A DNA stretch of 64,000 nucleotides from Cryptosporangium aurantiacum. GTDB taxonomy: Bacteria > Actinomycetota > Actinomycetes > Mycobacteriales > Cryptosporangiaceae. The stretch covers positions 1,240,001 through 1,304,000 of the forward strand of contig NZ_FRCS01000001.1 of the NCBI RefSeq assembly GCF_900143005.1, read 5' to 3'. How positions within the stretch are numbered: position 1 is the stretch's first letter; every line of letters starts with the position of its first letter. This document shows, piece by piece, positions 1 through 64,000 of the stretch. The notes under the pieces are model-generated. The model was given only the letters and a program-made list of their open reading frames with translations. It ran no database searches and had not been told where the DNA came from. Made by a program: the position numbers and the translations under genes.

Positions 1-286
1 TGCTCTCCGGCGGATCGTCCTGCATCAGCAGGCGTAGCCCGAGGTCGGTGGCCGGTGCGCCGACCGTGCGGCCGCTCAGGCCCCCGGCGATCGCGACCAC
101 CGAGTTCGGCAGCTTGCTCAGGTCGTGCAGGACGACCTCGACGCCGGGTCCGACGGCCTGCGCCAGTGGTTCGACCAGCGGCCGGTACGCGTCCACCACC
201 CGGGCGGCGGCGGCCGCGAACTCCGGCGTGGCCCACGAGTCAGCCGACCGGGGCGTCTCAGCCGGGCCGGGCGCCTCAGCTGACAT
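1..286 (-). CDS. YheO/DauR-like transcriptional regulator, N-terminal part (runs off the window)
   Basis: This gene reads leftward out of the window, so only about 95 N-terminal residues are visible. The translated segment contains a PAS-like stretch, VVLHDLSKLPNSVVAIAGG followed by SGRTVGAPATDLGLRLL (residues about 52-86), which matches the conserved start of the YheO-like PAS domain found in DauR/YheO regulators. These proteins normally carry a C-terminal helix-turn-helix, which lies outside the window. The ATG at 286 overlaps the last 11 bases of the dehydratase-like gene, so the two are probably cotranscribed, as is common for YheO-type regulators sitting beside amino-acid ammonia-lyases. 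The family call is based on remembered motif similarity, and the ligand is unknown. Confidence 0.75.
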   Translation of the reverse strand, partial: MSAEAPGPAETPRSADSWATPEFAAAAARVVDAYRPLVEPLAQAVGPGVEVVLHDLSKLPNSVVAIAGGLSGRTVGAPATDLGLRLLMQDDPPES

Positions 287-1253
287 CGACGCCGAACCGG
301 GAAGCCCAGGCCAGCACGTCCGCCACGGTCGCGTTACCACCGCAGAGCACGAGCCCGAGGCGGCAGTCACCGCCGGCCTGCTCGACGACCCGCCGGGCCG
401 CGGGGAGCAGGCACCCGGCGGCCGGCTCGGTCCAGACCTTCGCGGCTTCGGCGATCTCCAGCGTCCCGCGGACCGCCTCGGCGTCGGTGACCACCAGGAC
501 GTCGTCGACCAGCGCGCGCACGTGCGCGTAGGTCAGCGGCGCGACGGCGGGCGGGGAGAGCGTGGTGACGATCGACGTCGGCACGATCGGTATCGGACCA
601 CCCGCCGCGAGCGCCCGCGCCATCGCGTCCGACCCCGCGGTCTCCACACCCCAGATCCGGACGCCCGGCCGCAGCGCGCGGATCGCCGCGGCGATCCCGC
701 TGATCAGCCCACCGCCACCGATGCTCACCAGGACGTCGGTCAGCGCACCGGCGTCCTGCGCCAGCTCCCGGCCGACGGTGCCCTGACCGGCCACGACGTC
801 CGGATCGTCGAACGGGTGGATCAGCGTCAAACCCTCGGCGCGCAGGCGCCCGCCGAGCGCGAACGCTTCGGTCACGTCGGTGGTGAGCTGGACGGTGGCG
901 CCGTGCCGCTCGGCGAGTTCGACCGCGCGGCGGGGAGCGGAGCGCGGCATCACGATCGTCGCCTTGACGCCGAGTGAATCGGCCATCGCCGCGACCGCGA
1001 TGCCGTGGTTGCCGCCGCTCACCGCGACCACACCCGCGACGCGCTCGGCGTCGTCGAGCAGCCGCAGCTTCGCGGCCGCGCCACGGACCTTGAACGACCC
1101 GGTGCGCTGCAGCAGTTCGAGCTTCGCGGTGACCGGTACCCCGAGCAGTTCGCTCAGGCCGGTGCTCGGCACCGTCGGGGTACGGACGACGTCGCCCTCG
1201 ATGAGGCGCGCCGCAGCCTCGATCGCGGGGAGGTCTACGAGGTTTTCTGTCAC
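276..1253 (-). CDS. PLP-dependent threonine/serine ammonia-lyase-like protein
   Basis: The 325-residue product is a fold-type II pyridoxal-phosphate enzyme. It has the PLP-lysine motif TGSFKVRGA (Lys55), the substrate/cofactor loop SGGNHG (79-84), the tetraglycine phosphate-binding loop GGGG (179-182) and a C-terminal CGGN near residue 307. This set is typical of catabolic threonine dehydratases, serine dehydratases and related eliminases such as hydroxyectoine utilisation B. There is no C-terminal ACT or threonine-dehydratase regulatory domain, so it is a short, catabolic-type enzyme of the usual length for that class. It deaminates a beta-hydroxy amino acid to an oxo acid, presumably in the cytosol. 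The downstream YheO-like gene overlaps it. The exact substrate cannot be fixed from sequence. Confidence 0.85.
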   Translation of the reverse strand: MTENLVDLPAIEAAARLIEGDVVRTPTVPSTGLSELLGVPVTAKLELLQRTGSFKVRGAAAKLRLLDDAERVAGVVAVSGGNHGIAVAAMADSLGVKATIVMPRSAPRRAVELAERHGATVQLTTDVTEAFALGGRLRAEGLTLIHPFDDPDVVAGQGTVGRELAQDAGALTDVLVSIGGGGLISGIAAAIRALRPGVRIWGVETAGSDAMARALAAGGPIPIVPTSIVTTLSPPAVAPLTYAHVRALVDDVLVVTDAEAVRGTLEIAEAAKVWTEPAAGCLLPAARRVVEQAGGDCRLGLVLCGGNATVADVLAWASRFGVDVS

Positions 1254-1298
1254 GTCAACAAACTGTAGATCATCTCCACACAGTGTTGAAGTCCCGGC

Positions 1299-2438
1299 TC
1301 AACGCCGGTGCGCGGCCTTCTCCGCGTACATCCGGGCGTCCGCCTGCGCGGCCAGCGCGTCGACGTCCCAGGGCCCCGGGCCGGACGTGACCGCGACACC
1401 GACGCTGACCCCGATCCGCAGCGGGCCGTCGTCGGTCGGCACCGGCCCGGTGAGCGCGGTGCGGACGCGGTGGGCGGCGGCCTCGGCCGCGTCCCGGTCG
1501 GCTCCCCGCAGCACGATGACGAACTCGTCGCCGCCCGTCCGGACCACGAGGTCGTCCGTCCCGACACACGTGCGCAGGCGGGACGCGACGGTCCGCAGCA
1601 CCGCGTCGCCGGTCGCGTGCCCGTAGGTGTCGTTGACGCCCTTGAACCCGTCCAGGTCGATCCCGAGCAGCGCACCGTTCCCCTGCAGGGCGGCGTCCCG
1701 GCTGTAGAGCAGCGCGCGGTTCGCCAGCCCGGTGAGCGCGTCGTGGGTCGCCTGGTACTGCAGCGCGTCCTGGGCGGCGGCCAGCGCCGCGACCTGCCGG
1801 TCGACGGCGGCGGTCTGGTTGCCGATCGTCCAGGCGACGAAGAAGCCGAGCACGGCAGCGAACACGAACCCGGTGATCGACGCCTCGGCAGCCGGGCCGA
1901 CGCGGGTGTGGTGTTCGGCCGTCGCGGCGAGGATCCCGGAGACCGAGGCGTACCCGGTCACACCGCACATCCACGTGAACACCGCACCCCGGCGACCGAA
2001 CCGGATTCCGGCCACCAGGATCGGCAGGACCACCAGGCAGGCGCCCGCGGCCCGGCTGGTCACCGGCAACACGATGCCCGCGGCGAGGACGGCGCCCACG
2101 CTCAGCCCGATCTGCAGGACGCCGACCTGCTGGTACCGGCGGGTGTTTCCGGCGAACCGCACCGCAAGCACACCCGCGGCGCAGACCGCGAGCGTGAGCG
2201 GCCCGAAAGACGCGACGCTGAGCGGGGCCGCTCGCTCCAGCTCGGGTGGCAGGTACCCCCGAACCGCCCAGCTGATCAAAACCATGACGAGCCCCACGGC
2301 GCCGACGCCGATGCCGGTGATCTCGGTGGACCGGCGTCGCCGCAGCAGCGCCTCGGCGGCGGTCGGCTCCGGCGCGGCGGGACCGATGGCACCGGCGGGG
2401 GAGCGTGCGCGCCCCCGACCGGACCGCCGGAATCGCAT
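1299..2438 (-). CDS. membrane-anchored GGDEF diguanylate cyclase
   Basis: The 379-residue product has an N-terminal membrane region with about six hydrophobic segments (roughly residues 40-210), then a GGDEF domain. The catalytic signature is intact (TGGDEF at 301-306), preceded by the usual GIDLDGFKGVNDTYGHATGD nucleotide-binding region, so synthesis of cyclic-di-GMP is expected at the membrane. The allosteric inhibitory RxxD motif that normally lies five residues before GGDEF is not present (GTDD is found there), so product inhibition through the I-site is unlikely. The ATG at 2438 is chosen because AAAGG lies seven bases upstream; the open frame extends further but the extra residues are arginine/proline-rich and unlike a protein start. 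The signal sensed by the membrane part is unknown. Confidence 0.85.
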   Translation of the reverse strand: MRFRRSGRGRARSPAGAIGPAAPEPTAAEALLRRRRSTEITGIGVGAVGLVMVLISWAVRGYLPPELERAAPLSVASFGPLTLAVCAAGVLAVRFAGNTRRYQQVGVLQIGLSVGAVLAAGIVLPVTSRAAGACLVVLPILVAGIRFGRRGAVFTWMCGVTGYASVSGILAATAEHHTRVGPAAEASITGFVFAAVLGFFVAWTIGNQTAAVDRQVAALAAAQDALQYQATHDALTGLANRALLYSRDAALQGNGALLGIDLDGFKGVNDTYGHATGDAVLRTVASRLRTCVGTDDLVVRTGGDEFVIVLRGADRDAAEAAAHRVRTALTGPVPTDDGPLRIGVSVGVAVTSGPGPWDVDALAAQADARMYAEKAAHRR

Positions 2439-2515
2439 GTCGCTGCCTTTCGTCACCCGTCGCCGAGGCGCACTCCCCTCGTCTCGTCGGCAGGCGACGG
2501 CCGGATCTGACCGGA

Positions 2516-3229
2516 TCAGGCCGCGGTCGCCTCGCCCAGGTACCGGTGGAGCAGTTCCTCGCCCGCCGCGTCCGCCGGGCCCGACCAGGACGTCCGGCCG
2601 CGCTGCAGGATCAGGCACTGGTCGGCGAAGTCCAGCGCCCGCCCGGCGAACTGCTCGATGAGCAGCACCGACACCCCGGCCGACCGGGCACGTCCCAGGC
2701 TCTCGAAGATCAGGTCGACGAGCTTCGGGGCCAGGCCGAGCGACATCTCGTCGGCGATCACCAGCTTCGGCTCGATCATCAGCGCGCGGGCGAGCGAGAG
2801 CATCTGCTGCTCGCCGCCGGACAGCGTCCCGGCGAGCTGCCGACGCCGCTCGCCGAGGACCGGGAACAGCGTGAACGCGCGGTCCAGCCCCTCCGCGCGG
2901 CGTCCCTTGTCGACCGCCAGCCCCATCCGGAGGTTCTCCAGCACGGTGAGGCCGGGGAACACCCCGCGGCCCTCGGGCAGGTGGACCAGGCCGGCCCGCC
3001 GCACCTTCGCGGGGGACAGCTTGGTGAGGTCGCGGTCGCCGAAGCGGACCGTGCCCCCGGCCTTCGGCACCAGGCCGGACAGCGCGCGGGCCAGCGTGCT
3101 CTTGCCCGCGCCGTTGGGCCCGAGCACGGCCAGCGCGCTGTTCGGCGGGATCTCGAACGAGACCTCGGCCAGCGCCTGCGCGGCGCCGTACCGCACCGAG
3201 AGGTCACTGACCTGCAGGGTTTCGCTCAT
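2516..3229 (-). CDS. livF: ABC transporter ATP-binding protein, LivF type
   Basis: The 237-residue product is one of the two ATPases of a branched-chain-amino-acid-type (HAAT) importer. It shows Walker A GPNGAGKS (37-44), the ABC signature LSGGE (136-140), Walker B VIADE (157-161) and the LivF-typical short length. It should form a cytoplasmic heterodimer with the LivG product and drive the fused membrane subunit. The ATG at 3229 overlaps the TGA of livG (ATGA), so translation is coupled. Despite the name, HAAT importers in soil actinobacteria also carry aromatic acids, amides and urea. Given the catabolic genes downstream, a substrate other than an amino acid is plausible, but the sequence does not show it. 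Confidence 0.93.
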   Translation of the reverse strand: MSETLQVSDLSVRYGAAQALAEVSFEIPPNSALAVLGPNGAGKSTLARALSGLVPKAGGTVRFGDRDLTKLSPAKVRRAGLVHLPEGRGVFPGLTVLENLRMGLAVDKGRRAEGLDRAFTLFPVLGERRRQLAGTLSGGEQQMLSLARALMIEPKLVIADEMSLGLAPKLVDLIFESLGRARSAGVSVLLIEQFAGRALDFADQCLILQRGRTSWSGPADAAGEELLHRYLGEATAA

Positions 3230-4035
3230 GCCTGCTCCTGTTCGTCGTCGAGCGCCGTACCGAGATAAGCCGCGCGCACCGCCGGGTCGTCCCGGATCTC
3301 GGCCGGGGTGCCCGCGGCGATCAGCACACCGAAGTCCAGGACGTGCACCCGGTCGCACATCCCGAGGACCAGCGGCACGTCGTGCTCGACCAGCAGCAAT
3401 GAGACGCCGTGGTCGGCGACCAGCTCCCGCAGCGTGGTCGCGAGCTCCTCGGTCTCCCGCACGTCCAGGCCGGAGGACGGCTCGTCGAGCAGCAGCACAC
3501 GCGGGTCGACGGCGAGCGCGCGAGCCACCTCGACCAGCCGGCTGGTGCCGAGCGGCAGCCCGGCCGCGGGCGCGTGCTGCACGCTCCCGAGGTGCAGCGC
3601 GTCGACGAGCGCGTCGACCCGTTCGGTCTCGGCCGCCGGCGGGCGGCGGAAACCGCCGCCGGTGAGGAGGTCGGTCCAGAGGCGGCTCTTGCTGTGCCGC
3701 ATCCGGTAACCGAGGACGATGTGCTCCCGGACGGTGAGCGTGGAGAACAGCTCCGGGTGCTGGAACGTCCTGGCCAGGCCGCGGCGGGCGCGGGCCTGGG
3801 GCGTCGCGGCTGTCACGTCCTCGTCGTCCATCAGCACGGTGCCTGCGGTGGGCTTGAGCAGCCCGGACAGGACGCCGAACAGCGTGCTTTTCCCGGCGCC
3901 GTTCGGCCCGACCAGCCCGACGATCGACTGCGCCGGTACCTCGACGTCCACCTCACTGAGGGCGACCAGCCCACCGAAACGAACCGTGACGCCGCGCGCC
4001 GCCAGGCGGGGCGGTGCCTCTACTGCAGTGGTCAT
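3226..4035 (-). CDS. livG: ABC transporter ATP-binding protein, LivG type
   Basis: The 269-residue product is the second ATPase of the importer. It contains Walker A GPNGAGKS (43-50), Walker B LLLDEPSSGLD and the C-terminal LivG-type extension ending in a region on AAYLGTALDDE. Its signature motif is LPLGTSRL rather than LSGGQ, a variation usual for LivG proteins. The ATG at 4035 overlaps the stop codon of the fused permease gene (ATGA) and its own stop overlaps livF, giving a tightly coupled three-gene operon. The function is nucleotide-driven import together with LivF at the inner face of the membrane. Confidence 0.93.
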   Translation of the reverse strand: MTTAVEAPPRLAARGVTVRFGGLVALSEVDVEVPAQSIVGLVGPNGAGKSTLFGVLSGLLKPTAGTVLMDDEDVTAATPQARARRGLARTFQHPELFSTLTVREHIVLGYRMRHSKSRLWTDLLTGGGFRRPPAAETERVDALVDALHLGSVQHAPAAGLPLGTSRLVEVARALAVDPRVLLLDEPSSGLDVRETEELATTLRELVADHGVSLLLVEHDVPLVLGMCDRVHVLDFGVLIAAGTPAEIRDDPAVRAAYLGTALDDEQEQA

Positions 4036-5990
4036 GCTCGCTCCTCTGCCTTGGCGTACGCCATCACCGGGGTCCGGCCGGTGCGAAACCGGGCCACCAG
4101 CCGGGCGATCGCGGCGCCGTTCTGGGCGACCGCGCCCTCCGGGTGGTTGGCCAGCGCGATCGCACCGAGACCGAACAGGATGACCGGGACCCCGGCCAGG
4201 TCGGACGGCAGGTACGTCGAGAACAGGCCGGGCATCAGGTAGAACAGCAGCCCGGCGGCGAGCGCGGCCATGATCGATCGCGAGCCGAGCGTCACCAGGA
4301 CCGCGAGCCAGACCAGGCCCAGGAACGGGGCGAACGAGTCGGGCAGCGACGACTGGAAGTTCATCGCGAGGAACCCGCCACCCACCGCGGCGACGAACGA
4401 CGCCACGCCGGAGACCAGCACCTTCGCCTGGACGACGCTGATGCCGAGCGTCCGGGAGCCGTTCTCGCTCCACCGCACCGCGCTCATCGCGAGGCCCGCC
4501 GTCGACCGCCGAAGGTTGAGCACGACGAGGCCGAGGAGGAGGAACGCGCCGAGCGTCAGCAGCGCGAACGTCTGGTTGTCCACCGCCCACGACGGGCGGG
4601 GCATCGGCTGGCCCGACCCGAAGTTGTAGAACCGGTCCCTGGTGAAGACCAGCGTCTGGACCAGCAGGCCGAACGCCAGCGTCACCAGCGCCACGTACAG
4701 GTTGCCCAGCCGGATCGTCAGCACGCCGAGAATGACGCCGAGCGGAACCACGACGATCGCGGCGGCGACGACCGCGAGCAGCGGCGGCCAGCCCTGGTAG
4801 GTCGTCAGCTCGGCGGAGAGCACGGCGCCCAGCCCGGCGAACGTGATCTGACAGAGCCAGACCATGCCGCCCTCGCCGGTCACCAGCGTGTAGGAGAGCA
4901 GCGCGATCGCCAGCGCGATGCCCGCTGCGGCCAGGCCCGCCCAGTACTCGCTCAGCGTCAGCGGCAGCGCGGCCACGATCGCGACGAACACGACCGTCGG
5001 GATCAGGCCGGGACCGAACCGGCTCAGCCGTGACTTCCCGGCCGTGACCGGTGCCGCCGGGGTCTCGTCCTGGACGCTGATCGCGCGGTCGAGCGCGCCA
5101 CCGGCGGTGGTGTCGCCCGCCTGCCCACGGGCGGCGTAGTACAGCAGGAACACCAGCATGAACGCGAACGGGACGCTGGGTACGACCGCGGCGGTGAACG
5201 GGCTCTCCGGGTCCAAGTACTTCTGGATCACGGTCGTCACCAGACCCATGAGCAGCGCGACGCTGACCGCGATCGGGAGGCTGCGCAGGCGGGCGGCGAC
5301 GACCGCGGCGAACGCCGCGGACATGAGCACGGTCATGCCCTCCGCGGAGAGACCGGCGGTCGGGGCGATCAGGATGCCCGCCAGGCCGGCGAGCGTCGCG
5401 CTCGCGGCCCAGACGCCGAGCGAGACCTGGCCGGGGCTGGTGCCGGAGAGGCCGGTGAGCGCCTCCGAGTCGACCAGCGCGCGCACCTTCAGCCCGACGT
5501 CGGTGAAGCGCAGTACGCCGACGCCGATCAGCAGGACCACGGCGAGGCCGAGGTAGGCCACCAGCTGATCGGCGTTGAGCACGGCGCCGAACGGGTGCCA
5601 CGTCGCGAGTGGACGAGGTGCCAAGCCCGGGGCGGTGACGCTCGTGAGGTGCCCCATGATCAGCTCCACCAGCGGCGGGAGCGCGACCGACAGGCCCATC
5701 GTCGCCATCAGCTTCACCAGCATCGAACGCTGGCGGAGATGCCGGAAGAGGAGCCAGTACAGGGCCGCACCGAAGATCGGTGCGAACACCAGGAGCGCGA
5801 CGACGGCCGAGGGGAGGATCGGCCAGCCGGCTTCGGTGTTGAGCGCGTAGTACACCCGCGCGACGGTGAAGGCCATCGCGGCGAACGCGAGGCTGAAGAT
5901 GCCGGACGCCACGTAGGTGACCACGAGCGAGCCGGCCGCGATGGCGTAGATGGAGCCGAGGGCCAGCCCGGCGAGGACATAGGAGAGCAC
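4032..5990 (-). CDS. fused LivH-LivM permease of a HAAT-type ABC importer
   Basis: A single reading frame of about 652 residues carries both membrane subunits. The N-terminal half resembles LivH (LAGLALGSIYAIAAG at the start, then about eight hydrophobic helices). A hydrophilic linker around residue 310 follows, and the C-terminal half resembles LivM (GNLYVALVTLAFGLL and the EAA-like SENGSRTLGIS cytoplasmic loop). Most family members have these as two genes. I chose GTG at 5990 because GGAGG lies four bases upstream and the protein then begins MLSYVLAGLA, as LivH proteins do. Upstream in-frame ATG codons at 6053 and 6104 would add a non-conserved tail. The binding protein is encoded divergently at 6253. 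Confidence 0.88.
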   Translation of the reverse strand: MLSYVLAGLALGSIYAIAAGSLVVTYVASGIFSLAFAAMAFTVARVYYALNTEAGWPILPSAVVALLVFAPIFGAALYWLLFRHLRQRSMLVKLMATMGLSVALPPLVELIMGHLTSVTAPGLAPRPLATWHPFGAVLNADQLVAYLGLAVVLLIGVGVLRFTDVGLKVRALVDSEALTGLSGTSPGQVSLGVWAASATLAGLAGILIAPTAGLSAEGMTVLMSAAFAAVVAARLRSLPIAVSVALLMGLVTTVIQKYLDPESPFTAAVVPSVPFAFMLVFLLYYAARGQAGDTTAGGALDRAISVQDETPAAPVTAGKSRLSRFGPGLIPTVVFVAIVAALPLTLSEYWAGLAAAGIALAIALLSYTLVTGEGGMVWLCQITFAGLGAVLSAELTTYQGWPPLLAVVAAAIVVVPLGVILGVLTIRLGNLYVALVTLAFGLLVQTLVFTRDRFYNFGSGQPMPRPSWAVDNQTFALLTLGAFLLLGLVVLNLRRSTAGLAMSAVRWSENGSRTLGISVVQAKVLVSGVASFVAAVGGGFLAMNFQSSLPDSFAPFLGLVWLAVLVTLGSRSIMAALAAGLLFYLMPGLFSTYLPSDLAGVPVILFGLGAIALANHPEGAVAQNGAAIARLVARFRTGRTPVMAYAKAEERA

Positions 5991-6101
5991 GGAGCCTCCA
6001 AGCACATGGGACGGGAGCACTGCGTCGTGCGGGCTCCCACGCAGCGGATCCATCACAGAGTGCTGCAGCAATGTGATGTGCGTCAACGCTTGTAAATTTT
6101 T

Positions 6102-6120
6102 CAATCCTTAGAAATGATTG
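6102..6120. promoter_or_regulatory. inverted repeat CAATC-N9-GATTG in the importer/binding-protein intergenic region
   Basis: The divergent region between the permease gene and the binding-protein gene contains the perfect inverted repeat CAATC-N9-GATTG. Read as AATCCTTAGAAATGATTGC (6103-6121), it is nearly the same as AATCCTTGCAATGATTGC at 15833-15850, just upstream of the Rieske oxygenase gene at 15895. The resemblance suggests one regulator controls substrate uptake and the oxygenase. The rest of 5991-6252 is unusually A+T-rich for this window (TTGTAAATTTTTC at 6090-6102) and probably holds both divergent promoters. No clear -35/-10 pair stands out. Confidence 0.5.
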
Positions 6121-6252
6121 CGGCCCCCATGCGTCCCGTAGCAGACGTGCGGGAAGGCGCTAAGGCCTCCGAGGCGGGCGTTATCGACCGCAGTGTCTGT
6201 GGTCGGCAAAATTTCGACGTTTCCACAAATGTCAGAGAGGACGAGGTGGAGC

Positions 6253-7467
6253 ATGCGCGGAAGAGGCATCGCCGCGATCGGAGCAGCCTGCGCGGTTGCG
6301 CTCGTGGTCGCGGCGTGCGGTGACGGTGGCGGCAGCAGCACCCCCGGCGACACCGTCAAAGTAGGCATTCTGACGTCGCTGAGCGGCCCGAACAGCGCGG
6401 CGTTCAAGGGCACGGTGTCGGGCGCGGAGGCCCGGCTCGCCGCGTACGAGGAGGACGGCGGCAAGTGCGCTGACAAGAAGTTCGAGACCGTCAAGGCCGA
6501 CGACCAGTCCAACGCGCAGGGTGCGCTGACCGCGTCGCAAAAGCTCATCCAGCAGGACAAGGTCTACACCGTGCTCGCGGTGAGCTCGTTCTTCTACGGC
6601 GCGACCCCGTACCTGACCACGGCCGCCAAGGGCACGCCGATCATCGGCGGTGGCTTCGACGGTGCCAAGGAATGGCAGAACACGAAGAACAACCTGTTCC
6701 CGGCCATCCCGGTGCCGAACTACTCGAAGACCTACACGACGGCCGGCGACTACCTGAAGAGCGTCGGCGGGACCAAGGTCGCGGGCGTGGCCTACGAGAG
6801 CCCGAGCTCCCAGCAGGGCCTCGAGGCGTCGCTGCGGTCGGCCGAGCAGGCGGGCCTCAAGCGCGGCTACGTCAACACCACGGTGCCGTTCGGCAGCACC
6901 GACGTCGGCGCGATCGTGCTCGGCATCATCCAGTCGAAGTCCGACGTCGTGCAGTTCGGCATCAACCCGGACACGTCGTTCGCGATCGTGGCCGGGCTCA
7001 AGCAGGCCGGCTACACGCCGAAGGCCGTCGTTTCGGCCACCGGTTACGGCAACGACCTGCTGGAATCCGCTCCGGCGGTGCAGGCGGGCCAGGGTGTGAC
7101 GTTCACGACCGGGTGGGCTCCGAACGAGCTGAAGAACGAGGGCACCGAGCGGATGTCCAAGGCGCTGAAGGACCACGCCGGGTCGAAGTCCGGCATCCCC
7201 GGCTTCGCGCAGACCATGGGCTGGATGACCGCGGACATCTTCCTGCACGGCCTCGAGGTCGCGGGCTGCGACGCCGATCAGGCGAAGTTCATCTCCGACC
7301 TCCGGGCCGACAAGACCTGGGACGCCGATGGGCTCTACCCGTCGCCGCGCGACTTCACCACGATCGAAGCCGACGAGCAGTGCCAGTACTTCCTGAAGCT
7401 CGAGGGCAGCGCCTTTGTGCCCGAGCCGAAGGCCTCGCCGCTCTGCGGCAAGGTCGTCTCTGGTTGA
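6253..7467 (+). CDS. HAAT-type substrate-binding lipoprotein of the ABC importer
   Basis: The 404-residue product has a lipoprotein signal peptide: basic MRGRG, a hydrophobic core and a lipobox ending at Cys22 (VVAAC). It is followed by a Gly/Ser-rich tether and a periplasmic-binding-protein type I fold starting TVKVGILTSLSGPNSA, typical of Leu/Ile/Val-type receptors (Peripla_BP_6). It is therefore anchored to the outer face of the membrane and delivers a small organic ligand to the LivFGHM transporter encoded divergently. The ATG at 6253 is chosen because GAGGTGGAG lies just upstream and the signal peptide starts there; in-frame starts at 6193 and 6229 would put a charged tail before the signal peptide. 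The ligand is unknown. Confidence 0.9.
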   Translation: MRGRGIAAIGAACAVALVVAACGDGGGSSTPGDTVKVGILTSLSGPNSAAFKGTVSGAEARLAAYEEDGGKCADKKFETVKADDQSNAQGALTASQKLIQQDKVYTVLAVSSFFYGATPYLTTAAKGTPIIGGGFDGAKEWQNTKNNLFPAIPVPNYSKTYTTAGDYLKSVGGTKVAGVAYESPSSQQGLEASLRSAEQAGLKRGYVNTTVPFGSTDVGAIVLGIIQSKSDVVQFGINPDTSFAIVAGLKQAGYTPKAVVSATGYGNDLLESAPAVQAGQGVTFTTGWAPNELKNEGTERMSKALKDHAGSKSGIPGFAQTMGWMTADIFLHGLEVAGCDADQAKFISDLRADKTWDADGLYPSPRDFTTIEADEQCQYFLKLEGSAFVPEPKASPLCGKVVSG

Positions 7468-7474
7468 GCCGACC

Positions 7475-7507
7475 AGGGTGCGGCCTTCGCGGCGAGGGCC
7501 GCACCCT
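7475..7507 (+). terminator. rho-independent-like hairpin after the binding-protein gene
   Basis: An 11-bp perfect stem, AGGGTGCGGCC (7475-7485) with GGCCGCACCCT (7497-7507), encloses an 11-base loop eight bases after the stop codon. There is no long T-tract, which is usual for high-GC actinobacterial terminators. It separates the binding-protein transcript from the dehydrogenase operon. Confidence 0.7.
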
Positions 7508-7538
7508 TGCGGCTTGTCCGAAGCCGTTGCTAGCGTGA

Positions 7539-7561
7539 CCGGAACAAATGTTAGGTTCCGG
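7539..7561. promoter_or_regulatory. operator site A: CCGGAAC-N9-GTTCCGG
   Basis: A perfect 7-bp inverted repeat with a 9-base spacer lies 28 bases before the TTG start of the dehydrogenase operon. Its 18-bp core GGAACAAATGTTAGGTTC (7541-7558) recurs exactly, on the other strand, at 27152-27169, and with two mismatches at 29005-29022. An exact 18-mer recurring in promoters 20 kb apart is very unlikely by chance, so it is read as a shared operator, most likely for a TetR-type dimer. Its position close to the translation start suggests repression. Confidence 0.8.
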
Positions 7562-7588
7562 CCATCCGTACTCGAAGAGGAGTGCAGA

Positions 7589-8587
7589 TTGACGTCGACT
7601 ACGGAAGTACCGATCGATACCGAACTGGCCCGGCGCCTGTACTCCACGATGACGCTGGCGCAGGCCGTCGACGCCCGGTTGCGCAAGGGCATCGGGCGGG
7701 GCGAGTTCTTCGCAGTGATCTGGCCGTCTCGCGGGCAGGAGGCGGTCGCCGCCGGGGTCGGTGCGGCGCTGCGCCGTGACGACCGGCTGGTCACGACCTA
7801 CCGCGGCATCCACGACCTGGTGGGCAAGGGCGTGCCGCTCACCGAGATCCTCGGGGAGATCCTCGGCAAGAGCATCGGCGCGTCCAAGGGCAAGGGCGGG
7901 ACGATGCACATCACCGCGCCCGAGCAGGGCGTCGCGCTGACCACCGGCATCGTCGGCGCCGGCGTACCGGTTGCCGTGGGGCTGGCGCTGGCCGCGAAGC
8001 AGCAGGGCAGCGACCGGGTCGCGGTGGTCAACTTCGGCGACGGCGCGACGAACACCGGCTCGTTCCACGAGGGCATGAACCTCGCCTCGACCTGGCAGCT
8101 GCCGGTCGTCTTCGTCTGCCAGAACAACCTCTGGGCGGAGATGACGCCGGTCGGCGAGACGATGAACATCGACCAGGTCGTCGACCGGCGCCTGGCGTAC
8201 GCGATGGCCGGTGAGCGCGTCGACGGCAACGACCCCGAGGCCGTGCACCGCGCGGTCACCGCGGCGGTCGAGCGCGCCCGCACCGGCGGCGGACCGACGT
8301 TCATCGAGGCGGTCACGTTCCGCTTCGAGGGCCACTACTTCGGCGACCAGCAGAAGTACATGCCTACCGACGAACTGCAGGCGGCCAAGGACGCGGACCC
8401 GATCCCGCGCTACCGGCAGCGGTTGATCGACGCCGGGTTGCTGTCGGACAGCGACCTCACCGCGATCGAGCAGGACGCCACCGCGCAGGTCGACGCCGCG
8501 CTCGCCGAGGTCCTCGCGGCGCAGGCCCCCGACCTGGCCGAACTCGACCAGGACGTCTTCGTGAACATGGAGGGCATCCCCTCGTGA
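7589..8587 (+). CDS. thiamine-diphosphate dehydrogenase E1 alpha subunit (acetoin/pyruvate dehydrogenase type)
   Basis: The 332-residue product is the alpha subunit of a heterotetrameric 2-oxoacid or acetoin dehydrogenase E1. It has the ThDP-binding motif GDG (150-152) through NN (179-180), the YRGIHDLVGKG region and the GGTMHITAP segment that resembles AcoA and PdhA. E1 decarboxylates or cleaves its substrate and transfers the acyl group to a lipoyl domain. The start is the TTG at 7589, which has GAGGAG six bases upstream and gives a protein of normal length; no in-frame ATG fits. The stop overlaps the GTG of the beta gene. The substrate could be acetoin, pyruvate or another short 2-oxoacid produced by ring cleavage; sequence alone does not decide. 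Confidence 0.9.
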   Translation: MTSTTEVPIDTELARRLYSTMTLAQAVDARLRKGIGRGEFFAVIWPSRGQEAVAAGVGAALRRDDRLVTTYRGIHDLVGKGVPLTEILGEILGKSIGASKGKGGTMHITAPEQGVALTTGIVGAGVPVAVGLALAAKQQGSDRVAVVNFGDGATNTGSFHEGMNLASTWQLPVVFVCQNNLWAEMTPVGETMNIDQVVDRRLAYAMAGERVDGNDPEAVHRAVTAAVERARTGGGPTFIEAVTFRFEGHYFGDQQKYMPTDELQAAKDADPIPRYRQRLIDAGLLSDSDLTAIEQDATAQVDAALAEVLAAQAPDLAELDQDVFVNMEGIPS

Positions 8588-9600
8588 GCGCCACGACCGA
8601 AGCGCAGCCCAGTACCAAGACCCTGTCCGTGCTGAACGCGCTGAACGAGGCGCTGGACGAGGCACTGGCCGCCGACGAGCGGGTCTTCCTGCTCGGCGAG
8701 GACCTCGCCGACCCCGCCAGCGGCGTCAGCCATGTCACCAGCGGGCTGTCCACCAAGCACGGGAAGCACCGGGTCCTGGACACGCCGATCTCGGAGGCCG
8801 CGATCGCGGGTGCGGCGATCGGCGCGGCGATCGACGGCCAGCTCCCGGTCGCCGAGATCATGATCATGGACTTCATCGGCATCGCCGTGGACCAGATCGT
8901 GAACCTGGCGGCGAAGGCGCGCTTCACCTCCGCCGGCCGGACGCCGTGCCCGATCACGGTCCGGACCTCCAGCTTCGGCGGCCTGGGCTCGGGCGCCACG
9001 CACTCCCAGTCGCTCGAGGCCTGGTTCATGCACATCCCGGGCATCAAGGTCGTCGTCCCGAGCACGCCCGCGGACGCCAAGGGCCTGCTCAAGGCCGCGA
9101 TCTTCGACCCGGACCCGGTGCTGTTCGTCGAGACGAACATCCTCTACGGCAAGCGCGGCCCGGTCCCGACCGGCGACTACGTCGTCGAGCTCGGCAAGGC
9201 CGACGTCAAGCGGTCCGGTTCGGACGTCACGGTCGTCACCTACGGCCGCGGCGTGTACGACGCGCTGGACGCCGCGAAGGCCCTGGAAGACGAGGGCATC
9301 GACGTCGAGGTGCTGGACCTGCGCACGCTGGTTCCGCTCGACGTGCCCGCGGTGCTGGAGTCGGTGGGCCGCACCGGCCGGGCCGTCGTCGCGCACTACG
9401 CGGTGGAGTTCGCCGGGCCGGGTGCCGAGCTCGCGGCTCGGATCAGCACCGACCTGTTCGGCCAGTTACGGGCGCCGGTGGCCCGCGTCGGGGCACGGTT
9501 CCGGCCGATCCCGGCCGCCAAGGAGCTGGAGACCGCCGTCTACCCCAGTGCCGAGCGCATCGCATCGGCCGTTCGCGCAACCGTGGGATACGCCCGATGA
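8584..9600 (+). CDS. thiamine-diphosphate dehydrogenase E1 beta subunit (acetoin/pyruvate dehydrogenase type)
   Basis: The 338-residue product carries the transketolase pyrimidine-binding domain (LNEALDEALAADERVFLLGE near residue 18, DTPISEAAIAGAAIGAAIDG near 66) and the C-terminal transketolase domain (VLDLRTLVPLD). It pairs with the preceding alpha subunit to form E1. Length and motifs agree with AcoB/PdhB. The start is the GTG at 8584, overlapping the alpha stop by four bases (GTGA), so synthesis of both subunits is coupled. Confidence 0.9.
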   Translation: MSATTEAQPSTKTLSVLNALNEALDEALAADERVFLLGEDLADPASGVSHVTSGLSTKHGKHRVLDTPISEAAIAGAAIGAAIDGQLPVAEIMIMDFIGIAVDQIVNLAAKARFTSAGRTPCPITVRTSSFGGLGSGATHSQSLEAWFMHIPGIKVVVPSTPADAKGLLKAAIFDPDPVLFVETNILYGKRGPVPTGDYVVELGKADVKRSGSDVTVVTYGRGVYDALDAAKALEDEGIDVEVLDLRTLVPLDVPAVLESVGRTGRAVVAHYAVEFAGPGAELAARISTDLFGQLRAPVARVGARFRPIPAAKELETAVYPSAERIASAVRATVGYAR

Positions 9601-9842
9601 CTCAGAAGGTTCCCGTCCAGGTCCCGAAGCTCACGATGGCCACGACGGAGGTGACCTTCCTGGAGTGGCTCGTCGAGGACGGGCAGACCGTCGAGGAGGA
9701 GCAACCGCTGTACGTCGTCGCCACCGACAAGGTGGAGAACGAGGTCGCCGCACCGGCGTCCGGCATCCTCCGGCACGGCACCGCCGAGCCGGAGGAGGTC
9801 TACCCGGTCGGAACCGAGATCGCCACCATCGAGGTCGCGTGA
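9597..9842 (+). CDS. free-standing lipoyl domain protein (81 aa)
   Basis: The whole product is a single lipoyl/biotinyl attachment domain: VPVQVPKLTMATTEVTFLEW at the start and ATDKVENEV with the modifiable Lys near residue 44. In normal complexes this domain is the N-terminus of E2 and is followed by a subunit-binding domain and a catalytic domain in the same polypeptide. Here it ends after 81 residues and is translated separately (ATGA overlap with E1 beta, GTGA overlap with E3). It should carry the acyl group between E1, the separate E2 catalytic protein at 11202 and E3. A biotin carrier is less likely, because the MKM-type motif is absent and the neighbours are dehydrogenase genes. Confidence 0.88.
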   Translation: MTQKVPVQVPKLTMATTEVTFLEWLVEDGQTVEEEQPLYVVATDKVENEVAAPASGILRHGTAEPEEVYPVGTEIATIEVA

Positions 9843-11194
9843 GTTCCTCGGATCTGGTCGTGCTCGGCGGCGGATCCGGGGGCTACGCCGCAGCCCTCCG
9901 CGCCGCCGAGCTGGGTCGGACGGTCACGCTCGTCGAGAAGGACAAGGTCGGGGGCACCTGCCTGCACCGCGGGTGCATCCCGACCAAGGCGCTGCTGCAC
10001 GCCGGTGAGGTCGCGGACGCCACCCGCGGCGCCGCCGGCGTGGGCATCCGTGCCACGTTCGACGGCGTCGACGCGGCCGGCGTCCAGAAATACACGGACG
10101 CGGTGATCGCCAAGAACTGGAAGGGCCTGCAGGGCCTGATCGCCGCTCGCGGCATCACGGTGGTGTCGGGGGAGGGGCTTCTGGTCGCCCCGGACACGGT
10201 GCGGGTCGGCGACGAGGAGTACCGCGGTTCGGCGATCGTGCTCGCCACCGGCTCGTCGCCGGTGGTGCCGCCGGGGATCACCGTGGACGGCCGAGCCGTG
10301 CTCACGTCCGAGGACGCGCTGGCGCTGGACGTCGTGCCCGGTTCGGCGATCGTGCTGGGCGGGGGCGTGATCGGCTGCGAGTTCGCGTCCGCGTGGACGT
10401 CGCTGGGCGCGTCGGTGACGATCGTCGAGGCGTTGCCGCGGCTGCTGCCGAGCGAGGACGAGGCGAGCTCGAAGCTGCTGGAGCGGGCGTTCCGGCGGCG
10501 GAAGATCGGTCTGCGGCTGGGGTCGCGGGCGGCCGAGGTGGAGCGGATCGCTGACGGCGTCCGCGTGACCCTGGACGACGGTTCCACGTTAGAGGCAGAC
10601 CTGCTCCTGGTGGCCGTCGGGCGGCGGGCGAACACTCAAGGCCTGCCGGTCGACATCCGGGACGGCCACGTCGTCGTCGACGAGTACTGCCGTACGTCGG
10701 TGCCCGGGGTGTACGCCGTCGGCGACCTGCTGAACACGCCGCAGCTGGCCCACGCCGGGTTCGCCGAGGGGATCCTGGCCGCGGAACACCTCGCCGGGCT
10801 CGCCGTCGAACCGATCGACTACGCCGGCGTACCACGCGTCACCTACAGCTCGCCGGAGGTCGCGTCGGTCGGGCTGACCGAGGCACAAGCGGTCGACCGG
10901 TACGGCGCGGACGCCGTCCGCACCGTCACCTACGACCTCACTGGGAACGGGCGATCGGCGATCCTCGGCACCCGCGGTGCGGTGAAGCTCGTGGCGACCG
11001 GCGATCGTGTCGTCGGTACCCACCTGGTCGGCGACCGGGTGAGCGAGCTGATCGCGGAGGCCCAGGTGCTGTACGCGCTGCAGCCGTCGGCATCGACGGT
11101 CGCCGGGCTGATCCATCCGCATCCCACGCAGTCCGAGGCCATCGGCGAGGCGCACCTGCTGCTGGCCGGGAAGCCGCTCCACGTTCACGGATAG
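9839..11194 (+). CDS. lpdA: dihydrolipoyl dehydrogenase (E3)
   Basis: The 451-residue flavoprotein has an N-terminal FAD site (LGGGSGGYAAALRAAELG, residues 9-26), the redox-active disulfide CLHRGC (Cys41, Cys46), a second nucleotide site GGGVIGCEF near residue 180 and the C-terminal dimer-interface base HPHPTQSE. It reoxidises dihydrolipoyl groups with NAD+. The GTG start at 9839 overlaps the stop of the lipoyl-domain gene. Its position inside the operon shows it is dedicated to this complex. Confidence 0.93.
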   Translation: MSSSDLVVLGGGSGGYAAALRAAELGRTVTLVEKDKVGGTCLHRGCIPTKALLHAGEVADATRGAAGVGIRATFDGVDAAGVQKYTDAVIAKNWKGLQGLIAARGITVVSGEGLLVAPDTVRVGDEEYRGSAIVLATGSSPVVPPGITVDGRAVLTSEDALALDVVPGSAIVLGGGVIGCEFASAWTSLGASVTIVEALPRLLPSEDEASSKLLERAFRRRKIGLRLGSRAAEVERIADGVRVTLDDGSTLEADLLLVAVGRRANTQGLPVDIRDGHVVVDEYCRTSVPGVYAVGDLLNTPQLAHAGFAEGILAAEHLAGLAVEPIDYAGVPRVTYSSPEVASVGLTEAQAVDRYGADAVRTVTYDLTGNGRSAILGTRGAVKLVATGDRVVGTHLVGDRVSELIAEAQVLYALQPSASTVAGLIHPHPTQSEAIGEAHLLLAGKPLHVHG

Positions 11195-11201
11195 GGTCTT
11201 C

Positions 11202-11936
11202 ATGACACAGGTACAGGCTCCTCATCGGGAGCGGATGACCCGGATGCGCCGGATCATCGCGAGCCGGATGGTCGAGTCGCTGCAGACGTCCGCGCAGCTC
11301 ACGTCCGTGGTCGAAGTGGACGTGAGCGCGGTCGCCGAGCAGCGGCGCAGGCACAAGGACGCGTTCCGGGCGCAGCACGGCGTCGGACTGTCGTATCTGC
11401 CGTACTTCGCGCTGGCGACCGTGCAGGCGCTGGCCGAGCACCCGATCGTCAATGCCTCGGTGATCGCGGAGACCAACGAGATCGAGTACCACCCCGCTGC
11501 ACACCTCGGGATCGCGGTCGACACCGACCGCGGCCTGATGGTGCCGGTGATCCACGACGCCGGGGACCTCGACCTGGCCGGGCTCGCGGTCGCGATCGAC
11601 GACGTGGCGGCCCGGACCAGGGAGAACAAGCTCCGGCCGGACGAGGGCAGCGGCGGCACGTTCACGATCACGAACACCGGGAGCCGGGGCGCGCTGTTCG
11701 ACACCCCGATCATCAACGCGCCGCAGTCCGCGATCCTCGGCACCGGCGCGGTCGTACGCCGCCCGGTCGCGCTGCTCGACGGCGAGGGCGCGGAGTGGGT
11801 GGCGATCCGGTCGATGGTGTACCTGGCGCTCTCCTACGACCACCGGATCGTCGATGGCGCCGACGCCGCGCGGTTCTTGACCGACGTCAGGCGTCGCCTG
11901 GAAGACCCGCAGTGGGCAGACGAGGTGACGCGATGA
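11202..11936 (+). CDS. 2-oxoacid dehydrogenase acyltransferase (E2) catalytic domain without lipoyl or binding domain
   Basis: The 244-residue product begins directly at the catalytic core (RMRRIIASRMVES, residues 14-26) and ends shortly after the active-site motif DHRIVDG (213-219, catalytic His214). The thiol-ester transfer domain is therefore complete, but both the lipoyl domain and the roughly 40-residue peripheral-subunit-binding domain normally found upstream are missing. The lipoyl function is supplied by the separate 81-residue protein. How E1 and E3 are held on the E2 core is unclear. It is preceded by a seven-base gap after E3 and followed by an ATGA overlap. Confidence 0.9.
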   Translation: MTQVQAPHRERMTRMRRIIASRMVESLQTSAQLTSVVEVDVSAVAEQRRRHKDAFRAQHGVGLSYLPYFALATVQALAEHPIVNASVIAETNEIEYHPAAHLGIAVDTDRGLMVPVIHDAGDLDLAGLAVAIDDVAARTRENKLRPDEGSGGTFTITNTGSRGALFDTPIINAPQSAILGTGAVVRRPVALLDGEGAEWVAIRSMVYLALSYDHRIVDGADAARFLTDVRRRLEDPQWADEVTR

Positions 11937-12139
11937 CCGGCTACATCGGCAGTTCGGTGCGGGAGATCGAGGCGACGCCGGACGCGGTGCTGACCGCGGG
12001 CCTGCTGGACCGGCTGAAGGACCTGGACGCGACCCGGATCAACAAGGACGACCAGATCGTGCTCCGGAAAGCGGTGCTCGGGCTGCTCGCGATCGTGGCT
12101 GAGCTGGAGGCCCGGATCGTCGAGCTCGAAGCGCGCTGA
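11933..12139 (+). CDS. small protein (68 aa) with C-terminal coiled coil, in the dehydrogenase operon
   Basis: I do not recognise a family. The product is acidic, with an amphipathic C-terminus (LLAIVAELEARIVELEAR) in which Leu/Ile/Val recur at heptad spacing, suggesting a short coiled coil. The start overlaps the E2 stop (ATGA), and the gene ends exactly where the convergent IclR gene ends. Because the E2 protein lacks a subunit-binding domain, this peptide is a candidate adaptor that tethers subunits, but that is inference from position and shape only. Confidence 0.72.
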   Translation: MTGYIGSSVREIEATPDAVLTAGLLDRLKDLDATRINKDDQIVLRKAVLGLLAIVAELEARIVELEAR

Positions 12140-12865
12140 TCAGAACCTTCCCTGCGCGACCCGGGCGGCCTCCACGCGGATCTCGGCCGCGACCCGATCG
12201 AGTTCGTCGGTGATCCGGGCGCTCGGGCCGGCGACGGCCAGGCACGCCACGACCCGTCCCTGGACGAGGATCGGGCTCGCGGCCGCCGACACGTCCGGCA
12301 CGGTCTCGCCGCGGTTGACCGCGTAACCCTGCTCCCGCACCCGGTCGAGCTCCTCCACGATCAGCGGACGCCGGGCCGCCTCGACGTGCTCGGCGAGGTA
12401 CGCGTCGCGCCGGCGCGGGGAGAAGTGCGCGAGGAAGCACTTGCCGGAGCTGGTCGGGTACAGCGGCCGGCGGCGGTGCAGCGGCGCGGAGTACTTGATC
12501 AGTTGGCCGGACTCGACCATCTCCACATAGACGACCGCGTCGCCCACCAGCCGGCAGAGGATCGCGGTCTCGTCGAGGGACCGCTGGAGGTTCTCCAGCG
12601 CGCGCCGGGCGGACAGCGTGAACTCCGCGCGCGCCGGGCGGACCAGGACGTCCAGCGCCGGCCCCAGCCGGTAGACGCCCGCCTGCTCCTCCAGGTAACC
12701 GGTGGCGACCAGACCCTTCACCAGGCCGTGCACCGAGGACTTCGGCGCGCCCAGCAGCGAGGCCAGCCCGGCGAGCCGGACGCCGTCCCGGCTCTGCCCG
12801 GCCGCCTCGAGGATCGTCGTCACCCGGCTGACCGTCCGGTGTTCGCGCGCCAGGGCGTCCGACAT
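12140..12865 (-). CDS. IclR-family transcriptional regulator
   Basis: The 241-residue product has an N-terminal winged helix (RTVSRVTTILEAAGQS through SLLGAPKSSVHGLVKGLVAT) and a C-terminal IclR effector domain (YPTSSGKCFLAH, EQGYAVNRGE, VACLAVAGPSARI). The ATG at 12865 has a strong GGGAGGAG seven bases upstream. It is divergent from the acyl-CoA synthetase gene, with the shared 146-base region holding a promoter and the GAACGCCAGTTC palindrome. The likely role is control of the synthetase and of the MaoC-type gene at 14589, whose promoter carries the same palindrome. The effector is unknown, probably an aromatic acid or CoA ester. Confidence 0.92.
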   Translation of the reverse strand: MSDALAREHRTVSRVTTILEAAGQSRDGVRLAGLASLLGAPKSSVHGLVKGLVATGYLEEQAGVYRLGPALDVLVRPARAEFTLSARRALENLQRSLDETAILCRLVGDAVVYVEMVESGQLIKYSAPLHRRRPLYPTSSGKCFLAHFSPRRRDAYLAEHVEAARRPLIVEELDRVREQGYAVNRGETVPDVSAAASPILVQGRVVACLAVAGPSARITDELDRVAAEIRVEAARVAQGRF

Positions 12866-12940
12866 CGTTGCTCCTCCCACCACGTCCGTGGCCCCACCGC
12901 GTGTCCGGGACCATTGTGCGCCCCGCGGAATCGCGACCCG

Positions 12941-12969
12941 TTGACAGGCCTTCCGGGGCCTCTTACGTT
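12941..12969 (+). promoter_or_regulatory. sigma70-type promoter of the acyl-CoA synthetase gene
   Basis: TTGACA (12941-12946) is followed after 17 bases by TACGTT (12964-12969), a good vegetative -35/-10 pair for a high-GC actinobacterium. Transcription would start near 12976, directly at the GAACGCCAGTTC palindrome, so a bound regulator would block initiation. Confidence 0.65.
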
Positions 12970-12978
12970 GGCATAAGC

Positions 12979-12990
12979 GAACGCCAGTTC
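12979..12990. promoter_or_regulatory. operator GAACGCCAGTTC upstream of the acyl-CoA synthetase gene
   Basis: The GAAC-N4-GTTC palindrome sits at the predicted transcription start, 21 bases before the ATG. An almost identical palindrome, GAACGTCAGTTC, lies upstream of the convergent MaoC-type gene. The flanking TAAGCGAACG and GATAT-GGACGG blocks are also shared. IclR proteins often bind such paired short palindromes, and the IclR gene is adjacent. Confidence 0.65.
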
Positions 12991-13011
12991 CGATATACGG
13001 ACGGAGCATAG

Positions 13012-14592
13012 ATGTTCCAGTCGTCCTCGGGGTGGGGCAGTGAGGTGGTCGAGAGCACGCTGCACGGCCACCCCTGCCTGATGTACGCCACCCGTCCCCG
13101 GAGCCTGTCCGATGTGCTCGACGCGTCGTTGCGCTGGTCCGACCGGGTGTTCCTGGTCCAGGGCGAGCGTCGGATCACGTTCGCCCAGCACCACCGGGCC
13201 GTGCAGGCGGTAGCGAACCGGCTCCGCGAGTACGGGGTGGGCGAGGGTGACCGGGTCGCGCTGTACGCCGCGAACTCGCACGAGTGGGTCACCACGTTCT
13301 TCGCGACGATCGCGCTGGGCGCCGTGGCCGTGCCGTGCAACGGCTGGTGGGCGGGGGCGGAGCTGGCGCACGCGTGCGGCGTCGTCACGCCGACTGTGGT
13401 CGTCTGCGACGAACGGCGGGCCGAGCGGGTCCCACCGGAGCTGCGCCGGATCGCGCTGACCGACCTGGTGACCGACGACGTCTGGGACGCGCCGGCCGCG
13501 GCCCGCCTGCCGAACCCCGCGGACGAGAACGCGCCCGCGGTCGTGCTGTTCACCGCCGGGACGACCGGCTTTCCGAAGGGTGCGGTCCTCGCCCACCGGT
13601 CCCTGATCGCGAACCTCCAGACGCTGCTCGTGGTCTCCCGCAAGCTGCCGCACGAGATCGCCGACGACGCGCCGGAGAGCGTCACGCTGGTGGGGTTGCC
13701 GCTGTTCCACATCGGGGCGATCCAGCTGATCCTGGTGCCGCTGATGACCGGTGGCCGGGTGGTCTTCCCGGCCGGCCGGTTCGACCCGGAGGAGGTGCTG
13801 CGCCTGATCGACCGGGAAGGCGTCACGATGTTCTCCGGCGTGCCCACGATGGCCGACCGCCTGCTGCGGCACCCGGACGCCGCCGGGCGTGAATATCCGA
13901 CGTTGCGCACCGTGGTTCTGGGTGGTTCGCCGGTCAGCGACGAGCTGCTGGAGCGGGTGTCGACGACGTTCCCGAACAGCCGGCGCCGGGTCGGCCGCAC
14001 CTACGGGCTCACCGAGGCGGGCGGCGTCGTGAGCACCGGCGTCGGCGAGCAGGTCGCCGCGCGTCCGGGCACCTCGGGCCGGCTCGGCCCGGTCGTCGAG
14101 GTCCGGATCTCCGAGCCGGGGGCGGACGGCGAAGGGGAGGTGCTGGTCCGGTCGCCGTCGTCGATGGACGGGTACTGGGGCCTGCCCGGCGACCCGACGC
14201 TCGACGCCGACGGCTGGATCCACACCGGGGACCTCGGCCGGCTGGACGACGACCGGTTCCTCTACATCACCGGCCGCCGCAAGGAGGTCGTGATCCGGGG
14301 CGGCGAGAACGTGTCCGCGGTTCGCGTGGAGACCGTGTTGCACGAGCACCCGGACGTCGCCGAGGTCGCGGTGATCGGGCTGCCCGACCCGGACCTGGGC
14401 GAAATTGTCGCGGCGGCCGTGGTGCCCGCCGCGGGCGCGGAACCCACGGCGGGCGAACTCGAACGCTGGGCACGGGCTTCGCTGGCTCACTTCGCCGTCC
14501 CCAGCCGGTGGTGGATCCGCGCCGAGCCGCTGCCGGTCAACGACGCGGGCAAGGTCGTGAAGGCGCGGCTGGCGCAGGAATGGCCCGATTAA
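13012..14592 (+). CDS. AMP-dependent acyl-CoA synthetase
   Basis: The 526-residue product belongs to the ANL adenylating superfamily. It shows the phosphate loop TAGTTGFPKG (181-190), YGLTE near residue 336, the TGDLG motif near 404, the hinge GRRKEVVIRGGENV and the C-terminal lysine motif NDAGKVVKARL. It activates a carboxylic acid to its CoA thioester through an acyl-adenylate, the usual entry step for fatty, aromatic or terpenoid acids. It is the first gene after a promoter and an IclR-type palindrome, and it converges (tail-to-tail overlap of a few bases) on the MaoC-type gene. Substrate chain type cannot be read from the sequence. Confidence 0.9.
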   Translation: MFQSSSGWGSEVVESTLHGHPCLMYATRPRSLSDVLDASLRWSDRVFLVQGERRITFAQHHRAVQAVANRLREYGVGEGDRVALYAANSHEWVTTFFATIALGAVAVPCNGWWAGAELAHACGVVTPTVVVCDERRAERVPPELRRIALTDLVTDDVWDAPAAARLPNPADENAPAVVLFTAGTTGFPKGAVLAHRSLIANLQTLLVVSRKLPHEIADDAPESVTLVGLPLFHIGAIQLILVPLMTGGRVVFPAGRFDPEEVLRLIDREGVTMFSGVPTMADRLLRHPDAAGREYPTLRTVVLGGSPVSDELLERVSTTFPNSRRRVGRTYGLTEAGGVVSTGVGEQVAARPGTSGRLGPVVEVRISEPGADGEGEVLVRSPSSMDGYWGLPGDPTLDADGWIHTGDLGRLDDDRFLYITGRRKEVVIRGGENVSAVRVETVLHEHPDVAEVAVIGLPDPDLGEIVAAAVVPAAGAEPTAGELERWARASLAHFAVPSRWWIRAEPLPVNDAGKVVKARLAQEWPD

Positions 14593-15713
14593 GCCGCGGG
14601 ACGCCGGGGCAGGACCACCCGGGCCGTGCCGCGCGCGGACTCGTGACCGTCCTGGTTGACCGCGTACAGCGACACCTCGACGGTCCCCGTCGAGGTGTCG
14701 ACCGCGGTCACCCGGCCGTCGCAGGTGACGAGTTCGCCGAGGACGTTGTGCCGCCGCACCTGGACGTCGAGGTACTGCAGGAACCCGTCGTCACCCATCC
14801 AGTCGGTGACGACGTGGCCCATCCACGAGACCCGCTCCGGCCCGTAGTCGTAGGCGCCGGGCACCCCGACGCGGCGGGCCAGGTCCGGGTCCCAGTGGAC
14901 CCGCTCGGGTGGCTCGGGGACGCCCCACTCGTTCGGGATCCCCAGCGCCGGGTGCCGGTCGAACAGGTCGAACGCGTCGCCGTGGGCGCGCACGTAGAGG
15001 CCGCCCCAGCCGAGCAGGTACGCGATCGCGGTCGTCGCGGTGTACGGACCCTTGGTCACCGCGGGCAGGTGCTCGTCGACCGTGACGTCCTCGACGTAGC
15101 GGGGGGTCGCGCCGCGCCGGCGCGCCTCCTCGTCGCGGTAGCGCTGGGCGATGTCCGCGATCTGCTCGGGCGACCACTCGACCCGGATCTCCTCGTACTT
15201 CTTCGCCTCCCGGGCGCTGTCGCGCTCGGTGCGGAAGCAGTAGGAGTGGCCGGTGCAGACCAGTTCGCCGTCCGGGTCGCGGAACGGGACCCGGTAGATC
15301 TGCTGCCAGGATCGTCCGGCGAACCGGCTCGGCCGCTCAATCAGCTCCGCGAGCGTCGCCTCGCCGGTGAGCCGGTCGCCGACCCGCAGCGGCCTGGTGA
15401 AGTCGAACGTGGCGCCGGCGTACATCGCGTGGATGCCCGGCAGCCCGGAGACGTAGCCGCTGAAGACCTTGTCCATGGCGAGCAAGGCGGACGGCGGGGC
15501 GAGCTGCGTTCGCCCGTGCGCCGCGGCGTAGTCGGGGTCCGTCCAGAGCGGATTGCGGTCGCCGATTCCGAACGCGTAGTGCCGGATGGCGTCCGAGGTC
15601 AGCTCGGTGACGTGTGGCCGGTCGCTGCGGACCGGCTTGCCGATCATGTCTCGCAGGTCCTGTACCTGCTGAGCGTTGATCTGGGGAAATTCGCGCGTGG
15701 CTTCGGTCGTCAT
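14589..15713 (-). CDS. double hot-dog MaoC/FAS1-type acyl dehydratase
   Basis: The 374-residue product has two hot-dog halves. The N-terminal half resembles the FAS1-type dehydratase region (AFGIGDRNPLWTDPDYA, then DFTRPLRVGDRLTGEA). The C-terminal half is MaoC-like (MGHVVTDWMGDDGFLQYLD, DVQVRRHNVLGELVTC). Such proteins hydrate enoyl-CoA or dehydrate 3-hydroxyacyl-CoA; actinobacterial homologues act on bulky steroid or branched side-chain CoA esters. It converges on the acyl-CoA synthetase gene and has the matching palindrome upstream, so both probably respond to the same IclR regulator. The canonical MaoC D/H pair is not obvious to me in either half, so the exact chemistry is open. Confidence 0.78.
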   Translation of the reverse strand: MTTEATREFPQINAQQVQDLRDMIGKPVRSDRPHVTELTSDAIRHYAFGIGDRNPLWTDPDYAAAHGRTQLAPPSALLAMDKVFSGYVSGLPGIHAMYAGATFDFTRPLRVGDRLTGEATLAELIERPSRFAGRSWQQIYRVPFRDPDGELVCTGHSYCFRTERDSAREAKKYEEIRVEWSPEQIADIAQRYRDEEARRRGATPRYVEDVTVDEHLPAVTKGPYTATTAIAYLLGWGGLYVRAHGDAFDLFDRHPALGIPNEWGVPEPPERVHWDPDLARRVGVPGAYDYGPERVSWMGHVVTDWMGDDGFLQYLDVQVRRHNVLGELVTCDGRVTAVDTSTGTVEVSLYAVNQDGHESARGTARVVLPRRPAA

Positions 15714-15725
15714 CCTCAGTCCCGT

Positions 15726-15750
15726 CGTTCGCTTATACGAACGTCAGTTC
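15726..15750. promoter_or_regulatory. composite operator: CGTTCG-N6-CGAACG and GAACGTCAGTTC
   Basis: Two overlapping inverted repeats lie 13-37 bases upstream of the MaoC-type gene: CGTTCG-N6-CGAACG (15726-15743) and GAACGTCAGTTC (15739-15750). The latter differs by one base from the palindrome at 12979. On the minus strand the block reads GTATAAGCGAACG, matching GCATAAGCGAACG at 12971, so orientation relative to each gene is conserved. Confidence 0.65.
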
Positions 15751-15837
15751 GCGGATATGGACGGTAGGAGAGCCCGGCTCCGAGTGTCAAGGTCCGATCT
15801 TCGGAATCGGTTCACCTCTCCCGCATCTAGTAAATCC

Positions 15838-15852
15838 TTGCAATGATTGCAA
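15838..15852. promoter_or_regulatory. 15-bp perfect palindrome TTGCAATGATTGCAA
   Basis: This perfect palindrome with a central G lies 43 bases before the ATG of the Rieske oxygenase gene. Together with the preceding AATCC it matches the inverted repeat in the ABC importer promoter (6103-6121). It is a strong candidate operator for the Rieske/monooxygenase operon. The tandem TetR protein encoded just downstream (19111) is one possible ligand. Confidence 0.65.
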
Positions 15853-15894
15853 ATCCAACAGTTGACCGCTCCCCGCACGGGTTGGAGAAACGTC

Positions 15895-17277
15895 ATGACC
15901 GAGACCGTCGAAAACCCGACGGAGACCGCCGCCCCGCTTCTGGACCAGCCGTACGTCATTCCGGTGGAGGCCTACTACTCCCGGGAGTACGCGCAGGCGG
16001 AGAAGGAGAGGCTCTGGTCGAAGGTGTGGCTGAACGTCGCCCGCGTCTCGGAGCTGCCGAAGTTCGGCGACTTCCTCACCTACGCGATCGCCGACGACGA
16101 GTTCATCGTCATCCGCACCGGCGAGGACACGTTCAAGGCGTACTCCAACGTGTGCTCGCACCGCGGCCGCCCCCTGATCGACACCGAGCCCGGTGAGCAC
16201 GACGCCCGTGGCCGTCGCCGGCAGTTCGTCTGCGGGTTCCACGGGTGGCGGTACGACACCGACGGCGCGTGCACGCACGTCACCGAGGCCGAGGACTGGG
16301 GGCCCGGCGGTCCGGATCTGGACTCGTACCGGCTTCCCCAGGTGCAGGTCGACACCTGGGGCGGCTGGATCTGGCTCACGATGAACCCGAACGCCGAGCC
16401 GTTACGCGAGTACCTCGAGCCGATGGCGAGCCTGCTCGAACCGTTCCAGCTGGAGAACATGCGGTGCCGGTGGCGCCGCTGGCTGGAGTTCGACTGCAAC
16501 TGGAAGGTCGCGCTCGAGGCGTTCATGGAGACCTACCACGTGCCGGTGACGCACCCGGAGTTCCGCGTCTTCGGCAGCTTCCTCGGCTGGTCGCGGGCGA
16601 TGGGCACGCACAGCCACATCGGGTACGACGCGCCCAAGGGCATGGAGGAGAACCAGGCCAAGGTGCGCATCGCCCAGGGCACCGACGACCCGCGGATCTC
16701 CACCGCCAAGATGCAGAACTTCACCTGGGAAGCGGTGAACACCAACACCACGCAGACCCTGGTGGACGCCGCGAACCGGCTGGTCGACGAACTGCCCGAG
16801 GGCACGCCGCCGGACGTCGTCCTCAAGCACTGGCTGTCCTCGGCGCGGCGCGACGACGAGGCGCGCGGCGTGATCTGGCCGTCCCCGACCCCGGAGCAGA
16901 CCGCCGCGAGCGGCACCGCCTGGCAGGTCTTCCCGAACTTCCAGATCGGCCACGGGCTGAACAACGCGCTCTGCTACAGCGCGCGGCCGCTGGGCGACGA
17001 CCCGAACAAGTGCATCTTCGAGGCCGCGGTGTACGAGATCTTCCCGCCCGGCGAGGACCCGCAGGCGCCGTGGATCCACACCCCGGTCGACGACGAGTAC
17101 TGGGAGACGCACATCGTCCTGCCGCAGGACTTCTCCAACATGGCCGCGATCCAGAAGGGCATGAAGCGGCACGGGTTCCAGGGCAACAAGCCGAACCCGT
17201 ATCGGGAGCGCGGCATCGTCAACTTCCACCGCAACCTCGCCCGGTACGTAGGCACCGGCGCCCCCAAGCCCCTCTGA
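15895..17277 (+). CDS. Rieske non-heme iron oxygenase, alpha subunit
   Basis: The 460-residue product has an N-terminal Rieske [2Fe-2S] domain, with Cys87 and His89 (CSHRG) and Cys113 and His116 (CGFHGW), followed by a catalytic domain with the mononuclear-iron motif METYHVPVTH (two His) near residue 220. These oxygenases hydroxylate or demethylate aromatic and alicyclic substrates using electrons from a ferredoxin. The ATG at 15895 has GGAGAAA six bases upstream; an earlier in-frame start at 15847 lies inside the palindromic operator and is unlikely. The monooxygenase gene begins eight bases after the stop. No reductase is in this two-gene operon, so electrons must come from elsewhere, possibly from the ferredoxins at 21706, 24538 or 27212. 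Confidence 0.9.
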   Translation: MTETVENPTETAAPLLDQPYVIPVEAYYSREYAQAEKERLWSKVWLNVARVSELPKFGDFLTYAIADDEFIVIRTGEDTFKAYSNVCSHRGRPLIDTEPGEHDARGRRRQFVCGFHGWRYDTDGACTHVTEAEDWGPGGPDLDSYRLPQVQVDTWGGWIWLTMNPNAEPLREYLEPMASLLEPFQLENMRCRWRRWLEFDCNWKVALEAFMETYHVPVTHPEFRVFGSFLGWSRAMGTHSHIGYDAPKGMEENQAKVRIAQGTDDPRISTAKMQNFTWEAVNTNTTQTLVDAANRLVDELPEGTPPDVVLKHWLSSARRDDEARGVIWPSPTPEQTAASGTAWQVFPNFQIGHGLNNALCYSARPLGDDPNKCIFEAAVYEIFPPGEDPQAPWIHTPVDDEYWETHIVLPQDFSNMAAIQKGMKRHGFQGNKPNPYRERGIVNFHRNLARYVGTGAPKPL

Positions 17278-17285
17278 GGACGGTA

Positions 17286-19118
17286 ATGCAGAACCTGCAG
17301 CACTGCGCACCGACGCAGACGCCCGACGTCGACCACGACGCACTGAGAGAGAAGTACCGCGCCGAGCGGGACAAGCGGCTCCGCCCGGAGGGCGGCGAGC
17401 AGTACCTGGTGACCGAGGGGGAGTTCGCCGAGTTCTACGAGGCCGACCCCTACACGCCGGTGGTGCCGCGGCTACCGATCCACGAGGACATCGAGGTCGT
17501 CGTCCTCGGCGGTGGCTTCTCGGGCCTGCTGGCCGCGGGCCGGATCAAGCAGGCAGGCGTGTCCGACGTCCGGATCATCGAGCTCGGCGGTGACTTCGGC
17601 GGCGCCTGGTACTGGAATCGGTACCCGGGCATCCAGATCGACACCGACGCCACGGCCTACCTTCCGCTCCTGGAAGAGGTCGGGTACCTCCCGACGCAGA
17701 AGTACGCGCTGGGCGACGAGGTCTTCGAGCACTGCCAGCGGATCGGGAAGCACTTCGGGCTGTACGACAACGCGATCTTCCACACGCTCGTGCGTTCGCT
17801 GGAGTGGGACGCATCGATCAACCGGTGGAAGGTCGGGACCAACCGGGACGACGACATCCGGGCCCGGTTCGTGGTGATGTGCCAGGGGCCGTTCCACCGT
17901 CCGAAGCTTCCCGGCATCCCCGGTATCGCCGACTTCAAGGGCCACACGTTCCACACCGCGCGCTGGGACTACGAGTACACCGGCGGCGACATCCGCGGTG
18001 GTCTCGACAAGCTCGGTGACAAGCGGGTGGCGATCATCGGCACCGGGGCGAGCGGCGCCCAGTCGATCCCGCACCTGGCGGAAGGCGCCGAGCACCTCTA
18101 CGTCTTCCAGCGCACCCCCTCGTACATCAACGAGCGGGGCAACGTCACGGTCACTCCCGAGTGGGCAGCGACGCTCGAGCCGGGGTGGCAGGAGGAACGC
18201 CGCCGCAACTTCCACACCGCGGCGTTCGAGGCGTTCGCTCCCGGACAGCCCGATCTGATCTGTGACGGCTGGACCGAGATCGCCCGCAACCTGCAGGCCC
18301 ACCTCGACGCCACGAACGGCTGGGGCGCCCTGGCCGACCCGGCGAAGTTCATGGCGCTGCGGGAAGAGATCGACCACCGGTACACCGAGCGGCTCCGCGA
18401 GCGGATCGCGTCGATCGTCACGGACCCGGCGACGGCCGAGACACTCAAGCCGTACTACAACTATCTGTGCAAGCGGCCGGTCTTCAACGACGAGTACCTG
18501 CCGACGTTCAACCGGCCGAACGTCACGCTGGTGGACGTCTCGCGCGCGAAGGGCGTCGAGCGGATCACCGCCGACGGAGTGGTGCACGAGGGCGTGGAGT
18601 ACCCCGTGGACTGCATCGTCTTCGCCAGCGGATTCGAGGCCACGACCGACCTCGACCGCAAGATGGGCGTCAAGCCGTTCGCCGGCCGCAACGGGTTGTC
18701 GCTGTACGACCACTGGGCCGACGGCTTCCGGACGCTGCACGGGATGACGAGCCACGGATTCCCCAACGCGTTCTTCGTCGGGTTCATCCAGGGCGGCATC
18801 ACCGCCGCCGTCACCGCGGTGTTCGAGCAGCAGGCGGACCACATCGCCTACGTGATCGGGGAAGCGCTGGCGCGGGGCGCCACGACCGTGGAGCCCTCCG
18901 AAGAGGCGCAGAACCAGTGGGTGACGACGGTCCGGGAAACCGCGTTCGACAACTCCGCGTTCTCGCGCGCGTGCACCCCGGGGTACTTCAACGGCGAGGG
19001 TGAGCCTCGGCTCCGGTCGCAGTTCGGTGAACCGTACGGGCCGGGGTTCTACGCGATGGGCGAGCTGCTGCAGGCCTGGCGCGAGACCGGTGAGCTGGAC
19101 GGCCTTTCGCTCACCTAG
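17286..19118 (+). CDS. Baeyer-Villiger-type flavin monooxygenase
   Basis: The 610-residue product is a class B flavoprotein monooxygenase. It has the FAD site GGGFSG (75-80), the WYWNRYPG segment (108-115), the Baeyer-Villiger fingerprint FKGHTFHTARW (217-227, matching FxGxxxHTxxW) and the NADPH site GTGASGAQ (252-259). Such enzymes insert oxygen next to a ketone to give an ester or lactone. It has the long N-terminal extension seen in cyclic-ketone and steroid monooxygenases. It is cotranscribed with the Rieske oxygenase, so a likely sequence is hydroxylation, oxidation to ketone, then oxygen insertion before hydrolysis. It converges on the tandem TetR gene with an eight-base overlap. Confidence 0.92.
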   Translation: MQNLQHCAPTQTPDVDHDALREKYRAERDKRLRPEGGEQYLVTEGEFAEFYEADPYTPVVPRLPIHEDIEVVVLGGGFSGLLAAGRIKQAGVSDVRIIELGGDFGGAWYWNRYPGIQIDTDATAYLPLLEEVGYLPTQKYALGDEVFEHCQRIGKHFGLYDNAIFHTLVRSLEWDASINRWKVGTNRDDDIRARFVVMCQGPFHRPKLPGIPGIADFKGHTFHTARWDYEYTGGDIRGGLDKLGDKRVAIIGTGASGAQSIPHLAEGAEHLYVFQRTPSYINERGNVTVTPEWAATLEPGWQEERRRNFHTAAFEAFAPGQPDLICDGWTEIARNLQAHLDATNGWGALADPAKFMALREEIDHRYTERLRERIASIVTDPATAETLKPYYNYLCKRPVFNDEYLPTFNRPNVTLVDVSRAKGVERITADGVVHEGVEYPVDCIVFASGFEATTDLDRKMGVKPFAGRNGLSLYDHWADGFRTLHGMTSHGFPNAFFVGFIQGGITAAVTAVFEQQADHIAYVIGEALARGATTVEPSEEAQNQWVTTVRETAFDNSAFSRACTPGYFNGEGEPRLRSQFGEPYGPGFYAMGELLQAWRETGELDGLSLT

Positions 19119-20418
19119 CGGCTGGGGCGAGGGCTCCGCGGAGGACTGTGGCGCGGGCGTGTGTGAACACACCCCGCGTCGTGGTCCGTCCGACGACGCT
19201 GGGCGGCACCCAGATCAGGTCGCGCACGCACGGCGTCACATCGTCCAGCGACACGTCCTGCCCCGGAATGTGGGCCGTCCGGATCTCGTCGCCGTCGAAC
19301 CCGGCAGCGACGATGTCCCGGATGATCAGCGTGCGTTCCTTCAGCGAGTCCGACAGCGTGTTCGTCTCCGGCGGGTACGACCGGAACCAGGCCTGCTGGA
19401 TCTCGAACTCCTCGCTGAACCGCTCCCGGGCGTTGACGTTGAGCCACGTCAACGCGTCCAGCTTCTCGATCGCGGTCGCGGGTGCCGCGGCCACGGCCTC
19501 GTAGCCGCTGGAGAGCCGCGTGTAGAACGCGTTCATGATCGACGCGAGGAGCGCCTCTTTGCCCTCGACCAGCCGGTAGACGGTGCCGGTGCCCATCCCC
19601 GCAGCCGCCGCGATATCGCGGATCGTGGTCGCCTCGTAACCGCGGCGCGCGAACTCGGCGCGGGCCACCGCGCGGAGCCCGGCCCGTCGCTCGTCGAAGT
19701 CGTCGTCCCGGGTCGCGGACCACTGCGCGATCGTCGCCGAGGCGGCGCCCATCGCGGCCGAGCGGTTCAGAGCCCGGTCGGCGGGCGGACGCTTCGCGAC
19801 GCCGTACAGCACCATCGAGCAGAGCAGCGTCGCGGTGCGCGCCGGCGAGCCGTCCTTGTGCAGCCGGCCCAGCCCGACGTGCAACATCGTCTCGACGAGC
19901 TGGTGGGTGAGCAGCGTCGGGTCGACGCGCTCGACCAGGTCACCGCGGGCCGCGGCGTCGTCCAGGATGCGCTGCATCGCGGCGGTGACCGCCTCCGGCT
20001 TGCGGCGCGCGAGTCCCATCAGGTCGGGTGACGCGCCGGCGTGCGGCTCGTAGGCGGCGAGGTGCAGCGCGGCACCGTGGCGGACCGCGCACTCGGCGAT
20101 CGCGATGCCCAGCGCGACGACCCGGTCGGACGTCGGCGCGTCCGGCCCGGGCGGCGGGTCGTTCGCCCAGCGGCTGCCGATCTCGTCCAGCTCCGTGTAG
20201 TAGCGCTCGAGGAGCTCGGTCGCGATCGCCTGCTTGGAGTCGAAGTGGTGGTACAGGCTGCCCGGCAGGATCCCGCACGCGTCCGCGACGTCCTTCAGCG
20301 ACGTGCGTGTATACCCGGACGCTGCGAACAGGCCCGAGGCGATCTGCAGGATCTCGGAGCGGCGGGCGCCGTCCAGGGACGGAGGACCGGCCGCCACCGA
20401 CCCGCGTGGTCGTGTCAC
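19111..20418 (-). CDS. tandem TetR-family regulator (two complete TetR units in one chain)
   Basis: The product of about 435 residues contains two TetR DNA-binding domains, each with its own ligand-type helical domain. Helix-turn-helix 1 spans about 39-60 (TSLKDVADACGILPGSLYHHF) and helix-turn-helix 2 about 264-285 (TTIRDIAAAAGMGTGTVYRL). Ordinary TetR proteins have one and act as dimers, so this chain may bind as a pseudo-dimer with non-identical half-site preferences. The GTG at 20418 gives a usual N-terminus; another GTG at 20472, one base after the NRAMP stop, would add 18 residues. It is the last gene of the NuoF-like/ferredoxin/NRAMP operon and lies tail-to-tail with the monooxygenase gene. 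Confidence 0.85.
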   Translation of the reverse strand: MTRPRGSVAAGPPSLDGARRSEILQIASGLFAASGYTRTSLKDVADACGILPGSLYHHFDSKQAIATELLERYYTELDEIGSRWANDPPPGPDAPTSDRVVALGIAIAECAVRHGAALHLAAYEPHAGASPDLMGLARRKPEAVTAAMQRILDDAAARGDLVERVDPTLLTHQLVETMLHVGLGRLHKDGSPARTATLLCSMVLYGVAKRPPADRALNRSAAMGAASATIAQWSATRDDDFDERRAGLRAVARAEFARRGYEATTIRDIAAAAGMGTGTVYRLVEGKEALLASIMNAFYTRLSSGYEAVAAAPATAIEKLDALTWLNVNARERFSEEFEIQQAWFRSYPPETNTLSDSLKERTLIIRDIVAAGFDGDEIRTAHIPGQDVSLDDVTPCVRDLIWVPPSVVGRTTTRGVFTHARATVLRGALAPAAR

Positions 20419-20473
20419 CGCTCCAGTATGGCGCCTGGTCAGAGAGCCTCTGCGGCGCGGTTTCCGACTCACG

Positions 20474-21709
20474 TCACCCGCCGATCGTGTCGTAGATCAG
20501 GTACAGGTTGAGCGCGGAGATCACCGCCGAGATCACGGCCATCGCGACCGTGGTGGCCCGGCGGTTGACCATCTCCTTCATCACCCGCGGATCCCGGGTG
20601 ACCAGCACCAGCGGGACCAGCGCGAACGGGATGCCGAACGAGAGCACGATCTGCGAGATCACCAGCGCCTGGCTCGGGTCGACGGCCGTGCCGAGCACGA
20701 CCAGCGACGGCAGCATCGTCAGGCCGCGCCGGACGAACAGCGGGATCCGCCGGTTGAGGAAACCGGCCATCACGACCTGCCCGGCGTACGTGCCGACGCT
20801 GGCCGACGCGAACCCGGACGCGATCAGCGCGATCCCGAACGCCAGCGCGGCACCCGACCCGGCCACCGCCCTCAGCGTGGCGTGGATCGAGTCCAGGTCG
20901 GTGGCCCCGTCGACGACCGGTAACGCGGCGGCCACGCACAGCATCGCCAGGTTGATCGCGCCGGCGGTGCTCAGGCCGACGATGCAGTCCCACCGGTTCA
21001 ACCGCAGCCGCCGTCGCCGCTCGACGACGTCGTCGGCGATGAACGCCGGCTTCTGCAGCGCGGAGTGCGCGTAGATGACGTGCGGCATGACCGTCGCTCC
21101 GACGATCCCGACGATGAGCGCCAGTGCACCGTCGCCGGGCAGCTGCGGTACTAGCCCCGCGGCCAGCGCACCGCCGTCCTGGGTTCCGGCGGCGAACAGC
21201 AGGTAGCCGAACCCGCCCGCGACGATCAGCAGCAACGCCGCGACCGCGACCACGAACCGGCGCCTGCCCTGCTGCTCCAGCGCGAGGATCGTGAACGCGA
21301 CCACGGCGGTGAGCAGCCCGGCGGGGAGCAGCGGCATACCGAACACCAGGTGCAGGCCCACCGCCGCGCCGACGAACTCGGCCAGGTCGGTGGCCATCGC
21401 GACGACCTCCGCCTGGAGCCAGAGCGCCAGGTTCGCGCGCCGGCCGAAGCGTTCCCGGCACAGCTCGGGAAGGCTCCGGCCAGTCGCCAGCCCGGCCTTC
21501 GACGTCACGTACTGCACCAGCGTCGCGACCAGGTTCGCGAGCACGATGACCCAGGCCAGGCCGTAGCCGAACTCGATGCCACCGGCGAAGTTCGTGGCGA
21601 AGTTCCCCGGGTCGACGTACGCGACCGCGGCGACGAACGCGGGGCCCATCGCCGAGGCGACCATCCGGGCCCGCGACGGCGCCCGAAGAGTGGTGGTCGA
21701 GGAACTCAC
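20474..21709 (-). CDS. mntH: NRAMP-family divalent metal transporter (MntH type)
   Basis: The 411-residue membrane protein has about eleven hydrophobic helices and both NRAMP hallmarks: the metal-binding DPGNFATN (33-40) in helix 1 and MPHVIYAHS near residue 210 in helix 6. It imports Mn2+ or Fe2+ with protons. The GTG at 21709 overlaps the ferredoxin stop (GTGA), placing it in an operon with two iron-sulfur proteins. A role in supplying iron to the many Rieske and cytochrome enzymes nearby is possible but not shown. Confidence 0.92.
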   Translation of the reverse strand: MSSSTTTLRAPSRARMVASAMGPAFVAAVAYVDPGNFATNFAGGIEFGYGLAWVIVLANLVATLVQYVTSKAGLATGRSLPELCRERFGRRANLALWLQAEVVAMATDLAEFVGAAVGLHLVFGMPLLPAGLLTAVVAFTILALEQQGRRRFVVAVAALLLIVAGGFGYLLFAAGTQDGGALAAGLVPQLPGDGALALIVGIVGATVMPHVIYAHSALQKPAFIADDVVERRRRLRLNRWDCIVGLSTAGAINLAMLCVAAALPVVDGATDLDSIHATLRAVAGSGAALAFGIALIASGFASASVGTYAGQVVMAGFLNRRIPLFVRRGLTMLPSLVVLGTAVDPSQALVISQIVLSFGIPFALVPLVLVTRDPRVMKEMVNRRATTVAMAVISAVISALNLYLIYDTIGG

Positions 21710-21906
21710 TCCGAGGGCAGCTCGATGATCGCGTGCACCGGGCAGTCCAGCAGCGCCCGGCGTACGTCGTCCTCGTCGTGAGGTTGTACGGCGCCGGTGC
21801 CGGTCAACGACGCGTAACCCCAGTCGTCGAGCGAGAAGTGCTCGGGCGCGTGTTTGGCGCAGATCCCGAAGCCGTCGCAGAGCGTGCGGTCGAGCTTGAT
21901 CCTCAC
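21706..21906 (-). CDS. small [3Fe-4S]-type ferredoxin (66 aa)
   Basis: The 66-residue acidic protein has Cys10, Cys16 and Cys55 (CDGFGIC and the later CPVHAI), the three-cysteine pattern of single-cluster [3Fe-4S] ferredoxins that serve actinobacterial cytochrome P450s. The position of the usual second Cys in CxxCxxC is Gly/Phe, so a fourth ligand is absent. The GTG at 21906 overlaps the stop of the NuoF-like gene (GTGA). The probable path is NADH to the NuoF-like flavoprotein, then this ferredoxin, then an oxygenase such as the P450 at 39861 or a Rieske protein. The partner is inferred. Confidence 0.88.
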   Translation of the reverse strand: MRIKLDRTLCDGFGICAKHAPEHFSLDDWGYASLTGTGAVQPHDEDDVRRALLDCPVHAIIELPSE

Positions 21907-23168
21907 GGCAGCCTCACTTCGAACGGTCGATCAGCGCGGTAGGGGTCTCCGGCGCACCGGTCGCACCCGCCGTGAAGGTGCTGGTCGACTTCCGACGGAA
22001 ACTCCCGTAGCAGCGACGCGGCGACGTTCGTGGCGCCGTCGAGCGTGCCGCAGGCGCCCCGGCCGCGTAACACGACCGACCAGCGGGTCAACCGGTCGAG
22101 GTCGGCCTGCTCGGCGCGGAAGTCCCGGAGCGCTGCGGCCACCGCGCTCATCGCCGCGGTGCCGTTGAAACACGACCCGCACTGCCCGGCGTTCTCGCGG
22201 TCGAAGTACGCCATCACCGAGGCGACCACCGCGACCGGGCAGTCGTCGGTGCCGATTAGCGCGATCGCGCCGCACCCCAGGCCGGTGTCGAACCGGCGGG
22301 CGGTCTCGTGGTCGAGCGTCAGGTCGAGGACGCGCCGGTTGACGGCACCGGCGAAGTACCCACCCAGCAACGCTCCGTGGACGTCGTCCGGGTCGACGCC
22401 GTGCCGTTCGAGCAGCTCGGCGAACGGCATCCCGTGCGGGAGCTCGTAGAGCACGGGAGCCCGGCCGCCGCCGCTGATCGTCGCGAGGAACGTGCCGGGT
22501 GAGGCCGGCGTGCCCTGGCTGCGGAACGCGTCGGCTCCGTGCCGCGCGAGGTACGCCAGGCTCGCGAGCGTCTCGACGTTGCTCACCAGCGTCGGCCGGC
22601 CGCCGACCCCGGATTCGTACGGGCGCGGGGGCTTGTCGGTCGGCAACGCCCGGCCACCGTTCAGCGCCTGGACCGCGGCGGTCTCCTCGCCGGCGACGTA
22701 GGCGGGAGCGACCTCGACGACGTTGCCGCCGGCCTCGCGTACCGCCTCCGCCGCTACCGGGTCGGAGACATACACGTGCGTGGTGTCCGCGCCCACCGCG
22801 TGGGCGGCGAGGCGCAGTCCGTCCAGGACGAGGTGCGGGCGGTACCGCAGGAGCCAGCGGTCCTTGATCGACATCGGCTCGCCCTCTTCGCCGTTCGCGA
22901 CGACGACCGGCCGGACGCCCGCCCGGCACGCCTCCCGGACCGAGCGGAGCTTGACGCCGAGCGGGAACGCCGCGCCGCCGCGCCCGAGGAGACCGGACCG
23001 GTCGGCCTCGTCGAGCAACACCGCCGGGTCGGGGAGCGGGCCGTAACTACCGGCGGCCCGGTACGCGTCGGCGTCCTCGGGGCCGTCCGTGGCGCGCAGC
23101 AGGCGGGCGTCCGCCGGTGGTGCGGCGATCCGTACCGCCGGTGCCGGCGTCAGCAGCGTTTTATCCAT
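21903..23168 (-). CDS. NuoF-like NADH:ferredoxin oxidoreductase
   Basis: The 421-residue product resembles the NADH/FMN-binding 51-kDa subunit of complex I. It has GRGGAAFP (62-69) and GEEGEP (93-98) for FMN/NADH, the SLBB region, and a C-terminal iron-sulfur part with Cys330, Cys333 (CGSC) and Cys373. The usual CGxCxPC is shortened, so the third clustered cysteine is missing; two extra cysteines (402, 405) near the C-terminus might compensate. No other complex I gene is present. Paired with the ferredoxin gene it is most likely a stand-alone ferredoxin reductase for oxygenases. The ATG at 23168 has GAGG five bases upstream. Confidence 0.82.
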   Translation of the reverse strand: MDKTLLTPAPAVRIAAPPADARLLRATDGPEDADAYRAAGSYGPLPDPAVLLDEADRSGLLGRGGAAFPLGVKLRSVREACRAGVRPVVVANGEEGEPMSIKDRWLLRYRPHLVLDGLRLAAHAVGADTTHVYVSDPVAAEAVREAGGNVVEVAPAYVAGEETAAVQALNGGRALPTDKPPRPYESGVGGRPTLVSNVETLASLAYLARHGADAFRSQGTPASPGTFLATISGGGRAPVLYELPHGMPFAELLERHGVDPDDVHGALLGGYFAGAVNRRVLDLTLDHETARRFDTGLGCGAIALIGTDDCPVAVVASVMAYFDRENAGQCGSCFNGTAAMSAVAAALRDFRAEQADLDRLTRWSVVLRGRGACGTLDGATNVAASLLREFPSEVDQHLHGGCDRCAGDPYRADRPFEVRLP

Positions 23169-23214
23169 GTGGTCCTCGGTATTTACTCGAGCGAATTGCG
23201 GATACGATCTCGGC

Positions 23215-23679
23215 ATGAGAACTGCGGTGGTCCGGATCAACGTCGACCCGCGAGGCGAACTCGCCGTACCGGCGTTGCGGGAGCGAATGGAAATACTCGC
23301 CGCGGACGCCGCGGGTGCGGGTTTTCAATTGGTCCGGAGCGACGTCGATCCGAATCGGCCGGAATTACAATTCTTGATGGCGGGCGACGATGCGGCGGCG
23401 CTGCGCGAGACCGCCGCCGCGCTGTGCGCGCGGGCGTTCGGCGTCGAACCCGCCGCCGGTGCCGTGACGTACCTGAGCCGCGGCACCGACGACGACGCGC
23501 TCGGCGTGCTCGCCGGTTTCGGGCTGACCGGTCAGGTCAGCCGAACCCCGGGCGACGACGGGTGGGACGTCGTCGAGGTCCGGCTGGCCAAGGCCGACCT
23601 GGCGCGGATTCCGGAGAGCCGGATCCACACCGCGCTGGAAGCCGCGCTCAACGCCGAGGTGCGGCTCACTCTCTACTGA
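23215..23679 (+). CDS. hypothetical protein (154 aa), divergent from the NuoF-like gene
   Basis: I do not recognise a family. The product is a soluble, acidic protein with no signal peptide or membrane segment. It appears to contain two similar alternating alpha/beta halves (TAVVRINVDPRGEL at the start, DVVEVRLAKADLARIPESRIH near residue 125). The ATG at 23215 is 46 bases from the divergent NuoF-like start, so both promoters must share this short A+T-richer gap. It overlaps the end of the alpha/beta hydrolase gene by 14 bases. Codon use matches its neighbours, and the frame is longer than the antisense noise here, so I take it as real. Confidence 0.7.
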   Translation: MRTAVVRINVDPRGELAVPALRERMEILAADAAGAGFQLVRSDVDPNRPELQFLMAGDDAAALRETAAALCARAFGVEPAAGAVTYLSRGTDDDALGVLAGFGLTGQVSRTPGDDGWDVVEVRLAKADLARIPESRIHTALEAALNAEVRLTLY

Positions 23680-24529
23680 GGAACTCAAGGATGGCGGGGG
23701 CGGCCTGCACCCAGGTGTCGAACATGTTGTAGCGATCGACCCGGCCGGCCGCCCGGTCCTCGGTCGCCCGCTCCCAGGCGTCCTCCGGCCACGGTGGGTC
23801 GATCAGCTCGCTGTCCTTGATCAGGCAGCTGACCTCGAGCGACGTCCGCTTGGGGTGGTGCCAGTCGTCCTTGCCGCCACGGATGATCAGCGTCGGGACC
23901 CGGATGTTCACGAAGTCGAGGTCTTCGACGCCGGGGATCGTCTGACCCGGCTTCGACACGTACGCGTCGAGCCAGCGCAGCATCAGCTGCAGGAAGTCGT
24001 CCTTCTTCAGCGCGCGCAGCCGGGCCTCGTTCGCCGGGTTCGCCTTGATCAGCGCCTGCCACTCCGGCAGGTCGAACAGCCCGTCGATGCCCTTCGCCAT
24101 GACCGCCTGGATGGACGGGACCACGTAGTAGGCGCCGAGGCTGAACGAGCCGAACACGCCGCCGACGATGTTCCAGACGACGAGCTTCGTGGCCAGCTCC
24201 GGGTAGAGCATCACGGTCAGCATCGAATCCCGCGCACCGCCCGACCCGCCGGCGATGACGCAGGGCCCCTCGCCGAGCTCGGTCAGCAGGGTCTTCAATG
24301 TCTCCGCGCGCATGTGCGATTCGGAGCGGCCGTAGAACTGCACGTCCGACGCGCCACAATTCGGCCGGTCCCAGAGCAGGACGCGTTTGCCGCCCTCGAC
24401 CAAGGCCTCGGCGAGCGGCCGTAATCCTTCGATGTCCTTGCTGAATCGTCCACCGGGCGTGAGCACGATGAGCTCATCCGGGGAATTGCCGAGAATCTCG
24501 TAGACGACGTTCCCGCCGTTGATTTCCAT
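23666..24529 (-). CDS. alpha/beta hydrolase-fold protein
   Basis: The 287-residue product has the alpha/beta hydrolase layout: an oxyanion region PGGRFSKDIEGLRPLAEAL, an LLWDRPNCGAS strand, a nucleophile elbow GGSGG near residue 98, an acid in LIIRGGKDDW and a C-terminal His candidate (DDWHHP). Such enzymes cleave esters, lactones or C-C bonds of ring-fission products. It is the last gene of an operon starting with two amidohydrolases and a Rieske ferredoxin. The ATG at 24529 is chosen for GAGGGG four bases upstream; an ATG at 24541, overlapping the preceding stop (ATGA), would add four residues. Confidence 0.85.
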   Translation of the reverse strand: MEINGGNVVYEILGNSPDELIVLTPGGRFSKDIEGLRPLAEALVEGGKRVLLWDRPNCGASDVQFYGRSESHMRAETLKTLLTELGEGPCVIAGGSGGARDSMLTVMLYPELATKLVVWNIVGGVFGSFSLGAYYVVPSIQAVMAKGIDGLFDLPEWQALIKANPANEARLRALKKDDFLQLMLRWLDAYVSKPGQTIPGVEDLDFVNIRVPTLIIRGGKDDWHHPKRTSLEVSCLIKDSELIDPPWPEDAWERATEDRAAGRVDRYNMFDTWVQAAPAILEFLSRE

Positions 24530-24537
24530 GGGTCCCC

Positions 24538-24924
24538 TCATGCCGTCACGAGAACGTCATTGCCGACCACCCGCACGGGGTAAGTGCGGATGCTCCATTC
24601 CGGCTTCACCGCGGTGGTGCCGGTGGCGAGTTCGAAGCCCCACTGGTGCCACGGGCAGTAGATGTACTCCAGGTCGCGCACCATCACCGCGTCGCCGGGC
24701 ACGTTCTCGTCCACGACCGTGCGGCCGCGCGCCCGGCCCTTGCAGAGCGGTCCGCCCTCGTGCGGGCAGTAGTTCGCGATCGCGTAGAACGTGCCGTTGA
24801 CGTTGTAGACGCCGACGCCGTGCCGCCCGATCGGTACCACCTTGAAGCTGCCCGGCGGAATCTCGTCCAGCGTCGCCACGACGTGTTCCCGCCCCTGCGC
24901 GAGTCGCGGAGCGTCACCAGACAC
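24538..24924 (-). CDS. Rieske-type ferredoxin (128 aa)
   Basis: The 128-residue product is a single Rieske [2Fe-2S] domain with Cys53/His55 (CPHEGG) and Cys90/His93 (CPWHQW). It lacks a signal or membrane helix, so it is a cytosolic electron carrier or small assisting subunit of a Rieske oxygenase. The stretch of 34 residues between the two ligand pairs is longer than in classical ferredoxins and resembles the isolated Rieske proteins encoded beside amidohydrolase genes. The GTG at 24924 overlaps the end of the upstream amidohydrolase by 11 bases. A likely partner is the oxygenase at 27533, whose promoter has the same operator. Confidence 0.88.
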   Translation of the reverse strand: MSGDAPRLAQGREHVVATLDEIPPGSFKVVPIGRHGVGVYNVNGTFYAIANYCPHEGGPLCKGRARGRTVVDENVPGDAVMVRDLEYIYCPWHQWGFELATGTTAVKPEWSIRTYPVRVVGNDVLVTA

Positions 24925-26050
24925 GGGTTTGGCTTTCGACCGCGGGGACCGTGGTCGGCAGTTTGTAGGTCTCGATGCCGTTCTTGAACATCACGGCCTC
25001 GCGCGCGTGCTCCGGCAGGTGCTTGAGCAGCCACTTCGGGTCGTCGAAGGTCCAGTGCGGATAGTCGGAGGAGAACAGCAGGATCTTCTCCGCCTCCATC
25101 CACTCCAGCGCCCGGGACAGCTCGGTCTTGTCCTCCGGGTAGTCCAGCGGCTGGGTGGTGAACTTGATGTGGTCCTTGACGTAGTCGGACGGCTTCCGCT
25201 TGATCGTCATCCACGACTTGCGGGCCGCGTAGATCGCGTCCATCCGCCACATCAGCGGCAGGATCCAGGTGAACGCGTGCTCGACCAGGACGATCCGCAA
25301 GCTCGGGAACCGGTCGAAGACGCCGTCGAAGATCAGGCTCATGACCTGGTTCGCGGCCAGCAGCGAGTACGTGACCATGAAGTCGTGGTTGTAGCTGGGG
25401 AACCCGACCGGCGGCATCGGCATCGTCTCGTAGTTGCCGCGGGAGAGGTGGCAGCTGACCGTGATGTCGTGCTTGGTCGCCGCGGCCCAGACCGGGTCGT
25501 ACAGCGGGTTGCCCCAGGACGGCCGGGGCTCGGCCTTGATCAGGATCTGCGCCATGTGGGGGTGGCCTGCCCACTTCTCGATCTCGGCGACCGCGCCCTG
25601 CGGGTCCTCGATCGACACGCAGATCGAGCCACGCCAGCGCTGGTGCCAGTTGTTCCGGCTGTCGAGCCAGTGGTTGGCCAGCCACTCGTTCGTCGCGGTG
25701 CACATCGCGGAGGAGGCTTCCGGGATCCGGGTGAACTTCGAGGACGGCTCGAGGACCGCGATGTCCGAGCCGGCTTCGATGATCAGCTGCTTGAACATCA
25801 TGTCCGGGTCGCTGCCCGGGAAGCCGCCGTCGGTCGGGAACGCGTCGACCCGCATCGCGAACGCGTGCGCGTAGTCCGGGGCGTCGTAGTTGATCGTGTC
25901 GCCGACCTTGTGCGACAGCAGGAACTTGCGCCACTTCTCCGGGATGTACTCCGCGACGACCCCCGGGCGGGGCACCGGGTGGACGTCCGAGTCGACGACG
26001 CGCACCGGTACCTCGGCGGTGGCCGGGACGCGCTCTTTTGCCTGTGTCAC
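24914..26050 (-). CDS. amidohydrolase-2 family metal-dependent hydrolase or decarboxylase
   Basis: The 378-residue product has the N-terminal metal motif VVDSDVHP (about 15-22) and the C-terminal metal aspartate motif FSSDYPHW near residue 325, the pattern of the amidohydrolase-2 family (gamma-resorcylate and aminocarboxymuconate semialdehyde decarboxylases and C-C hydrolases). These use one divalent metal in a TIM barrel. The GTG at 26050 overlaps the stop of the next amidohydrolase gene by four bases. It retains the metal aspartate that its neighbour has lost, so the two may form a complex. The reaction is unknown. Confidence 0.85.
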   Translation of the reverse strand: MTQAKERVPATAEVPVRVVDSDVHPVPRPGVVAEYIPEKWRKFLLSHKVGDTINYDAPDYAHAFAMRVDAFPTDGGFPGSDPDMMFKQLIIEAGSDIAVLEPSSKFTRIPEASSAMCTATNEWLANHWLDSRNNWHQRWRGSICVSIEDPQGAVAEIEKWAGHPHMAQILIKAEPRPSWGNPLYDPVWAAATKHDITVSCHLSRGNYETMPMPPVGFPSYNHDFMVTYSLLAANQVMSLIFDGVFDRFPSLRIVLVEHAFTWILPLMWRMDAIYAARKSWMTIKRKPSDYVKDHIKFTTQPLDYPEDKTELSRALEWMEAEKILLFSSDYPHWTFDDPKWLLKHLPEHAREAVMFKNGIETYKLPTTVPAVESQTRVW

Positions 26051-27126
26051 GGCGTCACTCCTTCGGGGACGGAGATTCCGTACAGGTCGGCGGCGTTGCG
26101 CCAGAGGATGCGGTCGCGCTGCTCCGCGCTGAGCGCGCTCGGCAGGGAATCCACCGTGCTGTGCTGCCAGTGCGGGTAGCTCGACCCGTACAGGACCTTC
26201 TCGTCCTTCTCGGTGAACGACAGCCACTCGCCGGCGAACTCCACGTCACCGGGACCGTCGAGGCTGCCCTGGACGAAGTACACGTGGCCGGGCAGGTAGT
26301 CGCTGGGCATCCGGGGCGCCCACGGTGTCTGCTCCAGGTGCGGGCGGCCGAACGTGTCCATCCGCCAGATGAACGGCGTGAGGAGGTCGGCGGCACCGTC
26401 GGCCCAGACCACCTTCAACGCGTCGAAGCGCTCGAACACGCCCTCCGCGATCATGTTCATCAGGTGGTAGAGGTAATTGAGCGCCATGAAGCCCAGGTAC
26501 TGCTCGTACGTCTGCGGGTGGCCGGACGGGGTGGGCGGGTACCCGATGCCCTGACCGGCCTCGATGTGCACGGCCACCGGCAGGCCTGCGGCCGCGGCCG
26601 CCTCCCAGAGCGGCCAGAACTGTGGTTTCCCGTAGAGCTCGCGCGACTGCAGCGGGACGCCGATCTGGACGACCTGCGGGTGATCGCCGTAGCGCTCGAT
26701 CTCGCGTAACGCGCCGGGGATGTCTTCCGGGTTGACGCGGATCGCGCCCCGGTACCGCGGATCGTGGTCGAGCCAGCGGCTCACCAGCATCTGGTTGTGC
26801 GCCGCCAGCACCGCCGTGGTCAGGTGCCGGTCGGGGAGCGTGCCGCGGGACATCGGGTGCAGCACCGCGACGTCGACGCCGCCCTCGTCGAACAGGTGGG
26901 CGCCGACGATCTCCGGGTCGGAGCCGGGGTACTGGCCGTCGGGGCCGTGGGCAGCGGCCACGTACTCGCCGCCGGGTGCGCCGTACCAGTCCATCTCGTA
27001 GTCGGGGATGCCCCGGCTCGCGTACGGCTCCCGGAGGAAGCTCCGGAAGTCCCGGTTGTCCCGGAAGAACACGTGGACGCTCGCGTCGATCAGCGGCGTC
27101 GTCACGCCGTCGCGGTGCACCCTCAC
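26047..27126 (-). CDS. amidohydrolase-2 family protein lacking the conserved metal aspartate
   Basis: The 359-residue product aligns by eye with the adjacent amidohydrolase throughout (PGSDPEIVGAHLFDEGGVDV, FERFDALKVVWADG, then YGSSYPHWQH). However, the position of the metal-binding Asp in SDYPHW is Ser (SSYPHW), and the N-terminal motif is IDASVHVF rather than DSDVH. It may be a non-catalytic partner of the following gene or bind metal differently. The GTG at 27126 has GGAGGG six bases upstream. Operator site B lies 26-43 bases upstream of the start. It begins a four-gene operon that runs to 23666. Confidence 0.83.
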   Translation of the reverse strand: MRVHRDGVTTPLIDASVHVFFRDNRDFRSFLREPYASRGIPDYEMDWYGAPGGEYVAAAHGPDGQYPGSDPEIVGAHLFDEGGVDVAVLHPMSRGTLPDRHLTTAVLAAHNQMLVSRWLDHDPRYRGAIRVNPEDIPGALREIERYGDHPQVVQIGVPLQSRELYGKPQFWPLWEAAAAAGLPVAVHIEAGQGIGYPPTPSGHPQTYEQYLGFMALNYLYHLMNMIAEGVFERFDALKVVWADGAADLLTPFIWRMDTFGRPHLEQTPWAPRMPSDYLPGHVYFVQGSLDGPGDVEFAGEWLSFTEKDEKVLYGSSYPHWQHSTVDSLPSALSAEQRDRILWRNAADLYGISVPEGVTP

Positions 27127-27151
27127 GGGCGGCCCTCCTTCGTCTGTGGCC

Positions 27152-27169
27152 GAACCTAACATTTGTTCC
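27152..27169. promoter_or_regulatory. operator site B, exact copy of site A
   Basis: On the minus strand this reads GGAACAAATGTTAGGTTC, identical over 18 bases to site A at 7541. It lies 26 bases upstream of the amidohydrolase start, the same geometry as site A. It ties the amidohydrolase/Rieske ferredoxin/hydrolase operon to the dehydrogenase operon. Confidence 0.8.
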
Positions 27170-27185
27170 GGCTGGTCAGGGGTCA

Positions 27186-27206
27186 CCCCGCACCGACGGT
27201 GCGGGG
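27186..27206 (-). terminator. hairpin after the [2Fe-2S] ferredoxin gene
   Basis: CCCCGCACC (27186-27194) and GGTGCGGGG (27198-27206) form a 9-bp perfect stem with a 3-base loop, extended by GGTC/GACC on the outside after one mismatch. It begins six bases after the ferredoxin stop and ends the Rieske/ferredoxin transcript before the amidohydrolase promoter. Confidence 0.72.
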
Positions 27207-27211
27207 CGACC

Positions 27212-27529
27212 TCAGCCCGGGGGCGGCTGGACGCCTTTTTTCTCCAGGACGACGCCTGCGCCCTTGATCTGCAGACGACAGGCGAGGCGAACCAGCGGGC
27301 TGCGCAGCCGGCGGGGGAGCCGGGTACGCATCTCGAACAGCTCGTCGTCACCGGGCGGCACGGTCTGGAGTTCCCCGTCGATCACCTTGACGAAGCAGAC
27401 CATGCACTCCGCCTGGCCGAAACACTTCGTCGGCCAGGTGACGTCCTGCCGCCAGGCGGCCTCGGCGACGGACTCCTTCGGCCCGACGTCGAACTCGACC
27501 CCGGACGGTTCGACCCGCACCGTCGCCAT
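27212..27529 (-). CDS. [2Fe-2S] ferredoxin, adrenodoxin-like spacing (105 aa)
   Basis: The 105-residue product has Cys36, Cys42, Cys45 and Cys84 (C-x5-C-x2-C-x38-C), close to the adrenodoxin/putidaredoxin spacing rather than the plant type. It should carry single electrons to the Rieske oxygenase encoded immediately upstream, three bases away. The C-terminus (GVVLEKKGVQPPPG) is shorter and more basic than in P450 ferredoxins. A reductase is not encoded beside it; the NuoF-like flavoprotein at 21903 is one candidate. Confidence 0.87.
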   Translation of the reverse strand: MATVRVEPSGVEFDVGPKESVAEAAWRQDVTWPTKCFGQAECMVCFVKVIDGELQTVPPGDDELFEMRTRLPRRLRSPLVRLACRLQIKGAGVVLEKKGVQPPPG

Positions 27530-27532
27530 GTA

Positions 27533-28942
27533 CTACTCGACCCGGCTCGCGATGACCCGGTCGAGCTCCTCGTGCATGTTGCTGATCGACAGCTCGTACT
27601 GGCTGGACAACCGGCTCTCGGTGAACCCGGGGGAGTGCAGCCCCCGCTGCTGACGCTCGATGTTGCTGAAGTCCTGCCGCGGGATCAGGCCCCAGTTCTC
27701 GGTGTCGTCCTTGTCGAAGATGCCCTTCAACTCGGCCCGCTCCGGCTCCTGCCCGACCGGGTACGTGGTCAGCGACCAGACGTCGAAGATGCACCACTCC
27801 GGGTCGTCCTTGTACGGCCGCGACCGGTACGCGAGGCAGTTCCCGTACATCGGCAGCATCAGGTAGTTCGGGAACATGAAGATGTCGCCGCCCCAGAGCT
27901 GCATCGCCGGGCCCATCGGCGCCATCGGGATGCCCGCGCCCTCGGCGTACTCGTAGAGGGCCATGATCGCCTTCATCGAGAACTGCGGGTCGTCCTGGGG
28001 GACCTTGTTGCGCAGCCCCTCGAAGATCCGGACGTCCTGTTCGAGCGTCATCGCGTCCTGGCCGGTGGCGAGCAACCGGCCGGCCTCGATGAACTCCTCC
28101 GAGTCGAACACCGGCTCGTACTCGGAGTCGCCCTTGCTCGCGCTCTGGAACCGGGCGTGGCCGTTCTTGAACGTGGTGTAGGCGACCTGCGCGGCCTTGC
28201 GCTCGCCGTACTCCTCGTCGTTGCCCATCAGCAGCTGCGGGTGGGTCTGGGTGACGTGGTAGCCCTCGAAGAACGCTTCCTGGGCCATCTTCCAGTTCGC
28301 GTTGAGGACGACCTGCTTCCACCACTTGACCCGCATGTTGCCGATGCCGAGCGGTTCGAGCAGCTTCGCGACCGGCGACAGGTGCTCGAGCAGCGGCGGC
28401 GCGCCGAGGTCCATGTTGATCCAGACCAGGCCGCACCAGGTCTCGACCAGGCACTCGCGCAGCGCGAGGTCGTCCTTGTTCAGGCAGGCTGGCTCGAACG
28501 CCTTCTCGCCGAACACGAACGACGACGAGCCGTCGAGGTTCCACCGCCAGCCGTGGAACGGGCAGACCAGCTGGCCGCCGGGGAGCCGCCCCTGGCCCTT
28601 TACGAGCTCGGTGGCGCGGTGGCGGCAGGCGTTGTGCAGCGCTTTGATCGAGCCGTCGCGCTGCCGGACGATGAGGATCGACGTGCTGGCGATCTCGTAC
28701 TCGACGTAGTCGCCGGGGTTCGGGATCTCCTCCTCACGAGCGGCCATCAGCCAGCTGTGCGGCCAGAGGTACTTCTTCTCCAGCTCGAAGATCTCGCGGG
28801 AGTAGTACCGCTCCTTCGGCACGAAGCGCGAGTCGCGCATCGCGTGCGGCACCTTGGCCTGGATCTCCGGCGGGTTGGCGCCGAGCGGCGCGTCGTCGCC
28901 CTCGGCCCAGGTGAACTTCGGGTTGAGATCAGCGACAGTCAT
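27533..28942 (-). CDS. Rieske non-heme iron oxygenase, alpha subunit
   Basis: The 469-residue product has Rieske ligands Cys106/His108 (CRHRA) and Cys127/His130 (CPFHGW), then a catalytic domain with the iron motif EGYHVTQTHP (two His) near residue 230. The ATG at 28942 has GAAGGG eight bases upstream. Operator site C lies 63-80 bases before it. The gene is cotranscribed with the [2Fe-2S] ferredoxin and ends at a hairpin. It probably starts the ring oxidation whose products are handled by the amidohydrolase operon under the same operator. Substrate unknown. Confidence 0.9.
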   Translation of the reverse strand: MTVADLNPKFTWAEGDDAPLGANPPEIQAKVPHAMRDSRFVPKERYYSREIFELEKKYLWPHSWLMAAREEEIPNPGDYVEYEIASTSILIVRQRDGSIKALHNACRHRATELVKGQGRLPGGQLVCPFHGWRWNLDGSSSFVFGEKAFEPACLNKDDLALRECLVETWCGLVWINMDLGAPPLLEHLSPVAKLLEPLGIGNMRVKWWKQVVLNANWKMAQEAFFEGYHVTQTHPQLLMGNDEEYGERKAAQVAYTTFKNGHARFQSASKGDSEYEPVFDSEEFIEAGRLLATGQDAMTLEQDVRIFEGLRNKVPQDDPQFSMKAIMALYEYAEGAGIPMAPMGPAMQLWGGDIFMFPNYLMLPMYGNCLAYRSRPYKDDPEWCIFDVWSLTTYPVGQEPERAELKGIFDKDDTENWGLIPRQDFSNIERQQRGLHSPGFTESRLSSQYELSISNMHEELDRVIASRVE

Positions 28943-29004
28943 GAAAGAGCCCTTCGACGTCAGTGTCGGTCGCGAAGAGAGAAGTGGGGGAGCGCTACGG
29001 GCTC

Positions 29005-29022
29005 GAACCAAACACTTGTTCC
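29005..29022. promoter_or_regulatory. operator site C, two mismatches from sites A and B
   Basis: On the minus strand this reads GGAACAAGTGTTTGGTTC, matching 16 of 18 bases of sites A and B. It is the third member of the set and lies in the promoter region of the Rieske oxygenase/ferredoxin operon. Confidence 0.75.
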
Positions 29023-29064
29023 GCGACTGTAAGCGTGTGAAGTAAGCCACGCAATACCTGGGCT

Positions 29065-29832
29065 CTAGACCGCCTTGGTGACCCCGCCGTCGACGCGGAT
29101 GCTCGCGCCGGTCGTGAAGCTGGACGCCGCGCTCGCCAGGTGGACGATCAGCGGCGTGAGCTCCTCCGGCCGGCCGATCCGGCCCAGGGGAACGAACGGC
29201 ACCTCGGTGCCCTCCGGCGGGGCCCAGCCCTTGCTGGAGTCGGTGCGGAACGGGCCGGGCAGCACGGTGTTGACGCGCACGGCCGGCGCGAACGCCTCGG
29301 CGAGCGAGACCGTCATCGCGTTCAACCCGGCCTTGGCGCACACATACGGCAGATGGCCCGGCCCCGACACCAGCGACCCGGCGGTGCTGATGTTGATGAT
29401 CGACCCGCCGCCGTTCGTGGCCATGTGGGTTCCGGCGTGCACTGCCAGGCGGAACGGGCCCTTGAGGTTGACGCCGATCGTCTTGTCGAAGAGCTCCTCG
29501 GTGATCGCGTCGAGGCTCTGATAGAGCGGGGACATGCCCGCGTTGTTCACGAGCACGTCGAGGCGTCCGAAGTGCTCCAGTGTCCGGGCGACCAGCCGGT
29601 CGCAGTCGTCCCACTTCGCGACGTGACAGGCGATCCCGACCGCCTTGGTGCTGGTCGACGCTTGGACCTCGGCGGCCACAGCCGAAACGGCCTCCGGCTT
29701 CCGGGACGCGACGACGACGTCCGCGCCTGCCTCGGCGAGGCCCTGGACGATCGCGCGGCCAAGGCCCCGCGTCCCACCGGTCACGATCGCGACCTTGCCG
29801 GTGAGGTCGTGCAACTCCGCTAACGTCGTCAC
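29065..29832 (-). CDS. short-chain dehydrogenase/reductase
   Basis: The 255-residue product is a classical SDR with TGGTRGLG (18-25), NNAG (96-99), catalytic Ser149 and the Tyr163-x3-Lys167 pair (YVCAK), and a C-terminal GGV. It oxidises an alcohol or reduces a ketone with NAD(P)(H). The GTG at 29832 overlaps the TetR stop (GTGA), so it is coexpressed with its probable regulator. It may supply the ketone for later steps in the divergent acyl-CoA dehydrogenase operon. Confidence 0.9.
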   Translation of the reverse strand: MTTLAELHDLTGKVAIVTGGTRGLGRAIVQGLAEAGADVVVASRKPEAVSAVAAEVQASTSTKAVGIACHVAKWDDCDRLVARTLEHFGRLDVLVNNAGMSPLYQSLDAITEELFDKTIGVNLKGPFRLAVHAGTHMATNGGGSIINISTAGSLVSGPGHLPYVCAKAGLNAMTVSLAEAFAPAVRVNTVLPGPFRTDSSKGWAPPEGTEVPFVPLGRIGRPEELTPLIVHLASAASSFTTGASIRVDGGVTKAV

Positions 29833-30491
29833 GCTTGTCCCTTCGCTGTATGTACGGCCGACGGGTGCACGGCCGCGATGATGAACCGCGTCATCCGGTC
29901 GAGTTCGGCCCGCGTCGGCCGGCTGCGCTTCCAGAGGTAGTCCGAGAGCGTGCCGAGGACCGCGTGCGCGGCCAGGGCGGCGTCGAACTCCGGGTCGCTG
30001 CTGCCGAGCTCCGCCAGCGGCTCCTCCAGCAGCGGGCCGAGCGCGGTCGCGCCGGGGTGGCGTCCGGACGCCATGCCCTGGCCGACGCTGCCGCCGTTCC
30101 ACAGCACGGCCAGCGTGGTGGCGGCGATGTCCTCGCCGGTCTGGGTCATCACACCCTCGACCCACCGCCGGACCCGGCCCTCCGGCGTCGTCTCCTTGCC
30201 CATCTGGTGCGCGAGGTAGCTGCTCAGCTGGTGGGTCCCGTCCTCGATGAGCGCGGCGACCAGGGCTTCCTTGGAGCTGAAGTGGCGATAGAACGCCTCG
30301 TTGGAGAGCCCGGCCGTGGCCACGATGTCGGCGACCCGTGGGCGCGACGTCGTCCCGCAGGACTTCATGACCTCGAGCGCCGCGGCGAGCAGCCGCCGGA
30401 CCTCCTCGGCGTAGTCCAGCCCACCGCGTCGCTCCCGGGTCTGCCGGGCGATGCGATCCACGACGCCACCGGCCAGAACATCGTTCTTCAT
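29829..30491 (-). CDS. TetR-family transcriptional regulator
   Basis: The 220-residue product has an N-terminal TetR helix-turn-helix (RVADIVATAGLSNEAFYRHF, about 47-66) and an all-helical C-terminal ligand domain. The ATG at 30491 gives an N-terminus of normal length. The divergent region to the acyl-CoA dehydrogenase gene contains three copies of AGAAC-N3-RTTCT, the first overlapping this gene's own 5' region, which points to autoregulation and control of both sides. The ligand is probably an acyl-CoA or pathway intermediate. Confidence 0.9.
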   Translation of the reverse strand: MKNDVLAGGVVDRIARQTRERRGGLDYAEEVRRLLAAALEVMKSCGTTSRPRVADIVATAGLSNEAFYRHFSSKEALVAALIEDGTHQLSSYLAHQMGKETTPEGRVRRWVEGVMTQTGEDIAATTLAVLWNGGSVGQGMASGRHPGATALGPLLEEPLAELGSSDPEFDAALAAHAVLGTLSDYLWKRSRPTRAELDRMTRFIIAAVHPSAVHTAKGQA

Positions 30492-30494
30492 ACG

Positions 30495-30576
30495 AGAACC
30501 ATATTCTGCGATCCCGGGTCCGCGAAAGCCCGTTCTCTTGCCCAGAACAGCATTCTGGCGGTAAGAACGTTGTTCT
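30495..30576. promoter_or_regulatory. three TetR-type operators, AGAAC-N3-RTTCT
   Basis: Three 13-bp inverted repeats occur in the 118-base divergent region: AGAACCATATTCT (30495-30507), AGAACAGCATTCT (30544-30556) and AGAACGTTGTTCT (30564-30576). Centres are 49 and 20 bases apart; the latter two sit about two helical turns apart on the acyl-CoA dehydrogenase side. The adjacent TetR protein is the obvious binder. Confidence 0.8.
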
Positions 30577-30609
30577 GAGAGCCGTTGACGACGTCCGAGG
30601 AGGACCCCG

Positions 30610-31914
30610 ATGGCGTGGGATTTCGAGACCGACCCGGAGTACCAGGCGAAGCTGGACTGGGCCGACACGTTCGTCCGCGAGGAGGTCGAACCGCTCGACC
30701 TCCAGTGGCCGGGCCTGCAGTTCACCGCACTGGAAGGCGATCGCAAACGGGTCATCGACCCGCTCAAGGACGAGGTCCGGCGCCAAGGCCTGTGGGCGAC
30801 GCACCTCACGCCGGAGCTCGGCGGGCAGGGCTTCGGCCAGGTCAAGCTCGCGCTGCTCAACGAGATCCTCGGCCGGGCGTCCTGGGCGCCGATCGTGTTC
30901 GGATGCCAGGCGCCCGACACCGGCAACGCCGAGATCATCGCCCACTACGGCACGCCCGAGCAGAAGGACCGCTACCTGCAGCCGCTGCTCAACGGCGAGA
31001 TCTTCTCGTGCTACTCGATGACGGAGGCCGAGGGCGGCGCCGACCCGACGCAGTTCACGACCACCGCCGTGAAAGACGGCGACGAGTGGGTGATCAACGG
31101 CCTGAAGTACTTCTCGTCGAACGCCCGGACCGCGTCGTTCTTCATCGTGATGGCGGTGACGAACCCGGACATCAGCGCCTACCAGGGCATGTCGATGTTC
31201 CTGGTCCCGGCCGACACCCCGGGCATCAACATCCTCCGGAACACCGGGCTCGCGATGGACGCCGGTGACGAGGAGGGCACCCACGCGCTGATCCAGTACG
31301 AGGACGTCCGCGTTCCCGCGGACGCGGTCCTCGGTGGGGAGGGGCAGGCGTTCGCGATCGCGCAGACCCGGCTGGGTGGTGGCCGCATCCACCACGCCAT
31401 GCGGACGATCGGCCAAGCGCAGAAAGCGCTGGACATGCTGTGCGAGCGGGCACTGAGCCGGCGGACCCAGGGGACGCTGATCGCCGAGAAGCAGTTCGTT
31501 CAGGGGTACATCGCCGACTCCTACGCGCAGCTGCTGCAGTTCCGGCTGATGGTGCTCTACACCGCCTGGACGATCGACAAGTACAACGACTACCGCAAGG
31601 TGCGGAAGGACATCGCCGCGGTGAAGGCGACGATGCCGACCGTGCTGCACGACATCGCGTGGCGAGCCGTCCAGGTGCATGGCGCGCTCGGCGTCAGCAA
31701 CGAGATGCCGCTGTTCCAGCAGGTGCTCGGCGCGTCGGTGATGGGGCTCGCGGACGGGCCGACCGAGGTGCACAAGGTGACCGTGGCGCGGCAGGTCCTC
31801 CGCAACTACAAGCCCAGCGACGACCTGTGGCCGACGCAGCACCTCCCGAAGCGGACCGCGGCCGCCCAAGCCAAGTACGCGGCGTTACTGGAGCGCGAGG
31901 CCGGCAATGAGTGA
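30610..31914 (+). CDS. acyl-CoA dehydrogenase
   Basis: The 434-residue flavoprotein has the acyl-CoA dehydrogenase pattern: CYSMTEAEGGADPTQF near residue 138 (FAD and substrate contact), a beta-barrel middle domain, RLGGGRIHHAMRTIG, and a C-terminal helical region with QVHGALGVSNEMPL. It introduces a 2,3-double bond in an acyl-CoA. It resembles the FadE/ACAD10-11 type that is encoded with a kinase-like partner, as here. GAGGAGG lies just before the start. Its stop overlaps the next gene by eight bases. Expression is probably controlled by the divergent TetR. Confidence 0.9.
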   Translation: MAWDFETDPEYQAKLDWADTFVREEVEPLDLQWPGLQFTALEGDRKRVIDPLKDEVRRQGLWATHLTPELGGQGFGQVKLALLNEILGRASWAPIVFGCQAPDTGNAEIIAHYGTPEQKDRYLQPLLNGEIFSCYSMTEAEGGADPTQFTTTAVKDGDEWVINGLKYFSSNARTASFFIVMAVTNPDISAYQGMSMFLVPADTPGINILRNTGLAMDAGDEEGTHALIQYEDVRVPADAVLGGEGQAFAIAQTRLGGGRIHHAMRTIGQAQKALDMLCERALSRRTQGTLIAEKQFVQGYIADSYAQLLQFRLMVLYTAWTIDKYNDYRKVRKDIAAVKATMPTVLHDIAWRAVQVHGALGVSNEMPLFQQVLGASVMGLADGPTEVHKVTVARQVLRNYKPSDDLWPTQHLPKRTAAAQAKYAALLEREAGNE

Positions 31915-32938
31915 CCCCGGCCTCGACCTCGATCGGCTGGCCACCTGGCTGGACGGCACCGACCTGCCCGGCAAGGGCGCGCCGATCGAGCACAAGTTCG
32001 TCACCGGCGGCGCGCAGAACGCGATCTACGAGATCCGCCGCGGCGACCTGCACGCCGCGCTGCGGATCCCGCCGCCGTCCGCGCCGCCCAACCGGGACGC
32101 AGGCATCCTCCGCGAGTGGCGGATCACCGAGGCGCTGGACGGCACCGACGTCCCGTCCACGGCTGCGTACGCGGTCTGCGCCGACACGTCGGTGCTGGGC
32201 CGCGCGTTCTACCTGATGGGCTTCGTCGACGGCTGGTCGCCGATGGCCACCCGCGGCACGTGGCCCGCCCCGTTCGACTCCGACCTCGCCGCGCGGCGAG
32301 GCCTGGCGCTCGAGTTGGTCGACGGGATCGCGCTGCTGTCGAAGGTGGACTGGCGGGCCCGCGGGCTGGACGGCCTGGGCAAGCCGGACGGCTTCCACGA
32401 GCGGCAGGTCGACCGCTGGACGGCGCTGTACGAGAAGATCAAGCGGCGTGACCTGCCGGGCTTCGAGGAGGCCTCCGCCTGGCTGCGCGCGCACAAGCCG
32501 CTGGACTACGTCCCCGGCCTCCTGCACGGCGACTACCAGTTCGCGAACGTGATGTTCCGGCACGGTGCCCCGGCCCGGCTGGCGGCGATCGTCGACTGGG
32601 AGATGGGGACGATCGGCGACCCGAAGCTGGATCTGGCCTGGTTGATCGACCGGTGGCCGGAGGACCCGTCGGCGGACGCGGGTGGCCCGAGCTACGTCGA
32701 CATGCACGGTATGCCGGGGCGGGCGGAGCTGATCGCGCGGTACGCCGAGGTGTCCGGGCGGCAGCTCGACGACCTCGACTACTACCTGATCCTGTCCCGC
32801 TTCAAGATGGGCGTCGTCATCGAGCAGGGCTTCCAGCGGGCCGGGGACAACACGACGCTGCAGGCGTTCGGCCCGATCGCGGTCGACCTGATGAGCCGCG
32901 CCGCCTCGCTGGCCGAGTCGACGGACTACGCCGGATGA
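31907..32938 (+). CDS. aminoglycoside-phosphotransferase-fold kinase partnered with the acyl-CoA dehydrogenase
   Basis: The 343-residue product has the APH/choline-kinase fold: the catalytic loop LLHGDYQFANVMF near residue 205 and the metal motif IVDWEMGTIGDP near 228. Proteins of this type beside, or fused to, acyl-CoA dehydrogenases (as in ACAD10/11) are reported to phosphorylate hydroxyacyl-CoA so that phosphate can be eliminated, allowing 4-hydroxy acids to enter beta-oxidation. The eight-base overlap with the dehydrogenase and ATGA overlap with the VOC gene argue for the same use here. Antibiotic resistance is unlikely in this setting. Confidence 0.87.
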   Translation: MSDPGLDLDRLATWLDGTDLPGKGAPIEHKFVTGGAQNAIYEIRRGDLHAALRIPPPSAPPNRDAGILREWRITEALDGTDVPSTAAYAVCADTSVLGRAFYLMGFVDGWSPMATRGTWPAPFDSDLAARRGLALELVDGIALLSKVDWRARGLDGLGKPDGFHERQVDRWTALYEKIKRRDLPGFEEASAWLRAHKPLDYVPGLLHGDYQFANVMFRHGAPARLAAIVDWEMGTIGDPKLDLAWLIDRWPEDPSADAGGPSYVDMHGMPGRAELIARYAEVSGRQLDDLDYYLILSRFKMGVVIEQGFQRAGDNTTLQAFGPIAVDLMSRAASLAESTDYAG

Positions 32939-33378
32939 GGGCCGCCGATCAGTTCCACGTCGGGATCGTCGTCGACGACCTGGAGGCCACGCTGGAGCAC
33001 CTGACCGCGCTATTCGGCTACGAGTGGGCACCGGAGATCGGCGGCCCGACCGCGGTCCTGCTGCCCACCGGCCCGGCCGAGCCCGAACTGCGGTTCGCCT
33101 ACTCGCGGACGGTGCCGCGGCTGGAGGTGATCCGGAGCGTCCCGGGGCATCCGGTCTGGCAGCCGGCGACGTCCGGCATCCACCACCTCGGGTACTGGTC
33201 CGACGACGTCGCGGCCGACTCCGCCGCGCTGGTCGCCCGGGGCTACGAGCTCGAAGTGACCGGCGCGCGGCCCGACGGAACACCGTACTGGGCGTACCAC
33301 CGCCCGGCGCACGGCCCGCGGATCGAGCTCGTCAGCCGTGAGGTCCAGTCGGGTCTCGAACGTCTCTGGGCATCATAG
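32935..33378 (+). CDS. VOC/glyoxalase-superfamily protein (147 aa)
   Basis: The 147-residue product has the two beta-alpha-beta-beta-beta units of the vicinal-oxygen-chelate fold: FHVGIVVDDLEATLEHLTAL at the N-terminus and GIHHLGYWSDDVAADSAALV in the second half, each with His, and a late Glu (RIELVS) as third metal ligand. Candidates are an isomerase, epimerase or extradiol-type enzyme acting on a CoA ester or diol. The ATG at 32935 overlaps the kinase stop (ATGA), so it is the third gene of the TetR-controlled operon. Confidence 0.83.
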   Translation: MRAADQFHVGIVVDDLEATLEHLTALFGYEWAPEIGGPTAVLLPTGPAEPELRFAYSRTVPRLEVIRSVPGHPVWQPATSGIHHLGYWSDDVAADSAALVARGYELEVTGARPDGTPYWAYHRPAHGPRIELVSREVQSGLERLWAS

Positions 33379-33382
33379 AAAG

Positions 33383-33403
33383 TTTTACAATCATCTACAT
33401 GAT
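33383..33403. promoter_or_regulatory. possible operator upstream of the DapB-like gene
   Basis: The 52-base gap before the DapB-like gene contains TTTTACAATCAT and the inverted repeat ATCAT-N4-ATGAT (33390-33403). On the minus strand GATGATTGTAAAA loosely resembles AATGATTGCAAATC at 15842. The similarity is partial, so this is a weak candidate member of the importer/Rieske site family. Confidence 0.35.
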
Positions 33404-33430
33404 GGCGTCGGCAGGCATTACCGTCGGGTC

Positions 33431-34483
33431 ATGCCTGCCGCACCGCCGTACCGCGTCGTCCAGTGGGCCACCGGGAACATCGGATCCCGCACCCTCCGCG
33501 GAGTGATCGAGCATCCCGGCCTGGAGCTCGCCGGGGTGTACGCCCACAGCCCCGCCAAGGCCGGCCGGGACGCCGGCGAGCTCTGCGGACTGGACCCGAC
33601 CGGCGTCCGAGCGACGTCCGATCTCGACGAGATCCTCGCGCTCGGCGCCGACTGCGTCGTCTACACGCCGCTCGCCTGCGACTTCGACGACGTCTGCCGG
33701 GTGCTGGAGTCCGGCACGAACGTCGTCTCGACCCGGGGAGAGTTCGCCCGGCCGGCGAACCTCGACCCGGACGTCCGGAAACGGGTCGAAGAGGCCTGTG
33801 TCCGCGGCGGGACGACGATCCACAGCACCGGCAGCAGCCCGGGGTTCGTCACCGAGGCGTTACCGCTGGTCCTGACGTCGATCCAGCGGCGGCTCGACGG
33901 CGTCCGCATCGACGAGTTCGCCGACCTGTCGCAGCGGAACTCCCCGGCGCTCCTATTCGACGTGATGGGCTTCGGCAAGCCGCCGACGGAGTTCGGCGAA
34001 CGGCGGCTGACCGCGCTGCGGAACAGCTTCGGCCCGTCGCTGCAGGTCCTGGCCGAGGCGCTGGGCGTGCCGCTCGACACGGTCGACGCCGAGGGCGAGT
34101 TCGCGGTGACGCCGCGCCCGCTGACGATCGCCGCCGGGACGCTGGAGCCCGGCACGGTCGCCGCGCAGCGAATCACGGTGACCGGGCGGCGCAACGGCGA
34201 GGCACTCCTGACGTTCTGCGCGACCTGGTACTGCCATGCGGACCTGGAGACCGAGTGGGACCTGCGGGCCACCGGGTGGCGGGTCACGGTCGACGGTGAC
34301 GCGCCGCTCCACGTCGACCTGTTCTTTCCGTTCCCGCTGGAGCACATGGCCGAGCGGTCGCCCGGCTACACGGCGAACCGGGCGGTGAACGCGGTGCCGG
34401 TCGTCTGCGCGGCGCCACCCGGGATCCGGACGACCGTCGACCTGCCCCAGATCGTGGCCGATCTCAGGGGATCGCGGCAGTAG
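33431..34483 (+). CDS. DapB-like NAD(P)-binding reductase (dihydrodipicolinate reductase N-terminal family)
   Basis: The 350-residue product begins with a Rossmann fold of the DapB N-terminal type (YRVVQWATGNIGSRTLRGVI, residues 7-26), with later CVVYTPLACDFDDV and STGSSPGFVTEALP segments like those of 2,4-diaminopentanoate dehydrogenase and related actinobacterial oxidoreductases. It is longer than true DapB and lacks the lysine-pathway context, so lysine biosynthesis is not proposed. It probably reduces or oxidises a pathway carbonyl. The ATG at 33431 is chosen because the family starts there. Its end overlaps the convergent CoA transferase gene by 20 bases. Confidence 0.82.
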   Translation: MPAAPPYRVVQWATGNIGSRTLRGVIEHPGLELAGVYAHSPAKAGRDAGELCGLDPTGVRATSDLDEILALGADCVVYTPLACDFDDVCRVLESGTNVVSTRGEFARPANLDPDVRKRVEEACVRGGTTIHSTGSSPGFVTEALPLVLTSIQRRLDGVRIDEFADLSQRNSPALLFDVMGFGKPPTEFGERRLTALRNSFGPSLQVLAEALGVPLDTVDAEGEFAVTPRPLTIAAGTLEPGTVAAQRITVTGRRNGEALLTFCATWYCHADLETEWDLRATGWRVTVDGDAPLHVDLFFPFPLEHMAERSPGYTANRAVNAVPVVCAAPPGIRTTVDLPQIVADLRGSRQ

Positions 34484-35696
34484 CTTTCAGCTCGGCGATC
34501 TCCTCCCAGGTCAGGCCCGCTTCGAGCAACACGGACTCGGTGTGTTCACCGTGCTCCGGGGCCCGCGACGGCCGGCCGGGCTGCTCGTCGAACTGCACCG
34601 GCACGGTGACGAGCGGCAGCGTGTGACCGTTGCCGAGGTCGACGTCGGCGAGGTACCCGTTCGCCACGGTCTGCGGGTCGGTCGCCAGCTCGTCGAGGCG
34701 CTGGCTGGGCGCCCAGCCGCCGCCGAAACCGTCCAGCGCGGTCCGCCACTCGGCGAGCGTCCGCCGGTCGAACACGACCTCCAGCCACTCGACACACTCG
34801 CGGGCGTTCCGGTGCCGGGCGGCCAGATCGGCGAACCGCGGGTCGTTCGCTCGGGACGGTTCGCCGATGGCCGCGCAGAACTCCGCCCAGTACCGGTCGG
34901 GCGCGAGCATCTGCAGCACGATCACCCGGTCGTCGGCGGTGCGGTAGGGGAGCATCAGCGGGTTGCCGGTCTCGTACCGGCCGCGCCCGACCGCCGGCGG
35001 CTCCGGACCGCCGAGCAGCGCGTTGACCAGGTCCATCTGGATCTGCCACATGCCGACGGCGAGCAGCGAGGCGTCCACGATCGACGGTTCGCCGGTCGAG
35101 GCCCTGCGGTAGAGCGCGGTGCTGATCGCGCCGGCCAGCGCGAGGCCGGCCACGACGTCGCCGAACGCGGGGCGCGGCGCCGCCGGCCAGGTCGCGTCCG
35201 GCGGGGCCAGCAGCTGCTGCATGCCGCTCCGGGCCCAGTACGCACCCGCGTCGAACGCGCCCTGGCCCGCGTCCGGACCGCGCGGGCCGAACGCCGTGCC
35301 GCGGACGTAGATCAGCGCGGGCGCGTCGGCCCGTACGTCCGCCGGGTCGATCCGCAGCCGGGTGCAGGTCGCGGCCTTCAGGTTGGTCAGGAAGACGTCG
35401 CTGCCGGTGACGAGCCGCGACAGCACCGCGCGGCCGTCCGGCGTGGTGAGGTCGAGCGCGACCGACCGCTTGCCGCGGTTGACGGCCTGGAACTGGACGT
35501 CCGCGCCGTGCCAGGACTTGTGCAGGCCGCTGCTGACCAGCCCGCGGTACGGGTCACCGGTCACCGGGTGCTCGATCTTGACGACCTCCGCGCCCCACTC
35601 GGCCAGGACCGCGCCCGCCATCGGGACGAACACGTGCGAGGCGACCTCGAGGACCCGAACGCCGGCGAGCGGCAAGCTATTTCGATGGTTAGGCAA
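34464..35696 (-). CDS. family III (CaiB/BaiF-type) CoA transferase or acyl-CoA racemase
   Basis: The roughly 410-residue product has the family III layout: GVRVLEVASHVFVPMAGAVLAEWGAEVVKIEHP at the N-terminus in consecutive blocks, the catalytic Asp in AFDAGAYWARSG near residue 150, and the late GPEPPAVGRGRYETGNP. Enzymes of this family move CoA between acids or racemise 2-methylacyl-CoA. The start is uncertain: no ATG fits, TTG codons at 35696 and 35675 are possible, and neither has a good ribosome-binding site. The divergent region to 35826 holds an operator of the 14-bp family. Confidence 0.85.
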   Translation of the reverse strand: MPNHRNSLPLAGVRVLEVASHVFVPMAGAVLAEWGAEVVKIEHPVTGDPYRGLVSSGLHKSWHGADVQFQAVNRGKRSVALDLTTPDGRAVLSRLVTGSDVFLTNLKAATCTRLRIDPADVRADAPALIYVRGTAFGPRGPDAGQGAFDAGAYWARSGMQQLLAPPDATWPAAPRPAFGDVVAGLALAGAISTALYRRASTGEPSIVDASLLAVGMWQIQMDLVNALLGGPEPPAVGRGRYETGNPLMLPYRTADDRVIVLQMLAPDRYWAEFCAAIGEPSRANDPRFADLAARHRNARECVEWLEVVFDRRTLAEWRTALDGFGGGWAPSQRLDELATDPQTVANGYLADVDLGNGHTLPLVTVPVQFDEQPGRPSRAPEHGEHTESVLLEAGLTWEEIAELKATAAIP

Positions 35697-35788
35697 ACGT
35701 TGACGTTCTGCACGCCCTGAAGCACGCTGAGACACCGCTGCTCCGATCTCTGGTGTACGGCCCGGGGGTGGCGTTAGTCTCTCTAGTA

Positions 35789-35802
35789 TGTAAGCGTTCG
35801 CT
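35789..35802. promoter_or_regulatory. 14-bp family operator, copy 1
   Basis: TGTAAGCGTTCGCT matches AGCAAGCGTTCACT (copy at 51739, opposite strand) at 10 of 14 positions and contains the inner palindrome AGCGTTCGCT. It lies between the divergent CoA transferase and amidohydrolase genes, just after a possible -10 (TAGTAT at 35784). Confidence 0.6.
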
Positions 35803-35825
35803 CTCAAAGCGAATTGGAGTACACG

Positions 35826-37040
35826 ATGTCTTTTAGTTGGTTCGTCTCCGTCGATGACCACCTCATCGAACCCGCCCAGCTGTGGCAGGACCGGTTACCG
35901 GCGCGATGGCGGGACACCGGGCCGCGGATCGTGTCGCAGGACGGCACGGAGTTCTGGGTCTACGAGGACCGGCAGATCGTCACGACCGGCTTGAGCGCGG
36001 TCGCGGGCAAGCAGCGGGAGGAGTTCTCTCCCGAGCCGGTCACCTACGCGGACATGCGGCCCGGTTGTTACGACCCGTCCGCGCGCGTGGCCGACATGAA
36101 CCAGGGGCACGTGCTCTCGTCGATGCTGTTCCCTTCGTTCCCCCGGTACTGCGGCCAGGTCTTCCACGAGGCCAAGGACAAGGAGCTGGCGCTGCTCTGC
36201 GTCCGGGCCTGGAACGACTTCATCCTGGAGGAGTGCGCCGAGGCCCACCCCGGCCGCTTCATCCCGCTGATGATCATCCCGCTCTGGGATCCGGCTGCCG
36301 CGGTCGCGGAGATCGAACGCACGGCGGCGCGTGGCGCGAAGTCGATCGCGTTCTCGGAGAACCCCACCAAGCTGGGGCTGCCCTCGATCCACGGTGACCA
36401 CTGGGACCCGGTGTTCCGCGCCTGCCACGAGACCGGGCTGGTCGTGTCGATGCATGTCGGCTCCTCGTCCAACCTGATCCGCACCTCGCCGGACATGCCG
36501 ACGCTCGCGTTCATGGCGTACTCGCCCGCGGTCAACCAGGCGGGGACGCTGATGGACTGGCTGTTCAGCGGCAAGTTCGAGAAGTACGCGAACCTGAAGA
36601 TCGCGCTGTCCGAGGGCTCGATCGGCTGGATCCCGTACTTCCTGGAGCGCGCCGAGCAGGTCGTCGACAAGCAACGGTTCTGGGCGTCCCGGTTCGACAT
36701 CGACATGCACGCCTCGCACGAGCGCGGCGAGCAGACCAGCGACTCGACGTTCAACCTCGACACCGACGTCCGGCGCCTGTTCCGCGACCACGTCTACGGG
36801 ACGTTCATCGAGGACCAGGCAGGCGTCCGGCTGCTCGACATCATCGGCGAGGACAACGTGATGCTCGAGTGCGACTACCCGCACTCGGACTCGACCTGGC
36901 CGGACACCGTGAGCATGGCCAACAAGTGGCTCGCGCACCTGCCCGACGAGGTCCAGCACAAGATCACGATCGGGAACGCGTCCCGGATCTACGACTTCAC
37001 CCCGGCGGACCCGGCAGACATCGTGGCCGCGAGCCACTAG
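35826..37040 (+). CDS. amidohydrolase-2 family metal-dependent hydrolase
   Basis: The 404-residue product has the N-terminal metal motif VSVDDHLIEP (7-16), a mid-chain His (MHVGSSSNL), the ALSEGSIGWIPYFLE segment and the C-terminal metal Asp in LECDYPHSDS. This is the long amidohydrolase-2 type common in actinobacterial catabolic clusters, probably a C-C hydrolase or decarboxylase of a ring-derived acid. The ATG at 35826 has GGAG six bases upstream. It is the first gene of a seven-gene operon reaching 46259. Confidence 0.88.
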   Translation: MSFSWFVSVDDHLIEPAQLWQDRLPARWRDTGPRIVSQDGTEFWVYEDRQIVTTGLSAVAGKQREEFSPEPVTYADMRPGCYDPSARVADMNQGHVLSSMLFPSFPRYCGQVFHEAKDKELALLCVRAWNDFILEECAEAHPGRFIPLMIIPLWDPAAAVAEIERTAARGAKSIAFSENPTKLGLPSIHGDHWDPVFRACHETGLVVSMHVGSSSNLIRTSPDMPTLAFMAYSPAVNQAGTLMDWLFSGKFEKYANLKIALSEGSIGWIPYFLERAEQVVDKQRFWASRFDIDMHASHERGEQTSDSTFNLDTDVRRLFRDHVYGTFIEDQAGVRLLDIIGEDNVMLECDYPHSDSTWPDTVSMANKWLAHLPDEVQHKITIGNASRIYDFTPADPADIVAASH

Positions 37041-37062
37041 CCCACTTTTGAGGGATGACGCC

Positions 37063-38214
37063 GTGGACAAGGAAGCCCTCGAGCTCAGCCTCGTACGCCG
37101 ATTGATCACCCACCTCGACAACGGCACCACCGACCTCGCCCCGGGCGTGATGGAGGTATCGACCGACCGCTATCTGGGCGCGCACCACGAGCGGGAGGTC
37201 GCGACGCTGTTCCACGACCGTCCGCTGGTGTTCGGACTGTCCGGCGCGCTGCCCGGCCCGGACGCGTTCCGCACCGTCGACCTGTGCGGGACGCCGATCC
37301 TGCTCACCAGGGACCGGCGCGGAAAGGTCCACGCGTTCGCGAACGTGTGCCGCCACCGCGGGGTGCGGGTGGTTGACGGGTCGGGCCACCGGGGCACGTT
37401 CGCCTGCCCGTTCCACGCCTGGGTGTACGACAACGAGGGCGCGCTGCTGCGGGTGCCCTCCGCGGAGTGTTTCGGCGACCTCGACACCGCCCGCCACGGC
37501 CTGGCCGAACTGCCGGTCGCCGAGGGCTACGGCGTGATCGTCGGCCGTCTGCGGCCGGGGCCACCGGTCGACATCGACGAGTACCTGGGCCCCGGGCTCG
37601 CGGAGGAGTTCGCGGTGCTCGACTTCGCGGACTGGGAGCCGACCGGCGACGCGCACGTGCACCGGGTGGCCGCGAACTGGAAGGTCACGCTCGACACGTT
37701 CCGGGAGAACTACCACTTCGCGTACCTGCACCGGCGGACGCTGGCGACCTACGCGTACGGCGGCGTGCTGACGTTCGACGCGTTCGGCCCGCACCTGCGC
37801 AACTCCTCGGCGCTGCGCTCGATCGACGGCCTGCGCGGCCGTCCCGAGGAGGAGTGGGACGACGTCGCCGCGCACTTCAGCTACCAGTACGCGCTGTTCC
37901 CGAACACCAGCCTGACGTTCGACAGCCGCCACGCCGAGCTGTGGCAGATCGTCCCGGTCGACGCGGCGACGTCCGAGGTCTGGCACACGTCGTACCTGCG
38001 GCCGAGCCTGTCCGACGCCGAGCGTGAGAAGGCGATCGAGATGGCGCCGTGGATCTGCGAGACGGTCGTCGACGGCGAGGACTTCTGGGTCGCCGGGCGC
38101 ACCGAGCCGGGCGTCCGGACCGGCCTGACCGACCACATCGTGTTCGGCCGCAACGAGCCGGCACCCCAGCACCTGCACCGGGAGTTCGCCCGCGCGCTGG
38201 AGGAGGACGTATGA
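37063..38214 (+). CDS. Rieske non-heme iron oxygenase, alpha subunit
   Basis: The 383-residue product has Rieske ligands Cys96/His98 (CRHRG) and Cys115/His118 (CPFHAW) and an iron-binding motif FRENYHFAYLH near residue 210. It is shorter than the other two Rieske alpha subunits in the window. The GTG at 37063 has GAGGG eight bases upstream; a TTG at 37048 would overlap that site. It ends in an ATGA overlap with the D-aminoacylase-like gene. Its electron donor is not in the operon. Confidence 0.9.
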   Translation: MDKEALELSLVRRLITHLDNGTTDLAPGVMEVSTDRYLGAHHEREVATLFHDRPLVFGLSGALPGPDAFRTVDLCGTPILLTRDRRGKVHAFANVCRHRGVRVVDGSGHRGTFACPFHAWVYDNEGALLRVPSAECFGDLDTARHGLAELPVAEGYGVIVGRLRPGPPVDIDEYLGPGLAEEFAVLDFADWEPTGDAHVHRVAANWKVTLDTFRENYHFAYLHRRTLATYAYGGVLTFDAFGPHLRNSSALRSIDGLRGRPEEEWDDVAAHFSYQYALFPNTSLTFDSRHAELWQIVPVDAATSEVWHTSYLRPSLSDAEREKAIEMAPWICETVVDGEDFWVAGRTEPGVRTGLTDHIVFGRNEPAPQHLHREFARALEEDV

Positions 38215-39851
38215 CGCTGCTGCTCCGAGGGGCGCGACTGATCGACGGCACCGGCAGCCCGGCCAGGGCCGCCGACGTCGTGGTCACCGACGACCGGATC
38301 ACCGACGTGACCGACCCGGGCGCTGTGGCGCCGGGGCCGGACACTGAGGTCGTCGACCTGGACGGGCTCGCGCTGGCACCCGGTTTCATCGACATCCACA
38401 CCCACTACGACGCGCAGATCCTCTGGGACGGCGACCTCACGCCCTCGTGCTGGCACGGCGTCACGACCGTGGTGATGGGCAACTGCGGCTTCGGCGTCGC
38501 CCCGACCAAACCCGAGCACCGCGACATCATCGTCCGGACGCTGGAGAACGTCGAGGGCATGTCGGCCGAGGCGCTCGAGGCCGGGATCGACTGGTGCTTC
38601 GAGACGTTCCCGGAGTACGTCGACGCGCTGGACCGGCGGCAGAAGCGGCTGAACGTCGGCGCGTTCGTCGGCCACACGCCGCTGCGTCTCTACGTCCTCG
38701 GCGGAGAGGAGCGGGCCGCCACCGAGGACGAGGTCGCGACGATGCGCCGACTGCTGCGCCAGGCCGTCGACGCGGGAGCGGTCGGGTTCTCGACGTCCCG
38801 TCAGCCCGCACACCAGGGCGCGTACGGCCGTCCGGTCCCGAGCCGGTTCGCCGAGGTCGACGAGATCGACGCGATGGCCGCCGTGCTCGGTGAGGCGGGC
38901 AAGGGCGTGATGCAGATTTCGATCGGCCCGGGCATGTTCGTCGACCAGTTCTCCGACCTCGCGGTGCGCTACGGCGTGCCGGTGACCTGGACGGCGCTGA
39001 TGGCGAGGGCCGACCGCCCCGGCGGTGCGATGCGGACGGTCAAGCGCGGCAGCGCCCTTCCGGGGGAGGTCTATCCCCAGATCGCCTGCCGGCCGATCGT
39101 CATGCAGATCGTTCTGACCGATCCGGCGCCGCTCGGTGAGATCGACGAGTGGAAGGAAGTGCTGGCACAGCCGCGCGCCGACCGGATCGCGCTCTACCGG
39201 GACCCGTCCTGGCGCGACCGGGCCCGCAAACCGACGCTCGAGGCCTGGCACCACCGCTGGGCGAAGATCGACGTGCAGGAGACCGACGTCCACTCCGACG
39301 TCGTCGGCATCCCGCTGAGCCGGCTGGCCGACGAGCGCGGCACCACGCCGTTCGACCTGCTGCTGGACCTGGCGCTCGCCGACGACATGGTGACCCGCTT
39401 CCGGGTCGTGCTGGACAACGACGGCGACGACGAGATCGGCGAGCTGCTCGCCGACAAGCGCACGCTGCTCGGGCTCTCCGACGCCGGTGCGCACGCGACC
39501 CAGCTCTGCGACGCGTGCTACTCGACCCACCTGCTCGGACACTGGGTCCGGGAACGCCGGGCGCTCTCGCTGGAGGACGCCGTCTGGCGGCTGACCGAGC
39601 ACCCCGCCCGCGCGTTCCGCATCGCCGACCGGGGCGCGATCCGGCCCGGGTACTACGCCGACCTGGTCGCGTTCGACCCGGACACGATCGGCGCCACCGC
39701 GACCGAGCGGGTGACCGACCAACCGGGCGGCGCCGACCGGCTGGTCGCGCACAGCACCGGCGTCGAGCACATGTGGGTGAACGGGGTCGCCACCAGAACC
39801 GCCGGAGCGGACGTCGCCGGGGCGTCCGCCGGACGATTCCTGCGCAGCTGA
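38211..39851 (+). CDS. D-aminoacylase-like amidohydrolase
   Basis: The 546-residue product belongs to the N-acyl-D-amino-acid deacylase type of the amidohydrolase superfamily. It begins with the small beta-domain LLRGARLIDGTG, has the metal motif DIHTHYDAQ (61-69; His63, His65), GHTPLRLYV, and the late GLSDAGAH aspartate motif. In catabolic clusters such proteins often hydrolyse amide or lactam-like bonds, not necessarily of D-amino acids. It overlaps the Rieske gene stop and lies nine bases before the P450 gene. Confidence 0.88.
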   Translation: MTLLLRGARLIDGTGSPARAADVVVTDDRITDVTDPGAVAPGPDTEVVDLDGLALAPGFIDIHTHYDAQILWDGDLTPSCWHGVTTVVMGNCGFGVAPTKPEHRDIIVRTLENVEGMSAEALEAGIDWCFETFPEYVDALDRRQKRLNVGAFVGHTPLRLYVLGGEERAATEDEVATMRRLLRQAVDAGAVGFSTSRQPAHQGAYGRPVPSRFAEVDEIDAMAAVLGEAGKGVMQISIGPGMFVDQFSDLAVRYGVPVTWTALMARADRPGGAMRTVKRGSALPGEVYPQIACRPIVMQIVLTDPAPLGEIDEWKEVLAQPRADRIALYRDPSWRDRARKPTLEAWHHRWAKIDVQETDVHSDVVGIPLSRLADERGTTPFDLLLDLALADDMVTRFRVVLDNDGDDEIGELLADKRTLLGLSDAGAHATQLCDACYSTHLLGHWVRERRALSLEDAVWRLTEHPARAFRIADRGAIRPGYYADLVAFDPDTIGATATERVTDQPGGADRLVAHSTGVEHMWVNGVATRTAGADVAGASAGRFLRS

Positions 39852-39860
39852 GGGGACGAG

Positions 39861-41051
39861 ATGGCCCAGCGATTGTCCGACGAATGGTGCCGTGAGCACT
39901 TCGATCACCTGTCCCCGGACCTCGCCGCGACGCTGCCGGAGACGATGGCGCGGGTGCGCGCGCTGAACCCGGTCGCGCGCAGCGACGCCCACGGCGGGTT
40001 CTGGGCGGTGACCGACTACCGGAACGCGATGGCGGTTGCCCGGACACCCGAGGTCTACAGCTCGGCGCACGGGCTGTCGATCGTCGGCGGCGGTGGTGTC
40101 GTGAAGAACCGCCCGGTCGAGCTCGACGGGGCCGAGCAGCGCCTCTACAAGAACCTGACCAGCCCGTTCTTCACGCCGGCTGCGATGGCGCCGCTGGAAG
40201 CGCCGGTCCGCGACCTGGTCAACCGCCTGATCGACGGGTTCGCCGACCGCGGCGAGTGCGAGTTCATGGGCGAGTTCGCCCGGCCGCTGCCCAGCCTGGC
40301 GTTCTTCGAGCTGGTGATCAGCGCACCCGCCGAGGAGGTGGAGACCGTCGCCGCGCTGGCGTCGACGTCCTCGACGCCGACCCACCCGAAAGCGCGGGAG
40401 TCCTGGAAGGGCCTGTACGACTGGGTCGGGGCGTTCGTCCGTACCCGGCGCGAGAACCCCGCGCACGGTGACGTCGTCGACGCGGTGCTGGCCGCGCAGA
40501 TCGACGGCAGGCCGATCACCGACGAGGAAGCGATCGGGACGATCCAGCTGCTGATCCTCGGCGGCCTGGAGACGACCGCTGGTGCGCTCGGGCTGATCCT
40601 GATCCGGCTGTGCCGCGAGCCGCACATCGCCGATCGGCTGCGTGCTCATCCGGAGCTGCTACCGGCCGCGGTCGAGGAGTTGCTGCGGTTGGAGGGCCCG
40701 TTTGTCTCCGTGGGGCGCACCGCGGTGGCCGAGGCGGAACTGGCCGGCGAGAAGGTCGCCGAGGGCGACAAGGTCCTCATCCACTGGGCGTCGGCGAACC
40801 GGGACGCCGCCGAGTTCCCCGAGCCGGACGAGTTCCGGCTCGACCGCGAGCACAACCGGCACCTGGCGTTCGGCATCGGCCCGCACCGGTGCACCGGGGC
40901 CAACCTCGCGCGGATGAACATCCGGATCGCGCTGGAGGAACTGCTGCGCCGGATCGACACGATCACGCTGAAGGACGAGTCCGCGATCCACTACCACGCC
41001 GGGCTGACCCGGTCCCCGCTCAGCCTGCCGATCACGTTCACGCTCCGGTAG
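39861..41051 (+). CDS. cytochrome P450
   Basis: The 396-residue soluble P450 has the oxygen-activation helix motif GGLETT (234-239), ExxR (Glu273-Arg276) and the heme loop HLAFGIGPHRCTG with heme-ligand Cys344. It hydroxylates a hydrophobic substrate using electrons from a ferredoxin; the [3Fe-4S]-type ferredoxin and NuoF-like reductase at 21.7-23.2 kb are possible donors. GAGGGG lies seven bases before the ATG. It sits in the middle of the long operon, so it works on the same substrate series as the Rieske oxygenase. Confidence 0.93.
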   Translation: MAQRLSDEWCREHFDHLSPDLAATLPETMARVRALNPVARSDAHGGFWAVTDYRNAMAVARTPEVYSSAHGLSIVGGGGVVKNRPVELDGAEQRLYKNLTSPFFTPAAMAPLEAPVRDLVNRLIDGFADRGECEFMGEFARPLPSLAFFELVISAPAEEVETVAALASTSSTPTHPKARESWKGLYDWVGAFVRTRRENPAHGDVVDAVLAAQIDGRPITDEEAIGTIQLLILGGLETTAGALGLILIRLCREPHIADRLRAHPELLPAAVEELLRLEGPFVSVGRTAVAEAELAGEKVAEGDKVLIHWASANRDAAEFPEPDEFRLDREHNRHLAFGIGPHRCTGANLARMNIRIALEELLRRIDTITLKDESAIHYHAGLTRSPLSLPITFTLR

Positions 41052-41069
41052 CTCGCACGGAGGCCACCG

Positions 41070-42320
41070 ATGGCTGACAGGACCTTGCTGACCAACGCAC
41101 GCCTACTCACCTGCTCGGGAGCCCCGGACGAGCGGCCGTTCGACGGCGACGTCCTGATCGAGGGCACCCGGATCGCCGCGGTGTCTCCGGGACGGATCGA
41201 CGTCGACCCGGCGGCCGTCCGCGTCGTCGACCTCGGCGGCGCCACCGTCCTGCCCGGACTCGGCGACGCCCACACCCACATCAGCTGGCCGCTGGACTTC
41301 GTGTTCGACCACGCCGGGATCGCCGCGACGCCGCCGGGCAAGCACCTGCTCGACGTCGCCGCGGTGACGCGGACGTTCCTGGAGAGCGGCTACACGCTGA
41401 TCATCGGCGCCGGCGTCACCCAGGACTACGACGACCTGTACGCCAAGGACGCGATCGACCGCGGGCTGCTGACCGGCCCGCGGATCGTCCCCAGCGGCGC
41501 GATGATCGCCGAGGAGGGCGGCCTGGGTGCGGAGGGCGGCCTGATGCGGGTGGTGCGGGACGCCGCGTCGCTCCGCGCCGAGGTCGCCCGCCAGTGCGAC
41601 CAGGGGGTCCGGGCGCTCAAGCTGTTCATCTCCGGCGACGGTGTGCTGCCCGCGTACCCGTCGGACGACGTCTACATGAACGACGAGATGCTGACCGCGG
41701 CGGTCGCGGAAGCGGACAAGTACGGGGCGTTCCTCACCACGCACGCCCGGGGATCGGCGAGCGTCGCGATGGCGGCCCGGACCGGCGTGCGGATCATCCA
41801 CCACGCCTGCTTCCTCGACGACGAGGCGCTCACCGCGCTGGAGGCGCGGCGCGACGACGTCTGGGTCTGCCCCGGCCTGCACTACCTGTACGCGATGGTC
41901 CGCGGCCACGCGGAGCCGTGGGGGATCACGTCGGAGCAGATCGAGGAGTCGGGTTACCACGAAGAGTTCCGCTCGCAGGTCGACGGGTTGCGCAAGCTCA
42001 AGGCGGCCGGGATCCGGATCCTGGCCGGCGGCGACTTCGGTCACCAGTGGACGCGGCACGGCACGTACGCGGCCGAGCTGCAGCGGTACGTAGAGCTGGT
42101 GGACCTGACCCCGGTGGAGGCCATCCACACCGCGACGCGCAACATGGGGCCGGCCGCCGGGCTGCCGGTCGGGGAGATCCGGCCGGGGTACCTCGCCGAC
42201 CTGTTCGTCGTCGACGGTGACCCGACCGCCGACGTCACCGTGCTCCAGCAGCCCGCGCTGCGGCGTGCGGTGCTCAAGGACGGCGCGTTCGCCTACGTCA
42301 ACCCGTCGCTGTACCCGTGA
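41070..42320 (+). CDS. amidohydrolase-1 family hydrolase (imidazolonepropionase/prolidase-like)
   Basis: The 416-residue product has the classic superfamily pattern: GDAHTHISWP (66-75; His68, His70), a lysine that may be carboxylated (VRALKLFISGDG), TTHARGS, IIHHACF and the final metal aspartate in LAGGDFGH, followed by the C-terminal beta-domain GEIRPGYLADLFVVDGDP. It hydrolyses a cyclic amide, imide or lactone. GGAGG precedes the ATG, and the stop overlaps the GTG of the next gene. This is the third hydrolase of the operon and is not close to the amidohydrolase-2 members. Confidence 0.87.
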   Translation: MADRTLLTNARLLTCSGAPDERPFDGDVLIEGTRIAAVSPGRIDVDPAAVRVVDLGGATVLPGLGDAHTHISWPLDFVFDHAGIAATPPGKHLLDVAAVTRTFLESGYTLIIGAGVTQDYDDLYAKDAIDRGLLTGPRIVPSGAMIAEEGGLGAEGGLMRVVRDAASLRAEVARQCDQGVRALKLFISGDGVLPAYPSDDVYMNDEMLTAAVAEADKYGAFLTTHARGSASVAMAARTGVRIIHHACFLDDEALTALEARRDDVWVCPGLHYLYAMVRGHAEPWGITSEQIEESGYHEEFRSQVDGLRKLKAAGIRILAGGDFGHQWTRHGTYAAELQRYVELVDLTPVEAIHTATRNMGPAAGLPVGEIRPGYLADLFVVDGDPTADVTVLQQPALRRAVLKDGAFAYVNPSLYP

Positions 42321-45300
42321 CTCTGTTATCCGGGGTGGACGCCCTGGCCCGCCTGCTCGTCGTGCGCACGCAGGTCGACGTACGGGACGGTCTGACGACC
42401 GCGACGATGGTGTCCGGGTATCCGGGGTCGCCGCTCGGCACGTTCGACCTCGCGGTCGACCGGCTCGGCCCCGAGCTGGCCGCGCACCGGATCGTCCACC
42501 GGCCGGGCGTCAACGAGGAGCTGGCGCTCGCGACGGTCTGGGGCAGCCAGATGGGCGCGGCGGTCGGCTACGACGGCATCGACGGGGTCGCCGGTGCCTG
42601 GTACGGCAAGGGGCCTGGCCTGGACCGCAGCGGTGACTCGCTCAAACACGCGAACGCGATGGGCGTCGGGCCGTCCGGCGGCGCGGTGCTGTTCTGCGGG
42701 GACGATCCGGCGGCGAAGTCGTCGACGCTGACCTGCGACAGCCAGCCCACGTTCGCCGACGCCTGCGTCCCGGTGCTCTACCCGGGTAACCAGCAGGAAC
42801 TGCTCGACCTCGGCGTCCACGCGTTCCGGCTGTCCCGGTACGCGGGCTGCTGGGTGGGGATGAAGGTCGTCACGGCGGTGGCCGACGGCCTGGGCACGGT
42901 CGACGCGTCGGTCGATCGGCAGCATCCGGTGGACCCGGAGACGGGCTGGCAGCACCGTCCGCTCGCGACGCTCGGCCCGCACGCGGTACCGGATCAGGAA
43001 GTCCTCGTGGTGGAGCGGCGGCTGGCGGCCGCCCAGGAGTACGTGCGCGCGAACCGGCTCGACCGGATGGTGGGCACCGGCACCCGGCTCGGCGTCGTCT
43101 GCGCCGGGAAGACCTACTACGACGTCGTGCAGGCGTTCGCCGACGCCGGACTCGACCCCGACGACGTCGGCGTTCGCATCCTCAAGCCGGCGCTGACCTA
43201 TCCGGTGGTGCCGGAGACCGTGCGGGAGTTCGCCGCGTCGGTGGACGAGATCCTCGTCGTGGAGGAGAAGCGGCCGTTCGTCGAGGTGCAGCTGCGGGCG
43301 CTGCTGCACGAGGCGGGAATCGGCGTCCCGGTGCGGGGTAAGCGGGATGCTGGTGGTCGGCCTCTCGTTTCCTCGGTGGGGGAGCTGGACCCCTCGGCGG
43401 TGGCCGCGGTGCTGGGTCGCGTGCTGCCCGGGTTCGTCGCACCACCCGTTCGGCGCACGCTGGCGCTGCTGGACCTGCCCGGGCGCGCGCCGGGGTACTG
43501 CAGCGGCTGCCCGCACAACCGGTCCACGGTCGCACCCGCCGACGCGCTGGTCGGGGGCGGTGTCGGCTGCCACGGGATCCTGTATTTCGAGGCGCGGAAC
43601 GCCGCACTGCGGACGCTGCCGCCGACGCCGATGGGCGCCGAGGGCGTGCCATGGATCGGGCTGGCGCCGTTCGTCGCCGAGCAGCATCTGATCCAGAACC
43701 TCGGCGACGGGACGCTGAGCCACTCCGGAACGCTGGCGATCCGCTCGTGTGTCGCGGCCGGGGTGAACATCACGTTCAAGATCCTCTACAACTCGGCCGT
43801 GGCGATGACCGGCGGACAGGACGTGACCGGGCTGCCCGACGTCCCGTCGCTGACCCGCGCGCTGCACGCGGAGGGCGTGCAGCGGATCGTCGTCTGCGCG
43901 GAGGAGCCCTCGCGCTACGGACGCAAGGCGCAGTGGGCGCCCGGCGTCCGCGTGCTCGGGCGGGACCGTCTGACGGCGTCCCAGGACGAGCTGCGGAAGG
44001 TCGCCGGCGTCACCGTGCTGATCTACGACCAGCGGTGCGCCGCCGAGTCGCGTCGGCTGCGCAAGCAGGGCGTCCTGCCCCAGCCGCAGCAGCGGGTCGT
44101 GATCAACGAGGCCGTGTGCGAGGGCTGCGGCGACTGTGCGGCGAAGAGCAACTGCCTCTCGGTGCTGCCGCACGACACCGAGTTCGGCGTGAAGCGGCGG
44201 GTGCACGACCCGTCGTGCAACAGCGACTACACCTGCCTGGAAGGCGACTGCCCGGCGTTCGTGACGATCACGCCTCGGAACGGCTCTCGGAAACGCCCGT
44301 CGCGGAAACGGCCGGCGCTGCCGAACGGCGAGTTGCCGACGCCGGTCGTAGCGCTGCCTTCGCAGCGTTTCAGCGTGTACGTCACCGGGATCGGCGGAAC
44401 CGGGGTGGTCACCGCGTGCCGGATACTCGCCACGGCGGCCCGCGACGCCGGCCTCGACGTCAGCGGGCTGGACCAGACCGGGCTCTCGCAGAAGGCCGGT
44501 GCGGTGGTGTCGCACCTGCACCTCACGCCACCGGGGGCCGATCCAGGCGCGGCCACGACCAGCGAGGGCGGCGCCGACCTCTACCTCTCCGGCGACCTGC
44601 TGCAGGCCGCGGCTCCGCGTCATCTGGCGAAGGTCCGGGCCGGGCACACGGTCGCGGTGCTCGAACAGGACCTCACGCCGACGGCCACGATGCTCCAGGG
44701 CGGCCCGGCTGCGCCGGACACGGACCGGCTCCGCCGGGCGGTGGCCGAGCAGGTCGGCGAGGGTTCTGTGCACGTGGTGGACGCCCGGCGCGTCGCCGAG
44801 CGGGTGTTCGCCGACCACCTCCCGGCCAACGTCGTGCTGCTCGGCGTCGCGTTCCAGCGCGGTGCGTTGCCGCTGCCGCTGGACGCCCTCGACCGGGCGC
44901 TGGGCCGCCGGGGCGCGGACAACCGGCGCGCGTTCGAATGGGGGCGGTGGCTCGCGCACGACCCCGCGGCGGTCGCGGCGGCGCTGCCCGCGGACGACCG
45001 GACGATGTTCGACCCGTCACCGGCGGCGCTCGCGACGGCGGCCGACCTCGTCGAGGAGGTGCCGCCGGGGTTGCGTGACCTGCTGATCCGGCGGACCGCG
45101 CAGGTGATCGACTACCAGGACGTGCGGCGGGCCCAGCGGTACCTGGACCTGGTCCGGCCGGTGGCGGCGCACGACCGCGGCGAACTGACCCGCGCGGTGG
45201 CCGAGTCCTGGTTCAAGCTGCTGACCTACAAGGACGAGTACGAGGTGGCCCGGCTGCACCTCGCGGCCGACCACGACCGGGCCGCGGCCGACCTCGGCAT

Positions 45301-45670
45301 CGACGGGGACTACCGGGTCACGTATCACCTCCACCCGCCGGTGCTGCGGCGGCTCGGCATGGCCCGGAAGCTGCCGCTCGGCGCGCCGTACGCGCTGGCG
45401 TTCCGGCTGCTCCGCCGGTTGCGGCGGCTGCGCGGGACCCGGTGGGACCCGTTCGGGCTGGACCCGGACCGGCGGACCGAACGCGCGCTGCTGGTCGAGT
45501 ACGCCGACCTGATCGCGGAGATCACCCGGCCGGACACGCCGCTGGACTACCGGACGCGGGTCGCGCTGGCGTCCTCGGCGCTGTCGATCAAGGGGTACGG
45601 GCCGGTCAAGGACCGCGCGGTGGCCGCGTGGCGGGCCGAGGTGGCGGCGCTCCGTGATCAAACGCCTTAG
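42317..45670 (+). CDS. fused indolepyruvate-type 2-oxoacid:ferredoxin oxidoreductase
   Basis: The 1117-residue protein fuses the alpha and beta chains of an indolepyruvate ferredoxin oxidoreductase. It begins with the pyruvate-type domain (SGYPGSPLGTFDLAVDRLG). It then has GYCSGCPHNRST, the ThDP-binding region GGGVGCHGILYFE, a [4Fe-4S] segment (CEGCGDCAAKSNC and CNSDYTCLEGDCP) and the gamma domain starting VTGIGGTGVVTACRIL. These proteins turn aryl-2-oxoacids plus CoA into aryl-CoA, reducing ferredoxin. Finding it in an operon with oxygenases suggests a 2-oxoacid intermediate. The GTG at 42317 overlaps the upstream stop. Confidence 0.9.
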   Translation: MTLLSGVDALARLLVVRTQVDVRDGLTTATMVSGYPGSPLGTFDLAVDRLGPELAAHRIVHRPGVNEELALATVWGSQMGAAVGYDGIDGVAGAWYGKGPGLDRSGDSLKHANAMGVGPSGGAVLFCGDDPAAKSSTLTCDSQPTFADACVPVLYPGNQQELLDLGVHAFRLSRYAGCWVGMKVVTAVADGLGTVDASVDRQHPVDPETGWQHRPLATLGPHAVPDQEVLVVERRLAAAQEYVRANRLDRMVGTGTRLGVVCAGKTYYDVVQAFADAGLDPDDVGVRILKPALTYPVVPETVREFAASVDEILVVEEKRPFVEVQLRALLHEAGIGVPVRGKRDAGGRPLVSSVGELDPSAVAAVLGRVLPGFVAPPVRRTLALLDLPGRAPGYCSGCPHNRSTVAPADALVGGGVGCHGILYFEARNAALRTLPPTPMGAEGVPWIGLAPFVAEQHLIQNLGDGTLSHSGTLAIRSCVAAGVNITFKILYNSAVAMTGGQDVTGLPDVPSLTRALHAEGVQRIVVCAEEPSRYGRKAQWAPGVRVLGRDRLTASQDELRKVAGVTVLIYDQRCAAESRRLRKQGVLPQPQQRVVINEAVCEGCGDCAAKSNCLSVLPHDTEFGVKRRVHDPSCNSDYTCLEGDCPAFVTITPRNGSRKRPSRKRPALPNGELPTPVVALPSQRFSVYVTGIGGTGVVTACRILATAARDAGLDVSGLDQTGLSQKAGAVVSHLHLTPPGADPGAATTSEGGADLYLSGDLLQAAAPRHLAKVRAGHTVAVLEQDLTPTATMLQGGPAAPDTDRLRRAVAEQVGEGSVHVVDARRVAERVFADHLPANVVLLGVAFQRGALPLPLDALDRALGRRGADNRRAFEWGRWLAHDPAAVAAALPADDRTMFDPSPAALATAADLVEEVPPGLRDLLIRRTAQVIDYQDVRRAQRYLDLVRPVAAHDRGELTRAVAESWFKLLTYKDEYEVARLHLAADHDRAAADLGIDGDYRVTYHLHPPVLRRLGMARKLPLGAPYALAFRLLRRLRRLRGTRWDPFGLDPDRRTERALLVEYADLIAEITRPDTPLDYRTRVALASSALSIKGYGPVKDRAVAAWRAEVAALRDQTP

Positions 45671-46259
45671 CTTCGGAATCCGCGGCGGGCACGTGGCCGC
45701 TGGGCTCCGGACGCCGGCCGACGTGCGGCCGCTGCGGGTCGTGGCCGGACCGACGCTGCCCGCGGTGACCGAGGACGACCTCGGGTACGACGGGATCGCG
45801 ATCGAGTGGTTCCGCGACGACGCTCACCTGGCTCGGTTCCAGGAGTGCGCTTCGGAGCCGGCGACCGGCGTGGTGGTCGTGGTCGCGGACGAGGTGGTCG
45901 TGCGCGGCGCGGACTGGCTCGAGCAGCGGTGGCGCGAGGGCGGCGTCCGGTACAAGCACCTGGCCGTCGCCCGGCGGGCCGAGGGTTTGAGCGCGGCGGA
46001 GTTCTCCGCGCGGTGGCTGGGGCACGCGGGCCGGCTGAGCTCTACCGTCGTCATCCCCGACGACGTGCGGGGCTGCGCGTACGTCCAGAACCACGTGCGG
46101 GGCGAGGGCGTCTACCACGCGGTGAACGAGGTCTGGTTCGACGACGCCCCGAGCCTGTGGCGGCGGGCCGGCTACTTCCGCGACGCGGTGCCTCCGTCCG
46201 ACTTGGTCAGCTGGTCGGCGTACCTCGCGACGCGGGAGTACGTCCTCCGCGGCGGCTAG
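45654..46259 (+). CDS. EthD-like dimeric alpha/beta-barrel protein (201 aa)
   Basis: The 201-residue product has an EthD-type ferredoxin-like domain in its second half (YKHLAVARRAEGLSAAEFSA, residues about 102-121, followed by WLGHAG), the pattern of small proteins encoded with ring-oxidising systems. A first, poorly conserved repeat covers residues 30-85. It could be an isomerase, cyclase or scaffold, but no catalytic residue is evident. The GTG at 45654 lies inside the end of the oxidoreductase gene (17-base overlap), so it is the last gene of the operon. It converges with the hypothetical gene at 46256, overlapping four bases. Confidence 0.75.
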   Translation: MIKRLSFGIRGGHVAAGLRTPADVRPLRVVAGPTLPAVTEDDLGYDGIAIEWFRDDAHLARFQECASEPATGVVVVVADEVVVRGADWLEQRWREGGVRYKHLAVARRAEGLSAAEFSARWLGHAGRLSSTVVIPDDVRGCAYVQNHVRGEGVYHAVNEVWFDDAPSLWRRAGYFRDAVPPSDLVSWSAYLATREYVLRGG

Positions 46260-46561
46260 ACCCGGGAGCGGAGGAGGCGGCGGTCCACGTAGACGGGCGC
46301 GCCGGCCAGGATCGTCGGCACGGCGGCCGCGGTGGGCACCGCCGTGCCGAGCGTCCCGTCGCGCACCAGGTGCGCCTGGACGCCGTACGTGCCCAGCCGC
46401 AGCGCGAGGGGGCGCAGCGGCCGCCGCCGGGCGGCCGGGGGCTCCGGGAAACACCAGTCCCACTCGCCCTCGTCGGTGCTGAAGCGCAGTTCCAGGTAGT
46501 CGGCGCGGGCCGGGCAGCGGCGAACCTGCCCCAGCGTGGCCAGCAGGAAGTCGTCCATCAC
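46256..46561 (-). CDS. hypothetical protein (101 aa) downstream of the aldehyde dehydrogenase
   Basis: I do not recognise a family. The product has a hydrophobic start (MMDDFLLATLGQVRR), an acidic-aromatic patch (EGEWDWCFPEP) and a basic proline-rich middle, with no membrane helix. Translation is coupled to the aldehyde dehydrogenase gene through a GTGA overlap (GTG at 46561; ATG at 46558 is also possible). It is the terminal gene of the three-gene operon 49193-46256, so a small accessory role is possible. Confidence 0.65.
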   Translation of the reverse strand: MMDDFLLATLGQVRRCPARADYLELRFSTDEGEWDWCFPEPPAARRRPLRPLALRLGTYGVQAHLVRDGTLGTAVPTAAAVPTILAGAPVYVDRRLLRSRV

Positions 46562-48012
46562 TCGGCGTCCGGGGGCAGCCCGATGCTGCGCGGTTCCAGG
46601 AAGTTGAACAGCCCTTCCGGTCCGAGTTCACGTCCGAGCCCGGACTCCTTGAAGCCGCCGAACGGAACGTGCGGGAACGGCGGGAAGTAGCCGTTGATCG
46701 CCACGCTCCCGGTGCGCAGGCGGCGGGCCACCCGCAGGCCACGCCGCGGATCGCCCGACCAGACGCCCCCGGAGAGGCCGTAGGGGGAGTCGTTGGCGAT
46801 CCGGACCGCATCGTCGTCACCGTCGTGAGCGATCACGCAGATCACCGGGCCGAAGATCTCGGCGCGCGCCACCGGCGCGCTGTTGTCCACGTCGGCCAGC
46901 ACGGTCGGTGCGACGTACCAGCCGCGGGGGAGGTGCGCCGGACGGACGCCACCGGCCGCGATCCGGGCCCCGTCCGCGACCGCCTGCCGGACGAAACCCT
47001 CCACCCGGTCACGCTGGCGGGCGGCGACCAGCGGCCCGACGATCGTCGCGGGGTCGTGCGGGTCGCCGACGACGATCGTCGCGGCGGTCGCGGCGGCCGT
47101 GTCCACCGCCTCGGCGTAGCGCGAGCGCGGCACGAGCAGGCGGGTGTGCGCACCGCAGACCTGGCCGGACAGGTGCATCGCACCACCGATGACCCGCGGC
47201 ACCACCGCACCGAGGTCGGCGTCGTCCAGCACGACCGCGGCCGACTTCCCGCCGAGCTCCAGCGAGACCCGCTTCACCTGTGCGCCGCAGAGCGCCATGA
47301 TCCGCTTGCCCGCCGCGGTCGACCCGGTGAACGCGACCTTGTCGGTGCCGGGGTGGGTCACCAGGTGCTCACCGGCCGCGCGGTCGCCGGGCAGCACGTT
47401 GAGCACGCCGGGCGGTAGCCCGGCCTCGTGCAGCGCTTCGGCCAGCACGAACGTGCTCAGCGGAGCCTCGGGTGGCGGCTTGAGCACGACCGCGCAGCCG
47501 GCGGCCAGCGCCGGTGCGACCTTCCACGCGGCCAGCGTCACCGGCGCGTTCCACGGTGTGATCGCGGCGACGACGCCCACCGGTTCGTGGGTCACCAGGC
47601 CGAGGCGTTCGCCGACGGCCACCGACCGCTCCAGCGGCGCGCTCCGGACCAGCTCGGCGTAGTAGTCGAACAGCGGCGCCACCATGCCGGTCTGACCCTG
47701 CGGCGCGGAGCTGAGCGCGCAGCCCATCTCGTCGATCGTGATGCCGGCGATCTCGTCCGTCCGCTTGCGCAGCAGCGTCGCGGCCCGGGCGAGGAGGTCG
47801 GCCCGCTCGGCGGGGGTCAGCCGCGGCCACGGCCCGTCGTCGAACGCCGTCCGCGCCGCCGCCACCGCGCGGTCGATGTCGACGTCGCTCGCGGCGGGGG
47901 CCCGGCCGACCACCTCCTCGGTCGACGGCGAGACGACGTCGAAATACTCGCCGCGGGCGGGGGGCGTCCACCCACCGTCGAGGTAGTGCGCCGGGCGGTC
48001 CAGGGCGTTCAT
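46558..48012 (-). CDS. NAD(P)-dependent aldehyde dehydrogenase
   Basis: The 484-residue product has ALDH hallmarks: ITPWNAPV (151-158), the catalytic base in LELGGKS (Glu252), the nucleophile in SGQVCGAHT (Cys286) and EIFGPV. It oxidises an aldehyde to an acid. The ATG at 48012 overlaps the preceding amidohydrolase stop (ATGA). The pair amidohydrolase-ALDH is repeated at 57773/56334 in the same order, suggesting a recurring hydrolysis-then-oxidation module. Confidence 0.92.
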   Translation of the reverse strand: MNALDRPAHYLDGGWTPPARGEYFDVVSPSTEEVVGRAPAASDVDIDRAVAAARTAFDDGPWPRLTPAERADLLARAATLLRKRTDEIAGITIDEMGCALSSAPQGQTGMVAPLFDYYAELVRSAPLERSVAVGERLGLVTHEPVGVVAAITPWNAPVTLAAWKVAPALAAGCAVVLKPPPEAPLSTFVLAEALHEAGLPPGVLNVLPGDRAAGEHLVTHPGTDKVAFTGSTAAGKRIMALCGAQVKRVSLELGGKSAAVVLDDADLGAVVPRVIGGAMHLSGQVCGAHTRLLVPRSRYAEAVDTAAATAATIVVGDPHDPATIVGPLVAARQRDRVEGFVRQAVADGARIAAGGVRPAHLPRGWYVAPTVLADVDNSAPVARAEIFGPVICVIAHDGDDDAVRIANDSPYGLSGGVWSGDPRRGLRVARRLRTGSVAINGYFPPFPHVPFGGFKESGLGRELGPEGLFNFLEPRSIGLPPDAE

Positions 48013-49193
48013 GCTCGGTCCGGCGGGTCCAGGTGGTAGAGCTTCGTCGCGGTGTGCTGGAGCACCTTGCCGATCGTCTGCTCCGGCAGCCCGCCGAGCG
48101 CACGCTCCATCACGTCCCGCGGGCTCGGCGACTCCGACGCCGGGCCGGGGGAGAGGCTGGTGGCGTGCGGGAAGTCGGTCTCGAACATCAGGTTGTCGCC
48201 GATCAGGTCGATGACCGACCGCATCGCCTGCTGCTCGTACCAGAACATCCCGTAGATCTGCCGCTGCATGTACTCGCTGGGCAGCAGCCGGTCCGGGAAG
48301 TCCTTGTGGGCGCCGACGTTCTTCCACTGCCAGTCCATGGTCTCGGCCAGGAACGGCAACCAGCCCGCGCCGTTCTCCACCGAGACGAACTTCAGGTCCG
48401 GGTAACGGTCGCAGACGCCGGTGAGGACGACCTCGGCGATGTTCTGCGCGTTGCCGAGCAGGACCAGCGAGCTCTCCTTCGTGAAGTCTTCCTTCTTGGA
48501 CTGGTCGACGGCGCCGGAGAGCTCCTCGGGTGCGGACAGGAACCCGACGTGGAAGTTGAGGCTGAGCTCCATCTCCTGCGCCAGCCCGAGCAGCGGCGAC
48601 CAGTAGTCGTCGGCCAGCCGGGGCAGCCCGACCTTGTCGTAGCGGGCCGCGAACAGGACGCCCTTGTGGCCCATCGCGTGGGCGCGCTGGATCTCCGCGA
48701 CCGACTCGTCGATGTCCCAGAACGGGAGCATCGTCATCGGGACGAGACGCTTCGGGTCCGCCGAGCAGAACTCGACGATCCAGTCGTTGTACGCGCGGAC
48801 GCACTCGGTCGCCAGTTCGCGCGGCACGTTCTTCAGGAAGACGTGGCTGTGGAACCCGAGGATGTTGGGGTAAAGCACCTGGTAGTAGATGCCCATCTCG
48901 TCCAGGTAGGACAGCCGCGCCTTCGGATCGACCGTCGCCGGGTTCGCCTCGGCGAGCCGCTTGGGGTGCGACGGGGGGTACTCCGGCCAGCCCGCCTGCG
49001 CGAACGCACCGGCGCCGTACAGCTTCTTGTCGCCGACGTACCAGACGTCTTCCTGCCGGCGTTCGTGGAACCGCACGTGGGGGATGAGGTCGCCCCACTT
49101 CGACGAGATCCGTGCGGTCCACAGGTCGGCCGGCTCGATGATGTGGGAGTCGACGTCGGCGACGGCGTAGCGCTCGCAGAGCTGTTCGGTCAT
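48009..49193 (-). CDS. amidohydrolase-2 family metal-dependent hydrolase
   Basis: The 394-residue product shows DVDSHIIEP (13-21), FHVGFLSAP, SVENGAGWLPFLAET and the metal Asp in METDFPHATS-like FETDFPHATS, like the proteins at 35826 and 57773. The ATG at 49193 has AAGGAG ten bases upstream. Its promoter region holds copy 2 of the 14-bp operator (49232). It begins an operon with an aldehyde dehydrogenase and a small unknown protein. Confidence 0.88.
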   Translation of the reverse strand: MTEQLCERYAVADVDSHIIEPADLWTARISSKWGDLIPHVRFHERRQEDVWYVGDKKLYGAGAFAQAGWPEYPPSHPKRLAEANPATVDPKARLSYLDEMGIYYQVLYPNILGFHSHVFLKNVPRELATECVRAYNDWIVEFCSADPKRLVPMTMLPFWDIDESVAEIQRAHAMGHKGVLFAARYDKVGLPRLADDYWSPLLGLAQEMELSLNFHVGFLSAPEELSGAVDQSKKEDFTKESSLVLLGNAQNIAEVVLTGVCDRYPDLKFVSVENGAGWLPFLAETMDWQWKNVGAHKDFPDRLLPSEYMQRQIYGMFWYEQQAMRSVIDLIGDNLMFETDFPHATSLSPGPASESPSPRDVMERALGGLPEQTIGKVLQHTATKLYHLDPPDRA

Positions 49194-49231
49194 GGGTACC
49201 GGCTCCTTCGCGGCTTGCCGGGCATTAACAG

Positions 49232-49245
49232 AGTGTACGCTCACT
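49232..49245. promoter_or_regulatory. 14-bp family operator, copy 2
   Basis: AGTGTACGCTCACT has perfect outer AGTG/CACT arms and the central CG. The longer block TCACTTACTTTAGG following it matches TCACTTACTATAGG at the 63130 copy at 13 of 14 positions. It lies 38-52 bases upstream of the amidohydrolase gene. Confidence 0.7.
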
Positions 49246-49249
49246 TACT

Positions 49250-50086
49250 TTAGGAGGGCTCCGGGACTCCTCGCAAGTGCTGCGCCATCAGAAGCGGCAC
49301 CACGCTGAGCACCCCGGACTCGACCGGCAACGTCACGCCGGTGATCCACCGCGCCTCGTCGCTGGCCAGGAACGTGGTGGCCCAGGCGACGTCCCAGCCG
49401 GTGCCCGGCGTCCCCAGCAGGCCGGCCTCCGCGCGCATCCGGTCCATGAACTCGGCGCGCGGCCCTGGGGCGGACACCGAGTGCACCATCGGCGTGGTGA
49501 TGTGGCCGGGCGCGACCGCGTTGACCCGGATGCCCTGCCTGCCGTGCGAGTACGCCATGTCGACGGTCAGCGCGATCAGCCCGCCCTTGGCCGCGGAGTA
49601 GGCAACGGTGCCGTCGCCGCGCAGCGCCGAGATCGAGGCGATGTTGACGATCGCGCCGCCGCCCTTCCCGGCCAGCACCGGTACCGCGAACTTCGACGCG
49701 AGGAACGCGCTGCGCAGGTTGAGGTCCAGCGCCCGGTCCCAGGCGTCCTCGGTGGTGTCGACGACCGTGCCCAGCGCGGCCAGGCCGACGTTGTTCACCA
49801 GGATGTCGAGCGTGCCGAACGCGTCCACCGCTGCCCGCACCATCGACTCGCAGCCGTCGGCCGTGGTCACGTCGGCCTGCCACACCTCGGCCGTGCCGCC
49901 CTCGTCGGCGATCATCTTCGCGGTCTCCGCGGCCCGCTCCGGGTAGCGGTCGACGAGCAGGACGCTCGCGCCCTCCCTGGCGAGCACGACCGCGATCGCC
50001 TTTCCGGTGCCGATGCCGGGCCCGGGCGTCGACCCGGCGCCGGTCACGATCGCGACCTTGTTCTCGACTCGTCCTGGACGCTCCAC
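49250..50086 (-). CDS. short-chain dehydrogenase/reductase with an enlarged nucleotide loop
   Basis: The 278-residue SDR starts VAIVTGAGSTPGPGIGTGKA: the glycine motif TGxxxGxG is stretched by about five residues (STPGP) between TGAG and GIG, as in a group of actinobacterial SDRs. NNVG replaces the usual NNAG, and the catalytic set NIASIS and AYSAAK is intact. It should oxidise an alcohol with NAD(P). The GTG at 50086 follows GGGAGG by eight bases. It is the third gene of the DUF35/aldolase-like operon. The product's C-terminus lies close to operator copy 2. Confidence 0.88.
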   Translation of the reverse strand: MERPGRVENKVAIVTGAGSTPGPGIGTGKAIAVVLAREGASVLLVDRYPERAAETAKMIADEGGTAEVWQADVTTADGCESMVRAAVDAFGTLDILVNNVGLAALGTVVDTTEDAWDRALDLNLRSAFLASKFAVPVLAGKGGGAIVNIASISALRGDGTVAYSAAKGGLIALTVDMAYSHGRQGIRVNAVAPGHITTPMVHSVSAPGPRAEFMDRMRAEAGLLGTPGTGWDVAWATTFLASDEARWITGVTLPVESGVLSVVPLLMAQHLRGVPEPS

Positions 50087-50104
50087 GGCGTTGCCTCCCT
50101 GTGG

Positions 50105-51289
50105 TCAACGGCGGGTCAGAAGAGCCGCGCCGGCCTCGTATCCGCCGACGTTCGTCACCGCGGCGACCTCGGCGCCGGCCACCTGGCGGTCGCCCGCCTC
50201 ACCGCGGAGCTGCCGCACCGCCTCGGCGGTGTGGCCGAACGCGGCGTGCAACCGGCCACCGGAGAGCTGGCCGCCCCAGGTGTTGAGCGGCAGCTCACCA
50301 CCGAGCGCGATCCGCTTCCCGCCGTCGACGTAGTCTCCGGCCTCGCCGACGCCGCAGAAGCCGAGCGCCTCCAGCCACCAGACGACCTCGATCGTGAAGC
50401 CGTCGTAGAGCTCTGCGGTGTCCACGTCGGCGGGGCGGAGGTCGGTGCGGGCCCACATCGCGGCCGCGGCGCCGTGACCGACCCGCCCCATGTCGCGCCA
50501 CTGCTCCCAGGACGGGCGGCCCTCGACGACGCCGGCCATCGCCTCGATGTCCACCGGGGCGCGCAGGTCCGGCGCGGTCTCGGCGGCCGAGACCACGAGC
50601 GCGGTGGCGCCGTCGACCGGGACGTCGCAGTCGTACAGGCACAGCGGCGTCGAGATCATCCGGGCGCCCAGGTAGTCGTCGATGCTCAGCGGCGACCGGT
50701 AGACCGCGTCCGGATTGAGCCCGGCCGACGCGCGCTGGGTGACCGGGATCCAGGCCAACTGCTCCCGCCGGACGCCGTACTCGTGCAGGTAGCGGGTGGC
50801 GTAGGGCGCGATCTGGCAGACCGGCGAGAGCATCCCTACCGGGAGCAGCCAGGCCAGCGGGCCCTCGGCGACCGGCTTGGTGGAGCCGTACGCCGGGCGA
50901 CCCCCGGCGCGACGGGCGGCGCTGCCCTCCTTCACGGTTCGCCAGACGACGACGTGGCGCGCCTGCCCGGTCGCCACCGCCATCGCGGCGCCGTAGAACG
51001 GCAGCGCCATGCCCTCCACGATGCCCTGCCGCCAGCTCGTCGCGAGGCCGAGCGCGTCCTGGACCTCGTAGAGGTTGCCGTTCGCGTACCCGGGCAGGTT
51101 CGCGGCGCCGCCGCCGGGGAACATCGCCAGCCCGTCGATGTCCCCGACGGTCAGGCCGGCGTCCGCGATCGCCGCGAGGACGGCGTCCAGCGTGAGTTGG
51201 AAACCGGACCGGTCGATCTGCCTGCCGACCGCGGACTGGCCGACACCAGAGATCACCGCTCGTCGTTCGAGCAGGTCGGTCGCGCTCAT
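50105..51289 (-). CDS. thiolase-fold lipid-transfer protein, probably an Ltp2-type aldolase
   Basis: The 394-residue product has the thiolase fold of the SCP-x/lipid-transfer group (GVGQSAVG, LYDGFTIEVVWWLEALG, NTWGGQLSGG, AEAVRQLRGEAG). The region of the thiolase nucleophile reads QGIVEGMALPFYGAAMAV without a Cys, and NEAF is replaced by LYDGFT. This is the pattern of Ltp2-type retro-aldolases of steroid side-chain degradation, which need a DUF35 partner. The DUF35 gene directly upstream overlaps it (ATGA). I infer C-C cleavage of a 3-hydroxyacyl-type CoA ester rather than thiolysis. Confidence 0.82.
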   Translation of the reverse strand: MSATDLLERRAVISGVGQSAVGRQIDRSGFQLTLDAVLAAIADAGLTVGDIDGLAMFPGGGAANLPGYANGNLYEVQDALGLATSWRQGIVEGMALPFYGAAMAVATGQARHVVVWRTVKEGSAARRAGGRPAYGSTKPVAEGPLAWLLPVGMLSPVCQIAPYATRYLHEYGVRREQLAWIPVTQRASAGLNPDAVYRSPLSIDDYLGARMISTPLCLYDCDVPVDGATALVVSAAETAPDLRAPVDIEAMAGVVEGRPSWEQWRDMGRVGHGAAAAMWARTDLRPADVDTAELYDGFTIEVVWWLEALGFCGVGEAGDYVDGGKRIALGGELPLNTWGGQLSGGRLHAAFGHTAEAVRQLRGEAGDRQVAGAEVAAVTNVGGYEAGAALLTRR

Positions 51290-51699
51290 GTCCGCACGGC
51301 CAGGAAACTCGGGATGCTGAAGCCACCGGGCCCCGGCTCGAAGCCGATCTCGACGACCGCGCCGATCGTCACCGCCTCCGGGGGACAGCCCCGTAACCGT
51401 CCCACGACGCGCACCCCGGGGTGGCTCGGGAACTCCACCAGCACGATCGCGTACGGCACCTCGAGGCCGGGCAGCCAGCGTTGATAGTTGACCGTGTAGC
51501 TGTAGACCACGCCGCACCCGGTGATCTCGGTCGGCTCGAGCGTCCGACCGCGACACTCGCGGCAGATCCCGCGCGGCGGGAACGACTCCGCGCCGCAGGT
51601 CGAGCAGCGTTCGACGACCAGGCGGCCTTCGGCCGCGGCGGCCCAGAACGGTGCGGTCTCGTCGGTGACGGCGGGCGGTATCCCCAGCGTTGCGTCCAT
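51286..51699 (-). CDS. DUF35/OB-fold nucleic-acid-type zinc-ribbon protein
   Basis: The 137-residue product has a zinc ribbon with paired cysteines (CSTCG and CRECR, about 32-51) followed by an OB-fold (GVVYSYTVNYQRWLPGLEVP). DUF35 proteins bind thiolase-fold partners and acyl-CoA; in Ltp2-ChsH2 systems the DUF35 domain is essential for aldolase activity. The ATG at 51699 has GAGG five bases upstream. The ATGA overlap with the thiolase-fold gene supports a complex between the two. Confidence 0.9.
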   Translation of the reverse strand: MDATLGIPPAVTDETAPFWAAAAEGRLVVERCSTCGAESFPPRGICRECRGRTLEPTEITGCGVVYSYTVNYQRWLPGLEVPYAIVLVEFPSHPGVRVVGRLRGCPPEAVTIGAVVEIGFEPGPGGFSIPSFLAVRT

Positions 51700-51738
51700 G
51701 ACCACCTCGGAACGGAGTCTAAGACGAGGACCTAAAAA

Positions 51739-51752
51739 AGTGAACGCTTGCT
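51739..51752. promoter_or_regulatory. 14-bp family operator, copy 3
   Basis: On the minus strand this reads AGCAAGCGTTCACT, the sequence used here as reference for the family. It sits midway between the divergent DUF35 gene (ATG 51699) and the LLM oxidoreductase gene (TTG 51793), flanked by A-rich and TATATTAG-like tracts that may be the two -10 regions. Confidence 0.7.
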
Positions 51753-51792
51753 AATATAGGCCTTCGCGCCGCTCTCGACCCGAGGAGCGAGG

Positions 51793-52758
51793 TTGTCAGA
51801 TACCCGCGTCGTTCTCGGAGCACCCCGCGTCGTTCTCGGAGCAGCAGCCCTTCCCGAACCCGATCCGCGCTGGTTGGCCGCGGCCGAGCGTCTGCCGATC
51901 GACTCGATCTGGCACGGCGGTCACCTGTTGCCGCCGAGCGCGACCGGCGAGGCGATCACCCGGCTCGCACTGCTCACCGCATGGACCGAGCGGGTTCGCG
52001 TCGGTACCGCCGTGCTGTTGCTGCCGCTCTATCATCCGGTGGTCGTCGCCAAACAGCTCGCCGATCTGGACTCCCACTCCGGCGGCCGGGTCACGGCCGG
52101 CGTCGGTGTCGGCGGTGAGTACCCGGACGAGTTCGCGGCGGTCGGCGTGCCGATGGCCGAGCGCGGCGCCCGCACCGATGAGTCGATCGAGGTGCTCCGC
52201 GCGCTCTGGGCCGGTAAGCCGGTCAGCCACCACGGCCGGTTCGTCGGATTCGACGACGTGACGCTGCGGCCCGTGCGGACGCCCGGCGGCGGTATGCGCG
52301 AGGGCGGGCCGCCGATCGTCGTCTCCGGCCGGAAAGCACCAGCGCAGCGTCGCGCCGCCGCCCTGGGCGACGGGTGGATGCCGTACCTGGTCTCGCCGTC
52401 CGGCTACCGGCGTTCGGTCGAGGCGATCACGTCGCACGCCGCGCAGCTCGGCCGGAGCCTGGACGGGTTCGAGTGGTGCCTGTTCCTCTACTGCTCGATC
52501 CGCCGGGACGCCGACCGCGCCCGCGCCGACGTCGCGTCGTTCCTGGGCAGCGCGTACGGTGACAAACCCGCGGCGATGCTCGACCGGATCGCCCCGGCGG
52601 GTACCCCGGAGCAGGTCGCGGCGCGGCTGCAGGAGTACGTCGACGCGGGCGTGCGGCACATCGTGATCTCCCCGGCCGCCGCCGAGGACACGCTCGAGGT
52701 GGTCACGCTGGCCGCCGAAGAGGTACTGCCGCGGCTGACCGTGGGGAGCCCGGTATGA
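51793..52758 (+). CDS. LLM-class F420-dependent oxidoreductase
   Basis: The 321-residue product has the luciferase-like TIM barrel: SIWHGGHLLPPSATGEAITR, RVRVGTAVLLLPLYHPVVVA, GRVTAGVGVGGEYPDEF and PPIVVSGRKAPAQRRAAAL, typical of actinobacterial F420-dependent enzymes. It may reduce or oxidise a pathway alcohol or enone. The TTG at 51793 has GAGGAG five bases upstream. Codons 5-18 encode a duplicated RVVLGAP/RVVLGAA, caused by a 21-base tandem repeat. It overlaps the CoA transferase gene (ATGA). Confidence 0.85.
   Translation: MSDTRVVLGAPRVVLGAAALPEPDPRWLAAAERLPIDSIWHGGHLLPPSATGEAITRLALLTAWTERVRVGTAVLLLPLYHPVVVAKQLADLDSHSGGRVTAGVGVGGEYPDEFAAVGVPMAERGARTDESIEVLRALWAGKPVSHHGRFVGFDDVTLRPVRTPGGGMREGGPPIVVSGRKAPAQRRAAALGDGWMPYLVSPSGYRRSVEAITSHAAQLGRSLDGFEWCLFLYCSIRRDADRARADVASFLGSAYGDKPAAMLDRIAPAGTPEQVAARLQEYVDAGVRHIVISPAAAEDTLEVVTLAAEEVLPRLTVGSPV
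51803..51843 (+). repeat. 21-base tandem repeat at the 5' end of the LLM gene
   Basis: CCCGCGTCGTTCTCGGAGCA occurs twice (51803-51822 and 51824-51843) with one extra C between, keeping the reading frame and duplicating seven residues. The copies are identical, which implies a recent duplication. Confidence 0.85.
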
Positions 52759-54977
52759 GAACCGATCCGTGCGAGGGCCTGGTCGTCGTCGAGGTCCTCG
52801 TCGGGGTGTCAGAGCTCGGGCTCGGCCTGGCCGGTGCGCTGCCCGGAATGATCCTGGCCGATCTCGGCGCACGGGTGACCCGAGTGGTCGGTCCGGAGCC
52901 GGTGCCCCTGGACGAGGGCCTGAGCTGGAGCCACGCCTGGAACCGCGACAAGCGGGTGGTCACCACCGACGACCCGGACGAGATCCGCGCGCTGCTCGCC
53001 GGGGCCGACGTCGCGCTGGTGTACGGCCCGGAGCGCCTGGTCGAGGGGCGCGGGCTCGGCTACCGCGACCTGCGGGCGGCGTACCCGGCGCTGGTCTACG
53101 CCCGCTGCACACCCAGCCGGACCGCGCGCGGCGTGGTGGCCGACTACGGGCTGCTGGTCGAGGCCGACGCCGGGTTCTGCACACAGCTGGCCGGTCACCG
53201 GCCCGGCCCGATCTTCGTGGACGTGCACGCGTCCGGCGTCGGTGCCGCCGCGCTGCTCCTGGTCTCGGTGCTGGCGCTGCTGCTGCGGCGGACCGAGACC
53301 GAGGCCGGCGGCTGGTCGGAGACGTCGCTCTACGACGGCCTGCTCGTGACGCTCGGCTGCATGATCGGCCGCTCCGAACGGGCGGCGCCCGAGGTCGAGA
53401 GCTACTGGGAGCACGGGTCGACGTTCCCGAACTTCCTGTACCGCTGCGCCGACGACGAGCTGATCCAGGTCTGGTTCGGCGGAAAGGGGATGTACCGGGC
53501 GCTGATCGAGGTACTCGGTGACGAGCCGAGCACCAGCGGCTACTACCAGGATCAGGTCACCGGTGCGCTGGGGGAGCGGGCGGCGCGGTGGGTGCCGCGG
53601 TTCGCGACCAGGCCCCGGGACGAGTGGGTCATGCTGCTGCGGGCGGCCGGGATCGCGTGCGAGCCGGTGCTGGCACCGGGTGAGGTGCTGGCCGACCCGC
53701 ACCTGGCCGAGATCGGGCTGATCGTCGAGCGCGGCCGGGACACGATGGTGGGCTCGCCGATCCAGGTGCGGCCGCTCGGGGACGCCGCTCCGCACCGCAA
53801 GCCCCTCGGCGGCCTCCGGGTGGTGGACTTCTCCGCGTTCGTCGCCGGTCCGCTCGCCGCCCAGGTCCTCGCCGACCTCGGCGCCGACGTGATCAAGGTC
53901 GAACCGCCCGAGGGTGAGGCGATGCGCGCGGCCGCCTACGCGATCGCGGCCTGCCAGCGCGGCAAGCGCAGCCTCGCGCTGAACCTCGGAGCTCCGGAGG
54001 CCCGGCCGGTCGTCGAGCGGTTGATCGCCGGCGCGGACGTCGTCCTGCACAACTTCCGGGTGGGCGTCGCCGAGCGCCTGGGCATCGGCGCGGACGCGGT
54101 CGCGGCACTCAACCCGCACGCGGTGTACTGCCACGCGAGCGCGTTCGGGGTCACCGGCGAGCGGGCCGCGTTACCCGGCAACGACGCGCTGATGCAGGCG
54201 CTGACCGGCTTCGAACGGGCGATCGCCGGGCCCGGCAACGAGCCGACCGCGGGCACCTGGATCCCGATCGACATGACCGGCGGCTGGGTCGCCGCGATCG
54301 GCGCGCTCACCGGGCTGCTGGCCAGGGCTACCAGCTGCCGCGGGCAACACGTCGTGACCAGCCTGCTCGGCGCCGGCTGCCTGCTGCACAGCGGAGTGTT
54401 CCAGCGGGACGGCCGGGTGGTCCGCGGCCCCGAGCTCGACGCCGAGCAGACCGGATACGGGCCGGGTTACCGGCTCTACCGGGGCGGCGACGGGGCCTGG
54501 TTCGCGCTCGTCGTCCCGGATCCCGAGTCGTGGGCCCGGCTCGGAGAGCTGATCGACGGCCTCCCGACGGCCTACGCGCCGCTGCGCTCTCATCCGGACG
54601 CCCGGCGGGCCGAGACCGTGCTGACCGAGGCGTTCGCCACCGCACCGGCGGCCGAGTGGGCGGCGCGGGTGCGTAGCCTCGGGGCGTTCGCCGAGCCGGT
54701 GGCGCCGCTGGACCGCGACGGCTTCCGGCGCGGCGTCCTGGACGATCCGGTCAACCGCCGGCTCGGCCGCGCGATCGAGTACTCGACGCATGACTGGGGC
54801 CGCTTCGAGCAGGTCGGGCCGCTGCTGCGGTTCGGCCCGGACGCCGGCCGCGGGCCCCGGCTGATCCTGCCGGGCGTCGGCGAACACACCGTGGAGGTCC
54901 TGACCGAGCTGGGCTTCGCGGCGAACGAGATCGAGGCACTGCTGGACGCGAAGATCGCCGCCGCGTCGGGACTCTGA
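52755..54977 (+). CDS. tandem family III CoA transferase (two CaiB/BaiF domains)
   Basis: The 740-residue product carries two family III domains. The second (about 350-740) has LGGLRVVDFSAFVAGPLAAQ, LADLGADVIKVEPPEGEAMR and the catalytic-Asp motif GNDALMQALTG. The first (about 1-345) has LPGMILADLGARVTRVV, but at the catalytic position it reads DYGLLVEADAG, where Gly replaces the Asp. Domain 1 is therefore probably non-catalytic. Some actinobacterial CoA transferases are fused dimers of this kind. It would transfer CoA to a pathway acid. The ATG at 52755 overlaps the LLM stop. Confidence 0.87.
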   Translation: MRTDPCEGLVVVEVLVGVSELGLGLAGALPGMILADLGARVTRVVGPEPVPLDEGLSWSHAWNRDKRVVTTDDPDEIRALLAGADVALVYGPERLVEGRGLGYRDLRAAYPALVYARCTPSRTARGVVADYGLLVEADAGFCTQLAGHRPGPIFVDVHASGVGAAALLLVSVLALLLRRTETEAGGWSETSLYDGLLVTLGCMIGRSERAAPEVESYWEHGSTFPNFLYRCADDELIQVWFGGKGMYRALIEVLGDEPSTSGYYQDQVTGALGERAARWVPRFATRPRDEWVMLLRAAGIACEPVLAPGEVLADPHLAEIGLIVERGRDTMVGSPIQVRPLGDAAPHRKPLGGLRVVDFSAFVAGPLAAQVLADLGADVIKVEPPEGEAMRAAAYAIAACQRGKRSLALNLGAPEARPVVERLIAGADVVLHNFRVGVAERLGIGADAVAALNPHAVYCHASAFGVTGERAALPGNDALMQALTGFERAIAGPGNEPTAGTWIPIDMTGGWVAAIGALTGLLARATSCRGQHVVTSLLGAGCLLHSGVFQRDGRVVRGPELDAEQTGYGPGYRLYRGGDGAWFALVVPDPESWARLGELIDGLPTAYAPLRSHPDARRAETVLTEAFATAPAAEWAARVRSLGAFAEPVAPLDRDGFRRGVLDDPVNRRLGRAIEYSTHDWGRFEQVGPLLRFGPDAGRGPRLILPGVGEHTVEVLTELGFAANEIEALLDAKIAAASGL

Positions 54978-55001
54978 CGCGGGCGGCCGCCGAATCGGTG
55001 G

Positions 55002-56282
55002 TCACTTGCGGTGGATCGTGTAGTGCAGGATCAGGAACGGCAAGCCGTACAGCGAGAACGCGTGTTCGGCGCGTAGCTTGCCGTCCCTCACGTAGACGTC
55101 GAGCCGTTCGGCGAAGCCGGGAACGCTCAACGTGGTGAGCTCGCGGGTGCCGGGGTCGATGTAGGTCAGGTAGTGGCCGGGGTGGGCGAGCGGGCTGCGG
55201 CTGGTCAGCATGAGGCCGCCGTCCGGGCGGGGTTGGGGGAGCAGAGTGGCGGTGAAGCTGCCCTGCGGCACCGGAAAGCCGACGCTCACATAGCCGCGCC
55301 CCTCGTGCCGGTACGTGGTGTAGATGCCCACATAGATGGGCTCGTCGGTGTCGGCAAACGAGCGAATCCACCCCCGCACCCCGATCAGGTCGGCGCCGTC
55401 CGGCGTGATCGTGTCGATGCGGCTGCGCACTCCTCGTAGGGTCTCGCGCTGGTTCATCGGCACGTTGGCCTGGCCCACCGGACGCGCCACGAGCGTGCGG
55501 TAGAGCAGGTAGCCCGGCCGCACCCAGAGCCGCCACTCGGGCACGATGTCGAGCCGGAACCGGGTGGTGTGCTCGTAGAACTCGCGGACCAGCGGCTGGA
55601 CACCCGCGGGGTCGAACTGCGGGCCGGCCAGGTCGTCGAGCGAGGCCACGATCCCCACGTCGGGGGCGTCGGCCTCGTACGTGCCGCCGAGCACCTCGGC
55701 GAGCTCACGCACGTAGCCGGTACCGACGTAGCGCGCACGGGCCTCGAGCGGCACGACGAACGGTAGTTCCTCGGCCTGCACGCCCTCGGCCAGCAGGCTC
55801 ACCTGGGCGTCGCGAAACAGGAGAGCGGACAGAACGCGGAAGCCGACCACCGCGCCGGCCGCTACCGCACCGGGTTGGTGCCCGCCGGCCAACCGCCAGG
55901 CGGCTCCGACGGCGGCACCCGCCACCGGGCCGAGCGCTACCTTCTGCGGCCGCAACCCGAGCGCGCCCGCTACCGCGCCGGCCGCCGTACCTACCGCCAC
56001 CGGCCCGGCGTGGGTGATTCGCCCACCGAGCCAGCCCACCGGCGCCGCCATCGCACCGCTCATCACCACCCGCGACCACCACGCCGGAATCTCATCGGGC
56101 CGCTGCCGGGCCCGTGCCACCGCCTCGGTCGCCGCGAGCGCCATCGCTCCGGCCACCGCCGCCCGGCCCTTCCGGCGCCGCGCCACCGAGGCACCGGCCA
56201 ACGCCCCCACCGCTGCGGCGAGAGCCAACCCGCCGACGCGTTCGCGACTTCTCGCACGTCGCCTGGGCTCGGTCGCCGTCAT
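55002..56282 (-). CDS. membrane protein of unknown function (426 aa)
   Basis: I do not recognise a family. The N-terminal half (about 1-155) is rich in Ala/Gly/Val with several hydrophobic helices ([50 protein letters not shown]) and a very basic start. The C-terminal half (about 165-426) is a soluble, aromatic-rich domain ([52 protein letters not shown]) that looks like a conserved beta-rich unit. No adjacent gene is cotranscribed with it, and no 14-bp operator lies upstream. It interrupts the run of catabolic genes. Confidence 0.75.
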
Positions 56283-56333
56283 GTGCGCACGCTAACGCAC
56301 CGTCCCCTGCCGACTGGACAGCCGCCGGCTCGC

Positions 56334-57776
56334 TCAGGCCAGATCGACCCAGACCGACTTGGTGTTCAGGTACTCCTCGACGCCTGCCGCGCCCATCTCG
56401 CGTCCCCAGCCGCTGGTCTTGTAACCACCGAACGGGACGGCCGGGTCGAACAGCAGCATCGTGTTGACCCACACCGTCCCGGCCTGGATCAGCGCGGCCA
56501 TCCGGTGCGCGATGCCGAGGTCGCGCGTCCAGACCCCACCGGCCAGCCCGTACGGGCTGTCGTTGGAGCGGGCCGCGACCTCCTCCAGCGTGTCGAACGG
56601 CAGCACGCAGGCCACCGGCCCGAAGATCTCCTCCCGGGCCACGCGCATCTGGTCGTGCACATCGGTCAGCACGGTCGGCGCCAGGAAGTAGCCGGCGTCG
56701 GAGGCGTCGAGCGTCCGCGTGCCCGCGGCCGTCCGCGCGCCCTCCGCGGACGCCAGCGAGAGGTAGCCGGTCACCCGGTCCAGCTGCTCCCGGGAGACCA
56801 GCGGCCCGATCGTGGTGGCCGGGTCCAGGCTGTCGCCGACGGTCAGCCCGTCGGCGAACGCGGACAGGCGCTCGACGAACTCGTCGTGGATCGGCCGCTG
56901 GACGTAGATCCGGGTGCCCGCGCAGCACACCTGGCCGGAGTTGGAGAAGACCCCCATCGCGGCGCCCGGCACGGCCCGGTCCAGGTCGGCGTCCGCGAAC
57001 ACGACGTCGGGCGACTTTCCGCCGAGCTCGAGCGTCACCCGTTTGAACGTTCCGGCCGCAGCCCGGAGCACGTGCCTGCCGACCTCGGTCGAACCGGTGA
57101 ACGCGACCTTGTCGACGCCCGCGTGGTCGACGAGCGCCGCACCCGCGGCCGGGCCGAACCCGGTGACGACGTTGACCACGCCGTCCGGGAAGCCCGCTTC
57201 GGCCACCAGCTCACCGATCCGGAGCGCGACCAGCGACGCCTGCTCGGCCGGTTTGAGCACGACCGAGCACCCGGCCGCCAGCGCCGCGGCGAGCTTCCAG
57301 ATCGCGTTGCTGATCGGCCGGTTCCACGGCACGATCGCCGCGACGACGCCCACCGGCTCCTTGAGCGTGTAGGTCAGCACCGCTCCCGGCACCGAGTTCG
57401 GGATCGTTTCGCCGTGGATCTTCGTCGGCCAGCCGGCGAAGTAACGGAGCACCTCCGCCTCCCAGGCGGCGGTGGGCTTCGACCGCCGCCGCCCGATCGG
57501 TGCGCCCATGTCGACGGCTTCCAGGTGCCGCAGCTCGTCGTAGTGCTCCTGCACCAGGTCGGCCAGCGTCCAGAGCAGACGCTGGCGGCCCCGCGGTTTC
57601 ATCGTCCGCCACGGCCCGGCGAACGCCGCGCGAGCCGCGGCGACCGCCCGGTCGACGTCCTCGGGTCCGGCCTCGGCCAGTTCGGCGATCACCGTGCCGG
57701 TGGACGGGTTCAGCGTCTCGAACGTCCGGCCGGACGCCGCGTCCACCCAGGCCCCGCCGATCAGTAGCTGCTTCAC
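56334..57776 (-). CDS. NAD(P)-dependent aldehyde dehydrogenase
   Basis: The 480-residue product has IVPWNRPI, catalytic base LELGGKS (Glu250), nucleophile SGQVCCAGT (Cys284, with a second Cys following) and EEIFGPV. It is a typical ALDH for aliphatic or aromatic aldehydes. The GTG at 57776 overlaps the preceding amidohydrolase stop (GTGA). It mirrors the amidohydrolase/ALDH pair at 49193-46558 but the two proteins differ clearly, so this is not a recent duplication. Confidence 0.92.
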   Translation of the reverse strand: MKQLLIGGAWVDAASGRTFETLNPSTGTVIAELAEAGPEDVDRAVAAARAAFAGPWRTMKPRGRQRLLWTLADLVQEHYDELRHLEAVDMGAPIGRRRSKPTAAWEAEVLRYFAGWPTKIHGETIPNSVPGAVLTYTLKEPVGVVAAIVPWNRPISNAIWKLAAALAAGCSVVLKPAEQASLVALRIGELVAEAGFPDGVVNVVTGFGPAAGAALVDHAGVDKVAFTGSTEVGRHVLRAAAGTFKRVTLELGGKSPDVVFADADLDRAVPGAAMGVFSNSGQVCCAGTRIYVQRPIHDEFVERLSAFADGLTVGDSLDPATTIGPLVSREQLDRVTGYLSLASAEGARTAAGTRTLDASDAGYFLAPTVLTDVHDQMRVAREEIFGPVACVLPFDTLEEVAARSNDSPYGLAGGVWTRDLGIAHRMAALIQAGTVWVNTMLLFDPAVPFGGYKTSGWGREMGAAGVEEYLNTKSVWVDLA

Positions 57777-58966
57777 GCGACCACGAAGTCCCGGATTCCG
57801 AGCAGCTCGGCGGCGTTTCCGCGGAGTACCTTCCGGGCCACGGCCGGGTCGCAGCTCGCCAGCGCCACGGTGTAGTCCAGCGGCGCGCGCAACCCCTCGG
57901 GGTGCGGCCAGTCCGAGCCGAACAGGACGTGGTCGGCGCCGAGGGCGTCGATCAGCTCGACGACGTCGTCCTCGGGGAACGGGCAGACCCAGAGGTGCTC
58001 GGCGAGCGCCTCGCTCGGCTTCGATGGCAGCGGCCCGCCGATCATCGGCCCGCGGCGGCCGAGCGCCGCGGCCTTGTCGACGGTCTTGAACAGTGCCTTG
58101 AGCCAGCTCGCACCGTTCTCGATCGAGACGATCCGGACGCGGGGGTGGCGGCCGAACAGGTTGTGCAGCGTCAGCGCGGTGAGCGTGTCGACCAGCGGCC
58201 GTTCGGTGTTGCACAGCGCCCACTGCAGCGGCGACTGCTGGTGCGACGGGTTGTCGCCGTTCTCCGACCACAGCGTCCCGTAGAAGTGGTTGTAACCGCT
58301 GTTCGAGACGTGGAAGACCACCGGGACCCCGGCGTCGGCGACCGTCGCCCAGAACGGGTCGAACAGCGGGTCAGCGGGCGAGTGCCCGCCGATCGGGCCG
58401 GGGCAGAGGTGGACCAGCCGCGCGCCCGCGTCCAGGACCCGGTGCAGCTCGGTCATCGCTTGCGCGATGTCCAACAACGACAGCATGGGGACGCCGTACA
58501 CGCGGCCGTCCGCTCCGTAGCCCCAGTCCTCCTCCAGCCAGCGGTTGAACGCCCGCAGGCTGGCGTAGGTGAGGTCGACGTCGTGCCGCAGCTCGTACTC
58601 CACCGCGACGCCGAGCGTCGGCAGCATGATCGCGGCCTCGACGCCCTGTTCGTCCATCAGCGCCAGGCGGGCGCGCTTCTCGCTGAACTCCGGGTGGTCC
58701 CTGGAGGTGACGATCTCCCGGTGGGTGAAGCCGTCGGCCACCCCGCCCACGAACAGTCCCTGGAGCGCGCCCGGGGCGGACGCGTAGTCGCCAGGCATGA
58801 CGCTCATAAACGTGCGCCGATCCTTGAGGAACACCCGGCCGAGCCCGTCGTCGCCGCGCTGGACGCGGATCGTCTCGTCCCGATAGCGCGCTTCGATGTG
58901 CCGGGTGAAGCAGTCGTCGGGCTCGTAGTAGTGCTCGTCGGCGTCGACCAGCCGGTAGTCCACCAC
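57773..58966 (-). CDS. amidohydrolase-2 family metal-dependent hydrolase
   Basis: The 397-residue product has VDADEHYYEP (7-16), FHVSNSGYN, SIENGASWLKAL and the metal Asp in FGSDWPHPEG. It is the same subgroup as the proteins at 35826 and 48009. The GTG at 58966 has GGAGG six bases upstream. Operator copy 4 (59011) lies in the 103-base divergent region shared with the alcohol dehydrogenase gene. It is cotranscribed with an aldehyde dehydrogenase. Confidence 0.88.
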   Translation of the reverse strand: MVDYRLVDADEHYYEPDDCFTRHIEARYRDETIRVQRGDDGLGRVFLKDRRTFMSVMPGDYASAPGALQGLFVGGVADGFTHREIVTSRDHPEFSEKRARLALMDEQGVEAAIMLPTLGVAVEYELRHDVDLTYASLRAFNRWLEEDWGYGADGRVYGVPMLSLLDIAQAMTELHRVLDAGARLVHLCPGPIGGHSPADPLFDPFWATVADAGVPVVFHVSNSGYNHFYGTLWSENGDNPSHQQSPLQWALCNTERPLVDTLTALTLHNLFGRHPRVRIVSIENGASWLKALFKTVDKAAALGRRGPMIGGPLPSKPSEALAEHLWVCPFPEDDVVELIDALGADHVLFGSDWPHPEGLRAPLDYTVALASCDPAVARKVLRGNAAELLGIRDFVVA

Positions 58967-59010
58967 GGTCAGCCTCCGGTTCGTCGGCTGGGATCGGTCG
59001 TAAGAAAGTA

Positions 59011-59024
59011 AGTGCCCAGTTACT
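59011..59024. promoter_or_regulatory. 14-bp family operator, copy 4 (degenerate centre)
   Basis: AGTGCCCAGTTACT keeps the AGTG and ACT arms but lacks the central CG. It lies between the divergent amidohydrolase and alcohol dehydrogenase genes, preceded by AAAGTA. It is the weakest copy, accepted because of its divergent-promoter position and the shared TTACTAT sequence. Confidence 0.5.
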
Positions 59025-59069
59025 ATGCTCCACGAAGCCCTTCGCTCACAACTCCTTGCCGAGGTCGCC

Positions 59070-60146
59070 ATGAGAGTCTGCGTCGCGTACCGGGTCGGAG
59101 AGCCGCTCGTCGTCGAGGACCTGCCGGTCCCGGCGCTGGGGCCGCGGGACGTCCTAGTCCGGGTCACCGCCAGCGGTATCTGCCACACCGACCTCAACGT
59201 CCTGGAGGGACGGTCGGCGCTGCCGCTGCCGATCGTCCCCGGGCACGAGGGGTGCGGGATCGTGGAGGAGGTCGGCAGCGAGGTACGCCGCACACGGGTC
59301 GGCGACCGGGTGCTGGCCTCGGTGGCACCGGCGTGCGGGGCCTGCTGGTGGTGCCTGAACGGCGTCTCCACGCATTGCGAGCTCAACCCGGTCGTGAAGG
59401 CGGCGCCCCGGTTCGAGCTCGCCGACGGCCGGTGGGCCGGTGCGGTGTGTGGTTGCGGGACGTTCGCCGACGCGATGGTCGTCCACGAGGCGTCGGTGGT
59501 GCCGGTCGAGACGAGCCTGCCCGACGAGCAACTGGCGCTGCTGGGCTGTGGCGTCACGACCGGGCTGGGGGCGGCACTCAACACCGCGGAGGTGCGGCCG
59601 GGCAGCAGCGTCGCGGTGATCGGCTGCGGGGGCGTCGGGCAGTCGGTGGTGCAGGGTGCCCGCATCGCCGGCGCCGCGACGATCGTGGCGATCGACCCGG
59701 TGGCCGGCCGCCGCGAGGCGTGTCTGCGGGTGGGTGCCACGCACGCGATCGACCCCGGCGCGAGCGACGTGCTGGCGGAGGTGCGCGGGCTGACCGGTGG
59801 CCGCGGCGCGGACTACACGTTCGAGGTCGTCGGCCGCCCGGAGCTGATGGTCCAGGCGTTCGATCTGGCGCGTCCGGCAGGCACCGTGACGTTCGTCGGC
59901 ATGCCCGCGGTCGGCGACACGCTGACGCTGCCCGCGATTCCGGCGGTGTTCTCCGGCAAGCGGATCGCGGGCTCGGTGGTCGGGGGAGCGCAGATCCTGC
60001 GGGACTTCCCGCGCTACGTCCGGCTCGCCGAGAGCGGCTTGCTCGACCTGTCCGCGATGGTTTCCCACCGGATCAGCCTGGCTGAGATCAACGACGGTAT
60101 CGACGCGATGACGCGCGGCGAAGGGGTCCGCACCGTGGTGGTGTGA
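59070..60146 (+). CDS. zinc-dependent alcohol dehydrogenase (medium-chain)
   Basis: The 358-residue product is a class III-like MDR: catalytic zinc ligands in CHTD and GHEGCG, the structural zinc loop CGACWWC with a fourth Cys in THC, and the coenzyme site IGCGGVGQSV near residue 190. It oxidises an alcohol with NAD, possibly feeding the divergent aldehyde dehydrogenase. The ATG at 59070 has GAGG five bases upstream; an in-frame ATG at 59025 would overlap the operator region. It ends in a hairpin shared with the convergent thiolase gene. Confidence 0.9.
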   Translation: MRVCVAYRVGEPLVVEDLPVPALGPRDVLVRVTASGICHTDLNVLEGRSALPLPIVPGHEGCGIVEEVGSEVRRTRVGDRVLASVAPACGACWWCLNGVSTHCELNPVVKAAPRFELADGRWAGAVCGCGTFADAMVVHEASVVPVETSLPDEQLALLGCGVTTGLGAALNTAEVRPGSSVAVIGCGGVGQSVVQGARIAGAATIVAIDPVAGRREACLRVGATHAIDPGASDVLAEVRGLTGGRGADYTFEVVGRPELMVQAFDLARPAGTVTFVGMPAVGDTLTLPAIPAVFSGKRIAGSVVGGAQILRDFPRYVRLAESGLLDLSAMVSHRISLAEINDGIDAMTRGEGVRTVVV

Positions 60147-60173
60147 GCGGGCGCCGCTGATCGGCGCCCGCTC
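60145..60173. terminator. bidirectional hairpin between convergent genes
   Basis: GAGCGGGCGCC (60145-60155) and GGCGCCCGCTC (60163-60173) form an 11-bp perfect stem with a 7-base loop, beginning inside the alcohol dehydrogenase stop codon and ending 17 bases before the thiolase stop. It can terminate both convergent transcripts. Confidence 0.78.
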
Positions 60174-60190
60174 CCGGTGTGGGCCGAGGA

Positions 60191-61381
60191 TCAGGCGGAG
60201 GGTGGGACCTCGAGCAGCATTGCGGTGGCCATGCCGCCGCCGGCGCACATCGCGGCGACGCCGAGGCCCCCGCCGCGCCGCCGCAGCTCGTGGGAGAGCG
60301 TCAGCACCATGCGCGCGCCGGTCATCGCCACCGGGTGCCCCAGGCTGCAGCCGCTGCCCAGCACGTTCACCCGCTCCTCGTCCAGGCCGAGCGCGCGGGT
60401 GGCCGCGACGGCGACCGACGCGAACGCCTCGTTGATCTCCCAGAGCGCGACGTCCTCGACCGAGCGTCCGGCCCGCCGCAGCGCCTTCTCGATGGCGGCC
60501 GCCGGTGCCAGACCGGTCTCCGCGGGCGGGACGCCGACCGACGCCCACGCGCGGACGACCGCCAGCGGCTCCAGCCCCTCGCTCCGCGCGACCGCCCGGT
60601 CGGTAACGACGAGGGCCGCCGCACCGTCGTTGACGCCGGCCGAGTTGCCCGCGGTGATGCTGAAGCCCTCGATGCCCCGGTTCAGCGGCGGCAGCGACGC
60701 GAGCTTCTCCAGGCTGGTGGTTCGCCGGGGGTGCTCGTCGACCGCGAACGTGACCGCGGATCCGTCCCGCCGGACGACGTCGATCGGGAACGTCTCCGCG
60801 GCGAAGCTGCCCGCGTCGATCCCGGCGATCGCCCGCTGGTGGGAGCGGAGCGCCCAGGCGTCCATCTCGGCGCGGCTGACCCCGGCCTTCACCGCGGTGT
60901 TCCAGCCGACCGTGATCGACATGTCCGCGATCGGTGCGTCCGGCGTCTCGCGGTGGCTGGGCGCGAGCCAGTTCTCGGTCCACTCGTCGGTGGCCGGGCA
61001 CCGCCACGCCACCGTCGGCATCGTCGAGCTCGACTGGACACCACCGGCGACGACGACGTCGTCCATCCCCGCGATGATCGACGACGCCGCGGTCTGGATC
61101 GCGGACAGCCCGGAGGCGCAGTGCCGGTTGTGCGCGATGCCGGGCGCGTTGACCAGCCCGGCGTCGATCGCGGCGTACCGTCCGATCGCGCCGCCACCGT
61201 AGAGCGACTCGCCGATCACGACGTCGTCGAACGCCTCGGGGGCGAGCCCGGAGCGCCGGACGGCCTCCGCGACCGCCTTGGTGGCCAGCGTGAACGCGTC
61301 GATCTGGGACAGCGTTCCCTTGTAGGCGGTGCCGATCGGGGTACGGGCGCCGGCGACGATCACGGCTTCTCGGTCGGTCAT
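60191..61381 (-). CDS. thiolase (acetyl-CoA acetyltransferase family)
   Basis: The 396-residue product has all thiolase catalytic elements: nucleophile Cys88 (HNRHCASGLSA), NEAFA, GHPVAMTG and the second cysteine in MCAGGG near the C-terminus. It cleaves 3-oxoacyl-CoA with CoA, the last step of beta-oxidation. The ATG at 61381 has GAGGAG eight bases upstream, and the gene follows the D-aminoacylase-like gene by 18 bases in one operon. It is a true thiolase, in contrast to the Cys-less protein at 50105. Confidence 0.93.
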   Translation of the reverse strand: MTDREAVIVAGARTPIGTAYKGTLSQIDAFTLATKAVAEAVRRSGLAPEAFDDVVIGESLYGGGAIGRYAAIDAGLVNAPGIAHNRHCASGLSAIQTAASSIIAGMDDVVVAGGVQSSSTMPTVAWRCPATDEWTENWLAPSHRETPDAPIADMSITVGWNTAVKAGVSRAEMDAWALRSHQRAIAGIDAGSFAAETFPIDVVRRDGSAVTFAVDEHPRRTTSLEKLASLPPLNRGIEGFSITAGNSAGVNDGAAALVVTDRAVARSEGLEPLAVVRAWASVGVPPAETGLAPAAAIEKALRRAGRSVEDVALWEINEAFASVAVAATRALGLDEERVNVLGSGCSLGHPVAMTGARMVLTLSHELRRRGGGLGVAAMCAGGGMATAMLLEVPPSA

Positions 61382-61399
61382 CAGTCTCGCTCCTCGATG

Positions 61400-63106
61400 T
61401 CAGCCGGGGGTGACCACGCGGCCGGGGCGTTCTCCGGTCAGCTCGTCGGACTCGACGACGATCTGGCCGTTGACCAGCGTGTAGTCGTAGCCGCGGGCGC
61501 GCTGGACGTAGCGGCTCGCGCCGAGCGGGAAGTCGTCGGTGAGTTCGGGGGTCAGCAGACGCAGCGCGTCGAGGTCGATCACGTTCACGTCGGCGAACGC
61601 GCCCGGCGTGAGCACACCGCGGTCGGCGATCCCGAACAGCCGGGCGCCCTCCAGCGTGAGCTTGTACACCGCGCGGCCGACGTCGAGCCGCTTCTCGTCG
61701 CGCACCCAGTGGCTCAGCACGTAGGACGTCTGGCCGGCGTCCATCGTCATCGCGACGTGTGCCCCGGCATCGGCCAGCCCGAGGACGACGTCCGGGTTGG
61801 TGATCATCGTGGCGACCGCGTCGAGGTCGGAGTTGAGGACCGGGTAGTACAGCAGGCCCTGGCCGTCGGTCTCCAGCAGGTAGTCGACGAACGCGCCCGC
61901 CGGTGTCCGGCCCCGGCGGGCGGCCTCCGCGGCCAGGCTGTTCTCCGGCCGGACGTCGTAGTGCGCGACGCCGGGCGGTAACAGGTACAGCTTCGCCGGA
62001 TCCTTGGGCGCGAGCGGCCCGGACAACTCGGCGCCGTTCTCGGCCTGGTCGACCAGCACCTGGCGGAACGCCTCGTCGGCCAGCGCTTTCCGCCGCTCCG
62101 CGCTCGGTCGTTCCCGCAGCTGCGTCCAGGCGGGCAGCGCGTCGTACGGCGTCCGGCCGTGCAGGCCGTAGAGGATCGCGGTGCCGCGCCCGGACGTCTG
62201 CGGGCGCAGGTCGGCGCCGCGGGCGCGGGCCGCGGCCACCTCGTCCATCACCCAGGACCACAGGCCGGGACGACGGTCGCTCTGCGTGATCGCAAACGTG
62301 AGCGGCCGTCCGCAGGAGCGGCTGACCTCCTCCATCCAGGCCATCTCGGCGATCGAGTTCCGGCGCTCGGCACCGTCGCGCTCACCGATCCGCGGGGTCG
62401 CCTCGAGGACGCCGCGCCCCCGTTCGCCGAGCACGCCGGCGAGCGTCACGAGTTCGGACGGCTCGGCGAACGTGCCGGGCAGCGGCCGTCCGTCCGGAAC
62501 CGTGTGCAGGAAGCTGCGCGACGTGGAGAAGCCGAGCGCGCCGCTGTCCATCGCCTCGGCCAGCACCGCGGCCATCTCCCGGACGTCGTCCGGCTCGGCG
62601 GGGGACTCGTCGAGGCTGCGCTCGCCCATCACGTAGTAGCGGAGCGCGCTGTGCCCGACCAGACCGCCGACGTTCAGGCCGAGCGGGCGGTCGTCCAGCG
62701 CGCGCAGGTAGTCGCCGTAGGACTCCCAGCCCCAGGGCAACCCGGCCATGATCGAGTCGGCGGGAATGTCCTCCACCGAGTCCATCATCTCCGCGAGGTA
62801 TCGGGTCGCGGCCGGACGGACCGGCGCGAACGTGACCCCGCAGTTGCCGAGCACCACGGTCGTGACGCCGTGCCAGCAGGACGACGTGGCGCTGGGATCC
62901 CAGAACAGCTGGGCGTCCAGGTGAGTGTGGATGTCGACGAAGCCCGGCGTCACGAGCCTGCCGCGGGCGTCGATCTCGCGCCGGCCGGGGTCGGGTACCT
63001 CCCCGACGGCGGTGACGCGGTCCGCGTCGATCGCGACGTCCGCGCGGACCGGACCCGCGCCGGTTCCGTCAACGACGTCGCCACCCCGGATCACGATGTC
63101 GTGCAT
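61400..63106 (-). CDS. D-aminoacylase-like amidohydrolase
   Basis: The 568-residue product is of the same type as that at 38211: IRGGDVVDGTG at the start, the metal motif FVDIHTHLDAQ (57-67; His60, His62), GHSALRYYVMGE, and LADAGAHVAM. The two proteins share layout and motif wording (SSCWHGVTTVVLGNCG here, PSCWHGVTTVVMGNCG there), so they are paralogues, each in an operon under a 14-bp operator. Function is probably hydrolysis of a cyclic amide or related bond. It is upstream of the thiolase gene. Confidence 0.9.
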   Translation of the reverse strand: MHDIVIRGGDVVDGTGAGPVRADVAIDADRVTAVGEVPDPGRREIDARGRLVTPGFVDIHTHLDAQLFWDPSATSSCWHGVTTVVLGNCGVTFAPVRPAATRYLAEMMDSVEDIPADSIMAGLPWGWESYGDYLRALDDRPLGLNVGGLVGHSALRYYVMGERSLDESPAEPDDVREMAAVLAEAMDSGALGFSTSRSFLHTVPDGRPLPGTFAEPSELVTLAGVLGERGRGVLEATPRIGERDGAERRNSIAEMAWMEEVSRSCGRPLTFAITQSDRRPGLWSWVMDEVAAARARGADLRPQTSGRGTAILYGLHGRTPYDALPAWTQLRERPSAERRKALADEAFRQVLVDQAENGAELSGPLAPKDPAKLYLLPPGVAHYDVRPENSLAAEAARRGRTPAGAFVDYLLETDGQGLLYYPVLNSDLDAVATMITNPDVVLGLADAGAHVAMTMDAGQTSYVLSHWVRDEKRLDVGRAVYKLTLEGARLFGIADRGVLTPGAFADVNVIDLDALRLLTPELTDDFPLGASRYVQRARGYDYTLVNGQIVVESDELTGERPGRVVTPG

Positions 63107-63129
63107 GGCCTCACGCCCCTACCTAAGAA

Positions 63130-63143
63130 AGCATGCGTTCACT
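63130..63143. promoter_or_regulatory. 14-bp family operator, copy 5
   Basis: AGCATGCGTTCACT keeps the AG and CACT arms and the central CG, and is followed by TTACTATAGG as at copy 2. It lies in the 86-base divergent region between the D-aminoacylase-like gene and the SDR gene. Confidence 0.7.
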
Positions 63144-63192
63144 TACTATAGGGGCCGACGCAGCGGACGTCACCCGGTACGAGGAGGTGCCC

Positions 63193-64000
63193 GTGGGGGC
63201 GATGGACGGGCGGGTCGCGGTCGTCACCGGCGCGAGCCGGGGCATCGGGCAGCACATCGCGGAGCGGTTCGCCGCCGAGGGCGCGGCGGTGGCGCTGGTC
63301 GCGCGGACCGTCGAACCGGGCACGTCGCGGCTGCCCGGTTCGCTGCAGGAGGTCGTCGACGGCATCCGAGCCCGGGGTGGCGTGGCGGCTGCCGTCCCCG
63401 CGGACCTGACCGCGCCGGACGACGTCGAGACCGTGCTGTCCCGGGCCGAGGCGGCCCTCGGGCCGGTCGACACGCTGGTGAACAACGCCGGGGTGAACTT
63501 CTACGGCCCGGCGCTGGACCTGCCCGCCAAGCGCTACGAGATCATGGCCCGGATGATGGTCCAGACCCCGTTCCGGCTGTGTCAGCTGGCCGCGGCCGGG
63601 ATGGTCACGCGCGGGCGGGGCTGGATCCTCAACATCACGTCGAAGCAGGCCAGGCACCCGTCCGGCCCGCCGTACCCGGACTGGGCCGCCGACGGCAGCG
63701 TCGCCTACGGCATGTGCAAGGCCGCGGCCGACCGGCTGGCCACCGGGCTGGCGGCGGAGTTGCACGGCACCGGGGTGAGCGTCAACGCGCTCGGCACATC
63801 CGGGCTGGTGCGGACGCCGGGCGTCGCGGTCGTCTCGCCGCACACCCCGGACAACACCCCGGTCGAACCCGACGACGCGATGGCCGAAGCCGCGCTCCTG
63901 CTCTGCACGGCACCGGCGGGCCAGGTCACCGGCCGGATCGAGTACAGCATGGAACTGCTCGGGCGGCCGTTCCCGCTCGGCCCCTGGGCGCTGTCTGCGA
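63193..64000 (+). CDS. short-chain dehydrogenase/reductase (3' end outside the window)
   Basis: About 269 residues are visible. The product has TGASRGIG, NNAG, NITSKQ and the AYGMCK catalytic pair, with a long insertion before the Tyr (SGPPYPDWAADGS) seen in some actinobacterial SDRs. It probably oxidises a hydroxyacyl-CoA or alcohol. The GTG at 63193 is chosen because GAGGAGG lies five bases upstream; an ATG at 63202 would be too far from it. It is divergent from the D-aminoacylase-like gene across operator copy 5. The reading frame is still open at the last base. Confidence 0.85.
   Translation, partial: MGAMDGRVAVVTGASRGIGQHIAERFAAEGAAVALVARTVEPGTSRLPGSLQEVVDGIRARGGVAAAVPADLTAPDDVETVLSRAEAALGPVDTLVNNAGVNFYGPALDLPAKRYEIMARMMVQTPFRLCQLAAAGMVTRGRGWILNITSKQARHPSGPPYPDWAADGSVAYGMCKAAADRLATGLAAELHGTGVSVNALGTSGLVRTPGVAVVSPHTPDNTPVEPDDAMAEAALLLCTAPAGQVTGRIEYSMELLGRPFPLGPWALSA

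Follow-up and report, generated by a model that had tools for sequence, protein, structure and literature searches.

A shared operator-like 18-mer in three catabolic operons of Cryptosporangium aurantiacum and a tandem TetR protein as its probable single-chain repressor

The catabolic cluster and its three 18-bp sites

The window, which is the whole 64,000-nucleotide stretch of Cryptosporangium aurantiacum DNA analysed, contains three catabolic operons delineated by gene calls and Pfam matches. Operon A (7589..11936, plus strand) encodes a 2-oxoacid dehydrogenase complex in which E2 is split. Its genes specify E1-alpha with a TTG start (7589-8587), E1-beta (8584-9600), a stand-alone lipoyl domain (9597-9842), E3 (9860-11194) and a catalytic E2 domain alone (11235-11936). 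Operon B (23666..27126, minus strand) comprises two amidohydrolases (the first at 26047-27126, the second at 24914-26050), a Rieske ferredoxin (24538-24879, or to 24924) and an alpha/beta hydrolase (23666-24529). Operon C (27212..28942, minus strand) encodes a Rieske oxygenase alpha subunit (27533-28942) and a 2Fe-2S ferredoxin (27212-27529). With NCBIfam, the Rieske oxygenase had no family over the cut-off, and neither amidohydrolase had one at E <= 1e-8. Relatives of the Rieske oxygenase with 36-45% identity occur on five plasmids. The cluster also carries genes for a tandem TetR protein (19111..20397, minus strand, with a possible open reading frame start up to 20472), an IclR protein (12140-12865) and a second TetR protein (29829-30491). 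A NuoF-like flavoprotein gene (21903..23168, minus strand) lies between operon B and the tandem TetR gene and has no site of its own.

Each operon is preceded by a predicted operator. Operator A (GGAACAAATGTTAGGTTC, 7541..7558, plus strand, position weight matrix (PWM) score 25.6) and operator B (GGAACAAATGTTAGGTTC, 27152..27169, minus strand, score 28.4) have the same letters over all 18 bp, and operator C (GGAACAAGTGTTTGGTTC, 29005..29022, minus strand, score 24.2) is two letters off. A window scan reproduced exactly the coordinates given by an earlier sequence-only reading of this DNA. Its placement of the sites in promoters holds as well, with 30 nt between the end of site A and the TTG at 7589, 25 nt between site B and the start at 27126, and 62 nt between site C and the ATG at 28942, as defined with our own gene caller. 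Scanning the window with up to 3 mismatches returned 3 matches, sites A-C only, compared to 0.02 expected from 100 dinucleotide shuffles of the window, none of which reached 3 matches. The genome-wide scan with two mismatches that the sequence-only reading had proposed returned sites A-C and nothing else in 9.58 Mb. Two further matches appear at 3 mismatches, and a reversed control pattern yields 1 match at up to 3 mismatches. These window and whole-genome scans rule out a chance repeat, and the sharing of the 18-mer by the three operons is real. A strict scan for sigma-70-type promoters gave no match at any of the three operons. By eye, possible -10 elements are TAGCGT in promoter A and TACAGT in promoter C, and the operators begin 3-4 nt after them.

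The same reading had called for conservation of the sites in related genomes, and this was observed in two of the three same-genus relatives examined (G002 and G003), which carry the three sites with 0-1 mismatch in the same promoters. The third, G001, contains neither the motif nor a tandem TetR match at E <= 1e-60. Sites A and B form identity islands amid diverged flanks in G002 and G003, and site C is conserved in the same place along with its flanks. The G003 region is missing the IclR gene and many of the enzymes; what it keeps includes the three sites, the leading gene of each operon and the tandem TetR. Its operon A retains E1-alpha, E1-beta and the lipoyl domain, with no adjoining E2 or E3. 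An additional weaker PWM match (18.0) is located at 353636 of that region.

The tandem TetR protein and its association with the sites

The protein encoded at 19111-20397 contains two TetR_N stretches (PF00440, E 6.1e-27 in Pfam), by which it is assigned on sequence to the TetR family of regulators (TFR). The AlphaFold2 model comprises 428 residues, is nearly all helical with a pLDDT of 90.7, and indicates two complete TetR units in one chain. The two helix-turn-helix (HTH) motifs are better conserved (0.90 and 0.86) than the protein on average (0.71). The top Foldseek match of this predicted, DNA-free model is Mce3R (PDB 9b7y), with TM scores of 0.62/0.69 and an RMSD of 7.8 over 442 columns, and it is the sole match covering both halves among the 50 matches listed. 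According to the accessible text on Mce3R (Rv1963c) of Mycobacterium tuberculosis, its single chain folds into an asymmetric TetR whose two HTHs are not identical, its asymmetric operator consists of two nonpalindromic 25-bp sites separated by 53 bp, and the genes it regulates function in cholesterol metabolism, resistance to oxidative stress and lipid transport (PMC11667970). The same text cites a prediction of 204 putative double-TFR proteins in Actinomycetes, a class to which the tandem TetR probably belongs. Both proteins combine two TetR units in one chain and align over the full-length fold, but they share 18% identity and their target genes differ. Profile matches to Mce3R are limited to the HTH and the stretch after it. 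With this identity, the confined profile match and the single sites of the window, the tandem TetR was rejected as an Mce3R orthologue.

The N-terminal half matches KstR2 (Rv3557c, PDB 4w1u/4w97) over ~190 residues with a profile E of ~3e-21, and the uncharacterised 2ibd outscores KstR2 against this half (4.9e-25). In the accessible text of PMC3068626, KstR2 is a TetR repressor of cholesterol catabolism with the operator AnCAAGnnCTTGnT in three motif-bearing promoter regions, 22-82 bp from the regulated starts. Orthology to KstR2 was likewise not accepted, given two units per chain, differing core letters and different target genes. No plasmid-borne relatives of the tandem TetR were found at E <= 1e-40.

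The loci of the best 80 of at least 526 confirmed tandem TetR relatives were searched with a PWM seeded with the window pattern at up to 3 mismatches, and their genes were predicted with our own simple gene caller. All 80 loci (best 80 of at least 526) contain at least one site, 310 sites in total versus 3 in the reversed-sequence control. Of these sites, 306 are at most 300 bp ahead of a predicted start, 33 touch a called gene and 5 are wholly within one, and the 229 one-sided sites have a median distance to the start of 49 bp. A site precedes the regulator gene itself in 61 of these best 80 loci, in contrast to the window's regulator gene, which has no upstream site. The pairing of regulator and site persists across the best 80 loci while most of the surrounding enzymes change. 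Two Nocardia loci, L060 and L063, have a strong site upstream of an orthologous operon B. Five others (L080, L091, L099, L101 and L109) have operon B orthologues near the regulator with no site reaching a score of 9 in the promoter, and membership of the regulon therefore varies. Homologues of the NuoF-like flavoprotein are linked to operon B and the regulator in L060, L063, L091, L099 and L109, which ties this protein to the regulon by association only. Operon A genes were found in none of the best 80 loci and operon C genes are represented by 31% matches in two loci and no more, so that conservation of A and C was seen within the genus only.

In 397 sampled genomes of the order, 31 contain both the tandem TetR and the exact motif, 3 the protein only, 1 the motif only and 362 neither (Fisher p 1.4e-41), a signal dominated by one genus. 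Within the mycobacterial genus the motif is present in 28 of 30 genomes with the tandem TetR and in 0 of 11 without it (p 2.5e-8). The corresponding counts for the window's genus are 3 of 3 and 0 of 1. The three protein-only genomes have PWM sites beside the regulator gene (best 27.9, 20.8 and 29.3 bits), and G123 has an exact motif match without the tandem TetR. All 58 exact-pattern matches in protein-bearing genomes are on the regulator's contig, 57 of them within 25 kb of the best regulator copy and the remaining one 2 kb from a second copy. Allowing up to 2 mismatches, 39 genomes have a match, 15 of which lack the tandem TetR. The reversed control matched just as many genomes (15); single loose matches are thus often due to chance. 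The exact pattern was chosen from sites in the best 80 of at least 526 loci, and the co-occurrence tests are not blind because both pattern and PWM were learned beside tandem TetR genes. Nor are the 397-genome and 80-locus tests independent, because their mycobacterial genomes probably overlap. Read with these limits, co-occurrence and linkage strongly support the tandem TetR, which the sequence-only reading had preferred as the regulator.

Operator architecture and its asymmetry

The sequence-only reading described site A as CCGGAAC-N9-GTTCCGG, a typical regulator dimer site. That string is present at site A (7539-7561) and is absent in that form from sites B and C and from site A of G002 and G003. 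A perfect 23-bp palindrome was therefore rejected as the operator, and the conserved part of the site is an inner 16-18 bp imperfect palindrome with a fixed asymmetry, at odds with the dimer-site description. Site A of G002 has a GCGGAA-N12-TTCCGC extension in a different register, and flanking letters may therefore contribute.

The two half-sites are GAACARAT (left) and RACCAAAT (right). Positions 4 and 15 pair as A..G in 234 of the 310 sites and as A..T, symmetric at that pair, in 34 (best 80 of at least 526 loci). The aligned orientation outscores the flipped one in all 310 sites of these best 80 loci, with a median gap of 15.9 bits and a smallest gap of 0.1; because the alignment itself picked the orientation, the fixed letters carry more weight. 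The operator is asymmetric, as membership of the Mce3R type of double TFR requires. The three window sites are all oriented along their own operons. An orientation fixed along transcription was rejected, with 103 same and 126 opposite among the 229 one-sided sites (best 80 of at least 526 loci).

The architecture differs from the paired 25-bp nonpalindromic sites of Mce3R, compared here by their description in the accessible text, in that each operon has one 16-18 bp quasi-palindromic site. It resembles that of KstR2, as far as the accessible text defines it: AnCARATATTWGnT has the same half-site spacing as the KstR2 operator, and in this register the KstR2 consensus matches a mean of 7.1 of 10 letters, versus 4.6 in the next best. 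However, the innermost G/C of the KstR2 site is A/T here, and the base beside each conserved C is A in the left half and C in the right. Whereas KstR2 is a homodimer (PMC11667970, accessible text) on a palindrome, the tandem TetR carries both heads in one chain.

Proposed mechanism, alternatives and significance

The sites, their promoter position, conservation and asymmetry, the co-occurrence and linkage with the regulator and its predicted fold, all computed, lead us to estimate a probability of about 0.85 that the 18-mers are the operators of one regulon and that the tandem TetR is an Mce3R-like single-chain repressor of the three operons. A typical TetR repressor binds a palindrome as a homodimer. 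The two TetR units of the tandem TetR would instead provide two non-identical HTH heads, and by analogy to Mce3R a pseudo-dimer formed within the one chain is the most likely fold. Each head would hold one half-site, about one helical turn apart, and the presence of two different heads may be the cause of the operator asymmetry. The bound protein would cover the core promoter or sit immediately downstream of it and so block transcription of the three operons until a metabolite of the pathway, plausibly an aromatic or alicyclic acid or an acyl-CoA, released it. A literature search on KstR2 ligand residues returned nothing.

Assignment of the sites to the second TetR (29829-30491) or the IclR protein is very unlikely. 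Both genes are in the same cluster as the sites, and G002 keeps both and G003 the TetR. However, the G003 region examined retains the three sites in the absence of IclR, and no IclR match at E <= 1e-5 occurs in the motif-bearing loci (best 80 of at least 526), on which grounds IclR was rejected. The second TetR had been named as a possible candidate by the sequence-only reading and finds no support, since it has a lone short and weak match in the best 80 of at least 526 loci (L121, 87 residues, E 1e-7); as that reading had remarked, different short palindromes (AGAACATCGTTCT, CAGAACAGCATTCTG, AGAACGTTGTTCT) lie upstream of it. Practically no weight is given to a mobile repeat or a recently duplicated promoter lacking a common regulator. 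The 18 identical letters of A and B could be taken to suggest such an origin, but these sites are islands in diverged promoters of G002 and G003, site C has retained its place with two letters different, and sites in other genera are nearly always before genes (306 of 310, best 80 of at least 526 loci).

Tandem TetR binding that activates, or that acts differently between promoters, is improbable. Activators exist among TetR proteins, and the operators occur in either orientation. Nonetheless, distances of 25-62 nt in the window and a median of 49 bp in the best 80 of at least 526 loci leave little space for an upstream activator site, and operators A and C, 3-4 nt after the by-eye -10 elements, are where a protein obstructing the start site would be expected. 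For KstR2, to which the N-terminal half is related, the accessible text describes repression from comparable distances (PMC3068626). A more substantial alternative, although we tend to doubt it, is a genuine regulon made up of more than one pathway, with the regulator coordinating separate uses of a common inducer. It accords with the varying regulon content around a constant site and regulator across genera, and with the reduced operon A of G003. Against it, the regulator and the leading gene of each operon are co-retained in three genomes of the genus despite other losses from the cluster. In our preferred reading, the three operons would serve one pathway.

A search of the literature on tandem, double or fused TetR proteins surfaced Mce3R alone; in the accessible texts no operator or regulon of another double TFR was found, and no paper was found with the motif in any of six spellings. 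We lean towards the view that single-chain TetR repressors include a further and broader class besides Mce3R, represented by the tandem TetR. In it, an old regulator-operator pair, its reading heads and its quasi-palindromic, asymmetric operator hardly altered, would be combined with changing catabolic operons in Mycobacterium, Nocardia, Frankia and the window's genus, and the one-letter half-site difference within a KstR2-like frame would be the trace of symmetry breaking. If so, TetR fusion would let each half evolve its own half-site. A distinct second double-TetR subfamily beside Mce3R, for which public genomes supply about 300 predicted operators, would make the reading of an asymmetric site by a fused TetR directly testable, and the motif would help to predict regulons in mycobacterial and related degradation clusters that are poorly understood.

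Three sites and their operons

The sequence-only reading placed one operator-like 18-mer in the promoters of three catabolic operons. Sequence matching in the window confirmed the claimed positions: site A at 7541–7558 (+), site B at 27152–27169 (−) and site C at 29005–29022 (−). At up to three mismatches they are the sole matches in the window, where 0.02 are expected, and the proposed genome-wide scan returned only these three at up to two mismatches in the 9.58 Mb genome. By our own gene calls, the downstream starts lie 30 nt from site A (E1-alpha, 7589), 25 nt from site B (first amidohydrolase, 27126) and 62 nt from site C (Rieske oxygenase, 28942). In operon A the genes for E1-alpha and E1-beta are followed by those for a stand-alone lipoyl domain of 81 residues, E3 and a catalytic E2 domain that lacks the lipoyl part. 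Operon B has a pair of amidohydrolase genes plus genes for a Rieske ferredoxin and an alpha/beta hydrolase, and operon C combines a Rieske oxygenase alpha subunit with a 2Fe-2S ferredoxin. In the family search no curated family named the substrate of these operons. The E2 of the 2-oxoacid dehydrogenase operon is split, with the lipoyl domain alone at 9597–9842 and the catalytic domain apart at 11235–11936. A NuoF-like flavoprotein (21903–23168) is linked to Rieske genes and the regulator in 5 of the best 80 loci described below (63–66% identity) and may be the reductase serving the Rieske system.

Association of the operator with the tandem TetR

The motif alone was searched at up to two mismatches in 397 genomes of the order. 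It matched 39 genomes, including three from the window's genus, and the reversed control matched 15. The tandem TetR, encoded in the window at 19111–20397 (−), occurs in 24 of the 39 and is missing from 15, so single loose matches are often due to chance. Surroundings were retrieved for 7 of the 36 matched genomes outside the genus, chosen for strong or multiple matches; all 7 contain a tandem TetR homologue (42–47% identity), with accompanying enzymes mostly different from those of the window.

An alignment of ten tandem TetRs then served as the query for one scan of named genomes, and the best 80 of at least 526 confirmed loci were analysed, the protein being present in all 80 by selection. 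They come mostly from Mycobacterium and Mycolicibacterium, and also from Nocardia, Frankia, Aldersonia and others. The original pattern at up to three mismatches finds 105 sites in 62 of these 80 loci, compared with 0 for the reversed pattern and 0, 0, 2, 0 and 1 for five scrambled patterns. An iterated weight matrix finds 310 sites (3 in reversed sequence); every locus has one or more, and 74 have two or more. Counted up to 300 bp from a predicted start, 229 sites precede a single gene (median distance 49 bp) and 77 fall between divergent genes; 4 lie elsewhere. Called genes are touched by 33 of the 310 sites and wholly contain 5; the intergenic share of the loci is 11.7%. In 61 of these 80 loci the regulator gene has a site in the 300 bp upstream of it, which suggests that the tandem TetR is autoregulated there; the weight-matrix scan found none upstream of the window's own regulator gene. 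Mycobacterial loci such as L076:759–12172 carry a regulon of unusual content, with sites before most transcription units: an AveC-like protein, a substrate-binding-like protein, a CbbQ/NorQ-type AAA ATPase, a VWA protein, SDRs, two acyl-CoA dehydrogenases and a nitroreductase.

The exact pattern GAACARATRTTWGGTY, chosen from sites beside tandem TetR genes in the best 80 loci, occurs in 32 of the 397 genomes (reversed control, 0), and the protein (E ≤ 1e-60) in 34. Both are found in 31 genomes, the protein alone in three (G086, G094, G186), the motif alone in one (G123) and neither in 362 (Fisher p 1.4e-41). As congeneric genomes are not independent of one another, the test was repeated inside the mycobacterial genus, where 28 of 30 genomes with the protein and 0 of 11 without it have the motif (p 2.5e-8). 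In protein-bearing genomes all 58 exact matches share a contig with the regulator; 57 lie no more than 25 kb from its best copy, and the remaining one is 2 kb from a second copy. In the protein-only genomes the gene is accompanied by differently spelled sites, the best of which score 27.9, 20.8 and 29.3 bits. In G123, from another family and with no tandem TetR detected, the match (L145:1690, 27.0 bits) lies on a 6.2 kb contig; the regulator may fall in an assembly gap, or the match may be chance.

Two TetRs of the window had been named as candidate regulators. Co-occurrence and linkage bear out the tandem TetR, whereas TetR 29829 has one short weak match in the best 80 motif-bearing loci. The window's IclR (12140–12865) has no match at E ≤ 1e-5 in those loci and is further disfavoured because the corresponding region of the congener G003 keeps the sites without it. 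The three-site observation holds, and with good confidence the sequence comparisons identify the tandem TetR as the regulator. Around the TetR 29829 start and ahead of the acyl-CoA dehydrogenase gene lie three short palindromes at 30475–30576 (AGAACATCGTTCT, CAGAACAGCATTCTG and AGAACGTTGTTCT), perhaps that protein's own operators. A tandem TetR paralogue (39% identity) is encoded on another contig of the same genome (L140:10400–14300). Two weak sites of related sequence (17.2 and 16.2 bits), spaced 53 bp apart, lie there in the divergent promoter that separates an amidohydrolase gene from one whose product, judged by eye, is substrate-binding-protein-like. G086 has two divergent tandem TetRs ~2.5 kb apart (L142:13428–14645 and L142:9683–10903) with variant nearby sites in which GAGCAA replaces GAACAA, perhaps a natural case of joint regulator–operator drift.

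Conservation of sites and operons

The window's genome was compared with three congeners. G002 and G003 each have three sites in the same promoters; G001 lacks the motif and, at E ≤ 1e-60, the tandem TetR. At promoters A and B the site stands out as identical sequence between diverged flanks; promoter C has conserved flanks as well, which makes site C less informative. The G003 cluster is shorter: it keeps the tandem TetR, TetR 29829, operons B and C and E1-alpha, E1-beta and lipoyl of operon A. Neither the E2 core nor E3 lies beside these three, and the IclR, an acyl-CoA ligase, the second Rieske oxygenase with its FMO, and Nramp are missing from the region examined.

Beyond the genus, in Nocardia loci L060 and L063 the tandem TetR gene is immediately followed by the operon B orthologue, a strong site (36.3 and 34.8 bits) separating the two; in G086 a related amidohydrolase is accompanied by a weak one (16.9). 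Operon B also lies near the regulator in four Mycolicibacterium loci (L080, L091, L099, L101) and one of Mycobacterium (L109), but there its own promoter has no site scoring at least 9. The link between operon B and the regulator thus extends outside the genus, with variable membership by site. Operon A genes occur in none of the best 80 loci, and the operon C Rieske oxygenase has matches in just two (31% identity). The expected conservation of the site upstream of orthologous operons stands for all three in G002 and G003 and for B in L060 and L063, fails for B in the five other loci, and for A and C was observed inside the genus only.

Operator shape and proposed mode of action

The consensus of the 310 sites is GAACARAT-ATTWGGTY. 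Its half-sites, GAACARAT and, on the opposite strand, RACCAAAT, are alike at most positions and differ at the letter preceding the invariant C, which is A in one (86%) and C in the other (88%). The asymmetric pair A..G is present in 234 of the 310 sites, and orientation relative to the gene is free. The operator frame agrees in register and spacing with the KstR2 palindrome AnCAAGnnCTTGnT (PMC3068626): on average 7.1 out of 10 letters match, against 4.6 in the next best register. The N-terminal half of the tandem TetR is related over its length to KstR2 and to the uncharacterised 2ibd. The two helix-turn-helices are unlike each other and are more conserved (0.90 and 0.86) than the whole protein (0.71). 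With the confident AlphaFold2 model (pLDDT 90.7, pTM 0.90) as query, the first Foldseek match is Mce3R, the sole one among the 50 listed that aligns across both halves (442 columns, TM 0.62/0.69, rmsd 7.8, 18% identity). According to PMC11667970, Mce3R folds as a single chain whose two heads differ from each other and which binds an asymmetric operator.

Each site is probably held by one tandem TetR chain, one head on each half. Sites A–C lie 25–62 nt upstream of start codons. By eye, sites A and C begin 3–4 nt past possible −10 elements (TAGCGT, TACAGT), with TTGCGG/TTGCGT 17–18 nt further upstream; a strict scan of the three promoters gave no match. Such a placement is consistent with a roadblock where transcription starts, and hence with repression: the bound tandem TetR would block the start and keep the operons repressed, and a pathway metabolite, by analogy with the family, would release it. 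Searches of open-licence papers turned up no description of this subfamily, its operator or its regulons; the general kind, a double TetR reading an asymmetric operator, is already known, with one worked case.
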